Positions 1 to 64,000 of a DNA stretch of 64,000 bases are shown piece by piece; the first letter of the stretch is position 1; each line of letters opens with the position of its first letter. A model generated the notes under the pieces. It did not search any database and was not told the origin of the DNA. It saw only the letters and a program-made list of their open reading frames with translations. Position numbers and translations under genes: made by a program. The DNA lies in NCBI GenBank assembly GCA_032358165.1, contig JAALGY010000011.1:124001-188000 (forward strand), written 5' to 3'. Source of the stretch: Diplosphaera chodatii (lineage: Eukaryota; Chlorophyta; Trebouxiophyceae; Prasiolales; Stichococcaceae).

Positions 1-2525
1 TGGAGCGCCTTGCGCATCGCGGCAGCCGCCACGCCCATGAGCGACAGCGGGTACGCCACCAGCGCAAAGCCCATGTCCTTCAGCTCGCCCGGCGACAGGA
101 TGGGCGTCTTGCCGCCGCCCTCCAGGTTGTTCGCCATCTGACGAGGGCCGACAGTATGCTAACTTGGTCACAGACGACTGCCCAGTCGAACACGAGCACT
201 GCAGCAGCAGCAGCCCGCAGCAGCGGACTGCACTGGCGCACGCAGCCGCATCTTGGGGACCAACACCGAGGCGGCCAAGGCATCCGGTGGGGTATGCTGA
301 GAAGGCAGCGCTGGCATGTGCAGGGCCGAGCGCCCGAGTCGGGTGCTGACCTTGGGGACGTCAGCGGCGGCGCCCCCAAGCGAGCCCAGCGCTCGCATCT
401 CGTCCACGCTCGCCAGTGCGTCGATGAACAGGATGTCGGCACCTGCACATCAGTATTGCGGTTCAGCATTTAGTACATTGCTCCAGCTGTCCTCCAGTAC
501 TGCAAATGCAATGAGCAATGTGGCGCCGCGGCTGGGGATGGACGTGCATGGCAGGTACTGGGTACCGGGCAAGCCTTGAAATCATAGGGTTAAGGTTTCA
601 TAGCGTGCAGTGGCTGCACTCCAGTTGCACACACAGGGGGCTTCCAGTGCGTGGACCAACAGTGCTTGAACCCTGGACCCTAGACCCACCGGCTTCGGCA
701 AAGGCGGAGATGCGGGCGAGGGCCTCGTCCAGCGAGTCCGCCTGCCGCGCGTCTGTGCGGGCCAGGATGAGGATGTCCAGCCCCTCGTCCCTGCATGCTC
801 ATATGGTGCCCAGCCTCCGCGCTTGTGGGAGGGGATGCCAAGAGCATGACTGTGCCGAGTGCAGCTGCACAAACTCTGCACGGCACGCCTACGACCAACC
901 ATGCAGCTACTGCTGCACATGGAGTGTGCGGATCAGAGCACTGCCGTGGAGTGGTTGCATAGGGGCAGACGCTGACATGCGTTGTGCAACGTGTTGCAGA
1001 GGAGGCAATCCATGCTGGTCAGGGTGTAAGCTCCAACGGGCACCTGGCATCGCAGGCGGCCCGCACGCGAGCAATCGCCTCGTCGCGCGGGATGACCCTT
1101 TTCCCCTTCACATGCCCGCACGACTTCGGCCACACCTGCACAGCAAGATGCACACCTGCAGGTCAGCGCCTGACCTGGGACCCCCTCTTCTGCAGGGCTG
1201 ACAAGGCTGCCGTGGCAGTTGCCCCCCTCCACTGCAAAGCTAGTCGCATCCTCGCACACTTGAGTCACCCACAAGCATGGTGGCATGCTGATGTCGGCAC
1301 CTGGTCTTCGATGAGCACTCCAGCGAGCCCGGCGTTGGCGAACCCCCGCACCGTGCGCTTCACATTCATGGCGTTGCCGTAGCCCGTGTCGCCGTCGGCG
1401 ATAATGGCCACCCCTGGTGCGGCCTGCGGGCAGGCAAGGTGCTGTGGTGCAGCGCAGGTGGGCTCAGTGAGGTGCACACCTGCCGTCACCCCCCCAGTCA
1501 GCAGGGTGCGGTCGCTGCTCGCCGCAGCAACTTCATGCTTCTCATTCAAGATCGAGCTGCTGAATGACCGCCTTGACACCCCTGACAGCAGCGCATGGTC
1601 GTCAAGCACGTGGCTGACGGTTGGGAGCTCACACCGCAGACACCCTACGGTCTGGCAGAAGCGTACCTCGACAGCGCAGCGCGCTGAGTCCAGGACCTCG
1701 GCGAACGACAGCAGCCCGGTGTCGGGGCACCCGGCGCGCCCCGCCGCCACGCTGAAGCCGCTCAGGAAGCTGACAGGGAAGCCTACAGCATGCAGGACGA
1801 ACACGGGTTCACGCAACCACCTCAGGCAGAGCCGAAGCCGGGACCAGGTCCAATGTCCTCGTCCTCGAATCAGTTTGCGCAGCAGCCCGTGGTGCCATGT
1901 ATGCACAGTTTGCCAAGGGCTAGCAAAAGCTGCTGGCCATAGCCCTGCTGGTGTGCGCACCTGCCTCCGCCACTAGCCGGGCGCTGAGACCATCATAACA
2001 CGCTGGAGCCTGCATATGCCAAATGTAGCTCATGTTGACATGTGTACCTGGCACATGCTCGAATGCATAGCTTCACAGAGATGCTGATGAGCGCCTGTAC
2101 CCCTTCATACACTCATACGCGCGTGGCGCACTGTTAACTGGCTTCAGTGCATGCCAGCTTTAATGGACGCCAAACAGTGACCTCCGTGCAATCTGCACCT
2201 GCACGCAGGTGTCGCCAGCGAGCAGCTGCCGCAGCCGCGCCGCCTTCTGGCCCGGCAGCAGGTTGGCGGGCCGCGCTCCCGCGTGATCCTGCAGCACGCC
2301 GGGGCCGCTGCTGTTGGTGCATGTCAGACGGTGCTTCCGCGGCGCTCGGCAGCTTAACTGCCGCCAGCACAGATCAGGCACAGATCGTCTGCTGATAGCA
2401 GGACCACAGCTGCATCTGCTCTGCAGAGCTTGCAGTGCTGGACGTCTGACGAGCGACTGTGTTGCCGAGCTGCTGCCCTCGGCTACAATGCCGCACTGTG
2501 GTCGGGCAACCGAAGCACTGTACAT
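1..2525 (-). CDS. PEP mutase / isocitrate lyase superfamily enzyme (3' end outside window)
   Basis: Multi-exon gene on the minus strand. Family-specific blocks occur in order: LPGQKAARLRQLLAGD (about 2200-2290), GFPVSFLSGFSVAAGR with CPDTGLLSFAEVLDSAR (about 1655-1755), IIADGDTGYGNAMNVKRTV then AGLAGVLIEDQ (1303-1426), PKSCGHVKGKRVIPRDEAIA (about 1051-1133), LDILILARTDARQADSLDEA (about 690-797), GADILFIDALASVDEMRAL (about 369-448) and MANNLEGGGKTPILSPGELK (1-150). These match carboxyvinyl-carboxyphosphonate phosphorylmutase / dimethylmalate lyase-like proteins. The CGH-x-x-GK loop and the DGDTGYGN metal-binding strand are intact. Members form or break C-C or C-P bonds next to a carboxylate; the substrate here cannot be told. 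The 5' exons are uncertain: a start near 2525 would give a Ser/Arg-rich organelle-type leader, and the exon near 1860-1930 (GLLRKLI) is poorly resolved. Confidence 0.85.
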
Positions 2526-3383
2526 GAATGCTGCGACCTCAGGAAGCCCGGCTGAAACTGTACAGGCTGGTGACAGTGCTCACGTTCCCGTCGCTGGTCT
2601 TGACACCCAGGCGCAGCATGACTGTGCGAAACGCTTGCTGTGCTCCGCATACACTAGATCAACTGGCGCCGCTGCCGCGTGACCCAAAGGCCGGTGGCAC
2701 TTTGGAGTAGCAAATTGTGTGAGGCACTCGCTGGTTGGCGAACGTGATCAAGTGGGTTGCAAACTGCAGAGTGGACCGCATGATGTGCAACTTCAGAAGA
2801 GATGTTGAGCTGCAGATCCCATTCTTCACCCATTGATGCAAACATGCAAACTCTTCGTCTCTCTGCACGCCTTCACTTGTCTACTTGCAGCCGCAGGTCG
2901 TCTTGCCGAGCACACTTGCCGCTACACGGGCTTCCAGCGCAGGGACAGTGCTGCAGACCTGCCAGTTTTGTTGCCTGATCACTGAGATTGCTTGAGATCT
3001 GAATCTTCACCAGCTTGCTTTACATATTAGAATCCACTGTGAAACTAGCAACGTGGTGAGCCTTCTGTTGGGACAACGGCCAGCAGGTGAGTGTGGCACC
3101 ACATCATCTGGCACATGACTTCTGAGGTTGCCGAGCGCATCAGAGTGCTTCCTGTTACCCATCTGCACCTCTCACTCGGTCTTCAAGGCAACAAATGATG
3201 TGTAGGGCCAAGATGCACCTGCTAGGCACTTTCCGAACTGGCTCACCTTCGTGCTGCACATGCAGAAACACAACTTTGCTGCCCGGTGTGGAGCGGGGTA
3301 CTAGCGGCACGCAGCAGCCCCTGCTCAGTGCAATCCAGCGCAATTTAGCCGTCTGAAGCCCTAGAATCCGCATCAGCGTGCCC
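2526..3383. other. Intergenic region, divergent promoters
   Basis: Lies between the heads of the PEP-mutase-family gene (-) and LSM6 (+). I see no convincing coding segment, tRNA or repeat. It presumably holds both promoters and 5' UTRs. Confidence 0.5.
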
Positions 3384-4164
3384 ATGGCGGACGGTCAGGC
3401 TGCTGCGCCGGCAGCAGGCGGCGGCGGCGCCACCAAAACACCGTCTGACTTCCTTAAGTCCATCAAGGGCAAGCCCGTGGTCGTGAAGCTCAACTCGGGT
3501 GTCGACTACCGAGGTGCGTTCTGCGGCATGCAGCAGCGTGGTTGCTGCTCTGCTCTGCGCATGTTGCCAACATTGGCATGTGGCCCTGGCGTGGCAGCAA
3601 ACTGAAGCGGTTTGGTTGTGCTCCTGTAGGCATCCTCGCCTGTCTGGACGGCTACATGAACATCGCCATGGAGCAGACTGAGGTGCCTGACCAGGAAGAG
3701 ATGGTCAGACTGATCAGCAAAGTGCACATGTAGCATAACATTTTGATCACACAAGCTGGGACGCATGCACCTCTGCAGCGGTGACCGCGTGTGTCAGGGG
3801 TCATCTTAACCTGAAGGGCTATCATGCAGGAGTACGTGAACGGGCAGCTGAAGAACCACTACGGTGACGCCTTCATCCGGGGCAACAATGGTGAGCACAC
3901 ATGCATGTGCAGCAGAGTGCCATTTGACAGTGCTGTGCACAGCTGTACACAACCCGCATCTTCGGACACAGGCACATACACGGCTTATGGCTCAGGAGTG
4001 GAGCTGACATGCTCATGCACCGTCACATTTTGCTGTCCTGGTTAGAAGCTGCACGAAGGCACCCACAATGTCAAGCACAACTGAGATCCTCCCTTTGTGC
4101 CTCCACCGCAGTGCTCTACATCAGCACTGTGAAGGGGGGCGGCGGCGCCTTTGGCAACATATGA
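3384..4164 (+). CDS. LSM6: U6 snRNA-associated Sm-like protein LSm6
   Basis: Four exons: 3384-3513, 3630-3682, 3830-3890 and 4112-4164, all with GT/AG borders and correct phase. The product is about 98 residues: a Gly/Ala-rich N-terminal extension, then TPSDFLKSIKGKPVVVKLN, SGVDYRGILACLDGYMNIAM, EQTEEYVNGQLKNHYGDAFI and RGNNVLYISTVKGGGG. Both Sm motifs are complete and the LSm6 signature is nearly unchanged from other eukaryotes. LSm6 sits in the LSm2-8 ring that binds the U6 snRNA 3' end and in the cytoplasmic LSm1-7 decapping ring. The start chosen is the first ATG in frame, about 15 codons upstream of the conserved part. The tail ends GGGGAFGNI instead of the usual short basic tail. Confidence 0.96.
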
Positions 4165-4859
4165 GGGCATGGCAGCACGCTGCAGCTGCTGCAGGCTTGC
4201 GTCGCGCTGCTCGACAGCCTGGAGTCGTGCCTTGTGAACTTCAGGACTGGCTCGGCAATCTTGCTGCATGCCGATTGCTGCGTCAGGGGGAGGTATGCAT
4301 GACGCTCGCTGCGCTGAAGGCGGGACTACATAGGGAACGGACAGGGCTGTGCATCAACCTGAAGCTGACAGATGCATGAGAGGCCTCTAAACACGCGCAC
4401 ACGAACCGTGTTCACCTTGAGCGTTGACTACACCCTGGGGATCTGGATCTAAGCATGCTGACCGAGTTGGTGTGGGGAGCATGTCCCTGCCGAACCTCAA
4501 ATGTTGCCCATTTTCCCAAAAACATCGCAAATGCTGTTCGGTGTTTCCATTCACCATCAAGCTTACGAAGACTCATCAGCAAAGTTGAGTTCAACTCGTG
4601 TTTGGCCACTTCCGAGACCAATCGGCGGCTGCACCAGTCGACAAATTGGGGTGTCAACGCCTCAGGACTGATGCGTTGCGGTGATCAATCGCGGCGAACA
4701 GATGCTGCACTCGATGATATTCGCGGGACCCTGTTGCCGCGTCTGTTGCTGTGCGACCACCCTCCTCTGACGTAGCGCCGCCCGGCAGAGGACCAAACAT
4801 GAGCAACCTGCAAAGGCGCAAGTAGAAGCTGAAGGGCTGAGCCAACACAGGCAGTCTGC
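4165..4859. other. Intergenic region between LSM6 and NOC4
   Basis: LSM6 3' UTR and the NOC4 promoter and 5' UTR, on the same strand. No gene, tRNA or notable repeat is seen. Confidence 0.5.
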
Positions 4860-7800
4860 ATGGCTGAGGCTGCGGTCGAGGCGGCGGGGCAGGCGCTGCT
4901 GGACGCGCCGCTGCAGGCGGCCAACAATGTGCCGCTGCTGCTGGCCAAACTTGCAGAGCCCGCAGCACACGACAAGGTGAGCGATACCATCTCAGGCGCT
5001 CATCATGCATGCGCATTGATTTAACGCTCAGAAGCTTTGTGTGCTCTGGGCATCTAGCGCGGCTGCCAGGATGTGCATGTGGCCTGCGTTTGAGGGTGGC
5101 CAGTTGCACGCATGGCACCTGCACCCACACCTGCTGCCGGCTCTCGGTGCAGGGCGTGCTGCTGACGGCGGTCGAGGCGCTGAAGCTCTTCTTCCTTGAC
5201 GCCGCGGCACGCGGCCAGCTGCCGGCCGCCAAGCGCCACAGGGTGACCAAACGAAAGGCGGTTTACTTCAATCAAAAGGGCGCTTTCATGCGGGGGTCCT
5301 TTCAGCCACACAGGTGCCAGACGTGCAGTCTGTGCACTCGCAGGGCGAGGCGGGGCCGGCAGGGGGCGTGAGCGACGCGGCGGCGAAGCACGCAGCGTGG
5401 CTGGCCCGGCAGCACGCCGCCTTCGAGCAGCGGCTGCTGGAGCTGCTGGCAGGGCAGAACGCGGTGCTGCAGGTCAGCTGCTGTCCGCACCAGGCAGACA
5501 TCACAGTTGTATGAGCTGTTGGCATCGCTGCAACCGTTGCGAGTACCTATCTGGAGACACAATTGTGTGAGCACAACAGGGCCATTCAGACCGGAGAACA
5601 GCCCGCCATCACTCGCTCTCGTCGGTGTCTGTAGCGTCTGTAGGATGGTGCCGCCTGCGCCGCAGGTGTCGGCGCTGTCGGCGGTCATGGCGCTGGTGAG
5701 GGCGGCCCGCGGCGCCGAAAGGGGCGTCTTTGACGTGGAGCTCTTCCGGCGGGCCCTTTTGGCGGCGCTGGGGCCGGCAGCCAGCGGCGAGCTGGTCGGC
5801 GTGCTTACTAGCAAGTACATGGCCTTCGCAGACGTCAGGTGGGCCTTTCATGGCTGCAGCTGCAGAGATTTGGGTCGCCTCGAGCCGCAGTCCTCAAAAG
5901 CCGCGTGCAACCCTTCAGTGAAAATGGTCTGCAGTCACACGAAAATTGCGACCTACAACAGTCTGCTGTACATGTAAGTGAATGCACTTTACTTGCTGTT
6001 CGCAGGTACCATGCGCTGACAGCGGTGCAGTCGCTGGCTGGTCAGCTGCAGCAGGGTGATGCCGACGGCACCAGCGCAGCCGGCAGCAGTGTCGGCAGCG
6101 GCAGCAGCGGAGCAGAGGCGGCGCGCCCGCTGTTCGAGGTCATGATGAACGCGCCGCCGACGCCGGCGGCGGACAGCTTCCCTGATGGCGTGACCTCCTG
6201 GACCGGCGCTGCAGAGGTGAGCTGTACCTGAGATAGTTCCCAGCTCTTTGCACCCTGCAAATGGTTCAGGCCACAGGACATCCGAATCTTTCCCAGGGCC
6301 AGGACTTCAGCAGGTGCCCCAGGGCTGCTGTCAGTGGTCAGCACAGCTGGGCGCAGTGGCATGTATACTGCGGACACTGAAGCTATGCACTGGGCAACCT
6401 CCTGAATCATATGAGGGTGCTAATCATGCTCCCTGCAGGCGGGCACGGCCCGGCCGGCGGCCAGCGCGCAGCGGCGGAAACGGAAGGCAGATGTGGGAAC
6501 CGGCGGTGGCGGCGAGTCGGTACGGTGGCTGTCATGGGAGCACCAGCGCCGCGCCTTCGCGTGAGTAACCCAGGACTCACGTGGTCCTTTGGCTGCCTGC
6601 AAATGCATGTGCTGTGCACAACTGTACTGGTTTTTTGCTGCACCTTCCCAGACAGCGGTCGCAAACCCCAGTTGCTTAGCAGTCGGACATTGACGCTCCG
6701 CCCAATCGCTCCAATGACTTGCTGATGTGCGGTCATGGCAACTGCGCAGCAACGCGTGGCTGGCGCTGCTGCGGTGCGAGCTGCCGGGCGACGCGTACCG
6801 CCGGGTGCTGGTCAAGATGCACGACGCGATCATCCCCGCGATGCCCAACCCGCTGCTGCTGGCGGACTTCCTGTCGGCCTCCGTCGACCAAGGTACGGCG
6901 TACCATCTGCTCGCATCACTCTGATCACCTTTGCACATTCTGTGCACTGTGTCATCACGGCATGTACCTACTGTTGGCTGCCCCCTGCGGCGCGGTGCCA
7001 GCCGTCAGGCAGCAGAGCCTGCGCTGCAAGGGCCTGCCATGCTATGCTGCACCGGCCTGAGGCGCACAGAAGCATCCCAGCGCTTGCGGCTGCTGTACAG
7101 CAGGCTGCAGGCTCGTAGACCCTGATTTGCTAAAGTGTCACTGCACGCGCAGGCGGCCTGACGGGCATGCTGGCGCTTAACGGCCTGTTCATCCTGGTCA
7201 CCCGCCACGGCCTGGAGTACCCCGCCTTCTACCGCCGCCTGTACGCCCTGCTCACCCTGGACGCCTTTCAGGTGGGATTGTGACCACTACTCCCTGGTGG
7301 CTGGCCAGCGAAAAGGATGTTGCATAAACCCTAGGGTCTTGGGTACCCCGCCTTCTGCCGCCGCCTGTGCGCCCTGCTCACCCTGGACGCCCTAAGGGTG
7401 GGAGTGGGCGTCGAAAGTCGGGTGCTGTGCAACTGTTGCAAGATGCAAGATGGCGGAGCACGGCAATGGTCAGCAGTGAGGAGCCTGCTGCTGAGCAGCA
7501 GGTGGCTGTTAGGCTGGAGAAGCACAAGCCTTGGGTCCTGGCCCTGCAGCAAGCCAGAGTAAGCTTGCGGCGACCTGCCAACAGTGAGATGAACCAGTGC
7601 CCGAGTATGATAGTATCTGCATGTCCAGGCGCGGCACCGGGCGCGCTTCCTGCAGCTGGCGGACGTGTTCCTGGCGTCGGGGGCGGTGCCCGCGTACACC
7701 GCCGCCGCCTTCGCCAAGCGCCTGGCGCGCCTCGCCCTGCGCGCACCGCCCGCGGGTGCGCGCTGCCGTCCCTAAACCCTCGACGGCGCAGGCCATCACA

Positions 7801-10159
7801 GCCAGACTGCTGTGCATCCAGCGTCAAGCTTTCGTATGTGACCACAATTTCTGTTGGTGTGCACACGTGTGCAAAGCACTGACAGACAGATAGACAGTTG
7901 CAGTTTGTTCGACAGCATAGGTGCCTCATGTGCGGCTGAGCGGCGCTTGGTAGGGGCATGTGCTCTGCTGTGTTCATTGCCACCTACATCTCGTGGCGCA
8001 AGCTGAGTAGGGGCATGCATGTGTTTGTACCCAGGCGCGGTCATCTGCCTGGCGTTCATCCACAACCTGCTGCGGCGGCACCCCGCGACCACGCAGCTGC
8101 TGCACCGGCCGCCGGCCCGGCAGCAGGAAGCAGGGGATGCAGCAGAAGCACCGCCACATGCCCCGGACGCAGAGGCAGCCATGGGTGATGCGCCGGCGGC
8201 GGCAGCGGCTGCTGCTGACACAGCGCCGGCTGCAGTGTCGCAAAGAAACCCTGCAGTGCGCATCGCGGGGCAGCCCACGCGGGGCGCCAGCACGGCAGCG
8301 GCGGCGGCAGCTGCTCAGCACAGCGAAGGCACACAATCAACGAGACCGCACGCCAATGGCTTGTCCAACGGCACAGCCCTGCACAGCAGCGACAGCAGCG
8401 ACGGCTGCAGCGATGGCGATGCAGAGGCAGCAGCTGCCGGGCAGGCAGACACAGGCCCCGCTGCCACACCGCCTGCAGCGGCCCAGCCGCAGGAGGCAGC
8501 CGCGGCAGCAGCTGCAGAGGTGGGCGCCCACCCTGGGGCGGACCCGTACGACGAGGCCGAATCCGACCCCGCAAAGTGCCGCGCGCTGGAGAGCAGCTTG
8601 TGGGAGGTCGCTGCGCTGCGCGCCCACTATGACCCCCAGGTGCTTAAACCCTAAACCCCTAAACCTGGCCCTGCCGACAGCCACGCGCCTTTGCTGGGCT
8701 CGGCACGGCAGGCATGCTGAGCGACTTGCCAGGTGCACTGGACTGTGGGACCTGGTTCGCCGTGGCTGGTCGGCCTGCGCTGTCGGCGGGGGCTGCTTCT
8801 GGCTGGCAGGCAGCCAGTGGGCGAGGTGGGAGTGCTCAGATGGCAACCTCCTCCGCCCCTGGTCTGAGCAGGTGGCGGCGTCCACGGCGGCGCCGGACAA
8901 GGACCTGGGCAAGAGCAATTGCATTCATGAGCGGCTACACACAAGGGTTGCATACTTAAACTCAACACTGAATCGCACCCCAGTCGGCGGCCTTAACGGC
9001 GGTGCTGGACAAGGACCTGGGCCGACCGGCGGCGCGCCCTGATCCCCATGCTTGCTTCACACCAAACCCTGTGAAATACAACCAATTCTGCTTGAACATT
9101 CAGGTTGCGGCGTTCACGGCGGCGCTTGACAAGGACCTGGGCGACCGGCGGCGCACCGCAGAAATCGACGTCGCGCCGCTGCTGGCCGACAGCTACGCAT
9201 CCCGCGTCCAGGTGGGCAGCCGTTAGAGTCCCCAGCGGCAAGGGTCTTGGGCTGGTGTGCCACCCAGGAGACAGCCATGTGCAGGCTTTGGGTGTGACAG
9301 TGTCCAGGTCCACGAAGAGCACGGTCATGGTGCTGGGAGGTTGTCGCTGGTTGCGATGTGCTGACTCCAGCCAGTGACACCATCGTTCTGTACACATCAG
9401 TGTCGATGCTGTGCTGCTGACCAATGCAGCAGTGCACAACCCGGAACCTGCACCTGGTACGGCTGCCTGTTTGCCAGACGCCTGGGCTGCTGCGGGGCAT
9501 GCCCTGTTGATGCATGAGCCAAGCCTGCAAGCCGGAGGTGCACTTCCGCGTGCATATGCAGCGCTCTGCACACTGCCGGGGCTGTCAAACAGCCCAGGCC
9601 GCTCCCTTGGCAGTGTGTATGGAGCTGCACGTGCTCAGAGGTATGCTTCCGCTTGCTTGCAGGCCGAGCCACACAGCAGCGTGCCATGCTGTTACAGGCA
9701 CATGCGCACCCCAGTGCTCAGGGCAGCCGTGTGTGCGTGCGGTTGCTTCCTGGGGATGCTAAAAGCTGATGTTGAAAGGCAGATTTCCCTAGACTCGCCG
9801 GCTGTGTGCGTGCTGTTGCTTCCTGGGGATGCTAAAAGCTGATGTTGAAAGGCAGATTTCCCTAGACTCGCCGGCTAACTGGGGCACACTGCACTCCCAG
9901 TTAGCGTGGTAATCTATTTACGTACACACCCAACGAAGGGTGGAAACAGTAAGACACTGGCAGAGTGGCGTGCCTAGCAAGCAGATGCATGGTCTCCTGG
10001 GCCCGACACGAAATGCAGATTTCCCCTGGAATGCAGGCGGAGCTGAAGCGGCGGCTGAAGGCGGCGCCCACAGCCTTCTACGCCGAGCCGCCGGCGTCGC
10101 TGTTCTCCGCCAACGCCGCTGCGGAGATGCTGCCTGGGTGGGACTTCACAGCTGCTTGA
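4860..10159 (+). CDS. NOC4: Nucleolar complex protein 4 (CBF/Mak21 family)
   Basis: At least 12 exons. Exon 1 is 4860-4976 (MAEAAVEAAGQALLDAPLQA). Later coding blocks lie near 5153-5242, 5316-5472, 5668-5837, 6006-6216, 6440-6560, 6750-6891, 7153-7270, 7628-7750, 8033-8639, 9104-9211 and 10037-10159. The CBF/Mak21 core is clear: NPLLLADFLSASVDQGGLTG, MLALNGLFILVTRHGLEYPA, FYRRLYALL, then RHRARFLQLADVFLASGAVP, AYTAAAFAKRLARLAL and ICLAFIHNLLRRHP. An Ala/Gln-rich insert (about 8130-8520) precedes DPYDEAESDPAKCRALESSL. The C-terminus is FYAEPPASLFSANAAAEMLP then GWDFTAA. Noc4 acts with Nop14 in nucleolar 40S subunit maturation. Two of its exons are surrounded by tandem partial copies (7212-7401 and 8872-9142). 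Confidence 0.93.
7212..7401 (+). repeat. Tandem duplicate of a NOC4 exon end plus donor
   Basis: The end of the exon coding YPAFYRRLYALLTLDAF and its donor (7212-7275) recurs at 7338-7401 with about 126 bp spacing. The second copy reads YPAFCRRLCALLTLDAL and has lost the exact exon end (CAG became AAGG). A telomere-like AAACCCTAGGGT lies at 7326-7337, right at the junction. The second copy sits in what must be the intron. Confidence 0.85.
8641..8668. repeat. Telomere-like CCCTAAA run just inside a NOC4 intron
   Basis: Immediately after the exon end DPQ and its GT donor come three successive TAAACCC units (TTAAACCCTAAACCCCTAAACC). This is an interstitial copy of the plant/algal-type telomere motif. 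Confidence 0.8.
8872..9142 (+). repeat. Three tandem copies of a NOC4 splice acceptor and exon start
   Basis: Copies at 8872-8910, 8983-9022 and 9104-9142 (spacings 111 and 121 bp) encode variants of VAAFTAALDKDLG. Only the third continues into a long conserved exon (RRRTAEIDVAPLLADSYASR). The first (VAASTAAPDKDLG) keeps an AG|GT-type acceptor. The second has lost its consensus acceptor. Confidence 0.88.
9731..9876. repeat. 73-bp direct tandem repeat in the last NOC4 intron
   Basis: 9731-9803 and 9804-9876 are almost identical: GTGTGCGTGC, the GGTTGCTTCCTGGGGATGCT region, then GACTCGCCGGCT. Only a base or two differ, so the duplication is recent. It is intronic and abuts the hairpin element that follows. 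Confidence 0.93.
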
Positions 10160-10347
10160 GAAGGTGAGCATCGCCCACAGACCAGGACCGGCGAAGCAGC
10201 GCCTGGGTATTTTCGCGGCTGACTAGGGCACACTGCACTCCCAGTCAGCGGGGTAGTCTATGAACATACTCAGTGAAACAAGTCGTGATACACTAGTAGA
10301 GTGGCGTGCCTGGCAAGCAGATGCATGGTCTCCTGGGCCCAACATAC
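9872..10347. repeat. Two-copy hairpin-bearing element (9872-10023 and 10217-10347)
   Basis: A unit of about 130-150 bp occurs in the last NOC4 intron and again after the NOC4 stop. Each copy starts with a hairpin around the loop GCACACTGCACT and ends with GAGTGGCGTGCC, AAGCAGATGCATGGTCTCCT and GGGCCC. The stem in copy 1 is TAACTGGG/CCCAGTTA. In copy 2 it is TGACTAGG/CCCAGTCA, so one A-T pair became G-C on both sides, while one other position is mismatched. It could be a MITE-like element or a structured RNA; no transposase is present. Confidence 0.75.
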
Positions 10348-11028
10348 AGCAGCGCCTGGGGACACTTCAGAGACAGGCGCCGCTTTGTTTTGACAGGCAC
10401 TGCAGCTTGGCATGCGTCTGAAACCTCAACATGCAACTGAATTAATAAACAACGGTTTCGGGGATGCCGTGTTTGATCGATGACAACAGGGGTTGCCAGG
10501 TCGTTCTGGATGTTTCGGTGACTAACCTGTGCAAACAGTCCTCTCCAACCTTACAGTTTGCCTCCAAGATAACTCCCTGCAACGCGCACAACTGACAAAT
10601 GACAACCTCCGGACAGTACTCCAATACGGTAGCTCACTTGCCGCCATAGTGCCACTCACTAACATCCATGGACTTCCCTGGCCTGTGCCAATGCTGCTCA
10701 ACAACTCGTCCCAACTACTTATGCCCAAATCCCGACTATTTATATGCAGCAATCGAATACTCACTACACACACCAAGCACTGCGACAAAGGTTACAAGTC
10801 TTGGTGCAACCGCAATGTTATGAAAGTACACGAAACAGGGTGAGTCTGCAAAGGTGAAACGCTGAACATCCCTTCTTCGAGTGTCCCGCTTCTGGTATGA
10901 CCGTGGGCCCCCCGCCCGCAATGTCTGCCAACGAAGCTGCGCTCATGGCCTGCTGTGTGTATGGTACACTCGGAGAACATATTTGAAAGGCCTGGCAGGC
11001 CTGTCGATGCCGACTGCTGCTGTCGACT
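10160..11028. other. Convergent intergenic region
   Basis: 3' flanks of NOC4 (+) and the FAD monooxygenase gene (-). It contains copy 2 of the hairpin element. The rest (10348-11028) is unusually AT-rich for this window and shows no coding segment. Confidence 0.5.
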
Positions 11029-14000
11029 TCAGCGCGTGTTCTGCGCGGCAGCGGCAGCCGTCTCGACCGCCACGCTGCCTGGTGCGGGCTGCCCAGTCCC
11101 GCCGCCGCCGCCGCTGGAGCCACCCTGCAGCGCCTGCACCTTGCCCAGCAGCCACAGCCGCGCGGTGCGCCACGCGATGTTGGGCGAGAACATCTCGGCG
11201 GGGGACCCCACCATGTGGAACACCTGCAGGTCACCGATGCAGCATCTGACTGACCTAATTGCATGAAATGGCAGTCGCCAACAGCAACTCCCCCCGAGTA
11301 CCGCTTTGTGAAGAACCCACCGTGTGGGACACCCTGCAGGTCACCAGTACAGCTACGGCTGACGCAAGTGCATGACATGGCACATGCCAATCAGCAGCAT
11401 TTCCCGAACGCCCCTGCTTGAACGCTGACCTGGGCCGAAGTCAGCCAGCACCAGGCCAGCTGGCCAGGGACAGGCTGCGAAGCGCACGATGTGACATCAC
11501 ACCTGACCTGCCACAGCTGCTGTAGCAACTCGCATTCCGGGTGGCTTGGGGCACAGCATCGGTGTGGTCACTACTTGACACGCACCCGCCAGAAGGTGAG
11601 CTGCATGACCGGGTCGTCCGCAGACACCGTCTGCACAAAGGCGAAGTAGCGCTTGAGCAGGCCCTCCACCGAAAGCGCCGGCTTCTGCTCGGCAGCACTC
11701 TCCGGCTGCTGTCCCTGCGTGTGCTTCAGGTCCTCGCCTGCAAATGCAGCCACAGCAGATATGAAGCTGGTGCACAGTACTGACAGACGCGTACGGCGTC
11801 ATGGCTGCCAAACTTGCACTGAGGAAACAGTCGTTGACAGCGCTGCTCGTGCCCCTTTCCGATGCACGTCATCGGGAGCGTGCAGATGCAATACTGCCTC
11901 CAAATCCACACAACAGCAACAACTGACGGTGCAACCATGATGCTGGCCCCTATCAGTGCTTCCACTGCGGAGTCAACATGTTTGTTGCCCGTACTTGTGC
12001 AGCATTGCAAGATCTACAAGTGCCTGCACCTGTGGCCAGGTTCCACGGGAAGTCCAGCACTCCGGGCAGCTTGGCATGGAAGGCCGCCGGGAGGCCCTGC
12101 AGCGCTTTTCGCTTTGCCGCCGCACCGCTTCCTGCCTTGCCCAGCCGCGCAGCCGCCATGTCGCGCAGCTGCACCGCCTGCAGCACGCCCACCGTCATGC
12201 CCTGCAGCGCAGACGTAAGGGAATCGGCCTGAGCGCGCACCCCTCACTGGGGTTCAGACAAACCCCGCGGTCATAGCTGCACCGCTTCAGAGGGCACATG
12301 CAGCAGTGATTGCATCTGAATGGACAGCAGTGCACTGCGCGTAAGCTGCAGTGGCTGTGCAGGTCCTGAAAGTGAGACGGTGGAATGAAATGGTTTGACA
12401 TCGCACCTGGCCGTACACGGGGTTGAAGGCCGCGACTGCATCGCCAATGACGCACAGGCCATCTGGCATGGTGATCTCCTCGTAGCGCCGCCGGAAGTTG
12501 TCCGTGCGCTTGTCTGCATGCAGAGCACGAACAGTCTGATGCAGGAGAGATCCCAGGTCCGTCAGCAGGGTTGCCCTGGACCCGAGCAGACATCCTGGGG
12601 AGGCAGCATCTTAGTGCAGCATAGGCAGCAGCAGCAGCAGCGAGCCAGCAGACGTGGTCAATGCTCAGACTGGTTTTTTCACATTCGTAAACAGCAGCAG
12701 GCGCTCACAGCACATCACGGGCGTCAGCGGCGTGGCGTCCTTGAGCTTGTCGTACACGTCGGGCGCGGGCAGCGAGCGAGCAAACTCCAGGAACCCGGCG
12801 TGGTCAGCCGGCGGGTGGTCCCCCGAGTAGCCGCTGAGAATCACCTGCAGGCACAGAAAGATTTGGAAGGGCTTTGTTTTCACTGAGGTTCACCGACAAA
12901 GCCCGGGCAGAACCAACCGCTTCAGGGCTGTGACTGGCACGACGAAAGCATCTCTTCTGGCGTGGGGACAACTGCTGGCTGCGTGCTGTGGCAGGGGTCT
13001 TACGGGCCAACAATGTCGTGCTTGCATCTGGCACCCAAGCATATGCGAAGTTGCCAGGATGTTCAAGTGACGCTGACCTGGATTTTGCCGCCCTCAACCT
13101 CCCACAGCACAGCGCCGCGCTTGTTGGGCGGCGTTGCAAAGACGACATATGCCTTTGACTTGTTGTCTCCCTGTCGGACAGGAGCAGGACTGTGACAGAT
13201 CAAAAACGCTTTGCAAGTTTTGATACCAGTTCTTAACAGTTGATATTGTGAGGCCGACAGACTGCCGCAAAGAAAAAGCATACCGCGTAGTAGTTTGGCG
13301 CATCGAACACGCATGTGCCATAACCCAGGTTGGCTGATATTGACACCTGTAGCAGAGTGACATTTCACAGATGGCCCCAATATTGCTGGAGCTGCCGCAG
13401 CATAGTGGTTTGTACCTGCACTCGAGAAATCCCCAATGCAATGCACTGCAGCAGCGAGTGCAGCATGCCCCCCTGTATCACCCCTGTGACACAGCTAAGC
13501 ACAGCGCATGTCGGGAAGTGACGAATCGAGGAGCCGCAGCTGTTCTCCAGCACGAGGTTTGCAGCAAGGATGATGTTGTATGGTGTAGTGCACTGCTTGG
13601 ATGACGACCGATCTGCTCACCTCTGGGGGCTTCTCGTACCCCCTTGCGCCTAGCCAGGCGGGCGTCTGCGAGTTGCGGCCGGTGGCGTCCACCACCAGGT
13701 CCGTCGCCAGCTGGCGCCCGTCGCTGAGCTGCACCCCTGCAATCAGGAGAAGGGGCCCTCATGTAGCATCCTCATACCACACACCATGGTGTGGCAGAGC
13801 AACCCTGCCTTTGAACGTATCATACCATCAAATTCCCAGGGGATGCCACCATATCATGTCAATAAAATGGTTCCGCCCAACAGAGGGCGGAGAGTGGCTG
13901 CCGGCTGCGAGCGTACACAGCTTGCAGACACAGGACCGTCCTACGTGTCGCCTCACTTGCCCAAAACCTATGCTTTTGGCGCAAACGCAGCAGATGATGC

Positions 14001-15657
14001 CTCTGGTCCCGACCTGTGACGCTGCCATCGCTGAAGGTGTAGTTGGTCGCTCGCACGCCGGACAGCAGCTCCAGGTTCTCGTTCTTGGTCACCTGCACAC
14101 GTACTGGCAGCCGTCATGCGCGCAACTCACAACAGTACACATCTTGCTGCATTTCTGCAAAACAAATGTTGACCAAGTGCAGGCTGGGGCTGTCTGCGGC
14201 GGCGCAGCGGCGCAGGGTGTGGGCACAGGTAACAGAAGGCATGTAGCGTGAAGCAGGAACAGGGGTACAGAACCCAGGCAGCTAGCGTGTCGCAGCCCCC
14301 GCCGCACGGCCGCCTCGTGCAGCGCGCGGGTGGCGGTCACGCCGGTGCAAGCCATGTCTTATGAGGCAGGAAGTGGGAAGCAGCATGCAGGAAGCGGTGC
14401 ATCGCACCTCCCGCCGCACGGTCGCCTCGTACAGCGCGCGGGTGGCGGTCACGCCGGTGCACTGGCCCGTGCCGTTGGGCCCCTCCACATGGCGGCGGTG
14501 GATGTAGCGGTTGAAGTTGAACTGCCGGCGAACAGAGCAGCAACGTCACCAGATTTACAGAACATCATGCAGCTGCATGCGAGTGCTGCTGCATGTGGCA
14601 CATGATGGCGGCAAGCCATCCGCGCTGCAACAACCCCATCCTACCCTGTGCCGAGGATGAGGACAACTCTCAGCAGCGACAAGCACTCACAGCGGTGCAC
14701 TCCTCGAGCCAGTTGACGCTGACGCCGCCGGCGTCGAGGAGCGTCTGCTCGAAGTCGGCGCCGAACATCTTGCTGAGCTGCAGCATGCCGCCCTTCAGCA
14801 GCAGGTGCGGCTGCGAGAACTGCGACACCCCCGGCCGCGAGCGCCCCGTCAGCTGCAGGATGCAGGGTGCAAGGTCGGCTGCAGGTAAGCCAGACAGCTG
14901 GGGAGACCGGCTGGAGGTGACTTGCATCTGGACTGCAAAAGGGTGCCCACAGCACAGCTACGAGCGCATCGAAGAATGAGCACTGGTGTCGCTGGTGATC
15001 CCGCGGATCAGCGGGTGGGGCGTAGCAGCGGGTCAAGCCGGAGCTCACGCCCCACATGCAAGCGCACAGCAAGGGACATAGCTAGGTTCAGCACGGCTGA
15101 GCACGCTAAACCAGCTGAAACAGATGTCCATTATGCACAGCTCCAGTACAGTCTGTGCAGACGCGCAGCGTTCGATCCTCGACCGTCACCGCGACGGAAG
15201 CCACGGCATGTGTCCCGTGTAGCTCCTTAGGGCACCGTGTCCTTACCTGGTCCTGCGACGCGTCCTCGGCGCTGGCGGGCGCCTTCGCCACGTCGTCCCG
15301 CTCCAGCAGGGTGACCTCGTCGAACAGGCCGCACAGCGTGTGCGCGGTGGCCAGGCCCGCCAGGCCCGCACCGATGACCACCGCCCGCAGCGGCGCATCT
15401 GTGCTGTGCACTGTGGTGGCCTCAGGTGCCGCGTGAGCGCGAAGAAGCGTAGCACCTCGCGTGCCTGCTGCATGGTGCGACTGCAGAAGGCTTGATGACA
15501 CTCTGTCAGGACGCCGGACGCCTGCTGAGGCGTGGCTGCAACTGAACCGCCTTTGATCCACTCCCAGGCTGCAGTGGGTTGCGGTCTGCCTGGCGGGCCC
15601 AGACGGCGGTACCGCGCAGCGATGAGGGCTTGGATGCAGCAGTCTCATGGTGTCCAT
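11029..15657 (-). CDS. FAD-dependent monooxygenase (2-polyprenyl-6-methoxyphenol hydroxylase-like), plastid-type leader
   Basis: About 12 exons. Exon 1 is 15247-15657: a Ser/Arg-rich leader of about 90 residues, then the Rossmann motif VVIGAGLAGLATAHTLCGLF with EVTLLERDD. Further blocks in order: RPGVSQFSQPHLLLKGGMLQ with FEQTLLDAGG (about 14693-14856), GVTATRALYEATVRRE (about 14411-14525), NENLELLSGVRATNYTFSDG (about 14017-14098), LATDLVVDATGRNSQTPAWL (about 13620-13737), SISANLGYGTCVFDAPNYYA, NKSKAYVVFATPPNKRG, GDHPPADHAGFLEFARSLP, MPDGLCVIGDAVAAFNPVYG (12409-12515, the FAD ribityl-binding GD motif), MTVGVLQAVQLRDM and the last exon 11029-11222. This is a group A flavoprotein hydroxylase fold; the substrate is unknown. 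The leader suggests chloroplast import. Two exon borders have tandem partial copies (14293-14461 and 11209-11397). Confidence 0.88.
11209..11397 (-). repeat. Degenerate tandem copy of the acceptor of the last monooxygenase exon
   Basis: 11209-11287 (CACCATGTGGAACACCTGCA onward) recurs at 11318-11397 (CACCGTGTGGGACACCCTGC onward), 109 bp apart, with about 25 percent divergence. On the gene strand both carry CCTGCAG followed by the start of the exon; only the downstream copy continues into coding sequence. Confidence 0.8.
14293..14461 (-). repeat. Tandem duplicate of a monooxygenase exon end
   Basis: 14405-14461 codes GVTATRALYEATVRRE, the end of the genuine exon. 14293-14347 codes GVTATRALHEAAVRRG, 112 bp further along the gene and inside the following intron. 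The second copy lies between a usable AG and a GT, so it could act as an extra exon. Confidence 0.88.
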
Positions 15658-16166
15658 CTTTCAAGGGACAAAAGTGGACGCAGGCCTGCTGCACCCGGTG
15701 CATTTGTGCAGGCTGTCGAGGCACAGCCACGTCTACCGCCACGTCATGCGCCTGGCTGCAAGTATCTAGCAGTTCTGCAGTTGATCGGCCCTGACCAGCT
15801 GCAAAGGCCCCAGCTCCCAGTCAAGCAATCCTCTAACAGGGCCACTCACCAGCGCACAGCCCTCCAGCCATGCAACACCAACGTAGGTGGCATGCATCAC
15901 ATCATGCAAGCAGCGAAAGTGCTGAAACCTGACGCCAATGCCAACTCATCAGTACCAACTGCAAAGCACATGCACTTTACATCCAGCTGAGCATGAGCAG
16001 AGCATTCCGAACCGGTAGCTGCTGCAACAAACCGCTGGCAGCCTCTCATCAGATTGCTGCTGGTGCACATCCACCATGGTCTCTGATCATCATCCACCTA
16101 CAGCAACTTGCATGGTGTGCTGCCTCTGGCCTACCTGGACATGCGCGCCAGTGCCCACTAAACTAC
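15658..16166. other. Intergenic region upstream of the monooxygenase gene
   Basis: Promoter and 5' UTR side of the monooxygenase gene and distal 3' flank of SPT4. No coding segment or repeat is recognised. Confidence 0.45.
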
Positions 16167-16455
16167 ACCCTGCCGTCAGCTCTGCCGGTGCAACCCGTGG
16201 TCCTCCGTCAGGATCCTCCACTATCTGCTGCTCGAAGGTTATGCTGGAACACATGCCGCATCCAAACGGGCCGCTAAACCCTGCCGTCAGCTCTGCCGGT
16301 GCACGCCGTGGTCCTGTCCTCCACCAGGTCCTGCAGATGCTGCTGCAGACGTCCGCGCGCTGGGACTCTACCGGGATGCGGGCCGCTAAACCCTGCCGTC
16401 AGCTCTGCCGGTGCACCCCGTGGTCCTCCATCAGGTCCTCCACGTACTGCGGCGG
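16167..16455 (-). repeat. Three tandem copies of the end of the SPT4 coding exon
   Basis: ACCCTGCCGTCAGCTCTGCC starts at 16167, 16278 and 16390 (spacings 111 and 112 bp). Each copy contains the reverse complement of the terminal codons and stop of SPT4 plus downstream bases. Only the copy at 16390 is joined to an intact exon; the other two are partly decayed and lie 3' of the gene. Copies 2 and 3 begin with the telomere-like CTAAACCCT. Confidence 0.88.
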
Positions 16456-17275
16456 GTCGCCCTGTACCGCCAGCGCGTACGCGCCCGCCGCCTTCTTGCC
16501 TGCAGGCAGTCAAGCAGTCCCCATTAGGACACAAACCCGCTTGCGCAGTCCACCACCGATGGCAGCAAAAATCTGAGAGCGTGACCGGCGCTGAAAGAAG
16601 ACCTGGTAGGCCATCAACCTGTACTGTTTTATCGGCAACAGCAGGACCTGGCAGCTGGGCACTGTACTTCAGATATCATTTGCGGTGTGCCCTCCGAACC
16701 CAGAGACCGGGACATTGTGAAATGCGCTGTATTCCTCACAAACTTCATTTAAACATTTCTTTTCAAATGTTGAGAGGGATTGCAATTCAGATTCGGTAGA
16801 AAATGCGCACTCAGGTGCTGCCACTTGGCTGCCCAGCTGCTGGCGGGGTCCACCACCGACAGCAGCGACTGGAAGTTGGGCGTGGTGCAGTCGGCGACGC
16901 GCTCCCGGTCGCCGTCCATGCCGAAGAACCCGCAGTTCTCGCACCCGCTGGTCAGGAACTGCACGCGCGGTGCACATGCTGGATCACGGACCAGTCGATG
17001 AGGGCGCTGCATCGGCAGCGGGTGCTGCCATACAAACCAAGCACATGTGCATAGCCTGACGCCAGCCGCTGCCACGCTGGATCAAGGCTGCGCGGTCTGC
17101 CAGCTGCTGTCGGCTGACCATGTCATGTTCGCAGCAATGGCCAGGGAGGCACAACATCTACGCTGCCTGCACTCCATCCCACCTGGTCGAAGGTCTTCAC
17201 CAGCTTGCAGCACACGCAGGCGCGCAGGCTCTTGCCGAACTCCCGCGGCACCTCCGCCTGCAGCGGCCCCGCCAT
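16399..17275 (-). CDS. SPT4: Transcription elongation factor SPT4 (DSIF small subunit)
   Basis: Three exons fit exactly: exon 1 17183-17275 (31 codons, MAGPLQAEVPREFGKSLRAC then VCCKLVKTFDQ), exon 2 from 16958 (FLTSGCENCGFFGMDGDRER, VADCTTPNFQSLLSVVDPAS, SWAAKWQHL) to about 16812, and exon 3 16399-16499 (SKKAAGAYALAVQGDPPQYV then EDLMEDHGVHRQS). The four zinc-ligand cysteines (CVCC and CENC) and the SWAAKWQ / GAYAL motifs are those of Spt4. It pairs with Spt5 on RNA polymerase II to promote processivity. The length, about 113 residues, is normal. The end of the last exon has been duplicated twice downstream. Confidence 0.93.
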
Positions 17276-18415
17276 CCGGGGCGCAGTGCGCAGGGTTTAG
17301 CAGGCGCTGCTGTCTGCCCCAGACTCAGGGCCCAAGGCTGTTGCTGCAGCGGCGGCGGCGGCGGCGGCAGGCGACTCTATCTACGCAGCAGGTCGCCGCC
17401 TGGTGCGTGGCAGCTGTGTGCTGCTGCCAGCTGCTGCGCAATAGCGGATGCTGCTTAAACAGCCAGCACTTCCAGCCAAGACCCGCCTGACACTGAGCTC
17501 CCGACGATGCTCCTGCTGCCGGTGCCGCTGCTTCCACAACCACCGTCAGGCCCGAGACTGAGCGGTTGCGGATGGGAAACTTGGCGTGCGCTTCTGGCAG
17601 GCGCTGGGCGCGGCTCCACAAGCAGGATCCCACCTGCGCACACCGCATTAGTGGTGCACACCCTCCTCAGCAGGATGCTGCAGCGCATGCAGCCTGGATC
17701 AGGGACGCACCGGCTGCACACTACAGGCTGTGGATCAGGGCGGTCTGCAACTCAACATGAAAGTATGGCTGCACCTCTTCGGGCAGCGTCTGACTGCAGG
17801 TGCGGCCCACTCCGGTGGCCCTGAACGCTGCCTTCAGCGCAGCTGCAACAGGATCGCAGCTTCACCGGTGCCGGAACCGTGATCAGAAAGGAGCTGCAGA
17901 TGCGCGTAGCTATGCAAATGGCTTGTGAGCAGTCCCCTGCAATCATTGATGCCAGAGAAGCTGCTTCCACTGTGTTGCATTCTGCCTGCAGACAAGAGGG
18001 TGCGCTTCATACCTCAACTGCATACCCTACGACGCTGAGCGGCAAGTAGCAGGTTTCTAGAGGTGAACGACGTTGTGTGTGTGTGCAGTTGCAGCCAGTG
18101 ACCAATCAGCCATCCGGACGGCAATCAGCAACATCCGGCAAACCGTGGCTCCACCGTCCCTCCGGCAAGTAAGTTGGTCACAAACTACGAAGCTGTAAGA
18201 CAGTCTGGAGCACACCTGCCATCGCGTCGTTGAAGCCTGAGGCGTGACCGGAAAGCAGCTGACGGCGCCGCAGTTGCCGGCTCACGAAGCGCAAACCCGC
18301 TACAGCGCAGCCTGCGATATCCTCTGCCGCGCAAAGGCACTGCAGGCACACTCTTAGGCCGACCAACACAGAGAGGCCGGCCACGGCAAACCGCACACAA
18401 GGAAGCTCACCTGCA
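17276..18415. other. Intergenic region between SPT4 and the Utp12 gene, with one possible exon
   Basis: Shared upstream region. It holds a telomere-like AGGGTTTA (17289) and a GGC-repeat near 17350. On the minus strand, about 17505-17590 has strong coding character (KFPIRNRSVSGLTVVVEAAA) but I do not recognise it and cannot link it to a gene. No WD40 exons were found for the gene to the right. Confidence 0.4.
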
Positions 18416-20358
18416 GCGGCGGCCGGCTGCGGCTGCCGGCAGCCGAGGAGCTCAGGGTTCAGCGGCGCCTGCGGCAGCGGGCGGCCATGGCCACGCTGGT
18501 GGAGCGCGTGCGCGCGCTGCAGGGCGGCCTGCCGCTGGACGCCGATGCGCTGCGGCAGCGCAAGGTGCGGGCACAGCCTTTGTGTGGCAACCTGCCCGCT
18601 ATGATCCCTGTCATGCACCTAATTCCCACAGGCCTCTGTCCCTGCTGTCTGAACAGCAGCACTTGCGGAGATGTGGCAGCTGTTGTTTGGTGTATCCATA
18701 TATCAACATGTGGCTGTGGGTGCAGGCGGACGTTGCTGCCGGCACAGCGGTGACGGCTGGAAACCTCGCGGACCGCCTGACGCAGGTGCGCAGCCCGCCA
18801 CCTTGAACCCCTTCCGTACACACGAAGGGCCGTCACACAGTGCATGTGTGCAATCGACACATCAGCAGCAGCCGGCCAGGCACTCTGACCCTATGTAAAC
18901 ATGATGCGGATTGGTTTCGCGAGCCACCCAGACGCCAATTGCCTGGCAGGCCGCAGCGCGCCACTGCACTGCTGAGGGTGACACCCTCAACTCTCCACAC
19001 CCGCCCAGCAGAGACCGAGGGTAGTAGTTTGTTTTCGGTGCAGGCAGTGGAGATGGCTGATGACGGGGCGCTGGACGCGTGCCTGTCGGCGCCGGTGGGG
19101 CATGCAGCGATCCGCAGCGCAGCCGCCGCGGTTCCCGGCGCCATGGCGGAGGCTGTGCTGGCGGCGGCGTACGCGCGCTTCAGGTGCTCGGGAGCCTGGC
19201 CTGCTGGCATGCCCTGCAGCTGCTTTGGCCAGCAGCAGTGGCCTCATCCACAGAACGAAGCACCTCAGCTGCATGCTGATGTCAGGCTGCCTGTTTAGCA
19301 GCGCTGGCACACGAGCACTGCAGTTTCTTGCATCCCGCTTGTTGCTGCACTGCAACGGCTGGAAACATGGCCTCTGCAGGCGGCGGCCTGGGCGGGGCCG
19401 GCAGCTGGCGGCCTGGATACAGGCCATCCTGCATGCGCACGCCAGCCACCTGCAGCAGTCCAGAGGTGCCGCACAGCATCATGGCGTCAGCCCTCACCAC
19501 TGGACATCAAAGCTGCAGTTTGTCAGCTTCGTTGGCACTCTCCAATTGCTTGCAACTCGCTCATGTCGTAACTGCATCGGCTAGCCAGCAATGCTGACCC
19601 CGCTGCTGGCACCTCGCAGATGCGGCGTCGACGCTGGGGGCGCTGCAGGGTGGTGTCACGGCGGCGGCACTATCGCACGGGCCGCTGCTGTCGCTGTCGG
19701 GGCGCCTTCAGCTGGCGCTGGCGCAGCAGCGGGGCCCTGCCGTAGCGGCGCCCACGCCGCTGCAGTTTGCCGCTGACGATGCGCCCCAGGTGTTGTGAAT
19801 AAACAGCTGGATGCTCAGAGATACTTGGGACATGCAGCTTCACGTGACCCTGGGGTGCGACGGGCAGCTGGGGTATGCGCGGAGGCGCACGCAGTTGTGG
19901 TGTCCTGTCAGGGCATTTGTGTTTACAGACGCTGATCACCTGATGAGCAGTGCAGGCCCCTGACCGTGAGGTCAGCTGGGGCGGTGTGACAGGAGCTGGT
20001 AGTGGTGGCAAGGGTTGCACGGCAGGCGCATGCCCAGTAGATAGTGTTAGCTGCGCGGGTGTGCTGTTTTGCTGGTGATGCGGTGCACTCGTGTCGCCTG
20101 CAGGACACCAGCAGATGGTGGGCAGCCACTGGCCTGCAGTGCATGAGATCTGGCGCGTGACACCATGTGCGCCTGCCGCAGGTGGAGCCGGCGGCAGCAG
20201 ACGCGATGGCCGACCCCGTGGTGGCGCCGGCAGCGGAGTCCGCGTCCGATGAGGACGATGATGGCGGCGACGGCGACGCGGCCTGGATCACCGACAGCAG
20301 CGACGACGAGGAAGGTGGAAGCGGCAGCGAGGCGGGCTCCAGCGATGAAGAGCAATGA
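18416..20358 (+). CDS. Utp12-domain small-subunit processome protein (WDR43/UTP5-like C-terminal half)
   Basis: Six or more exons: 18416-18564, 18726-18785, 19044-19183, 19380-19465, 19620-19789 and 20182-20358; phases join correctly. The first in-frame ATG is 18487 (MATLVERVRALQGGLPLDAD). The Utp12 core is AIRSAAAAVPGAMAEAVLAA, YARFRRRPGRGRQLAAWIQA, ILHAHASHLQQSRDAASTLG and LLSLSGRLQLALAQQRG. The tail is very acidic (ESASDEDDDGGDGDAAWITD, SSDDEEGGSGSEAGSSDEEQ). This is the C-terminal arrangement of WDR43/UTP5, a U3 snoRNP t-UTP subunit in pre-18S processing. The N-terminal WD40 propeller expected in that family is not visible upstream, so the gene is either short or incompletely seen. The family call is moderately sure; the exact orthologue is not. 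Confidence 0.72.
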
Positions 20359-20798
20359 ACACTGACAGAACACTAGCAGATGCACGACGCAGGTCGTGCA
20401 GTCCGAATGGAGGAGTTGCATGCCAAGGTGTGAGTCATGGTCTGAACAATTTGAGCCGCCTCGCATTGGTTGCACCCTGATGACATTTACGCGGCATTGG
20501 CAAGCGACCAGCCAGTCAATCACCCTAGTTACACCGGTTTGCCAGTTGACAAAACAAGGACCGAGGCCAACGCACACGAAACCCTGTGCTTGCTGCGTGT
20601 CACCTGCCAACAGTTTTCGACACCGACGCTCAGCCGCTCAGCACGGAGGCTGTGTTGCAGGCTGCTGCAAGCCGTGCATATGGTCCTGGACAGCTGCACA
20701 CAGCGTATGACCAGGCAGCTCGACATGTGCCTGCCTGCACCAGCAGCTGGCTCCACAACGCCTCCAGACATGCGATCCCGCAGCCAGAAGCATCCCCC
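20359..20798. other. Convergent 3' flanks
   Basis: Space between the stops of the Utp12-domain gene (+) and the START-like gene (-). Nothing else is recognised. Confidence 0.5.
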
Positions 20799-23700
20799 TC
20801 AGGGGCCGCTGCTGAAGTCATCGTCCAATGCACCGCCTCCGCCGTCGGTCATGGCGCCGCCGGCGGCCTCGCCGGCCACGTCAGCGCCCAGGTCCCCGCC
20901 GCCGACGCCGCTGCCGTTGCCGCCGCCCGCTGCAGGGCCACTGCCGATGTCGCCGTCCTCTGCGTCGCTGGGCGCCGGCGACTGCGGGTTTTTGCGCGGC
21001 CGCCCGCGCGGGTTGCCGGTGCTGGTGGTGGGCTTGGGCTTCGGCGCCTGCGGCAGTACATGTACTCAGCATGCCGTGATATGACTGCATGCTGTGACGC
21101 GGATGCGCTGTATCAGGACTTGCGTGCACAGGAGGCTGCAGGAGCCTCCTGCGCCTGCTGCTGTGACGGCAGGCAGCCCTGGGGAAGTGCCCCTGACAGG
21201 AAACAGCGCACATGTGCTTGCCAGCGGCAGCGCGCATGCCGGCATCAGCATGCATCCAACACCAGGGGCCATGGCAGCGGCCCAGGCGCTGCTGCCTCCG
21301 CATGCTGCCGGGTCATGTGAGAGGTGATATATGCGGCTGCCGGGGTGTCGCACCTGCCGCTTGCGGGTTTTGACTGCGGTCGCCTCCGCCGCGGCCGAGC
21401 GCGCCTCCTCGGCTGCCTCAGCCGCGTCCACCTTGTCCTGCTGCATCTGCTCCTCCACCTGAAGTAGCATCAACACACTGGTCAGGTTGTTTTAAAGACA
21501 GAAGCACCTACCAGGGGGGAAACAATCTATTTCTTCGTAACAGAAACCATTGAAATCTGAACTTCCCACCAAGAAACTACTGGCAGCGCTGCTGGTGCAT
21601 GCGGTCTGCCATGCAAGCTCCGGGGTCTACATGCAGAGCCGGTGCGCAGGTATTGCACAGCTCACGATGCACACTGGAACTTTACCAGTTGCGCCGTCAA
21701 GGGCCCCCCCGCGCCGCCGACTGGCGGGTGGCCTCGACCTGGCAGCTGACAGCAGGCAGCCTCGGGTGCCGGGAGCGTCAAGAACAGCACCTGGCGCCGC
21801 CGGGCGCGAGCCGCCTCCTGCGCTTCCGTCAGGACCTCCCAGGGCTCCCGGTCCTCTGCTTCCGCCGCTTCCATCTCCGCCTCGAACGCCGCCCGCTGCT
21901 GCTCCAGGGTGCCGTCCTGCCGCCCCTTCTCCACGGCCTCCTCCGCCGTCGCCATGTTCCTCTGCAAGGATGAGGTGCACCGCTCGTATTGTGGACCGCT
22001 TCGACCGTGCCCCATGTCGGCTGCTTGCCTCGCGGCTGCCCTACCTGGTTGCGCCTATCCAGCAGGCTGCAGCCGCCACTGCCACGACATCAAAGTTCTG
22101 CACATCCCATGATACTGGCGGCCCTGATTGCCAGGCTGCTCTGCAGCATGCTGTTGGTGCCCAACCTCCCATGCACACAGGAAGGGCCGCACAGCGCCCG
22201 CCAACCTGAAACCAGACCCCTATGCGCGGTGCCACCCTATGTCCTTCTGATGAGTAGCATTGTACCCAAACATCCGCCCATGCACAGTCCACCAGCCACG
22301 AAGCAGACGCATGACAGCGTAGAACGGGGGAACAACAAGTCACGTCATACGTCGCCCACAGCTCCTCCATCTGCTCGGCGGCGTGCTGGCGCCCCTCGGC
22401 GCGGACGCGCTTGAGTTTATAGAGGAGAAATAAGCTTACAAAACCCTAAACCCCACTCACGTCGTACGTCGCCCACAGCTCCTCCATCTTCTCGGCTGCA
22501 TGCGCCCGCCCCTCGGCACGAACGCGCTTGATCTCGTCCAGGTCGTTGTCCTCCACGAAGCGCGCGAACAGCCCCATGCTGGCGGTCAGCTTGTCGTTGA
22601 CGTCGCCGTACACGCCCACCTTGCCCACGAAGTCCTTCAGGTTCACTGCAGGGCAGGGGCAGCCTTGTCATCAGCACCGCTGGTCTCTGATGCGCTTCTG
22701 GTGTAGATGGACACCACAGCAGGTTGAGTGGAGCATAGCAGGGCCTATCAGCTGACCCGCGTGGGGTGCGTGGAGCTGCAGTGCAGCTCGGCATCTGGCG
22801 CACAGTCTGGCACGTCAGCATGACAGCGACGGCGGCGCACCCGGCAGGCAGTAGGCGAAGCTGAGGGTGACGCGGGTGCGCGGCCGCCCGCCCATGTCCT
22901 GCCGCCGCATCACCGCAAACCCAACCTGTACATAACCAAGCAGGGTTTAACTCATAATAAACATGTGAATAGATGCGTGGCCGCCAGCCCATGTCCTGCC
23001 GCCGCATCACCGCAAAGCCCACCTGTACATAACCAAGCAGGGTTTAACTCATAATAAACATGTGAATATATGCGGGGCCGGCCGCCCATGTCCTGCCGCC
23101 GCATCACCGCAAAGCCCACCTGTACATAACCAAGCAGGGTTTAACTCATAATAAACATGTGAATATATGCGGGGCCGGCCGCCCATGTCCTGCCGCCGCA
23201 TCACCGCAAAGCCCACCTGTACATAACCAAGCAGGGTTTAACTCATAATAAACATGTGAATATATGCGGGGCCGGCCGCCCATGTCCTGCCGCCGCATCA
23301 CCGCAAAGCCCACCTGTACATAACCAAGCAGGGTTTAACTCATAATAAACATGTGAATATATGCGGGGCCGGCCGCCCATGTCCTGCCGCCGCATCACCG
23401 CAAAGCCCACCTGCACACATGCACCCACAAAGACATTGGAGCTGATGCTGAACGATGGATCTCAGGTGCCAGAGCTGCGTCCAACGCTGCGTGTGAGCGG
23501 CTGCAGCCCTGCCTACCACCTGTTTCATACCAGCACACTACCTGCCATGCTGCAGCCCTGCAGATGAGCCTTGCAGCGCCCCTGCCGCCGCTGCCGCCGT
23601 CGTCCCCGCCGGCATGACAGTCAGACCCTGAGCAGGGCAGCGGCAAGCGGCAGGGACAGGACACCCACCATGGGCAGCCCCTCGTGCGCCTCCTCGATGA

Positions 23701-26069
23701 TGACCGCCTCGTCCCGCTGCAGCGCCGACGCCGTGCGTTCCAGGATGGTGCGGATCTCCAGCGTCGGCATCTGGCCTGTCACAGTGGAACATTTTGGGTG
23801 GAGAGACAGCATATCAATGCATCCGGCCATGGGGCCAGCCAGTGGGATGATACCAGCATCCTGGCGCACCCGCTGCCTATATCAGGACTGCTGAAGGGTG
23901 TGATGACCCACATAATAACAGGAAAGCAACCGTCAGTCTTCTGTCGACTCTGGGTTCCCTGCGACAGGGTGGGCGGAGCATGCAGGGGGGCAGTCCCGCA
24001 CCCCAGCGGTACAGGATGCGCAGCTGGCAGAAGCGCTCGCTCTGCTCCGGGTCGTCGCTGGGGATGACGCCCATCTGCGGGCGCAATGCAGAAGAACTGA
24101 CACTGAAGACTTCATTTCATTGTATGGGATGCTTGGTTGGTGCCACTGCAAACCTCACCGCAGGGCGCAACCTGATGCCACGAGTGCTAGTCGATCATGT
24201 GTGCACGGCTCAGTGATGATATAAGCCAATTTTCCAGGTTTGTAAGCCCTGAAGCCCTTATTCCCAAACCGGCGGGCGCACCTCCTGGATGAGCGGGAAC
24301 CATTGGCAGTAGTTGATGCGGTCCGCCCACACCTCGTAGCACTTCTCCAAAGGCGCCTCCACCATCACGCTGACCTACAGGCAGACAGCCATAAACCCTC
24401 ATGCGATGCAGCATCAGATCTACTCCTGATAGAGCTACTCTGCCATGTAGCCTTGGGAAGCGCATAACCACCTGGCACGACTTTTGCATGTGCTGCACTG
24501 AGCACCACCCCCACAGCCCCACCTCGTGCTTGAGCTGCTCCTCGGAGATCTCCACGTAGTCCCAGGGCGTGAAGCCCACCTGGCCCCGCATCTCCTCCAA
24601 CTCATTCTCGGCCGGGTCGCCAAACACGTCCTCCATGCGCGCCGGCTGCGCGCCCAGGTCCTGCACAGTAGGAAGCTCCATTGTTGCCTTTGAATCTGCT
24701 GAGTTCCTTTCGGCAGAATCGCCGAACACGTCCTCCATGCACGCTGGCTGCGCGCCCAGGTCCTGCATAATGGGAAGCTCCATTGTTGCCTTTCAATCTG
24801 CTGAGTTCCTTTCGGCAGGGTCGCCAAACACATCCTCCATGCGCGCCGGCTGCGCGCCCAGGTCCTGCGCAGTAGGAAGCGCCATTGTTGCCTTTTGATC
24901 TGCTGAGTTCCTTTCGGCCGGGTCGCCAAACACGTCCTCCATGCGCGCCGGCTGGGCGCCTGGGTCCTGTGCAGCATGCATGATTGGTGGTAAAAGGTGC
25001 TGCTGTCCTTGCCATGAGGCATTCTGCAAACGGGTCTTCAGGATTCGCCAGAGATGAGTTTATGCGTGCCGCTCCCCTACCCAGGTCCTGCACAGTAGGA
25101 GGTGCAGGTGTGACGCTGGGAATGCACATCTGCCTGCGGACGTGTCAGAGGTGCTCGTGGAGCTGGAGGCTGGCGCTCTGCCTGGGTCCTGCATGCACAG
25201 GACTGCCCAGCAGCATGTGCAAATGTGCGCAGCTGGCGCGCTGCCCAGCTGCTCAAGGGGTTTTTGGCCCCTGGCAATGCCGAAACGCTGGTGAGGCGCA
25301 CTCAACCCCACCTCCATCGCCTGCTGCCGCTCCCCGTCCTGCCGCTGGCGCAGCTCCGTGGGCATGAGGCCGTCTGGGTTGCCTAAACCCTGAAAACCCT
25401 GAGCGCAGAACCCCACCTCCATCGCCTGCTGCCGCTCCTCGGCCTGCAGCGCCGCCAGCTCCTCGGGCGTGAGGCCGTATGGGTCGTCTTCCTCGTCCTC
25501 CTCGTCTTCCTCTGCTTCCACGTCGCCGTCCGCCGCCGCTGCAGCGCCGAAGCCGCCGCCGCCTGATACAGCCGCGGTGTCACTGCCGGCCCAGTCCATT
25601 TCCTGCGAGAAGATGGCAGTCCCAATCAAAACCCTGCCAGTGCTGACTCGGCTTGGCTGCAACATTGTGCGAGCGCATCAGCGGCAGCGGTGGCATGCAT
25701 ACCAAAGTTGGTCAGTGTCGGTGTCATGTTGCCGGCGCAGAGCATTGCACGCATACCAACCCCGCTGCTGAAAAGTGGCTCACCTGGTCCAGCAGGTCAT
25801 CTGGGCCGGCCCCTGCTGCTGGCCCCGCTGCGGCTCCGGCGCCAAAGCCGTCGCCGGCCTGCGACGCTGCGCCGCCGCTGTACCTGTCGTCAGCGCCGCC
25901 ATACATGTCTTCATTGTCGCCGTACATGTCTCCACCCTTTGCCCAATCCTCGCCCCCCGCTGCACCGCCGTCCCTGGCGCTGAAGTCGTCATCGTCTGCC
26001 GCCGCGCGGCACAGCCGCTGCGCTCTGCCAGTTGCTCTGCTGCTGCCATTTGCTGGAGCTGCTGGCGGT
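20799..26069 (-). CDS. START-like (polyketide cyclase/COQ10-type) protein with acidic N-terminus and AT-hook tail
   Basis: Ten or more exons; the 5' end is uncertain. Order on the gene strand: Gly/Ala/Asp-rich region (MYGDNEDMYGGADDRYSGG, about 25784-25985), acidic EEDEEDEEDDPYGLTPEELA (about 25413-25594), a repeat zone, VGFTPWDYVEISEEQLKHEV (about 24518-24580), the lipid-binding fold SVMVEAPLEKCYEVWADRIN then YCQWFPLIQE (about 24281-24365), PSDDPEQSERFCQLRILYRW (about 24002-24074), LEIRTILERTASALQRDEAV (about 23693-23775), GFAVMRRQDMGGRPRTRVTL (about 22860-22920), VNLKDFVGKVGVYGDVNDKL (about 22457-22648), a Glu/Ala-rich coiled coil (21352-21961), and a C-terminal basic stretch with the AT-hook core GNPRGRPRKNP (about 20985-21020). 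Plant homologues of the START-like part are annotated cyclase/dehydrase; ligand unknown. Four separate tandem-duplication arrays lie in this gene. Confidence 0.82.
22341..22532 (-). repeat. Tandem duplicate of an exon end in the START-like gene
   Basis: 22458-22532 is the genuine exon end (RVRAEGRAHAAEKMEELWAT). 22341-22413 is a diverged copy 117 bp away (RVRAEGRQHAAEQMEELWAT) inside the following intron. The sequence joining them carries AAACCCTAAACCCC (about 22441-22454). Both copies end in a usable GT donor context. Confidence 0.9.
22886..23412 (-). repeat. Six-copy 97-bp tandem array carrying a splice acceptor and exon start
   Basis: CCCATGTCCTGCCGCCGCAT starts at 22891, 22988, 23085, 23182, 23279 and 23376: exactly 97 bp apart each time. 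On the gene strand each internal unit has TTATGTACAG followed by the exon start VGFAVMRRQDMGGRPR, and the linker contains GTTAAACCCTGC. The inner copies are nearly identical, so the array is young. Only the copy at 22891 runs on into the conserved exon. 97 is not a multiple of three, so reading through breaks the frame. Confidence 0.96.
24616..24975 (-). repeat. Four-copy 102-bp tandem array at an exon start
   Basis: The block starting GTCGCC(A/G)AACAC recurs at 24616, 24718, 24820 and 24922, exactly 102 bp apart, each coding a variant of DLGAQPARMEDVFGDPAE preceded by an acceptor-like GCAG (TAATG in one copy). A partial fifth copy of the acceptor is at 25079-25110. Although 102 bp is 34 codons, an in-frame TGA at 24793-24795 separates copies 1-2 from copies 3-4. 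Confidence 0.95.
25306..25482 (-). repeat. Tandem duplicate of an acidic exon end
   Basis: 25411-25482 (YGLTPEELAALQAEERQQAM) is the genuine exon end. 25306-25377 (DGLMPTELRQRQDGERQQAM) is a copy 105 bp away in the intron. The junction holds CCTAAACCCTGAAAACCCTG at 25382-25401. Confidence 0.92.
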
Positions 26070-27236
26070 AGCCTATGGAAGATTGCACCTTCATATCAGG
26101 CACCGCTCCACCGGCATGTGGCACAAGGCGTCAACCGGAGATTGCGGACCATCAGGACGTGGACATGTATGAGCAACCGCTTCTGCAGACTTGCAATAGT
26201 GGGCTGCGCAGTTTCATGTGCTCACTGCTGATGCCTTTGCCGATGTTGCCGCGCTGCCGTGGGCACGCAGATGTGCTGATGCGCTGACAAGCTGAAGGCT
26301 GTGCTGCCTCCGATGCACCTGCTATGACATGGTAGGCCCCGCTGCAGTGCTATGCTGCCCGGCAGGTGCCCCGCAGCGGTGTGCATATCTCGGGTGTCGG
26401 AACCCGGCGGCCGACCTGTCTGACAGATCACCTTGCCAGTGCTGCAAGCCGCAGACGGCGAAATGTAAGATGCGTGACACCTGTTGGTGTATCAAGACGC
26501 TGTTTATGGTGATCAGCCGCTTCGAAACGCTTGCTGTAAGGGTCGGTGTTCTTTGAATGTGAGTGTCCAGCTGGTATTCGCTCGATAACGCATCAGCCGG
26601 CCATCGTAGATAATGCTAAGCTCAGGGTAACACAGACGGAACGACGAACATGTGTCTTGCTGTTGAAAGACATCGCGACGCTGCTTGAGCTGGCTGTCTC
26701 CATTTCTGCAGCTTTTCAGGCCCCCTGTTGCTAGCCTCCGGTACACTCGGTACGCCTTCGGGAGCACATAGGCATATCTGTGATGCCTCGAAATTCCCAT
26801 CGAAAAGCAGTTGCTTCATTGCTGCCTGTATCAACGTACTTGCATGCTGTAGGCTGCCCTTCAGCGCATCAGCTGAGGCAGTGTTATCAGCATTGATTGA
26901 TGCCGCAAGCGTCAATGCACTGATCAGTCTCACCTGGCGGCAATCAGCGATGGGGGACGGCCTCTGCGACAGAGCGCCCTTCGAGGCCGTCTTACTATCA
27001 GCCACGTCAGCCACGCTGTGCCATGCGCTCTTCAATGCGCAGCTGCCGAGTGCGTCATGGCCCATGTATGATGAGGGACCGCAGCATCGCTGGAGTCCTC
27101 CACGACATCAGCATGCAGAGCAGCTTCTGTCATGATATGTGGGAGCGTGCCGCAGCACCTGCAGGCAGAAGCTGTCGTTCGTGACTGAGGATGTGGTGGC
27201 ATGCCAGCCGCATCTGACGCCGGGGCAATGCCCTGT
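26070..27236. other. Divergent region between the START-like gene and dolichol kinase
   Basis: Contains the unresolved 5' exons and promoters of both genes. A minus-strand open stretch near 26700-27060 may be part of the START-like gene leader, but I found no conserved motif in it. Confidence 0.35.
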
Positions 27237-30200
27237 AGCAGGTGCCTGGGCCGGCGCTGCAGGTCTGGCCGGCCTCACGGCGGCGGCGCTGCGGCAGGAG
27301 CTGCTGGTATGCCCAGCCGCCCCAGGTGCGGGGACTCTGCACCTATCAAAGCTGCCGATGCAGCAGACCCTGCGGTGTGTGCTGGGAGCACTCCAGCCCC
27401 ATGCTGGCCATGCGCACGATACACCTCCAAGAGTTGGGGTAAACTTACCGTGGAGCAGCAGCAGCTGCAACCCTGCACCCCACTCTGCGCAGGCGGCTTC
27501 GGCTACCAGACACGGGAGGCGGCCTCGGACGGCCTAGCAGTTGGCGCTCTGGCGGTGCCGTGGGCGTTTGCAGGGCTGACAGTGCTGCGGGGTGTGTCCA
27601 GATCAGCGGCAGCAGCAGCGGAGGCAGCAGCGGCAGCAGCAGCGGAGGCAGGGGCTGTAGTGGGTGGCGGCGGAACAGTCAGCATGCCGCCGCAGCACGG
27701 CTTCCCGCTGCTGGCACTCACGGCGGCGGCGGCGGCATCGGCCGCCATGCTGCTGCTGCTGCTGTGGCAGCGGCAGCAGGATACGCAGCGGCGGCAGCAG
27801 AGCACAGCTGCGAAGCACACCACAGGCTCTGTGCGGAGGGCACCTGAGCACACACACAGCAGCAGCATGCAGGCATCAGTCATAGATGGTGGTGATGGGG
27901 CGGCACCTCTGCAGAACGGTTCTTCCAGCAGCAGACTCACAAATGGCACTGCCGGTGCCGAGGTCGCCAGCAGCAACGGTACCAGCTGTCAGACGCAACC
28001 CCATGCTTCTGTCGAGAAGCCCGAGAGCCACAGCAGCGCCGCTCCCACAGCAGGCAGCCCCAGCGGCAGCGGCAGCAGCAGCAGCGGTCCCGGAGCGCAG
28101 CTCGTGGCTCTGGCGGCCCTGCTGCTGGCGCTGCTGGGCGTCGCGCAGTGGCTGATGGCGCACGGGCCTGTGCGTCGACTGAGGGGCGGCGGCGCGGCGG
28201 CGGTGGCGGCCAACGCGGCGACGGCGGCGGCGGCGATGCACGTGATGCTGGACCGGCTGCCGCGGTGCTTCACAGTAGGTGGGTCTTCTGACTGCATGCT
28301 TCTGGAAAATCCAACTTGTTGGTGTCTGGTGACAAAGCATCACACCTGCTGGCAGTAAGCATACCCATCATACGCTGATAGACCGGGCTAAAGGTTGTGC
28401 CAAAGACTCCAGAAGTGCCGTGCAGGCTTTGGCTGGGAGGCAGCTGCTTGCTTCACCACCAAGAGACACGTGATCAGACACCAGTGTGTTCTATAACTTA
28501 CAATCATTGTATTGAGTCCATAATCACGCCTACACTCTGCTGTTGTTGCAGGCGAGGCGATGGTGGCGGCGCAGGCGCTGTCGCTGCTGACCTGGGACGC
28601 GGGTGCCACCTTCCTCCTAAACCCTACCAAGCCGGTGCTGGTGGACCACCTGGGGCGGCTGCGGCCAGAGGCCATCGGCCTGTTCGTCGAGGGGCTGCTG
28701 GTGCGTCCCAGAAAGCAGGGGGCCTGATGTCGCTGACTATCGGGGTGCTTGCCCAAGGCTAAAGTGCTGGCATCTCTTGGTGTGCACAATCTACAGAATT
28801 GCATGTAGCATGGCGGACCTGTAGCACCGAAACCTAGCCGCTTCAGCTGCCATTTTGTAGTGGCAGCTGATGCGGCATATTTCGTTGCTACAGGTGCACA
28901 GGGGGAGCCAAGTGTTGTGCATACTGCACATGCTGTCTCACGAGGCCACACAAAGCCACACCTTTTAGGTGCATAGACACCACACCGTTACCCCAGACAC
29001 GAGCACACTTGAGTTATCATTGGCTAGCTTGTAAATACAGGTTTGCTGCGCAGGTGGAGGTGCTGGCGGCGGCGCTGGCGGTGGCGCCGCTGCTGCCGGG
29101 ACTCAGGCGCGACGGCGGGGCAGGACTCTCAGCAGCGTCGCTCCGCCGCCGCCAGCTGGCAGTCTGCGGTGCACACACCTGGGCATGTTCAAAAGAGCAT
29201 TATGTGGTTCAAACTTCAAAACAGGACCAACTTAACTTCGTCGTTGGTACATGCCCTAGCAGTGCAGCATTGCGAGCAGCAGGTCGCTCACAGCAGCAGC
29301 ATTGCACAGCACTCGCCAGCGTGGCCCTGTTCGTGCAGTGTCTCCACGAACAGGTGCAACGGTGCCGGGTGCCGCATACATTTGCTTGATGGATGGGCTT
29401 GGCCGTGCTCTGCTGCCTGCATTAACATTGGGACCCAGCGGCTGCACACGATTTGATTTCGAGCTGATGTCCCTGGCTGGCAGGTGCGCTGTGCGTCGGC
29501 GCGGCGCTGGCGGTGCAGCCGGCGGTCTGGGCGGTGCGCTACGCCGTGGCGGCGCCCCAGGGGGGGCCGCTGGTCGCGTACTGGGTCGCGCTGCTCGCTA
29601 CTGGTCTGCCCGCCATGCACGGCGTCGCAGTCGCGCGGCGGCTGCCGATGATCCTCATCCGCAAGGTGGCCTGAACGTTGACTGGCTGGTGTGTGCTTCA
29701 TATCCTCATCAGCAGTAGTGCCAGAGGGATGTAAATGGTGATCGTGCGCGTTGCACACGTGCTGCAAACCCTACGGATGCTGCCTGCCTGAAACCCAGTG
29801 GGTGGCTCGTTCCAGTCTCGACTCGGCTGCGGCGCCCTACTGTCCATGGCATGTCATGGAACTTGAACGTGCAAAACCCTACAGCCGCCTGCTGCAGGGG
29901 TACCACCTGCTGGCGGCGGCGCTGTTCGCGCCGGCGCTCCTGCTCGCGCCGCAGCTGCTGGCTCTGGCGCTGGGCGTCGCGTTGGCAGCGATGGTGGTGC
30001 TGGAGGTGGTGCGCCTGGCGCAGCTGCCCGTCATAGGTGTGGCCCCGTAGCGCCAAACCCTAAAGCATAAACCCTGAGCTGCAATTGGGTGTGGCGCGCA
30101 GCCAGCAGATGCCCGTCAGAGTGTCAGTCCTCAACCCCTCAGGCAACCTGACCCGGTGGCAGCGCAGCTTGTGTGCCAGATGTCAGACATACCTCCACTT

Positions 30201-31256
30201 GTTGGACGACGTGCACACATTTGCACGGTCAGTGGGGATGAGCTTGCTTGCTGGCGCAGGCTGGCGGCTGCAGGCGTTCATGATGTCGTTCACGGACGGC
30301 CGCGACGCCGGGCCGCTGCTCGTAAGCCACGTCAGCCTGCTCACGGTACCCTGTGCAGAGCCATCTGGATGTCTTGGAGCCCTATGTCTGCTGAATTCTT
30401 AACTTGTCACTTGATATTGCAAGCCCGTCCACACGCTACAGACGGCCCACTCTCATGTGCGTTCACAGTGCTTCACGGCGCCAGCCCGGACACAGCAAGC
30501 AGGTAGTAGGGGCTCACAGTTGTGCTCGTTTCGCCACAGGGCTGCGCCGCGCCGGTGTGGCTGGCGGCACTCGGCGCGGGTCATCATTCAAGCGGCGCGG
30601 GCGCATCGCCCCAGCTGTACTGCCCCCACAGCACCGGCGGCAGCGCAGGCAGCGGCAGAAGCGGCGGCGGCAGTGGCAGAGGTGGCTGGTGTCAGGGCAA
30701 TGTGCACCTGGCATCCTTTGCCGGCATAGCGGCGCTGGGAGTTGCCGATGCGGCGGCATCAGCCATCGGGCTCGCCATCGGCCGCCACCGCATCTTTAAA
30801 GGTTAGCGGTTGGGCAAAAACCCTTATGCTGGAGTCAGCTTGCAGTTTTCACCGTGGCTCCTAAGCAAAGCGCTTCCTTCTACATGTGGGCAGCATCCGA
30901 CGGAGATACAAATGTCCTGCCACTGTGCTAGCTACAATGCTGCAGAGGTCAGCCCATATGGCAGCGCAACATACAACAAGTGGTGCGTGAGCTGCTGTGG
31001 GTCTGCCGTTCCATCAGGCAGCCGCAAGACGGTGGAGGGCACAGCCGGCGGGGTGCTGGTGACGCTGGCGGCGTGGGCGGCGCTGCTGGCAGCGGCGGGC
31101 GGCGGGACTCTAGCGGCGGCCGCGGCCCCAGGCACCCCAGGGTGGGCCCGCCTCGCGGCCGCCACCGTGGCGGCCTGCCTGCTGGAGGCGTCCACCACGC
31201 AGCTGGACAACGTGTTTGTGCCGCTGCACCTGTTCGCCCTGCTGTGCCTGCTGTGA
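27237..31256 (+). CDS. DOLK: Dolichol kinase
   Basis: About nine exons. A first visible exon near 27241-27306 (AWAGAAGLAGLTAAALRQEL) and a long exon 27494-28277 with TM segments and a Gln/Ser/Ala-rich insert precede the conserved membrane core: VAAQALSLLTWDAGATFLLN (about 28555), VLAAALAVAPLLPGLR (29055), GALCVGAALAVQPAVWAV (29485), YHLLAAALFAPALLLAPQLL (29900), QAFMMSFTDGRDAGPLLVSH (30260-30350), HLASFAGIAALGVADAAASA (30539-30803) and the last exon 31023-31256 with RKTVEGTAGGV and LLEASTTQLDNVFVPLHLFA. FTDGRDAGPL, the GVADAAASAIG / KTVEGT CTP-binding pair and the LLEASTTQLDN terminus are diagnostic of dolichol rather than phytol kinases. It makes dolichyl phosphate in the ER for protein glycosylation. 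The ATG was not located with confidence. Confidence 0.9.
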
Positions 31257-32103
31257 TGGGGCGCTCTCAGGCTCGGACTGTAGAAAGGTGGCAGAGCCCC
31301 AGGCGTGCAGAGGCTCGTGACATGATCAGCTGGCAATGCTGTTAAGGGTGTTCGGTTCTAGTACATTCTGGACTCACGCATGTTTTGGACACGTGCACAG
31401 TGGAGTGCACTTGGTTTTGCTGCTGTACCTTCGATTGTCTTACAGAGTCGTGTCTCAGTACTATGGAGTAGACTGATACGTTGGGCTAGGGCAGTTTTGC
31501 ACATTAGCATGGTCACTATCAGGATTTATTGAGCACAGAGCAGTACGAGAATGGCGCCATCGCTCGGCTGCACGTCATCTGACGGAGCTAAGTATGTCTC
31601 TGCCCACACCTAGCACCGAGCCTGACTGTGCTTTACAGAGACACACATTTCGCTACAGGTGACTAGTTTGGCGGGCAGAACTATTGCCTCATGAACTCAC
31701 TGGGCACATATCACACGAGCAGCCAGCATCAGCATCTCCTAGCTGAGAGCAACACTGTTGTGCCTGCCAACAACACTGCAACCGCGGCCGGGACTGGTCG
31801 GCAGTGCTTCCTCAACCCCTACTTCAGCGGGAGCTGCTGCCAGCTGCCTCTTTATTCGTTTCCGCTGCCTGCCGAGCAGCATTTGCAGTGGCTGCGTCAT
31901 GATGCATTTGCCGCTTGCTGGTCTATGCGCAGGTCGGGTGACCTGTCGAATGGGATGCCGTGCGCCTGCAAGCAGCAGCAGGTTAGGGTTTCAGTCATGA
32001 GCCTTCATGCTCTGAGCAGCGTCTGGAGTCACAGCACAGAGTGCACTCAGTGCCATGGCAGTATGCTACGCAAAGCAGACTTGCATTTCCAGACGTTGAC
32101 TTC
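31257..32103. other. Convergent intergenic region
   Basis: 3' flanks of dolichol kinase (+) and DEG9 (-). No further gene or repeat is recognised. Confidence 0.5.
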
Positions 32104-35100
32104 TCAGATATGCGATGCATGTGCTGGCTGGCAGGTCAACGAGGAGGGTTTTGTGCAGTCGCTGTGCACCTGCAGGATGCCGGGCGTCGCATCACGCCCA
32201 GCTGCCGTCTCCAGGATGACGACCTGCACCGCAGCTCTGAAGCCCTCTGACGACCATGGCTGCATATAATTTGACCCTGACACGCGACGAATGGACATGT
32301 GCACTGTGGAGCAGCAAGCGCAGAACACCACGAAACATGGTCCTACTGAGAGCGCATTGTGAGGTGTCAGGCACTCGAGTCAGGTGGACTGTTGAAAGCA
32401 TCAACAGAGTCGTCCTAGACCCTACCTGGTCGTACTCCAGGTCAAGGCGCAGGAAGGCCATCGTGACAAGGCAAGCTGGGCCAAGCTTACGAGACTAAAC
32501 CCTACCTGGTCGTAGTCCAGGTCCAGGCGTAGGAAGGGCGTCGTCGCGCCGTCTATCGCCGCCACCACCTCCCGCAGGTTGCCCACCGGCTTGTCGTTGA
32601 TGCGCAGGATCTGCGGCGACAGGGTGCACCGAATCAAATGTGTGATGCGACAAGAGGATTGAAGGCGCTCACGCTGCCCGCTACTAGTTCTGAACGGCAG
32701 GACAGGAGCAGGTCAATGACCCTGCCGGCGGAGCCGCTGCCCCCCCAAAGCACACGGCGGGCACAGATACGCCCAGGCGGCGCTCCATATTACTCGTCCT
32801 TAATCACTAGTCCGCAATATTCAGCATCTGCGCGCCTGCGTGTTGACGATGTCCTCGAAGCCGATGTTGATCTCTGACGCCAGCACCTGACCCACCACCA
32901 CCACCTGCTGCGCCGCCGACTCCGCCCTGCAGCATGATGCACACCAGGGTCTTCATGCAACACCACACAGAGGCCCACACATTGGCCAAGGGTGCCGCCA
33001 GCGCACAGCCTGGCTGGCGTCAGTGGGCTGGGCAGGGCGGTTTGTTCGATACAGGGTGGAGACGGTCAGAGGGGCGCACATGGCGTGCAGCAGCTTGTCC
33101 AGGATCTTCACGGGCGAGTCGAACTCAAACTCCTGCAGAAACAGTCGAAAGCACAGATCAGCGCTGCGGAGGCCACATCACAGTTGAGCAGTCACTCCAG
33201 TTTGCCTGCGCTGTTTCAGTGGTCAAGCGAACCACATGACCATGGGCTAGCCAGCCAGAGCAAGCAACGTGCCAAGGTTTGCACACAGCTGCAAACGCAA
33301 TTCTCTGCATTAGTGACATCCTATAAGATTGTTCACCTTGCCGTACTCGGACTTGAGGTAGGGCACTGTGACGGCCGTGAACACAAAGCCGCTGAAGATG
33401 AAGTAGCTGGGCGCCGCCCCCCTGCAGCACATGCACACGGTGAGTGACGAGCTGACGACAGCACTAGCGCTGGTGTGGTGCAACTGCCTGGCAAGCATCA
33501 AAGCGGCTGATGTAGCTTGCTACTGCCTGTTCTCCACACCGGGCAAGCACTGGCGCAAAACCTTGCAAGCCATTCGAAGCTAGCTTCAGGCCGCTTCTTG
33601 CCAGTGCTTGCCTTGCGAAGACACTAGGGAGTAGCAAACTGCACACAGGGATGCGCTATGCAAGACCCTGATGCCCATACAGAATTGACGCACTTGAGGT
33701 GGGAGGGTATGAGGCGGTGCGGCCCCTTCAGCTGCAGCACCACCTTCGACATCTTGCCGTTCCGCAGGATGCGCAGGTGCGCCTGTACAGTATCAGACAG
33801 AGGTTTCCTGAGGCAGGTTGAAACCCAGAAGGACGCGGTCAAGAAGTGCGATAGCATCAGGACTGATACGCATATGCTCAGGCAGCATGAACGACAGGCA
33901 GCCAGCTCCAACTGCTGCTTGAGGCAGGTGCACCTAACACGCTTCGCAGCAGAACATGGTTGGGAAGGCATAGGCTGCCAGCACACCGTGTCGTTGTTCT
34001 GCTTCTCGGAGATGAGGTAGCTGAAGTTGATGCGCTCGCCCGACCGGAACGCGACTGTCCCGTCATACCTGCAGATGGTTCAGTATGAGGGGTATGCAAA
34101 GCAACATAGTGTCTGTGCGCTGAACTTGGCGACTGGCATGCCAGGTACAGCTGAGTGGAGCACGGCGGGCTTTGGCATGCTGGTCTGGAACGTATACATG
34201 ACTACTGCTCGATTATGCTGCGCATGCACAGCATGCTTGGCTGATGTAATACCAGCCGTCATCATGCTGAGCTTGCTGCAGCATGGGTCTGAAACCACAA
34301 CCACAAAACGCACCCGATCTCAGTGTCGTCAAATTGCATGAGGATGTCCCCCTTCCGCAGCACCTTGCTGGTAGGGCATGTCGGTTCGACCCGTCTGCAT
34401 ACATCCAGGTGGCACATCATGAATGCATATGGAGACTGCGCTGTGACAGGGACCCTTGAGTGCACTGATGTTGCTGCAGGTAAGCGTTGGCCAGAAGTGC
34501 ACATCAATCGATGCTGATGTGCATGCATCGCAGTTTGCAGCCTGCAGCATGGTTGCCTTCACACAGTGTCTTGATAGCCTGGCCTGGGCCAGAACCGTCA
34601 GAGGCTCATGACAGTATCTTCAGGGAGCACAATCTGACGTACCTGACCAGGACGCCCTTCTGGCCGGGCTTCATGCCCAGCGCCTGCTGCAGGGTGGGCG
34701 ACTCCAGCTTCTGCCACTCTATGCCCAGCGCGGGGAAGCCGGTGTACCGTCCGTTGCGCGCAAAGTCGTCAATGAAGTGGTGAATCACCGGCGGCGGGAT
34801 GACGTACCCTGCAGTGCAGCATCAGATTTAGGGCTTGGAGCACACTGATGGTGGACGGCTGCTTGAAGCGTCAGCTCACACCCTTGCAGCTGCAGCAGCA
34901 CAGCAACGTTGCTGGGTGAGCTGTGTGGTGAGGCTCTGACTGCTGCCATTTATCCTTGCAAGCGGCTTGCCTGCTGCATCCGGGCAATGCTCAATTCTTG
35001 AAACATGCAACACGATAACATGGTGCGTGCTCACCAATGTTCTCGGTGTCGCCGTCCTTCAGCGACTGGAAGGCGATGCCGACGCACTCCCCCTTGTGGT

Positions 35101-38100
35101 TGAACGCTGGCCCACCGCTGTTGCCGCCTGCGGTGCGGCTCAGAACACAGATGTCAGCATGACAGGCAGCCGTTGCCAAATCATGTTACACACCAGTGCC
35201 CCTGCGTGTCAACGGCGGCGTCCATGCAACAGGGTCCGAGTGACTTGCCCAAAGAAGGTTGCCGATTGAAGGCTCAGCATGTACAACTTGCACTGCGGCG
35301 TCTGCCCCAGTTTGCAACCGGCAGTGAATGCCTGGAGCCTACAAACACTTCAGGTCATGAGGCGTAGTATCAGGCTATCGCAGTTTGCACACAGCAAATC
35401 GCAGAGACGCACTGTTGATGGCGGCGTCGATCTGCATGCCCAGCAGCTCGGTGCTGCCGTGCACGTAGGCGGTGACCTCAATGCGGGATACCACGCCGCT
35501 GGTCACACTCTGGGAGTCCCCACCGATCGGGTACCTGATGCATTTGACACACAGCTGACCCTCAAGATGTGACGACGGGCTGGCAGTGTGACCCATGGCC
35601 CAGACAGTCAAGCAGCCAATCATATCTGTCAAACAGGGAGCATCAGCAGCAGGCACAATCCCTCACCCGATGACGAGGATGCTGTCCTGCAGGTGGGGCA
35701 GCGTGCCGAAGCGCACGGGCTCCACGCCCTGCCAGAAGGTGGGGTCCTTCACCGTGAGCATCGCGATGTCGCACTCGGTGCCGATCGCGAGCACGGTCGC
35801 CACGAACTTGGTGTCACTGCCCCGCCGCCGCACCTTCACCTGCGGCACACGGGGCAATGTAAACAGATAGCCAATCTCACAGCCCTGCGCCGCCACAGAA
35901 CAGTGACATGTTGTCGCGGCCCCGCCGCAGCAGCTTGAGCTGCACCGTGAAAGCACATATGTGTTCCATAACGGAATGGAGCTTCAAAGGTGCATGGCGA
36001 CAAGGTGTGCTACAGTTGAATACTGTCAGCGCATCAGATGGAGGTTGGCATGGTAGCTGCCGGCCGCATTCACCGGCAGCAGCAGCATCCTTTGCCATCT
36101 GATACGCTGTGCTAACAGTGTGTGGCAGCCAGCTACACTGCTGAATGCTGGACACTGGCCAGCGGCCTCTGAATCAAAATGGGTGCAGACATCAGCGCTG
36201 ACATTTGCTGTTGATGCTTTTTACTCCATTATGCTGCAGTGCAGCCTTTGCAGCCAGAACCAGTGGGTGACACTGGTATTCAACAAGCGACGCACCTGCG
36301 AGTGGTGATCCACGCAATGTGCATTGGTGAGGATGCGGCGGTCCGGCAGCAGGAAGCCGCTGCCGGTGCTGCTGAACTGCCGCTTGCGCTGCCATGGCAG
36401 GCTGTAGTTGGGCTCGCTGTGCACACAGAACACCTGCGACATGTCCAGACAGGATCGTGATACCTGAATGCAGCCAGTGGCAGCAGGCTTGCTGTTGCAC
36501 TGCTTCGATGCACGGGTCTCAACTTGACATTGCTCAGACCCACGGTGAAGCCGTCAATCATGACAGTGCTGCAACTGTTGCAGTTTTGCAGTCGTTGCGA
36601 AGCCGCAGCACCAGTGTTCCCAGGGCACTGCACCACTGACGCACAGCTGCTGACATCTGCAACAGTCTTGACATTTGCACAGGTGTGCTGCACGCGCCAC
36701 CACATCTCGCGTCCAGCAGGGGGACAGGTTATATACCCCCCGGTCGTGCGGCTGCCTCGCCAAAACGTTTGCCCACCTTCACGACGGACTCCCCCAGCCG
36801 CGTGATGTCGCGCTCACTGCCGATGTCCGGCTCCGCAGCGTCCGTCTGCATCCAGCGCGACGGCGACGCCGCCCCGTCCGGCGCATCCGCATCGTGCACC
36901 GTCCCGTTCTCTGCAAAGGACGAACAACCCATCCTACATTGATAGTATGCTGCAGAGCGTCCTGCCCCACTGAGACAACCAGACGAAGGTTGGCCAGTAC
37001 AGGCTGTGGCAGTGCAGGCAGCTTAAAGTGGTACACGAAGCAGCAAGTATGTGGCGCGCTCAGCACTGAAAGCCAATCAGGACTGCCATGGGCCGGAGCT
37101 TGGATGTGACATGCATGGTGCCGCACTGAGCACGGTTATGCCATGTCAGCTGCAGCCCACACTGCTCCTACAGGCCCAGACTGTGTGCAGGGTTGTGCAC
37201 ATGGCCATGGTCACCTGTGCGCCTGGTGTTGCGACGCTTGCGAGAGCCGCCTGCCACTGTGTCCGCTGCCACCGCCTCGTCCACCGCCACAGGGGGGGCG
37301 CCCTCCCGCGGCCGCCGCCGGCTGCAGCAGCAGTGGGTCACTGTTGACGTGCCGTGCTGAGTTCATGCAGCTGCCCATCCCAACTGCGCAGGGTATCTGA
37401 CGCAGATCTGGCATAAGCAGATCAGTGCTTTCCACTACCCAGACAGCAGACCGACCTCGCCAGTATAGCAGTGCTTCTGGAAAAGACTTCACTGCTACTA
37501 GCATACGTCCAGATGTACCAGGGTTGTCAACCGCTTGACCCAGTCAGGCCGTGCAGAGCTTCCCCATCTGTGAGCATGCTTACGCTTCCCACTGCCCACC
37601 TGCTGCCCAGTCGCCCCGAGGGGCTGCGCTCCTTCAGGCCCGCTGCACCGCTGGAGTCGTCTGCCGCCTCGCCCTCGCTGCCCGGCAGCGGCTGGCTAAC
37701 CACCTGAAGTGCAAAAACAGGAATCTGAACATCATTGTTATGTGGATACGAGAGAGTGTGACATCGTCAGGCCGGCCCGCTGTGCTTCACATGGTGCCAG
37801 ACAAGATGCCACGGGTCTCAATCGCAGTGAACAAACATGCATGCTTAGCTGATCTTGTCGGCTCCCTGCAGTACAGCCAGCCGCTGCAGGAGCATCGGCA
37901 CACCATGCCAGCGGTCACAAGTGTCACCGATGTGCCCAGCATGTCTAACATCCCACCAATCCAGTGCCGAATGTGTCAGGTTCCCGACGGGCGAGCCACG
38001 CAAATCGATGGATTTGCATTGCCAGCGAAGCAGCCGATGCTGCATGATGTTTGAACACAGGCGCACCCGCCGGATGTGATTCTTTCTGATGGCAAGTCTG

Positions 38101-38329
38101 ATATGGCCCGAGCATCGTCCACAGCAGGAATGAATCGGGCGGTTGATGAGTACACCTTGTGCAGCCAGATGTCAAGGCACAACATCACATAGTATGTCCC
38201 ATGCTGAGAAACAATGTCTATCGCGTTGGTACTATAGGATCCGGTGGCTGAGCACATCCAAGCATGGTACCGCCGTCTCACCGGCACTTCTGCGGCATCA
38301 GCGGGCAGCGCTTTCTGCTTGCGCTTCAT
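32104..38329 (-). CDS. DEG9: DEG9-type serine protease (HtrA family, nuclear)
   Basis: About 16 exons. Exon 1 is 38282-38329 ([16 protein letters not shown]). Basic segments follow (SSRRRPREG and SRKRRNTRR, about 37220-37331), fitting nuclear localisation. Protease core: [36 protein letters not shown] (His), [20 protein letters not shown] (Asp), [20 protein letters not shown], and the junction [18 protein letters not shown] (Ser) created by splicing of the exons at about 35410 and 35128. Next come [23 protein letters not shown]-like [68 protein letters not shown] and a terminal [20 protein letters not shown] (about 32130-32225). The catalytic triad is complete and the layout is that of plant DEG9. 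The penultimate exon end is duplicated in tandem (32413-32546). Confidence 0.94.
32413..32546 (-). repeat. Tandem duplicate of a DEG9 exon end plus donor, with telomere-like donor
   Basis: CCTACCTGGT starts at 32421 and at 32501, exactly 80 bp apart. The genuine exon ends [10 protein letters not shown]; the copy reads [10 protein letters not shown]. On the gene strand the donors are CAG/GTAGGGTTTAG and CAG/GTAGGGTCTAG, so the splice donor is itself fused to a TTTAGGG-like motif. Either donor would splice to the last exon. Confidence 0.92.
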
Positions 38330-38590
38330 GCCAGCCACCTGGATTGCTTGCAAGGTTGCGTCCTACTGGCTGGCGATGCGAACGGCTGCTTACGCGGCGG
38401 CAAATGCCAGCAGCTGATGCATACACTGCCTGCAGATGATGAACGTGTCTAACAGCAACGTGAATGCTGCAGCCGAGGCTGCCCAAGCTGCCAGACTTGT
38501 AGGGTTCTGACATGTCATCATGACAAACTGGCAGCAACCCAAGCTACACTGGTCGACTGGTGCACACGCTGTACACTCCTAATATCCACG
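38330..38590. promoter_or_regulatory. Short divergent promoter DEG9 / VASt-domain gene
   Basis: Only 261 bp separates the DEG9 ATG (38329, -) from the VASt-domain ATG (38591, +), so both promoters and 5' UTRs must share it. No clear TATA box is seen. Confidence 0.6.
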
Positions 38591-41103
38591 ATGGCGACTG
38601 TCCAGACGCCAAAGGTGATCTATCCGACATCCACGGATAGGTCAGCGCCGCTGGTCCGAACGCACAGGCGAAACAGAACAGCGCTCGGCAATGGCATCGC
38701 TGTTGCAGCTGTCGTGGCCCCAGCCGTCGCGGTCACCTTCTTTTTGGGCCGCAGACTCCTGCGCCGGCGTCCGCCTGCGACCAAGGCCGTTCGTCCCACC
38801 GTGAGTACTCGGTTTGATCAGCTGTATTGTTCACTCATGGATCATGGATGTCTCGGGTGCAATTGTGTCAGACAAGCTCACAGCCCTAAGGAAGCCCTGC
38901 AGGCATTGTTGAACATTGCAGTTATGCATGTGGGCGGTCTCTGCACCAACCTAGTCTTCGCTAAGCGACCAGCTGGGCATCCTGTTGCACAGCACCTGTG
39001 GTGCCAATCCCTGCCAACCATACCCACAGGCGCAGCTCGAGACTGCCGTGCCCACCACCGACAACCTCGACCTGCTGGGCCTGGATCCGGCGGCCCCGCT
39101 GCCGCCCGTGACGCAGCCTCTGCCTGCGCCGCTGCCGCTGCCGCTGTTTGATGCCGACGTCCCCTGCAGCGTGGCGCAGCTCTTCCGCATCGTGATGGGC
39201 CCCGACGCGGCGTTCATCCGCGCGCAGCACGCGCAGCACGGCTACTGGGACGTCGCCATCTCGGAGTGGGCCAAGTGCGCAGGTGAGGGCCTGGGTCCTG
39301 CCATTTCAGGATGGTGGACACCAACCGCAGTGCGATCTGTGCCGCACTTCCTGCAGCGCACGCCGCCAGCCGACCCTGCTGCAGCCGTGGCCTCGGACCC
39401 TGCAGCGACCGTCTCGCGAGCAGCACACCGCATACGCAGGCCTGCAGCATAGGAGGTCGATGTGCAATTTTATTATGCATTGAGCCAGCTGTGGGGCGGT
39501 TGACGGCTCACGCTGGCTCCGTCGCCGTGCAGACGGCCGGATCGCGCGCCGCATCTGCTTCACGACCCCGCTGACGGGGTCCATGGGGCCGAAGCAGGCG
39601 GACTGCGAGGAGGAGTACGCCCTGGTGGCCCGCAGCGCGGACGCATTTCTGGTCTCCATGGAAGCGCGCACCCCAAATGTGGGTAGTGTCACGCTTGCAG
39701 CCTGGCAGTGCGGAGCAGCATTCTGTGCAGTGCCTGCCTGATGCAGCATGCATGCCCAAGTGTGTATCAGACTGCCGAGTTGTATTGCTGTCAAGCCACT
39801 GCTTGTGGCAGTTGTGCGGAGCAGTTGACTCGTGGCCAGGCCGCCAGGCTGATGCGCACTGTCAATCACAAGACCTTCACTAGAACATAGCCCCATCGTA
39901 CACGTATACAAACAGCGTACGCGTGTTCGATTGCAGGTGCCGTTTGGGGACGCGTTCTACCAGCACATCCAGTTCCTGGGCACGGCGGCGTCGGCAGACA
40001 GCGGCGCCTGCCAGCTGCGGGTGAGCGCGGAGGTGACGTTCACGAAGCGCGTCATCGGGCTCGGCGGCATGATCCGCAGCAGCGCCACAAAGGTCAGAAG
40101 CGAAAGCAGACATGACATCTGCCCCATGCACTGCCTGGTCCTGGGATGAGCCCAACTGGCCTTTGGTGGGAAGCATTTGATCGGTGCAATCTGTCGAGTG
40201 CTTAGACAGACGTTAGGATCCTCGGCTGTTTCCTCGTGACGGCACTACAGCAGTGTGCTTTGCTCATCCGCTGCGGTGCTGACGCTGTTCACGTGTTTGG
40301 CGCACAGCCGCGCTTGCGTCAGCACATCTCAGATCAGCTGTGCTCTGCGGGTCCCATGTGCCACGGCACATGGCTGACTAACGGCTTCGGGTTGTGCTGC
40401 AGGGCATGCAGGACACGTACAGCACCTACATGGCCAGCATCCAGGCAGCGCTGGACGCCGGCGGCGGCAGCGGCAGCGCGGGCGCGCTGGCGTCACAGTC
40501 GGCGGCGACGGCCGCCGCTGAAGCGGCGGCCAACGGCGGCACGGGCAGCGGGAGTGGCGCCGCCCCAGCCGCAATATCGAGCCCTGTGCACGTGAGCCCG
40601 CAGCATGTCGAGCGTACCAGGACTTTCGGGCAGCCTGTCTGCTGTGCTAATGCACATGGGATTGAGAAATCCAATGGCCATGTCCTGTCCGTCCACTCGT
40701 GTTCAACGCATCACTGTGGAGCCCCCTTGAATCAGATGTCTACAGTGATAATGTCTCGTGAGCTCCAAATCTACAAGCGGTTTGGTCTGATGTACAGGGC
40801 CCGCTGCCGGAGACGCCGCCCGGCAAGGTCACGCCACAGACGCAGCAGCAGCCGCCGCAGTGGGCGGCCGGCAGCCCCGTGGCGGCGCAGCTGTGGAGCC
40901 GTTGGTTTCGGGACCTAGGCGCGCTGTGTGTGCTGTTATTAAGCCTGTGGCTGCTGCGGCGGGCGCTGCACGACGCGGCGGTCGCAGCGGCGGCAGCAGG
41001 AAGCGGCGGCAGCCCGGACTTCTGGCGGGGCCGCCGCGTCGTTTTCCGCCCCGGGCCCAGCTGGCCGCTGCCGGAGGCGCTGCCGCCGGCGGCCAGTCAG
41101 TGA
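38591..41103 (+). CDS. VASt-domain membrane protein (StAR-related lipid-transfer-like)
   Basis: Six exons with clean borders: 38591-38800, 39030-39282, 39532-39678, 39937-40092, 40403-40591 and 40798-41103. A predicted N-terminal membrane segment (GIAVAAVVAPAVAVTFFLG, residues 36-54) is followed by LRRRPP. The VASt domain is FDADVPCSVAQLFRIVMGPD, HGYWDVAISEWAKCADGRIA, RRICFTTPLTGSMGPKQADC, EEEYALVARSADAFLVSMEA, VPFGDAFYQHIQFLG, LRVSAEVTFTKRVIGLGGMI and GMQDTYSTYMASIQAALD. A Gly/Ala/Ser-rich linker leads to a second membrane segment (GALCVLLLSLWLLRRAL). VASt proteins such as VAD1 and the Lam/GRAMD1 family act at membrane contact sites in sterol or lipid transfer. No GRAM domain is present here, so this is a short two-TM variant. 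Confidence 0.87.
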
Positions 41104-41546
41104 CGCTCTCATCCACTATCTAGACTCGATGTGGATGGGCCACGGGTGCTGGGAGCAGTCAGCTGTGGCCAGCCATTGACGTGCGTAGACGCCTGGCCAC
41201 AGTTGGGGACCATCGGCTTGCGGGCGCCAAGGAACTGGCGGCATTTTTATGGCCACCTGCCACGATGTGGTATACTTTGGAGGTGAGAATCTGAGTGACG
41301 GCGATGCTATGGGAGTGTGCTTTCACCATAGGTGAGGGTGTCAGAGGGTCGATTGTGAGAGGGCAGGGTGCACGGAGGTTGTGCATGACAACATTGTTTT
41401 TATAGGCTAGCCTTGGCAGGCTGCTTGTGCCATGCCAGCATGATGGCGGAACCCACATCAAATTTGACAGAACTTGAACATTTGTCTGGACATATTGCGC
41501 CATTGTGCAAACCATCTAGATCCACACTGTCTGTAACTACCGGTAG
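41104..41546. other. Convergent 3' flanks
   Basis: Between the stops of the VASt-domain gene (+) and the F-box/LRR gene (-). No feature is recognised. Confidence 0.5.
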
Positions 41547-43821
41547 TCACTGCCGCCGCCAAGGAACGCCAACATGCCACTCTATGTTTGGGTTTGCCCG
41601 CTGCAGAGACATCAGTTTCTGAGCCATCGGCAACGGTAGGTCCTCTCGCGCTGCATCACCGCTCAGAGGCATACGCATCGACTGGTGATCCCACAGTGAG
41701 GCCGACAACTTCACCAGCCGCAGCTTTGGCAGCCTTGACAGCACCGCAGCGTCAAACGCCAGCAGCTCGAACGCCTGATCTGTCTCCAGCACTTCGAGGA
41801 CCTCCAGCCGCGGCAGCTCGGAGACCATGGTCTGGACATCAGCTACTTCAAAGCTGCCCCGCAGCTGCAGCCTGGTGAGCTGCTGGTATGGCAGCGGCGC
41901 CACCGCTGTTGTCGCTGGTGCTGCAACAATGTGAGAATCGTGGCGTCACATTGTCGGCGACCACAGAAACTAGGCAAAACAAGTGCATGCATGCGCTTAT
42001 GCAAGACCAGCGACTGGCAGCATGCATGTATGCTTAGGTGGGTGACACACCTGTCAAGCGCAGCTCACGGAGGCCGGTGCAGCCAGCGAGTGCAAGCAGT
42101 GCAGCATCTTCAGGGAAGCTCATGTGGAGCGACGTCAGGCGCTGCAGTGTGCTGAGGCTGCACACAGTTGTGCGCACATTGCGGATGCCGTACTCCAAGC
42201 TCAGGTGCTGCAGACCCATCAGTGGCGCCAGCAGCCACAGGGGCGCGGATGTGGCCTGCAGTGCCTGCAGTGATACTGGGAGTGCCTGCAGAAGCACCGA
42301 AGATGATGTTCAACCAACATCTCATTACAGCTCCTGCTCGCACCGCATCGCCTGTGGATCACATGAGGATCACCAAGACTGCATAGTCTGTGTCACATTG
42401 CCAGGAAGCACGCGCATTCCAGGTTGATCTTCGCGCACCACACGGCCGCTGGAGTCCTGGAAGAGCTGCCTGTTGTCGTTGAAGTACTTCTGCAGGATGC
42501 GCAGGCTGGTCAGCTGTGTCATCTGGCTGATGCTGCGCGGCAGCGGCGCGGTGACGCAGTCGTCAAGGCGCAAGCACTGCAGGCGCTGCAGTGCTGTGAT
42601 GTCCCAGGGAATGCGGCCCATGGCATACATTGCGTCCACATCATTCGGCTCAAACACGCTGAGGTCCAGGCTGGTCAACCCAGTGCACCTAGAACAAAAG
42701 TGCCATATGCATTGAGTAACCGAATGTAAGCATAAGCATGGTCGGGTGTCGAATGGCAAAGCACATAGGAGGCGCTGTGACTGCTGTAGCAGATGCACGG
42801 CGGCGCTCACCTCAGCAAGCTGTGCGGAAACCCTGTCTCACGGGGACTGTAGTCCGCGTGGTTCCCAACCCCGTCGTCATCGCTGTCTGTATCTGTGCCG
42901 GACAGCAGCCGGCGGTCCCCTGGGCAGAAGTGCAGCTGTACCGCCTGGAGTGCCGGCAGGTGTGCGAGCAGCGCGTCCAGAGCGGGCAGGTCGGGTGGCG
43001 ATGTGATGTAGGCGGCGTCGAGCCGGGTGAGGGAGTGCAGCCGGCTGACATCTGCCTGCAGAACGGTGGCAGACAGGGACATCAGCGACTTCCAAGCCAG
43101 CCTCGAGTCAGGGTCAGTTCATGTGCTGGCAGCAAACAGGCACGGGGTTTTCAAATGTCATACTGTAGCTGAGCCCTGTTGGCTGGTCGTACCAGGGCGT
43201 GCGCGTTGAAGGGGTTGGCGTCCTGTATGTCCTCCGTCACGATCCGCAGCTGCTGCAGCTGCGTGGCTGTTGGTGCCAGGGACAGCAGCGCAGCAGGCAG
43301 ATGCAAACGGGTGTCGGTGCCCCGTGTCTGCATAGCAGCACTCCAACGTTGTCGGAATGGTTCGCAGGTATGACGGGCATGGAGGGATGCATGTGCCTGT
43401 CCCGGAATGTCCGCTGCCCAGTAGCAAGATGGCTAGAGCAGCTTCTGTACGCGCTTGCCTGTATGGTGAGCTCGCGCAGCCCTGAGCTGCGCTTCCGCAG
43501 CCAACGGTTGACGCTGCTGAACTGTTCCTGAGTCCTGCAGTACTCCCACGGTGCCAGATCCAAGGCTGGCCACATGCTGGCATCAGCCATGATGTTGTGC
43601 CATCGATTGCACACCAGCGGCAGGGTCCTCACCCTGCAGCAGGAGCAGCACCGTCACACCATGCATCAGGCCCCTGCCTTGCCAGCGAGCGTTCATGCAC
43701 TGTCACTAAATGAACGTGCAACCGTGACCTGGTACCTGTCTTCTTGAGGCAGCAGACTGATGATCAACCGCAGCAAATCGTCGCTGAGCGAGTTGAACAG
43801 TGCGGCGCCGGGTGCCGGCAT
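41547..43821 (-). CDS. F-box / leucine-rich-repeat protein
   Basis: Six or seven exons. The chosen start (43821, MPAPGAALFNSLSDDLLRLI) leads directly into an F-box: LSDDLLRLIISLLPQEDR, then after an intron VRTLPLVCNRWHNIMADASM and WPALDLAPWE. LRR blocks follow: GLRELTIQ, LPAALLSLAPTATQLQQLRI, LHSLTRLDAAYITSPPDLPA, LPALQAVQLHFCPGDRRLL, CTGLTSLDLSVFEPNDVDAM, LQRLQCLRLDDCVTAPLPRS, MGLQHLSLEYGIRNVRTTVC, LQRLTSLHMSFPEDAALLAL, CTGLRELRLTG and, in the last exon, YQQLTRLQLRGSFEVADVQT and LPKLRLVKLSASLWDHQSM. F-box/LRR proteins are usually substrate receptors of SCF ubiquitin ligases; the target is unknown. Extra in-frame codons exist upstream to 44013 but lack conservation. Confidence 0.83.
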
Positions 43822-46199
43822 TCTGCGCAGCACCGCAGATGCAAGCGGAGCGATACCACGAGGACGTCCCGCCCAGTGAGCCTTCAGCAGTGCAGTATTG
43901 GTGTTGTATGAAGGAAACGATGTCAGACTGCTGAAGCCCGTGACACGTGCAGCACACAACAATTGATGTGAGATCTCAGCCGTTTTTCCCACCTGAGCCA
44001 CAGCAGACCGCATTTACATCGAATATGCGAACAGCGGCACGCGTTCAGAACCCATCGCAACGAACACACAAGAGCAGCCGGAGACAGTTGTTTCTGCTGG
44101 CACGCCCAACATTACGGTTTCGAACCATGATCTCTTCAGGTCATGAGCGTCAAGTTTGTCACACCAATGGAGAGTTGGTAGCATCTGTTATCCGTGTGAT
44201 ACAGTGAAGCTGCTAGTAAGCAACCAGCCCTGCAGCGCGTATAAGTGCGTACAGGTCGGTGCCGCATACATCGGCGCATGGACAAAACAATGGGCTGGAA
44301 TTCGAAAATGCACAGCGCGAGCAGTATGCATCGCTGCTGTCATGCACACAAGCAGCTCAGGTACATTGTGCAGCCGTTGTCAGATGCCAAGTGGTTGCAT
44401 TTGTTTGTGCGGTGTGCAGCAACATTGCTGCAGCGAGCATGGCCTGCAGGTTCGTGATGCGTCGATGCAGCCGTCGCCGCAGGAGTGGTGGCGCAGCGAC
44501 CGCAATTGCAGCCGGCGATGGTCAAGTGGCTGGATCTCAGCAATGTGACCCGTCGCCAGTACTGAGACGTCATGACATGACACTACAGCATGAACGCCTT
44601 TACAGAGCGCAAGCCGCCTGTGCATTGATTACAGGACGAAGCAGCAGACATGCATGCATCTGACGGAGCAAGACGCGAGCCAGGGCAGGCTGACACAGCC
44701 TCCGCAATGCACCAGTTGCACCAGCTGTCCAGACCCTCCCTGCGCAATGCGAGTTGCTGCCACCCAACACCCTTGTGCACCTGCCAAACAGTTGCAGCGC
44801 TTCATGATCGATGCTGCACTTCGTGATCCATGCTGCGAGGCTGGCCATGGGGTGAGGTGTCCATCCAGCTCAGGTCAGGGGCAGCAATGCGCAGCACACC
44901 ATGCACTGGAGACAATTCAGGCGGCTCCAATGCCAGAAGTCATAGGATGATATATGCAACCTTCAGCCTCTGGTGGCTGGCAATGCCACACATCCATCTG
45001 ACGTCGCCTGCTGGGTCCCTCGCCTGCTGCCTACTACTATCCGTCAGCTGGCGAAGCGTGCGTCCATGATGTGGCACAGCACCTTCATTGATGGCGCCTA
45101 CCGACCAAGGCGGAGTGCTGATGGCTTGGTGATGACATGGGAACTGTTTGTGCTTTGGTAGCCCTGTTGAGGACCGGACAGTAGCAGGATCAGCGCAGAC
45201 TGTCACTAGGGAATGTTGTGCATGTCATGTGATGCCTTTTGGGGCACGTGGCGTGCAGCAGGGGCAGGCCATCATTGATAGTTTGACACAAACCCTACCC
45301 CTGATGCGCATGCTTTGTGACTGGACACTGCCTCACACAGCAAACCGCTGAACCAATGTAGCTGACCGCCACTTACAGCAGAGTGCAGTAAAGCACCTGA
45401 TCTTTGAGTAACAAGCTGCATACAGTGCAGGTTCACACATGCAATGAGGGTACACCTCACCCTGTAGCACCCAGGGATCATGCATACGAGTAACATCTGG
45501 CCTGTAACCGTCTGGCCTACACCGCACAGCTGAATCCTATTGGCTGTCCCTATCCCAGCATCCACACTACCGCTGCCACTTCTGCTACCCTCTTTGTTGC
45601 CAGCACACCCGCTGACTGTGCCCTTGTATGGCCCGATCATGGCATGCTACCTTCATCCCCTGTAGCAGAGAGGCACATCAAAAGCCCTGGCAGGTCAAAT
45701 ATTGTGACACTGAACGTGTGGCACAACAAGCTGACGACGCTGCCAAGCATCTGTCCAAACGAACGATGCTGCTGACGCCTGGCAATACCGAGGCTGCTTT
45801 CCGTGCTGGCCTACGGCACCCTGTCCAACAGGTGACATGGCTGGATTTTGTTGTGGTGGGCCCGAATCAGGCTGTAGGGGGAAACAGGTGCTGGTGGTGC
45901 TGCTGGTATGGCCGCGCAATGGGTGGTGGGCGGGCAATCGGTGGTGGGCGTACGACGTGTGTCCGGGACTCTGCCGACGGTTCCCTGGGCGCAGCGACAC
46001 TCAGCCGCTTCAGCATGACTCAGGCAGGCGGCAAACCGGTTGTCAGGCAGGCGACTGGCGGTGGGGAAGGGTGTGGCAGGTGCAGGCCGCACACATGAGT
46101 GGGGAGGGAGCCCGCGACGTAGCACTGAGTTGTGCGTGACCCGTCAACATGTCCGCGGTGGCAGCAACAGCAGAGGCAGCCGGTTGTCACCCTCAAAGT
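43822..46199. other. Long intergenic region between the F-box gene and the J-domain gene
   Basis: 2.4 kb holding the F-box gene promoter and the J-protein 3' flank. I see no conserved coding block, tRNA or mobile element. Small direct repeats occur near 44802-44833 and 45905-45950 (GGGTGGTGGGCGGGCAATCG and GTGGTGGGCG). Confidence 0.5.
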
Positions 46200-49100
46200 T
46201 CACGACAAGCGCAGCTTTGGACTGCCAGGGCATGCTCACCTCTGCACATACTGGTGGAAGTCTTCCTTGGGACGTGCCGCCGTGCCCGTCGTCTGTAAAT
46301 CGCCACACATGGGTTGTCAAGTGGGTTTGAAACTTGAAAACTTACATTCAAGCTGGTGATGCACTGCAGGATGAGCTGGTCGGACTGCATTGACAACTGC
46401 AGAGGGCATGGTTGGGGTGCTATATCAGCGGCCGTATATGCCGCCAGCGCTGCTGTGGGTATTGACCGCCACCGTTCTGGCACAGTTGCTGTACAGTCAC
46501 TGTCATTGGTGAGACGGCTTGGCACAGCAGCCGATCTCAGTGTCATGCACTGCTGCAGCACCTTGACATCCACAACCCACTGGAGGCACACATGTGCAAC
46601 ACCAGTTGTCATCTCAGACCAGATGCTGCAGCAGCTGACATCAGCAGACAAAGGCGCTTCAACACCCCCTGATTGATTAGACCTGCTACCTGGAATGGCT
46701 GCGCCGAGGTGGGGCCATCGTCATCGTAGCCCCAGCCGCCAGCAGCCTCCTCGCCCCAGCCGACGTCCGCCGCTGGCAGCGCCGCTGCTGCATAGCTCCC
46801 CTGCATATTGGAAGGCATTGGGCCGTCAGATGCTTGCACCACAGCCGCATGGACACTGTTCTCGGCCTGCTGTGTCCCAGCTGTGGCTCAGTCAGCGCTA
46901 CCTGAGTGGGGCCATTCCAGTCGGTTGCTGCCTGCGGCTGCTGGCTGTGGGGCGGCTGCTGCGGGTACGCATCTGCTGCTGGCGCCTGATAGCCGTTGGG
47001 CGGCTGCTGGTAGGAGGTGTCATCACCCCAGGGCAGGCCATTGACCTGTGGATGTGCAGCAGATACACACTCGAGTCAGGGACCTCTCCTTCTGGTCTCA
47101 TTTCGCAGCCTTGCAGTGCGGTAGCATGACGACTGCTGCATTGCACAGACTGGTGCAGGAACCATGGGCGACACATCTTCAGCTCTGCGCAGCCACCATA
47201 CAGCAGGCATGTTGCTTGCAGGCATGCCACGGGGTTCCATACCTCCTGTCCGGGCTGCTGCTGCTGCTGGGGCTGCTGGTGCGTGCCCCACTCAGCAGAG
47301 GCTGGCTGCTGCGGCGGCGACACAGCATCTGCACCGCCCCAGCCGACCTGCTGCTGCTGCTGCTGCTGTGGCTGCTGCTGCTGCTGCTGCTGCTGATGGT
47401 AGGTGCCGGCGTCCCACCCTGCAGCAGGCTGCTGGGCGTCCCAGCCAACGGCGGGCGGCTGTCGAGGCGGCGAGGCGTGGCTTGGGGCGTCCCACCCTGT
47501 GGCAGGGGCCGGCGCCTGCTCCTGCGTGTCCCATGGCGCCCACATCTGATTGTCCTCCTCTGCCGCGGGCTGCACCGCAGCCCCCTGCGCACACCACGCT
47601 CTGTGTCTGCTTGTGTCTGCTGTGCATATGGGCCCTTGTCGGGCGTCACCCCTGCCCTGTCCTGGTTTCAAGGTGGCATCACCCCTTGTGCGAGCAAAAG
47701 CTGACGTGAAAAGCAGACACTGTCAACCCTGCTGAAGCATGCTTCGTGCACAAGTCACCTCGGGCGCGGCGTGCCAGCCGCTGGCATCCTGCGCGGGCTC
47801 AGCAGCCGGGGACGGGGAGTAGTGGGTGTCGGCGCTCGCCTGCTCCGGGCTCCAGGTCTCCTGCAGCTGTAGACAAAACGTCAGTGCCTGCCGGCATGCT
47901 CGGCCACCATCGACAGCAAGGGCGATTGCTGTCGCAGTCTGCTGAGCGAGGGTTTGCTGAGCAAGGGGAGGCAGGATAGCCCTGCATTTCCCAGAACCAC
48001 ATAGCAGCGGGTCGCACAGGGGCCAGGACGCCCGATGTATGGGTCCTCCAAAAACACAAGTGTTGAGGGGCACAAGCACACCTGCTGCTGTGCGGCGCCG
48101 TCCTGCGTCCACGATGCCTGCCACTCATCATCGGCGGCGGGGGCTGGTGGCGGCGTCTGCTGCGGCTCCGGACGCGGCTCCCGCTGGCTGGTGCCCCAGT
48201 CGGGCGACCACTCATCGCCGCCCGCTGTGGTTGAGGGCATGGCAAAAGGAAAATGTCAAGTAGCGTGCCCAGCAGCTGGGAGTTGAGCAGGCAAGTACAT
48301 GTGGTCGCCGGATGCGGGGCACAGATGCAACTGCCTGCGGGCATGAACGTGGACTGCACGACCGGTCAAGGTGCCCAGCAGCGTGCCGCCAGACCCACGG
48401 CCATGAGTTGCACCTTGAGCTGAAAGTTGCGGCACCCAGCCGTGTTCACCAGTGCTGCCCTTGTACTCTGGCAGCGGCGCTCTGTCATCATACGCCTGCA
48501 TCAAACATTGTGCAAGGCAGATGTCAGAGAGGACACTTCGACCACCAGGGGGTGTGACGCATTACTCTGATTGCCTAAACGATCACATGTTCTGGTGCCC
48601 GCCCTGCTGCCAGTTGCAGCTGCTGCAGCCTTGCAGCTGCAGAACGTCCTCACAAAATGCCTCCGTGTACGAGTATGGACAGCCGGTAGCTGCACTGACA
48701 GCGAGCGTTGCAGCTGCGCAGCAGCAGGGGACAGACAACGTCAGCGCTGCCATCAAGTATGCAAAGAGATCCCGAGCGGACGATCAGCATGGTTCCAGGG
48801 GCGCTCACTGTGTGGCGGGAGGGGCAGTCGCGTGCGATGTGGCCGAGCTGCCCGCATTGGAAGCACTCGCGACTGCCACCGACGCCGCCGCCACTGCGAC
48901 CATATGGCTCGTAGGCTGGGGTCAGGGCCGCCGGCTGCTTCTCGCGGCGCCGGGCGTCAACTGACGCCTGTTGTCACGCAGACTCGATACCCTCAGCGAG
49001 CAACACTCACATGTGTATGTACCTGTGGGTCCTGCATGGTGTGCAGGCACCCCACTGCGCCAAGCACAGCAATCTGGCCAACAGGGTCCCGCTGTGCAAG

Positions 49101-52100
49101 CCTTCAGCACATCGCCGAGCGGCCGCCACCCACTGATGCCTGATGGCAGCACGACAGGCGGGTTCCTCACCTGAATGAGGTCTTCGGACGGCAGGCCGAC
49201 GCACTCGCGCTTGGATGCCTCCAGGGCGAGCGACAGCTGGCGCGCCTCCTCCAGCTCCAGCTCGTGCTGCCACTCCACGACGGACACCCCCGCCGGCGGC
49301 GGGCCCCTAAGGTTTTGGCAGTCAGAGTTACGTCAGTGTGATTACATGAGCCTCCTCCAGCTCCAGCTCGTGCCGCCACTCTGCCACCGACACCCCCGTC
49401 GGCGGCGGGCCTCGGCGGTGGCAAGGTATGACATCAGGTACACACAACCTGATAACATACAGCAGTCTGCTGCTCAGGTTTTGCCCCTGTTTTGCCGAGA
49501 AACAAATGGCTGGCTGTGGTCCAGTGCCAGCACCATGACATCTAGGGAACTGTCCAAGTGCGCCCTGGTGCAGGGCATGTAGCTGGTCTTGCAAGATGAT
49601 ACTCAGTACAGAAGGTTGCATTGGGTACATTGGAAGCTAGGCTGCCTGCAAATCGTTGCAAGCCGGCAATACCCCGACACAGATGAACCGCTGCAAGGCG
49701 GGACGGCTCACATGGGGTTCAGCACAAAGCCGCGGGAGCGGGCGGGGCGGTTGGCGGGCGGCGCGTGCGCCAGCTCCTCCGTGATGGACATCACCCCCGG
49801 CTGCTGCTGCTGCGACGGCACGACGTGGCGGCGCCCCGGCGGCGGCTTGGGCCGGGCTGCTGCCACCTCCTGCTTCCACGACAGGCACGAACGTCACAGC
49901 TGGTTCCAGAGGGGGCATGCTTCACATGCGCTCAGCACACGCCGTGGCCATGACTGCACACCAGTACCTCATCAAGCCAAGGCTAGAAGCTGCCAAGAGG
50001 CCTCTGTGGAGTAACCTTGCAGATGGCGACAGCTTACCTTCTTCTCAATGTTGGGCTGCGCCCTGCGTGCAGCCTCCTGCTTTGTGACCTCGTAGTCGGC
50101 CTCAGCCGCCGCCAGCGCCGCCTGTATCGCCTTGTCCTTTGCCTTCTGCACCTGCGATGGTTGGACATCAGAAAGCGTCGGACATCAGAAAGCACTTGCA
50201 CACCAAGATGTCGGCTGCTTGGCCGCTGCCTGCGCCCATGTTGTCTGCTACAGATGTGCAGTGGGCACTTAGCAGTCCTTCAGTAGTGACATATATGGCT
50301 TGGGTACCTGCACGCGTTCAAGCTCAGCTGCGACGAGACCTTCTGCGCTGGGTGCTGGCTGCTCAGCAGACGCCTTGCGCCCCGCCTTGCCTTCGCCCTG
50401 CACAGCAGTATGCCACCAGAGCATCTTCACCTCCCAAGAGTGCAGGGTTGCAGCATGAGCATGGCGCGCAGGTTGGCCGCTGCGCAGGCTCAGTCGCTTC
50501 CCTCAAAAGGGCTTGACAGCACCGGGCGTTGCCCCTCAGCCAAGCCATGCATGAAAAGCATCATTGCCTGCAGTCTGCTGTGTCGTGAAAGACTTGTTAT
50601 GAATATTCCCTTCCCTCATTGATTGAGCAGCACACAACAGGTGTGTTGCAATGTGAGCACAGAGCAGCAAGGAGTCACACTTGTGACGGATGCACAGGAC
50701 CGACGAGACATTGGTGAACATGGGTGTGAGAGCATGCAGTGGTGTTCGCACCTTCTTACGGCGGCCGGAGTTCTGCTGCTGTGCTGGCGCTGCGGCGGCA
50801 GCCCCATTGGCGGTTGGAGCACCGGCTGCATGCCCCGTGGTGGGGTACATCGACTCCACGCTGTGCTCCGACCAGATCGGGTCCCCCTTCTCTGGGATGC
50901 CTGGCGCAGCAGCAGGTGTCGCCCAGTCAGCGGAGGTCAGAGTAGCATCAGAGACAAGATGGTCGGAGTCGGCCCAAGAGAACCATGGTGGGCCGCCACT
51001 GGGGTCCAGAAGACAGTAGGTAAGCAGCTCAGCAACCATTGTCACATTGCAGCACCCCTTGCGACTAGGTCCGGCTTCGACAATGAGCATGTGAAGTCTG
51101 ATGGTCAGGCCCCCTGACCGCTTCAAACTTGCATGAGAATTGCACTCACTGATGCGCGAGCGGAAGGAGTACTTGGTCCCAAGCTTCAGGTCTGCCACCG
51201 TGACGATGTGTTCGGAGGTGGCTGCGATGGCCACCCGCCAGCTGGGCTCGCCGGCGGCCCGGCACTCCAGCTGCCACGTCTGGTCCTCGAACACCTGCGG
51301 CGCCACAGCTCATGTGGGCCATGACATGCAAGGAGGTGCTATGCCTTGCTGTGACACAACAGGGAAGGATCAACAGAATGGCACCGACCAGCAGCAAGGT
51401 AGTATGGCTGGCCACACCATGCATGCCCGCTGTGCACATATCTGCTGCATCAACAACATACCTTCTTGCCGTCCCGTGACAGTGCGATCGTGATGGAGGT
51501 GTCGGACTTCTCGCGCATGACGGGCCGGTTGGGCTTGCCCAGGCTGGCCGCCACGTCAGCGCGGGCCTTGGCGATGCACGCGGCCTCCTCCGCCTCTGCC
51601 TGCTTCGGATCCCGCTTCTGTAGGTTGCAGAACATGGCACTTTCAGCAGAAACACGAGCCGATCTTCCTGCTGCTTTGCGACCTCTGCGTGATGCTGTAC
51701 CGAAATGCCATATGCGCCAGCAATGAGCAGCGACCTGCTGCATGTGAGGCGACACTGCACTGCTGCAAGCTATGCAAATGGCGCTCTCCCGACTCAGGAA
51801 CAGTGTTCGGTTGGACACAACACCTGGAGCCGCTGCTGCTCGCGGGCCTCCTTTGCCGCCTCGCGGGCAGCGACCACGTCATTTGCTCGGCGCGCCGCCT
51901 TTTCCTCCTTGGCGGACTGCTGCTTGCGGCGGGTCTCAGATCGCCGCCTGCGTACACTCAAGCGTTGTCAGGGTGCTACAGTGATGTGGCAAGGTTAACA
52001 ATGATGTGGCATGACACACATGCGCTCTGTAGATGCCCACTGGGGCATGCGCCAGACTGCAGCCACTCCCCCTGTATCTCAACACTGCTGCATGCAGCCG

Positions 52101-53579
52101 GCAGCAGGTCAGAGGGTGCACATCAATGAAGTCGGCGCTGCACGCAGCTCACTTGGCCTGCTCGTCCTGGGCGTCCCGCTGGCGGCGCTCGCGCCTGCCC
52201 ATGCCGCCCATGCTGATGCCGGGGAAGCCGCCAGACCCGAAGCCGTCCAGGCCCACATTGCCGCCTGTGTTGCAGGTTGAAGCAACTTGTGGTCACAGCA
52301 GTGAGTGACATAGCTGAGGTTGAGCACTGCTCGCAGGCGCCTGTGCCTGGACCAGCGCCAGCATCCCTCAGTGCAGACATGTCAACATCAACCGCGTGGG
52401 CCATCACAGCACCGTCTCCATCACACTGCCTGCGGCGATGTTTGGGATCTCAAAATCACGGGCGACCAGGAAAGGCAGGAGCGTACTGGGCATGCCACGA
52501 TAGGCGCCGCCGCCCATGCCGCCCATGCCGCCCATGGACATCCCGAAGCCCATCATGCCATCCGGCCCGTCCATCATGTGGATCCCAATCCCCGGCGGCA
52601 TCCCACCGGTGCGATGCATCCTGTCGCAGCACAGGGAGCAAACAGAAGTAATGTCCTGCGGTAGCTGACGACTGAGGATCCAACTTGACATACCAAAACA
52701 TTGCGGATGCATCTGCGTGTCAATGGCACCTGCTGCAGGCGCAGATGTTCAGAGGCGTGGCACATGGACGGTCCACTGCATGATCAACCATTGAGTGCAC
52801 TCCAAACAGGTACAGGCCCGTACATGAAGGCGAAAAAGGCGAGCGCCTCCTCCATGGCGGCCTCGAAGTCGTCATCGTCGAATTCCTCCTCCTCCTCATC
52901 CGACCCGTCAGTGTCGCGCGACATGCGCTGTTGCGCCGCGAACACCTTCTTGAAGTGCTCGCTGGCCTCCTCCTCGTTGCCCTGGTTCTTGTCCGGGTGC
53001 CTGCATTGCAGCGGAGCATGGTCACAGGTGGGTCAAGCCATATGGCACGTGTGGACCATGGTTGCACATCTTCTGTGGAGAGCAGTTGAGCAACTTTTGC
53101 ATCGGTAGCAGGCGTGCCAACGGGTGAGGTTTCACCATTTGAGGGCCAGCCGCCGGTAGGCAGCCTTCACGGTTGGCTCATCAGCGTCGACCTGTCCCCG
53201 CAACAGCAGGTGGTCAAGTCAGCAACCATACAGCATGCTCGTGCTGAGAGTTGAAGGGCACTCACAGCCTGTAACGGGGATACATCGATGCACGCTGGTC
53301 CGCCATCAACAGGCATTTGCTTTCAGCAACAACAAGCCATTCACTCGGATCACACAACATGCAAGACTCTTAGCCAGTATGTGCCAGACCCGCCGCGGGA
53401 TTGATGAAGCAGACAGAAGTGCAGATGATCTAGAAAACGAACTCCCTTGAGCATTTGCTCGCCGCTACAGCCCTGCAACGGCTGCCTGGGACCATACTCA
53501 AAAACATGTGTGATTGCGCCAAGCCACATCGTACCTCCACTTCCAGCAGCTCTGCTGCCTCCTCACGGCTGAGATGCAT
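46200..53579 (-). CDS. J-domain protein with FN3, CCHC zinc knuckle and GW/WG-rich Gln tail
   Basis: About 20 exons. The start at 53579 (MHLSREEAAELLEV) opens a J domain: VDADEPTVKAAYRRLALKW and HPDKNQGNEEEASEHFKKVF, with HPD at a split codon. Then an acidic patch (SDEEEEEFDDDDFEAAMEEA), a Met/Gly-rich stretch (GMMGFGMSMGGMGGMGGGAY), a charged helix (SAKEEKAARRANDVVAAREA), a fibronectin type III-like domain (about 51155-51620: SITIALSRDGKK, WQLECRAAGEPSWRVAIAAT, VADLKLGTKYSFRSRI), more charged helices, VSVVEWQHELELEEARQLSL (about 49170-49300), a CCHC knuckle ECFQCGQLGHIARDCPSR (about 48810-48910), and a Gln-rich tail with many GW/WG sites (about 46700-48500). HSP70 co-chaperone activity is expected from the J domain; FN3, CCHC and GW/WG hint at protein and RNA contacts. 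Exons are confident; grouping them in one gene rests on continuous strand, spacing and phase. The 3' end is approximate. Confidence 0.78.
47340..47402 (-). repeat. CTG/CAG trinucleotide run coding poly-Gln
   Basis: Nearly pure (CTG)n interrupted by TGG/CCG on the plus strand. On the gene strand it reads as long Gln runs between GWDAGTYH and VGWGGAD of the J-domain protein. Confidence 0.9.
49244..49414 (-). repeat. Tandem duplicate of an exon in the J-domain gene
   Basis: 49244-49305 codes GPPPAGVSVVEWQHELELEE and runs into the long exon. 49350-49414 codes GPPPTGVSVAEWRHELELEE, 106 bp upstream in the gene. Between them the gene strand reads GAGGCTCAT/GTAATC then AACCTTAG/GGGCCC, so a new intron of roughly 45 bp, or an alternative exon, is possible. 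Confidence 0.9.
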
Positions 53580-53978
53580 CTCTGCTGCAAGCTGCTTCAC
53601 AGGCGGCTGCGCTGCCTTGGTTTGATCGCCGTGCTATGCGCGGTATGGCCGCAGCTTGCAACACCTGCACGGATCGGTGCGGCGCCGGGAGTGCTCCCCT
53701 ACGCAGCCTCAATCGATCTGTTTCCGATAGTCCTCATCTGCAACGAGCCACCGCGCCGTTGTGGAGCTTCAAGCTTGAGATCCAGCCCGTTTCCCAGATT
53801 GCAGGGGGCAGCAAGATTGCCTGCAACCCCGCGCCTGCTCTCACGAACACGAACACATTGAACAAACTTGATGGCCTCGTTGACTTTGCATCTCACGCGG
53901 TGATTTGGGTTAGCAGTGGCGCGACTCGGGGCCATTTCTGCAACTGATTCGAATTTTATACATTAGGCATCTGGCAAC
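53580..53978. promoter_or_regulatory. Divergent promoter J-domain gene / AGT2
   Basis: 399 bp separate the two start codons. The segment includes stop codons in frame with the J-domain exon, supporting the start chosen there. No specific factor site is recognised. Confidence 0.55.
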
Positions 53979-56900
53979 ATGGTCCGACATGTTGTGTCAA
54001 GGATGGTCAACACGCTCCAAAGCCGGTGCCGTGGGTTCGCCAGCCTGCCAGCAGAAGCAGCGTCCTCTAGCCTGCCGCAGATGCCGGCGTTCGAGTGAGC
54101 TGCGTGCACATGCCTGCCCTGCGCAAGGTCATGCCCCACGGCTTGCTGTTGTCCACCCGCAGGGGAGCCGTATTGAGACATACACTATGCGTTGCAGCTT
54201 TGAGCCGCCTGCGTACACTGGGCCATCAAAGCAGGAGGTGCACAGCCTGCGCAGGCAGCATCTCAGCCCGGGTGTGCGCCATGACTAATATCAGTCCATC
54301 CGTATCCATGCAGCACGCTTGACAGTGATCTAAACTGGTCTTGAGCATTCAGAAGGTTATGATAAATGATGCTGATGATGTTCGGCCAATACGTGCAGCG
54401 ATGTTCCATCACTTCAAGGACCCCGTGATGATTGTTGACGGCAAGATGCAGTACCTGTTTGACGAGACCGGCCGGCGGTACCTCGATGTGAGCCGCCGTT
54501 CGGCGGCTGACATGCCTTGCGCTGATATGCCTTTGTGCTGTCAGAAGCTCTGAATTGTGATACTTGCGTGCTTGCTGCTGACAGCAAGGGCGTACATGAC
54601 AGTGCCTCAGTAGGCTGGCGGTTATGATATGCACCACTTGTTGGTGCTATCCCTCTGCAGGCCTTTGCAGGCATTGTGACCGTCAGCGTGGGCCACTGCC
54701 ACCCAAAGGTACTCCTGACTGTGCACGCAGAGGCCCCGGCTGCTTGCTGCTGCATGCATGCCAATGGCGCCACAGCACCCAGAATGGGCGAGTCACCTGA
54801 CAAGGAGTGACTGGGCGCCTGTTCTTTAGATGGGTGCCGGTCAAGTGTGGCTGTCAAACGGCAGGTGCTGGCAGCCATTCAGGACCAGGAGCGGCGGCTG
54901 CAGCACACCACCACCATCTACCTACACAACGAGATCGCGCAGTACGCCAAGGAGCTGACCGACCGCATGCCCGGCAACCTGAAGGTGAGCTGAAGGGCCC
55001 TCAATCCTTGCTGTCCCACGAGCTGTCGCCATGGTAGACGTGCCCTGCTGCTGTGGGGCAAGCATGTGCGTGCTCATTTGCAGCACCTAGGACAAGCACT
55101 CTGGTGCTCAGGAGAGCCTGCCCGCCGTGCTAAGCACCCGGCTCGCTGAGCTCCTCTGACACCATAGTGTGCACACTGACAGCAGAGTTTTCATGGCACG
55201 CTGCTTGCTTGGCCACTACATGCAGGGTAACATAGCGTGTCAAGATTGTGTGCAGGTGGCGGGTCATGCCACATAACAAGAGATTTACCAAGATCGTGCA
55301 TCTTTGGACGCAGGTGGCGTACTTCGTGAACAGCGGCAGCGAGGCGAACGACATGGCGATCATGATGGCGCGGCTGTACACCGGCAACTTCGACCTTATC
55401 ACGCTGCGCAACGCGTACCACGGGCTGTCCGCCGCCACCATGGGGCTGCTGGGGCACTCCACCTGGAAGTTCAACACTCCCACGGTGGGTTCCTGCCCAA
55501 AATGCGGTCGATTGAACCCTTCTGGCAGGTCATCGGCACTGGAAGTTGTTATGCTGGTTGGCTGTATGCCCGTCGGCAGGCTAGTCGGTGCACAGCAATT
55601 GCCTGCTAGCAGCCTGCGACAAGGTCTACCCGGTGTAAACAATATGCTGGATTCGGCAGCTGGTGACCATCAGCTCATCGTGCACTGCAGGGTTTCGGCG
55701 TGCACCACGCCCTGAACCCGGACCCCTACAGGGGGGCATTCGGCAACGACGGCGCCGCGTACGCCAATGACGTGGCGGACCTCATCTCGGCAGCCACCCC
55801 CGGCCAGGTATGGTGTAACCGAACATTTTCTCTCACATCAGTGGCATTCACATACAACTGAAAGAAAAGGAAGGCAAGGCAGCGGTGTGGCCTGAATCCT
55901 AGCCCTAGACCATTGCCTTATACAGAAACGTTTTTTGAGTCTGAGTCTTGAGTCATGTTGCCCCTGGGCCCAGGTCGCGGGCTTCTTCCACGAGACGATC
56001 CAGGGAGTCGGCGGCGCTGTACCACTGGCAGACGGCTACCTTCCCTTGGTCTACGAGGTGGGGTCGTTGGGGATGCTGTTCCACCTGTTTCCAGCCATGG
56101 GAGGAGCGTGTTCTGCTAACACAACTCAAAACTGCCTTCTGCTAGACAGTGGACTTCTACATCCGCGCCTAGGCGCCTAGGCTTCCTTCCTGCTGAAGAT
56201 GCTCAGGTACCACTGGTATGCGGCGCTGCAGATGGTGCGGGAGGCGGGGGGCGTCAATATTGCTGACGAGGTGCAGACCGGCTTTGGCCGCACAGGCACC
56301 CACTACTGGGGCTTCGAGAACCAGGTGCTGCCACGATCAAATAGTGGTGGAGGCCCACTATAGAGCTGTACTTGTCCTGCGCATGCAGTAATTGTTCAGT
56401 CCCGGTAGGAACCTGAAACATGCTAGATATGGCCAACTTGACGCTAAGAGTCCTGACTGTTGTGTCACTATGGGCTTCATCACTGCTCGCAGGGTGTTAT
56501 GCCAGACATCGTCACCATGGCAAAGGGCATTGGCAACGGCCTGCCGCTGGCTGCGGTCGTCACCACGCCTGAGATTGCCCAGGTGCGCAGCCAGCCACCA
56601 CTGGCATCCCACAGGGACCCTGCAGCCCAGCCTCGAACTGCTGGCGTACTTCAGGTGCTGGCCAAGTGGTGTGGCTGAATGCCCAAGTGGTAGGCCCACG
56701 TTGGGTGCCGTGTCCATCAGGTGCTAGCACAGCGGCTGCACTTCAACACCTTTGGCGGCAACCCGGTGTGCTCCGCGGGCGGGCGCGCCGTGCTGCGGGC
56801 AGTGGACGAGGACGGCGTGCAGGCCAACTCTGCAAAGGTGACACCAGGATGACCGCATGCTAGACCTTTCGTCATTTGTGTGTCACAGCTCAGTAGTCTC

Positions 56901-57897
56901 TTGCATATGTCAGTGCACATTGCTTCAGCGACATGCATGGCAGAGCCCGTCAATCCAGCCTGAGTCATCTGAGGCCTGCTACCTGCCGGGGATGTTTACC
57001 ACCTTTCCATGCCCACAGATGCTGCACTGCAGGTGGGGGCGCACCTGCTGGAGCGGCTGGCGGCGCTGCAGCAGCGGCACGACATCATCGGCGACGTGCG
57101 CGGCCGGGGCCTGATGCTGGGCCTGGAGCTGGTCCGCGACCAGCAGACCAAGGTGAGCCCTGGGCCCTCAACCCTGATGTGCTCATCATGGACCGGCCAT
57201 TTAAGAGATCCTACTGGCAGGCCGGCGCTGGCGTTGCTGTTCGGCGTTGTCTGCCCCCATATGGGCATGCACAGAATGTGCAAGCGCACCACCAGCCTGC
57301 TAGCGCTTCGGCAGAAGCAATGGTAGCGACACCAGCACAGACAGCTTGCCCCGCTGCATGGCGGATGAGCAACGCTGGTCGAAGACCTCAACCCTGAACC
57401 CTAGGCAATACATGTGCTGCCGAACGCTGCAGGAGCCGGCGGGCGCGGAGACGGCGCAGGTCATGGAGCGCATGAAGGATCTGGGCGTGCTGATGGGCAA
57501 GGGCGGCCTGCGCGGCAACTGCTTCCGCATCAAGTGCGCCTGCACGCTTGCTGTCCTTTCTGCAGCTGCACTTGTACGACAGTGGGTTCAGTGTCGATTA
57601 CGGGCTGCGTTTGAAATGCCGTCAGCTCATGCTTTGCCTGGGTGGTCAGCAGCACGCGCTCAGCTCCCAAGCTTTTGCAGCCCAGACAAGCATCACCTGG
57701 CAGCCAGTTTCCAATGCAGCTGCTGTACTGCATCCAGCTATGTGAAAGATGTTTGGCATGCCTGCCAACGACCAACATGTGACTGTAGTGCTGAACCCTG
57801 CAATGATGTCTTGATACACAGGCCGCCCATGTGCTTCACGGTGGAGGATGCCGACTTCCTGGTGGACGTCATGGACACCGCCATGTCGGAGCTGTGA
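53979..57897 (+). CDS. AGT2: Alanine-glyoxylate aminotransferase 2-like, mitochondrial
   Basis: About 13 exons. The start [20 protein letters not shown] gives an Arg-rich presequence with no acids, typical of mitochondrial import. The body follows class III PLP aminotransferases: [137 protein letters not shown] (Asp and Gln binding the PLP ring), [20 protein letters not shown] (Schiff-base Lys), [58 protein letters not shown] and [22 protein letters not shown]2 transfers the amino group from alanine to glyoxylate (also 3-aminoisobutyrate), relevant to photorespiratory glycolate metabolism. All catalytic residues are present. An odd GCGCCTAGGC palindrome lies in the intron at 56165-56181. Confidence 0.95.
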
Positions 57898-58796
57898 CAG
57901 GGTGCTGGTGGCGGGCGCCGAGTGGACTGTGAGCAAGAACTGGCAGCAGCAGCAGCGGCAGCAGCGGCGGCAGCAGCAGCAGCGGCGGCAGCAGCAGCTG
58001 CGGCAGCAGCAGCTGCGGTGGCTTCTGCTGCACAGGCGCAGCACTGAGGCCCTTCGAGGGTGAGTGTGGAGGGGTGGCGTCAGAGTTCAGCAGGATTTGC
58101 CGACACGGCGTCTTAAACATGGTGTTGTAGTCTAGCACTGCACTGCGCTCCGACAGCAGTACAGCCGTGTCACTCGCTGCACATCATAGGCGCAGTGGCG
58201 GGATGGCTATCTTGATGCTGCGCACTGCTCACTCAGCCGAGCAAACTCTGATGCAAGGTGCTTGCCGTCCCTATGCTTGTAGGCAAGCCATGCCTGTTTT
58301 GTCGCTTGTAGATGTTTTGTCACCGCTCATGTTTGGCACAGACCTCAAGCATACTGCCGCAGTATTAGGTCGCACTAAGAAAGTGGCGTGTGGGCATGCA
58401 CTTCGTTGATTGGTGCACCGGATGCAGGATGCACTGGATTGACTGGTGGGATCATGCGAACGCTGATGGTGTAGCATGTTGTTGTCCCTGGTCTCAGGGG
58501 CAGCAAGGGTCACAATGTTGAAATACTGTATTGAAGCAATTCCGGCAAAAAAACTGAGTGTCGTCGTCATCATTCTGAGCGCACTTGTGACTATGGACAT
58601 GCTCAAACTGCCCATCTCAAACCATCTGATAGCATCGTCAGATGCATCGCAGTTTTGTGGCCGCGTCATGCCACCACGCCATCCACAGGGTGCGCAACAC
58701 AAGCCCGCAATACAGTGCTGACTTTGCTGCGCAACAGCATCTGGCCGCCTGCCGCTGCCGTTTAGCCCACAGTCATGCCCTCAACAGGCTCCGTCC
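57898..58796. other. Convergent intergenic region
   Basis: 3' flanks of AGT2 (+) and the TLP18.3-like gene (-). It starts with a CAG/CGG-rich tract just after the AGT2 stop. No further gene is recognised. Confidence 0.5.
57938..58020. repeat. CAG/CGG trinucleotide tract in the AGT2 3' flank
   Basis: Imperfect (CAG)n with CGG and CTG interruptions over about 80 bp beginning some 40 bp after the AGT2 stop, so probably in the 3' UTR. Confidence 0.85.
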
Positions 58797-61700
58797 TTAC
58801 TCGTTCGTGTAGCCTGCACCACAGCCACAGCGCCTCAGCGCCCCTGCCTCCACCATGTCAGCAGCTGCCAGTGCCATCTGCATCGACACTCAGCACGACT
58901 GCAGTCGTTGCTGCAAGCCTGGGCATTTCACCCTGACAGCAGGGGGAGGGATAACCAGAGCAGTTGACAGTCGAGGGCGGCAGCTGCTTACCCCAGTACT
59001 GCAGCATCGGCACCACCACCGCGATGAACAGCAGCGTGAGCACGATGGGGCCGGTGACGCCCTTCTTGTCGTCCGTCTCGTTCTTGGTCTTGTACGTGCG
59101 CACGCGCGCGGTGTCCTTCTTCGCGGGCGGCGCCGGCACCGCCTCCCCCAGCAGCTTGGCCTGCGTGCGGATTCAAACCTCTGAATCCAGGGGTGTGTGC
59201 GCCGGTCGCACGACTGACTCGATTCGGTCCTCCTTCGCCAGCAGCGCCGGCGCCGCCCCGCCCAGCAGCTTGGCCTGCTGCTGCGGCTTCCAGCTTCCAA
59301 GGTTTAAAGTCTGGAGCTGCTGCGTGCTCGCGTGTGTGTCCTTGTCTGCCATCAGCAGCGGCACCGCCTCAGCTGACCAGGTTGGCGCTGTGTGGGTCTC
59401 GTGCCGACTGGTTGAACGTTGGTTTCCAGCTTCCGACTTTCAGCCTCTGGACATGCTGGAACATGGTAGCATCCCGCACAGCCGCCACCATCTCGCTAGT
59501 GAGCTCACGTGGCACACCACAGTGCTCTAGTCCAGGGCTGTCTCAGACCCTGCGAGCGCCAGAGGTCGCCAGAGCAAGCCCCTGATGCAGGCGCTGCTGC
59601 AGGATCACGGCTGGAGGCAGCGCTCGAGTATTCGAGTGCAGCCCTGGGAACTACCCTGAAGCCTACCTCAATACGGCGCAGCGACGAGGTGACCGCCTCG
59701 TTGAACTTGGCGTCGTCAGCCAGCGTGGGGATGTTGTCGCTGACGATGCTGTCCGTCAGCTCGTCGCCGATCGTCTGCGCAGCCACAATGCACATGTATA
59801 TCACACTGACGTCTGTGAAACACTTGTGAGCGTGCATGTTTAGTACACTTGAGCAGACTGATTGATGATCGGCCCTGGGTGTACACCTGTGTTGCCTCAC
59901 AGACTTGACAACTGCCTACACATGGCATCCTTGGCACTGGAGCGCATGCTGCCCTAAGTGGCCCAGCACATGTCCTCTTGTGCTATCATCGCAGTCTGCC
60001 GGACAATGCCTAGTGTTCAGCCTCACAACGGTGTCGTCAGGCATCCACCCGCATGATACTGAATGTGACCGCCTGACGATGCGCCGTTGTGCGGGAGTGT
60101 TGGTCAGCACTGGCTGTCAGGTAGGCGTTCCAGTCAACTCATTGGGCAGTTACCCGCATGAACTTGGGGCCGCCGGACAGCGCGCCATCCTTGGCGGTGG
60201 ACACGACCAGCAGCAGACCCTTGTTGTCGCCCTCCTCCGGGGTGGGGTACCACCTGCAGCACAGGGTGCACCTTTCCCCATCATCCACCGGGGGCTTAGA
60301 TGCACAGCAGGGGCCATGGCAGCTGCTGCAATGACGGCTGACAGCTGTGGCGGGGCTGCACGCGCGGGAGCAGCCACCCTGTGTCTGCCCTCCTCTGGAG
60401 GCTACCAATTGACATGCACGCCAAGCATCCCGCTGCTCGTAGAGCCCTCTTTGATGGTGATGTATGCAAGCACTAGCCCATTCAGATCAAGCGCAGTTTC
60501 GCCACGGCTGTCAAGCCTGACGGGTGAGAGCAAGGGGTGGAAGCAGGCGCACTTCTCGATGACCTTGTCCGCAAAGCCGAAGGCGTCGTTCTCGAACTCC
60601 AGCTTCCGCACCGTCACGACCTCCAGCCTGTAGCCGTGCTCAATCTGCGGCAAATGCAGTGTCACCAGTCCCCAGGGCTGCGGCAGTGTTGAGCTGGCAC
60701 CTGGCAGTGCTGGGCCGCTGGTGCCGGTTTTCTTTGTTCGTTGCACATGCGCATATCCTGCAGGTGGACGTATCCTGCTGCCCTGCAGCTGTTCTGGCGG
60801 TCGGCAGCGGCGGCGCTTCCAGCTCACGTGTCCGACACACCGCACCGCAATGCTGCTGTGGTGCGTCAAACGTACGTTGCTGTGGCACGCTGGCACACGT
60901 TGCTGGCACACGTTGCTGTGGCACACCCAGGTGAAGACAGAGCCCACCTCAAAGCGCGTGAGCTCGTCGTTGACGGCCTTTTTGGTGGTGCGGTTGAGCA
61001 CGCCGGCGTCGTCGATGATGTGCTGCGACGTCGGCTTAGGCGCCTGCAGTGCAGCGCTTGCCGTCGTCTGTTCAGCTGCAGGTTTTCACTCCTCTAAGCT
61101 GGCGTTGAGCCCGTGCTGCAGCCTGATCCCATGCACCCCTCTCCGGCGGACAGCCTGTCCACCGCTCGGCTGCAAGCGGTTCAGCGGCGCTTGAAGCCCC
61201 GCTCAACACTTGCCGCGACCGCTATGAGGTTCAGCTAGTACGCGCCTAGCGCAGTCCGCCCTAAGCGGCTGCACACTCACCGACAGGATGTCCAGCTCGT
61301 TGGCGAGCGCGCTGCCTGAAATGCTGCCTGCTGCCAGCACTGCCGCCGTGGCTGCCTGCACACCGCGAGCAACCAGGTTGGTACTGTGCAAGTGAAGCTC
61401 AGCGCCAGCTTCGTGCCTCAACTCTGTTTGAATGCAGTCGACTACGCATAACGGGCAGCATGCATCTTGGGTTGCAGCAACTTCCACTGCATGCATTGTG
61501 CACTCACTGCTGCTGCTTTGCCGCGGACGGACTCCAGCAGCGTCTGCTCCTGCACAGGTGGCAGGGCACCGTGAGCACACGGTACAAACCCACACGTCTG
61601 CTGCTGCAGATCCACCCGTGACATGCGCCCTGCTGGCATGCTGCCGCGGCAACTGCTGGTGCAGTCTGTGCAATGTAGCAGGCTGACATGCAGGTGTAAA

Positions 61701-61979
61701 CGATGCTCAATTGCTATAAGCTCCCACAGTCCTCAGTGTCAGAGAGAACTGGCGAACTGTGGAGCACAGGTTCGGCATGGAGGCCTGCACAGCCACAGAC
61801 TTCATTCAGCCTGCAACGTCGCTTGATCGCCAGCGTTCAGCATTCACCTTCTGCGCCTGACACACGAGCCGGGTCTGCCTGCTGCGCGGCGCTGAGACTG
61901 CCTGCGCCCTGCAAGCTGGACGTTGTGTCAGCCCACTCCGGGATGGCAGGGCACTCCGCTGCAAGTTGAGGGTCTGCAT
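58797..61979 (-). CDS. TLP18.3 / Psb32-like TPM-domain thylakoid protein
   Basis: Exon 1 61848-61979 encodes a 44-residue chloroplast transit segment (MQTLNLQRSALPSRSGLTQR, ending LVCQAQK). Exon 2 is 61508-61549, exon 3 61281-61355 (AATAAVLAAGSISGSALANE, a thylakoid-transfer-like hydrophobic stretch with a SALA processing site), exon 4 60949-61043 (PTSQHIIDDAGVLNRTTKKA). Then RLEVVTVRKLEFENDAFGFA, DKVIEKWYPTPEEGDNKGLL (split codon restored by splicing), TAKDGALSGGPKFMR, TIGDELTDSIVSDNIPTLAD, DAKFNEAVTSSLRRIE, and the C-terminal ARVRTYKTKNETDDKKGVTG, PIVLTLLFIAVVVPMLQYWG, YTNE. The TPM domain plus C-terminal membrane anchor match TLP18.3/Psb32-type proteins involved in photosystem II repair and assembly. 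One exon start is present in three tandem versions (59120-59381). Confidence 0.92.
59120..59381 (-). repeat. Three tandem versions of an exon start in the TLP18.3-like gene
   Basis: 59120-59164, 59233-59278 and 59346-59381 (about 113 bp apart) are versions of QAKLLGEAVPAPPAK. The downstream copy continues into RVRTYKTKNE; the middle (QAKLLGGAAPALLAKED) and third (about SAEAVPLLMADKD) are progressively decayed. The flanks (CTTCCAGCTTCCAAGGTTTA and TTTCCAGCTTCCGACTTTCA) are repeated too. Confidence 0.85.
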
Positions 61980-62887
61980 CGCGTCTGGCGTTGCGCACGG
62001 ACGTTGATCAGTTTCAGCTTGCGTCCAAGACTAGGAATGCCGTCTCATATGCAGCACTGAGCCTCGGACCTGCCGGATATGATCGGGCCCGGTTCTGCAC
62101 CCTGCTGATGCCGTGGTACTGTGTCGTCAGCACACCTCACATCAGTGCAACTTGCGCTTTTGCTGAGGGCAGAGCAGCTGCAAGTGTTGCAACACCGTTA
62201 TTGCTTACAGGTCAGTTAGGGCGAGCAACCCGACGCAAAGCAAACGCAACACCCTCCAACCCCAGCACGGCAACGCCATCATGCTTGCATGCCGCCATGG
62301 GGCAGCCCAAGCCGGCGAAGCATGACGGCACACCGTGCTGAAAATCCTACCGTAGGGTGTACCACCCCCGATCTGTGTCGGCACTCCGAAGCAAGCTGTC
62401 CCAAGCAAGCACACACTGCAACTGAAAGTCGAAGATTGATGTGCGCCAACATGTCCGTTCGGCACCACCTGCTGCGCCAGCTGCATGCCTCCCAAAGTAG
62501 TTGGTTGGCCTCGACAGCATAGCAGCCGCCCAAAGTACTTGGTTGGCCTAGATAGCATAGCAGCCGCCAAGAGCACAGGCCCGGCAGCGCAAGAGCGACA
62601 AACCGATACATTCACTGCATGTTTACTGATCCTCAACGGATCTAGGAACAGACTGAGACAGGCCGCATCAGCCGAAAGACGGTGTGGCGTCAGCGTCTAT
62701 TGGTGCTCAACAACAACACGCGAGGTGCCATCACTCCTGCGCACTTATCTGAGAGCTGGTACATCTGCCGCATTGCTCCTGCCGCCCGAAACTACTGTGT
62801 AACGCTTGCTGTTCCTTGTGTGCTTGGCGTGTGCCTGCTGGACCGGATGCAGTTTCCCAATGCTGCCGCTGCTGTTGCCAACACTCT
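61980..62887. other. Intergenic region left of the Gln-rich gene
   Basis: Upstream region of the TLP18.3-like gene and 3' flank of the Gln-rich gene. Apart from the short tandem repeat at 62486-62575 nothing is recognised. Confidence 0.5.
62486..62575. repeat. Short direct tandem repeat
   Basis: Two near-identical units of about 40 bp: CCCAAAGTAGTTGGTTGGCC then GCATAGCAGCCG, and CCCAAAGTACTTGGTTGGCC then GCATAGCAGCCG. No coding role is seen. Confidence 0.85.
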
Positions 62888-64000
62888 TCAGCGCTTTGGC
62901 CACTGGTCCAGGCTGCGACGTGGAGGCTGCAGGAGCGGCGTCGCCGCAGAGCAGGCGCTGGTGGAAGGCGAGGCGCTGCTTCCTGCCGCCAGCTGCTCAA
63001 CCCTTGACCGGGGCGCTCTGGCGGGACCTGCCCTGTGGTGGTTGCCCAGAGCAGCTGTCGCGGCTGCAGCCGCCACTGCACCGAACCCCTGGGCCGTGTT
63101 GATGCTGCTCTGGGTGAAGGGCGTGCTGACGGGGACACTAGCGACGGAGCGGGGCGAGGTCCCCGCCACGTGCTGCAGGGCAGGCGGCCGGACCGGCGGC
63201 GGCGCTGCAGAGGCCGCCGCTGCGGCCGAGGACAGCAGGGGCGCCTCGTCGATCGCCATGTCCTCGGCGCTGCCCGCCGCACGCTCCGTCGGGGCCGGCA
63301 GCCACCGCTGCAGCTGCTGCTGGTGCGCCGCCGCCTCCGACTGCTGCCGCTGCTGCGACAGCGCCTGCTGGTGCGCTGCGTGCTGCTGCTGCAGCGCCAG
63401 CAGCTGCGCGGCGTTCGGCCCCTGCAGCTGCTGCTGCTGCCGCTCCCGCAGCCCGTGCTGCTGCTGCAGGTGCAGGCCCATGGCCAGGCCAGCCGGCTCC
63501 ACCCCAGCGCCGCCTGCACAGTAGCACCGAGGCGCCGCCTGCTGCGGCTGCTGCGGCGGCGGCGCTGGCTCCAGCATGTGTGACCACGAGGGATCTTTGC
63601 GCTGCTGCTGCTGCTGCGCATCAGCAGCTGCCGCAGGGCGGGGCGCACCAGCGGCTGCGCCATCGGCTGCGGCGGCGCCGACCGCACGGCTCGGCCCGGC
63701 CTCCGACAGGCCGTCCGCAGGCGGCGGGCCGCCGAAGCTGCCAGGGGCGGCGGTGCCCGAGGACGCGCCCAGGGGCGACGAGCCGGCGGCTGAGGCAGGG
63801 CGGGGTACGCCGGAAGGAGCGGAAGCGGCGGAGCCGTCTGAGACCGGCTGCTGCTTGGCGGGGCCGGCGCCGGCCGGCGGCGAGTGCAGCACCAGGAACG
63901 CGCCCTTGGCCCAGCACGTCATCGCCAGCTTGACGTCGAAGTGCGTGGGGAACTCCTGCGCCAGGCGCATCTCCGCTGGGCCCCTGCAGCAGACCACGGC
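62888..64000 (-). CDS. Gln/Ala/Pro-rich protein of unknown function (5' part outside window)
   Basis: An open frame runs from the window edge to a TGA at 62888. An exon appears to start after CTGCTGCAG near 63987 (GPAEMRLAQEFPTHFDVKLA then MTCWAKGAFLVLHSPPAGAG), the only part that looks like a folded domain; I do not recognise it. The rest is low complexity: Ala/Gly/Pro/Ser, then Gln-rich blocks (LHLQQQHGLRERQQQQLQG, LALQQQHAAHQQALSQQRQQ), then Ala/Ser/Pro-rich to the stop. The composition resembles a transcriptional coactivator or RNA-granule protein, but that is only a guess. One long exon of about 1.1 kb without introns is unusual in this window. Confidence 0.6.
   Translation of the reverse strand, partial: AVVCCRGPAEMRLAQEFPTHFDVKLAMTCWAKGAFLVLHSPPAGAGPAKQQPVSDGSAASAPSGVPRPASAAGSSPLGASSGTAAPGSFGGPPPADGLSEAGPSRAVGAAAADGAAAGAPRPAAAADAQQQQQRKDPSWSHMLEPAPPPQQPQQAAPRCYCAGGAGVEPAGLAMGLHLQQQHGLRERQQQQLQGPNAAQLLALQQQHAAHQQALSQQRQQSEAAAHQQQLQRWLPAPTERAAGSAEDMAIDEAPLLSSAAAAASAAPPPVRPPALQHVAGTSPRSVASVPVSTPFTQSSINTAQGFGAVAAAAATAALGNHHRAGPARAPRSRVEQLAAGSSASPSTSACSAATPLLQPPRRSLDQWPKR

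Follow-up and report, generated by a model that had tools for sequence, protein, structure and literature searches.

Telomere-type tracts and small tandem duplications at predicted intron ends in the green alga Diplosphaera chodatii

The short interstitial telomeric repeats (short ITSs) of primates, rodents and the horse are among the closest described parallels to the structures reported here. In mammals, telomeric repeats are inserted at breaks; the extract of the study used for this comparison counts 3 simple duplications among 66 loci of the horse, and reports that human tracts occupy introns at a rate compatible with random insertion and exons not at all (PMC7215372). The tracts of Diplosphaera chodatii are likewise short telomeric runs at single sites, accompanied by a duplication in a minority of cases (2 of 40) and absent from exons (0 of 40). 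However, 25 of the 37 intronic tracts in the alga are no more than 20 bp from a splice site. The telo boxes (AAACCCTA) of Arabidopsis and rice, for which telomerase addition at free 3' ends is the proposed origin, are also telomere-type motifs in genes but, as far as the cited extract goes, they are enriched in 5' UTRs and not in introns overall, with larger numbers in the first two introns and no mention of splice-site distance (PMC3022908). For the duplications, the nearest likenesses are the tandem copy across an intron–exon border in potato RdRp (extract of PMC4974935) and the small tandem duplications that CST–Pol alpha-primase, CST being a telomere complex, produces by fill-in of complementary overhangs (extract of PMC8355091). 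Unlike in potato, the copies in the alga lengthen existing introns and often have a telomeric tract at the junction; the fill-in products come from induced breaks in mammalian cells, in an assay that, as far as the extract goes, includes no telomeric tract.

Interstitial telomeric repeats and small tandem duplications, each a familiar scar of repair, are here tied to one place in the gene, the intron edge. Among the literature matches listed (titles and abstract openings, mostly open-access, with preprints outside the search), there was no report of telomeric tracts clustered at splice sites, which is weak evidence of novelty. If the association holds genome-wide, the alga would preserve, in its own genome, the sites and modes of repair of splice-site breaks, and would offer a means of dating the copying of splice sites and of testing for an influence of intronic telomeric repeats on splicing, an effect that the extract of the ITS study calls interesting to test (PMC7215372).

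Duplications and the telomere motif in the window

The window, the whole 64-kb stretch of DNA analysed, was scanned along its diagonals without gaps at spacings of 40–400, and 13 direct-duplication loci were detected. Eleven of them recover the sets of tandem duplications at exon edges that a first-pass annotation had listed; the remaining two are unrelated to those sets and were set apart, one (9730) as a 73-bp duplication within a predicted intron and the other (9954) as a dispersed repeat of ~150 bp in two copies. The identical scan yielded no locus in five block-shuffled versions of the window, one in 16 other stretches near 300 kb (152,972 b in total), three in stretches near 140 kb on seven contigs (17,500 b in total; one of the three, a coding repeat, at a spacing of 60–140) and two in the window flanks (14,000 b). 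The window is thus a hot spot. The duplicated and tract-bearing loci of the window are the following.

7209..7406, + strand: NOC4, exon end and donor duplicated at spacing 126; copy 1 is the coding copy and AAACCCTAG adjoins copy 2 (diagonal scan, homolog comparison)
8640..8665, + strand: NOC4, AAACCCTAAACCCCTAAACC tract beginning 6 nt into the predicted donor, without duplication (motif search; predicted exon 8035-8639)
8869..9142, + strand: NOC4, acceptor with exon start, triplicated at spacings of 112 and 120 (8869/8981/9101), the last being the coding copy, with AAACCCT at 9064 (scan, homolog comparison)
14290..14461, − strand: FAD-dependent oxidoreductase, exon end and donor duplicated (112), without telomere motif (scan; FAD domains)
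16156..16427, − strand: SPT4 region, three copies (111, 112; at 16163/16267/16379), with agggtttag in two and agggtgtag in one (scan; Spt4 domain in neighbouring model)
22340..22531, − strand: START-like gene, exon end and donor duplicated at spacing 117, with sense gtgagtGGGGTTTAGGGTTTT between the copies (scan, paralog alignment)
22877..23417, − strand: START-like gene, acceptor and exon start in 5.6 head-to-tail units of 97 bp, with sense AAACCCT about 16 bp before each acceptor (scan)
24608..24969, − strand: START-like gene, acceptor and exon start in 3.5 units of 102 bp, without telomere motif (scan)
25304..25489, − strand: START-like gene, exon end and donor duplicated at spacing 105 around AGGGTTTTCAGGGTTTAGG (scan, paralog comparison)
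29760..29897, + strand: two occurrences of AAACCCTAC separated by 108 bp, of which the second stops 17 bp short of a predicted acceptor (motif search)
30037..30080, + strand: AAACCCTAAAGCATAAACCCT beginning 18 nt into a predicted donor, without duplication (motif search)
32415..32544, − strand: Trypsin/PDZ protease gene (DEG9 in the first-pass annotation), exon end and donor duplicated (80), the donor reading CAG|gtagggtttag in one copy and caggtagggtctag in the other (scan, domains)
49244..49411, − strand: DnaJ-domain gene model, two copies of the exon start at spacing 106; AAAACCTTAG, a telomere-like but inexact motif, adjoins the copy at the predicted exon (scan, domain)
59111..59370, − strand: TPM-domain (TLP18.3-like) gene, three partial copies (114, 111; at 59113/59225/59336), without exact telomere motif (scan, domain)

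The spacing is clustered, with all 11 sets at 80–126 and ten of them at 97–126, in agreement with the recurring unit near 105 bp proposed earlier; the spacing of 109 given there corresponds only to two short stretches (11204-11224 and 11250-11281) that are decayed and match weakly. Aligned copies in the 11 sets are 84–98% identical. The varied ages that had been claimed are upheld. The duplicated units are unrelated in sequence, and 0–78 nt separate the aligned copies of neighbouring pairs, part of which may be decayed copy rather than filler; direct repeats of unrelated sequences, with or without filler, are the form that fill-in tandem duplications take. In eight donor-type sets, the copies end 4–11 nt into the intron (9, 6, 4, 8, 11, 7, about 10 and 5, determined by hand), an apparent break point that faster decay of the copies' intron parts than of their exon parts may have sharpened.

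Exon borders were taken from our own ab initio gene models, trained on 231 kb including the window and comprising 584 introns, and all counts on borders and introns depend on these models; the border test disregarded exons shorter than 20 b and, after manual removal, 11 exons predicted within extra copies. Borders are overlapped by 10 of the 13 loci against 6.75 expected by random placement (p 0.054), or by 11 against 7.39 with a 5-bp margin (p 0.032), and this enrichment is weak because exons and introns are short here. The result that the first-pass annotation had named as refuting its claim, no excess at exon borders, is therefore nearly what border overlap alone gives, and a simple exon-border preference of the duplications, being only marginal, was dropped.

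The stronger regularity, which the first-pass annotation had missed, is the telomere motif. AAACCCT/AGGGTTT lies within 7 of the 13 duplication footprints, against 1.3 expected; none of 20,000 random footprint placements reached this overlap, which remained enriched when footprints were placed over borders (p 2e-4). Among 140 anagrams, the motif ranks first for footprint overlap, and ranks 2–4 are its own rotations overlapping the same sites. It occurs 32 times in the window against an anagram median of 5, whereas in the 300-kb samples it stands at the anagram median (11 vs 12). Six of the 13 loci, including the two unrelated ones, have no exact motif.

Interstitial tracts in the genome sample

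The motif is the alga's own telomere repeat: among the matches listed for C1–C14, TTTAGGG arrays occur at the terminus of contig C7 and no further than about 300 b from that of C14, a less compact cluster lies in the terminal 1 kb of C12, and the repeat of the interstitial tracts is identical to it. Six other contig ends, searched over 1 kb each, showed no telomere arrays. Dispersed TTTAGGG copies are found elsewhere in the genome, and the reversed-pattern control gave none. Our sample of (TTTAGGG)2 tracts outside the window comprises 40 of the 41 distinct non-terminal places listed on C1-C13 (C13:3253786 and four C14 places were excluded), all of them outside the gene-model training set. Thirty-seven lie in predicted introns, three are intergenic and none is exonic. 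The 25 intronic tracts within 20 bp of a predicted splice site compare with 8.6 expected, a count reached in 0 of 20,000 simulations, and exclusion of six related or repeat-borne loci leaves 25 of 34 against 8.4. Of the 41 places, 17 are within 200 kb of a contig end against 9.2 expected (p 0.005), which is suggestive only, because few contig ends are known to be telomeres. An exon-edge duplication brackets the tract at two of the 40 loci, L055 (spacing about 101) and L060 (about 64), and the other 38 have no clear duplication within 130 bp; together with the duplications that lack the motif, this means that neither feature needs the other.

Orientation gives a mixed picture. Within 25 bp of the intron end, two-unit tracts are G-sense at 15 donors and C-sense at 8, and C-sense at 4 acceptors and G-sense at 1. 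The pattern rows after AGGTGNG divide 29 to 13, in the direction expected if exon-side broken ends had been extended, and those before GCAGG divide 78 to 40 (about 72 and 36 distinct places) in the same direction, as uncontrolled counts. In contrast, single-unit telomere 7-mers in the first 40 nt of 402 predicted introns are C-sense in 17 cases and G-sense in 2 (6 and 2 outside the window), and this opposite donor bias weakens the argument for exon-side extension; at the acceptor end, the single-unit ratio of 29 C to 3 G agrees with the two-unit bias. The density of C-sense 7-mers per kb is 1.80 over the final 40 nt of introns and 1.06 over the first 40, against 0.14 in mid-intron.

The tract-bearing introns share no common sequence: 23 such intron bodies gave no mutual match at E 0.01, which speaks against introner elements. 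A genome-wide search of five of the 23 (L029-L032 and L034) returned self-matches only, so that captured filler DNA, too, was left without a source for these five.

Age of the copies in the START-like gene and NOC4

The gene with four duplications, called START-like in the first-pass annotation, gave no protein match at E<=0.001 among 7987 candidates scored and, in Pfam, only a DUF hit below the cut-off, so that its name is used as a provisional label. Contig C31 carries a close paralog in which the splice sites at each of the four duplicated places, belonging to three introns, are present and three of the four duplications are missing. The counterparts of the 97-bp and 102-bp arrays are single-copy there, and at the donor of the 22340 duplication the paralog has a decayed telomere-like stretch and no duplication. 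In this one gene, the splice sites are accordingly older than the three duplications. In the WATYD intron, a telomere-like stretch occurs in both paralogs and the duplication in the window copy only.

The fourth place, 25304..25489, has a counterpart duplication (119) in the C31 paralog, with a near-identical tract (CAGGGTTCAGGGTTTAGG / CAGGGTTTTCAGGGTTTAGG) that is common to both genes; the tract is well kept and the surrounding intron is not. As regards insertion of the tracts, the paralogs provide shared tracts only. Three sites group the copies within each paralog and no site groups the second copies, a pattern suggesting that the two duplications may have arisen separately beside an old common tract. 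All three sites, however, fall within four bases and could reflect a single gene conversion, and the P2-W1 copies are also close (55/63).

Homologs of NOC4 read YPAFYxRLYxLL..F and then pass directly into the next exon. The first NOC4 set is single-copy in 11 of 13 homologous proteins, namely all those in which the search string was found, and the second in the five C-termini examined. The earlier statement that only one copy runs into conserved coding sequence is thus borne out in two genes: in NOC4 by the relatives looked at, and in the START-like gene by the C31 paralog. Two paralogs of the FAD gene showed no duplication in 2-kb pieces, but the duplicated exon was unaligned there and they therefore do not bear on its age.

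Proposed break repair at intron edges and its alternatives

Starting from the duplications, their link to the motif in the window, the position of the sampled tracts at predicted intron ends, the greater age of the splice sites than of three of the four duplications in one gene and the tract common to two paralogs, all of which the analysis shows, we propose that break repair left telomere tracts at intron edges and that these edges rebreak, producing small tandem duplications that the intron tolerates; we regard the chances of this explanation as evenly balanced. Short TTTAGGG-type tracts would be deposited just inside intron ends, most simply by telomerase or as telomeric filler during double-strand-break repair; (ii) tract-bearing edges would break again; (iii) end-joining with fill-in of the staggered break would copy the exon edge together with its splice site, at a spacing near 100 bp; and (iv) the extra copy would be absorbed by the intron, the splice site beside the real exon still allowing a normal protein, and intron-edge copies would survive while comparable events inside exons would be purged. 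The telomerase source, the breakage at tracts, the fill-in and the proper use of the splice sites in mRNA are the steps that we infer. The explanation gives no account of why tracts prefer intron ends to anywhere else in introns. A bolder version, which we consider unlikely, holds that telomerase acts at recurrent breaks at exon–intron borders, that intron edges throughout the genome are consequently labelled by tracts, from which splice sites are copied again and again, and that some telomere-capped repair products become new intron ends; telomerase would then be a contributor to gene-structure evolution.

Doubtful, yet deserving serious weight, is the alternative that ordinary small tandem duplications, from staggered-break fill-in or slippage, arise at any place within a local hot spot and persist at exon edges because the intron takes up the extra copy, with the motif incidental or selected as splicing-friendly. 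The near-random border overlap, the six loci without the exact motif, the enrichment of C-sense 7-mers at both intron ends, as for a splicing signal, and the conservation of the 25304 tract within an otherwise diverged intron are all compatible with it. It fits poorly with the TTTAGGG runs, whose two to three units are in perfect phase and occur in either orientation and which look telomeric and unlike a splice consensus, with the motif excess in the footprints and with the bracketing of the tract by copies at L055 and L060.

Quite improbable is a telomerase-linked birth of the introns themselves, in which the tract would be the scar of the intron-creating insertion and hence lie at one intron end. 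Such an origin could explain the clustering of two-unit tracts at intron ends in both orientations, and their bias is that expected for extension of exon-side ends; but all five tract-bearing intron bodies searched have no other match in the genome, and single-unit motifs at donors are biased the opposite way.

Slightly more doubtful still is intron gain by tandem duplication of units carrying splice sites, one half of the first-pass reading of "intron gain or splice-site multiplication". Multiplication holds at the DNA level, and the units do carry a donor or an acceptor, in likeness to potato RdRp (extract of PMC4974935). Gain, however, finds no support where it is testable: in the one gene compared, introns are not confined to places with a duplication, the C31 paralog keeping the START-like splice sites although three of the four duplications are missing from it; in NOC4 relatives, the sequences flanking the extra copy are joined directly; and the copies extend introns that already exist. 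An assembly artefact is hardly credible: the unit count of the near-identical 97-bp array may be off, but within the 11 sets the aligned copies differ from each other, and like structures recur on other contigs (L055, L060, L019 and the C31 paralog).

Telomeric tracts at intron ends

The window corresponds to C9:124001-188000 in an assembly of 85.57 Mb and 55 contigs, which carries a TTTAGGG array at the end of contig C7 and another close to the end of C14. For interstitial tracts, defined as (TTTAGGG)2 runs, we sampled 40 of the 41 distinct non-terminal places on C1-C13 among the matches listed, and assigned them with a simple gene-finding model that we trained on 231 kb of the genome. By this model 37 tracts lie in introns, three are intergenic and none is exonic. 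Of the 37 intronic tracts, 25 are no more than 20 bp away from a splice site, against 8.6 expected for uniform placement in the same introns (0 of 20,000 simulations); with six related or repeat-borne loci removed, the ratio is 25/34 against 8.4. Widening the distance to 25 bp gives 28/37; of the 23 at donors, 15 are G-sense and 8 C-sense, and of the five at acceptors, 4 are C-sense and 1 is G-sense. A mild enrichment towards contig ends was also seen, 17/41 tracts lying within 200 kb of one against 9.2 expected.

Whole-genome pattern counts gave 29 G-sense and 13 C-sense rows after AGGTGNG; before GCAGG the C-sense form gave 78 rows at about 72 separate places, and the G-sense form 40 rows at about 36. 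The mirror patterns of the AGGTGNG searches returned 13 rows (five groups by hand count) and 10 rows; seven of these 10 read GCAG/GTG and are acceptor-like, the gene model having been applied to one of them only (L029). Single-unit 7-mers give a partly different picture, repeating the end enrichment but not the G-sense donor bias: across 402 predicted introns the densities per kb of the C-sense form are 1.06 (first 40 nt), 0.14 (mid-intron) and 1.80 (last 40 nt), and the G-sense form is flat (0.12-0.19 per kb). In the window itself, 14 of the 28 intronic motif copies are no more than 25 bp from an intron end, against 4.5 expected (array copies counted singly).

Three local arrangements were observed besides. 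Paralogs 5.9 kb apart (C13:3144052 and C13:3149943) each have a tract starting at a CAG/gt donor; at C8:592 kb (L046) and C10:415 kb (L052), CCCTAAA and TTTAGGG tracts face each other across a short core that is similar at the two places; and one telomere-variant string, probably a local repeat family, occurs at four places within 33 kb (C22:1358824-1391638).

Tandem duplications at exon edges

The window contains 13 direct-duplication loci against 0 in five shuffles, and 11 of the 13 are sets described in the first-pass annotation, although the match at its 109 spacing is weak. Spacing is 60-140 bp at 11 of the 13, including 9730, which we reject as a member of the sets: it is a 73-bp duplication within a predicted intron. 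The locus at 9954 was likewise rejected, as part of a dispersed repeat:

Window 9862-10008 and 10190-10348: two copies of a dispersed repeat family of about 150 bp (39 rows in similarity search, identity up to 98%)

Duplication density is far lower outside the window, with one locus in 153 kb sampled near 300 kb, three in 17.5 kb sampled near 140 kb on seven contigs, and two in 14 kb of flanking sequence. Duplications in the window are exceptionally dense, which may reflect a position within 200 kb of a contig end, the zone of mild tract enrichment. One sampled locus (L073:2-248, C10:140 kb) is an in-frame 108-bp repeat array within a predicted exon, with no relation to introns.

Ten of the 13 loci overlap an exon-intron border, against 6.75 expected under random placement (p 0.054), or 11 against 7.39 with a 5-bp margin (p 0.032). 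Because exons and introns are so short (predicted medians 102 and 168 b), this is no strong evidence for a border mechanism. The telomere motif AAACCCT/AGGGTTT occurs 32 times in the window, the highest of 140 anagrams (median 5), and stands at the anagram median in the samples taken near 300 kb. Seven of the 13 duplication footprints contain it, where 1.3 would be expected; the three anagrams ranked next are rotations of it and overlap the same sites. Six of the 13 duplications have no exact tract. Inexact telomere-like stretches at 49244 in the window and at L019 outside it were left out of the motif counts. Tracts without duplication are the rule in the C1-C13 sample (38/40), the exon edge being duplicated around the tract at L055 (about 101 bp) and L060 (about 64 bp).

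The earlier claim that only one copy per set continues into conserved coding sequence holds for NOC4, judged by relatives, and for the START-like gene, judged by its paralog; in both, the coding copy adjoins the remaining exon and the other copy is intronic. The segment of the first NOC4 set (spacing 126) is single, and followed directly by the next exon, in the stretch read from each of the 11 relatives, out of 13, in which the search string matched; that of the second (112/120) is single in the five C-termini read.

Order of events and a proposed two-step account

Relative ages can be read from one paralogous locus:

C31:1471000-1477600: close paralog of the START-like gene

This paralog has the splice sites at each of the four duplicated places, which belong to three introns; it lacks the 117, 97 and 102 duplications. 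At the 117 donor a telomere-like stretch is found in both paralogs, decayed in C31, and the duplication in the window only; here the tract is older than the duplication. The 105 set has a C31 counterpart with spacing 119 and a near-identical telomere tract. Over 63 exon bases, the two C31 copies (P1, P2) match at 56 positions and the two window copies (W1, W2) at 51; P1-W1 gives 56, P2-W1 55, and P1-W2 and P2-W2 46 each. Copies group by paralog at three sites, which lie within four bases, and second copies group at none. This comparison speaks for two independent duplications next to a single old tract, but one gene conversion could also give the paralog grouping.

The simplest reading involves two events: (i) telomeric repeats would enter at breaks near intron ends; and (ii) later breaks at tract-bearing edges would be mended by fill-in that copies the exon edge, the extra copies being sheltered from selection by introns. 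For mammalian interstitial telomeric sequences entry at breaks has been argued (PMC7215372), and for plant telo boxes it has been proposed (PMC3022908); CST-guided Pol alpha fill-in gives small tandem duplications in mammalian cells (PMC8355091). Since CST is also a telomere complex, we infer that it could be an attractive link between tracts and duplications. Guesses at what would make intron edges the site include nucleosome edges, R-loops and selection acting on splicing. Each component, telomeric tracts and small tandem duplications, is already known; among the matches listed, titles and abstract openings report no splice-site clustering of telomeric tracts with accompanying exon-edge duplications.

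Gene assignments

Pfam backs the names SPT4 and J-domain gene, and gives trypsin and PDZ domains for the protease and a TPM domain for the TLP18.3-like gene, "DEG9" and "TLP18.3" being names of the first-pass annotation; the START-like label is without Pfam backing. The top two matches of the NOC4 protein have 54 and 53% identity, and the named relatives among its best matches, which include Myrmecia, Micractinium, Chlamydomonas and Tetradesmus, indicate a green-algal source. The first exons of the NOC4 model (window 3384-3890) resemble a separate Sm-like (LSm6-type) protein gene, presumably fused by the model. The FAD gene has FAD-dependent oxidoreductase domains (Pfam) and relatives at C9:63657-64269 and C31:1517365-1518246 (75-82% identity), the latter about 40 kb from the START-like paralog, perhaps through an old segmental duplication.
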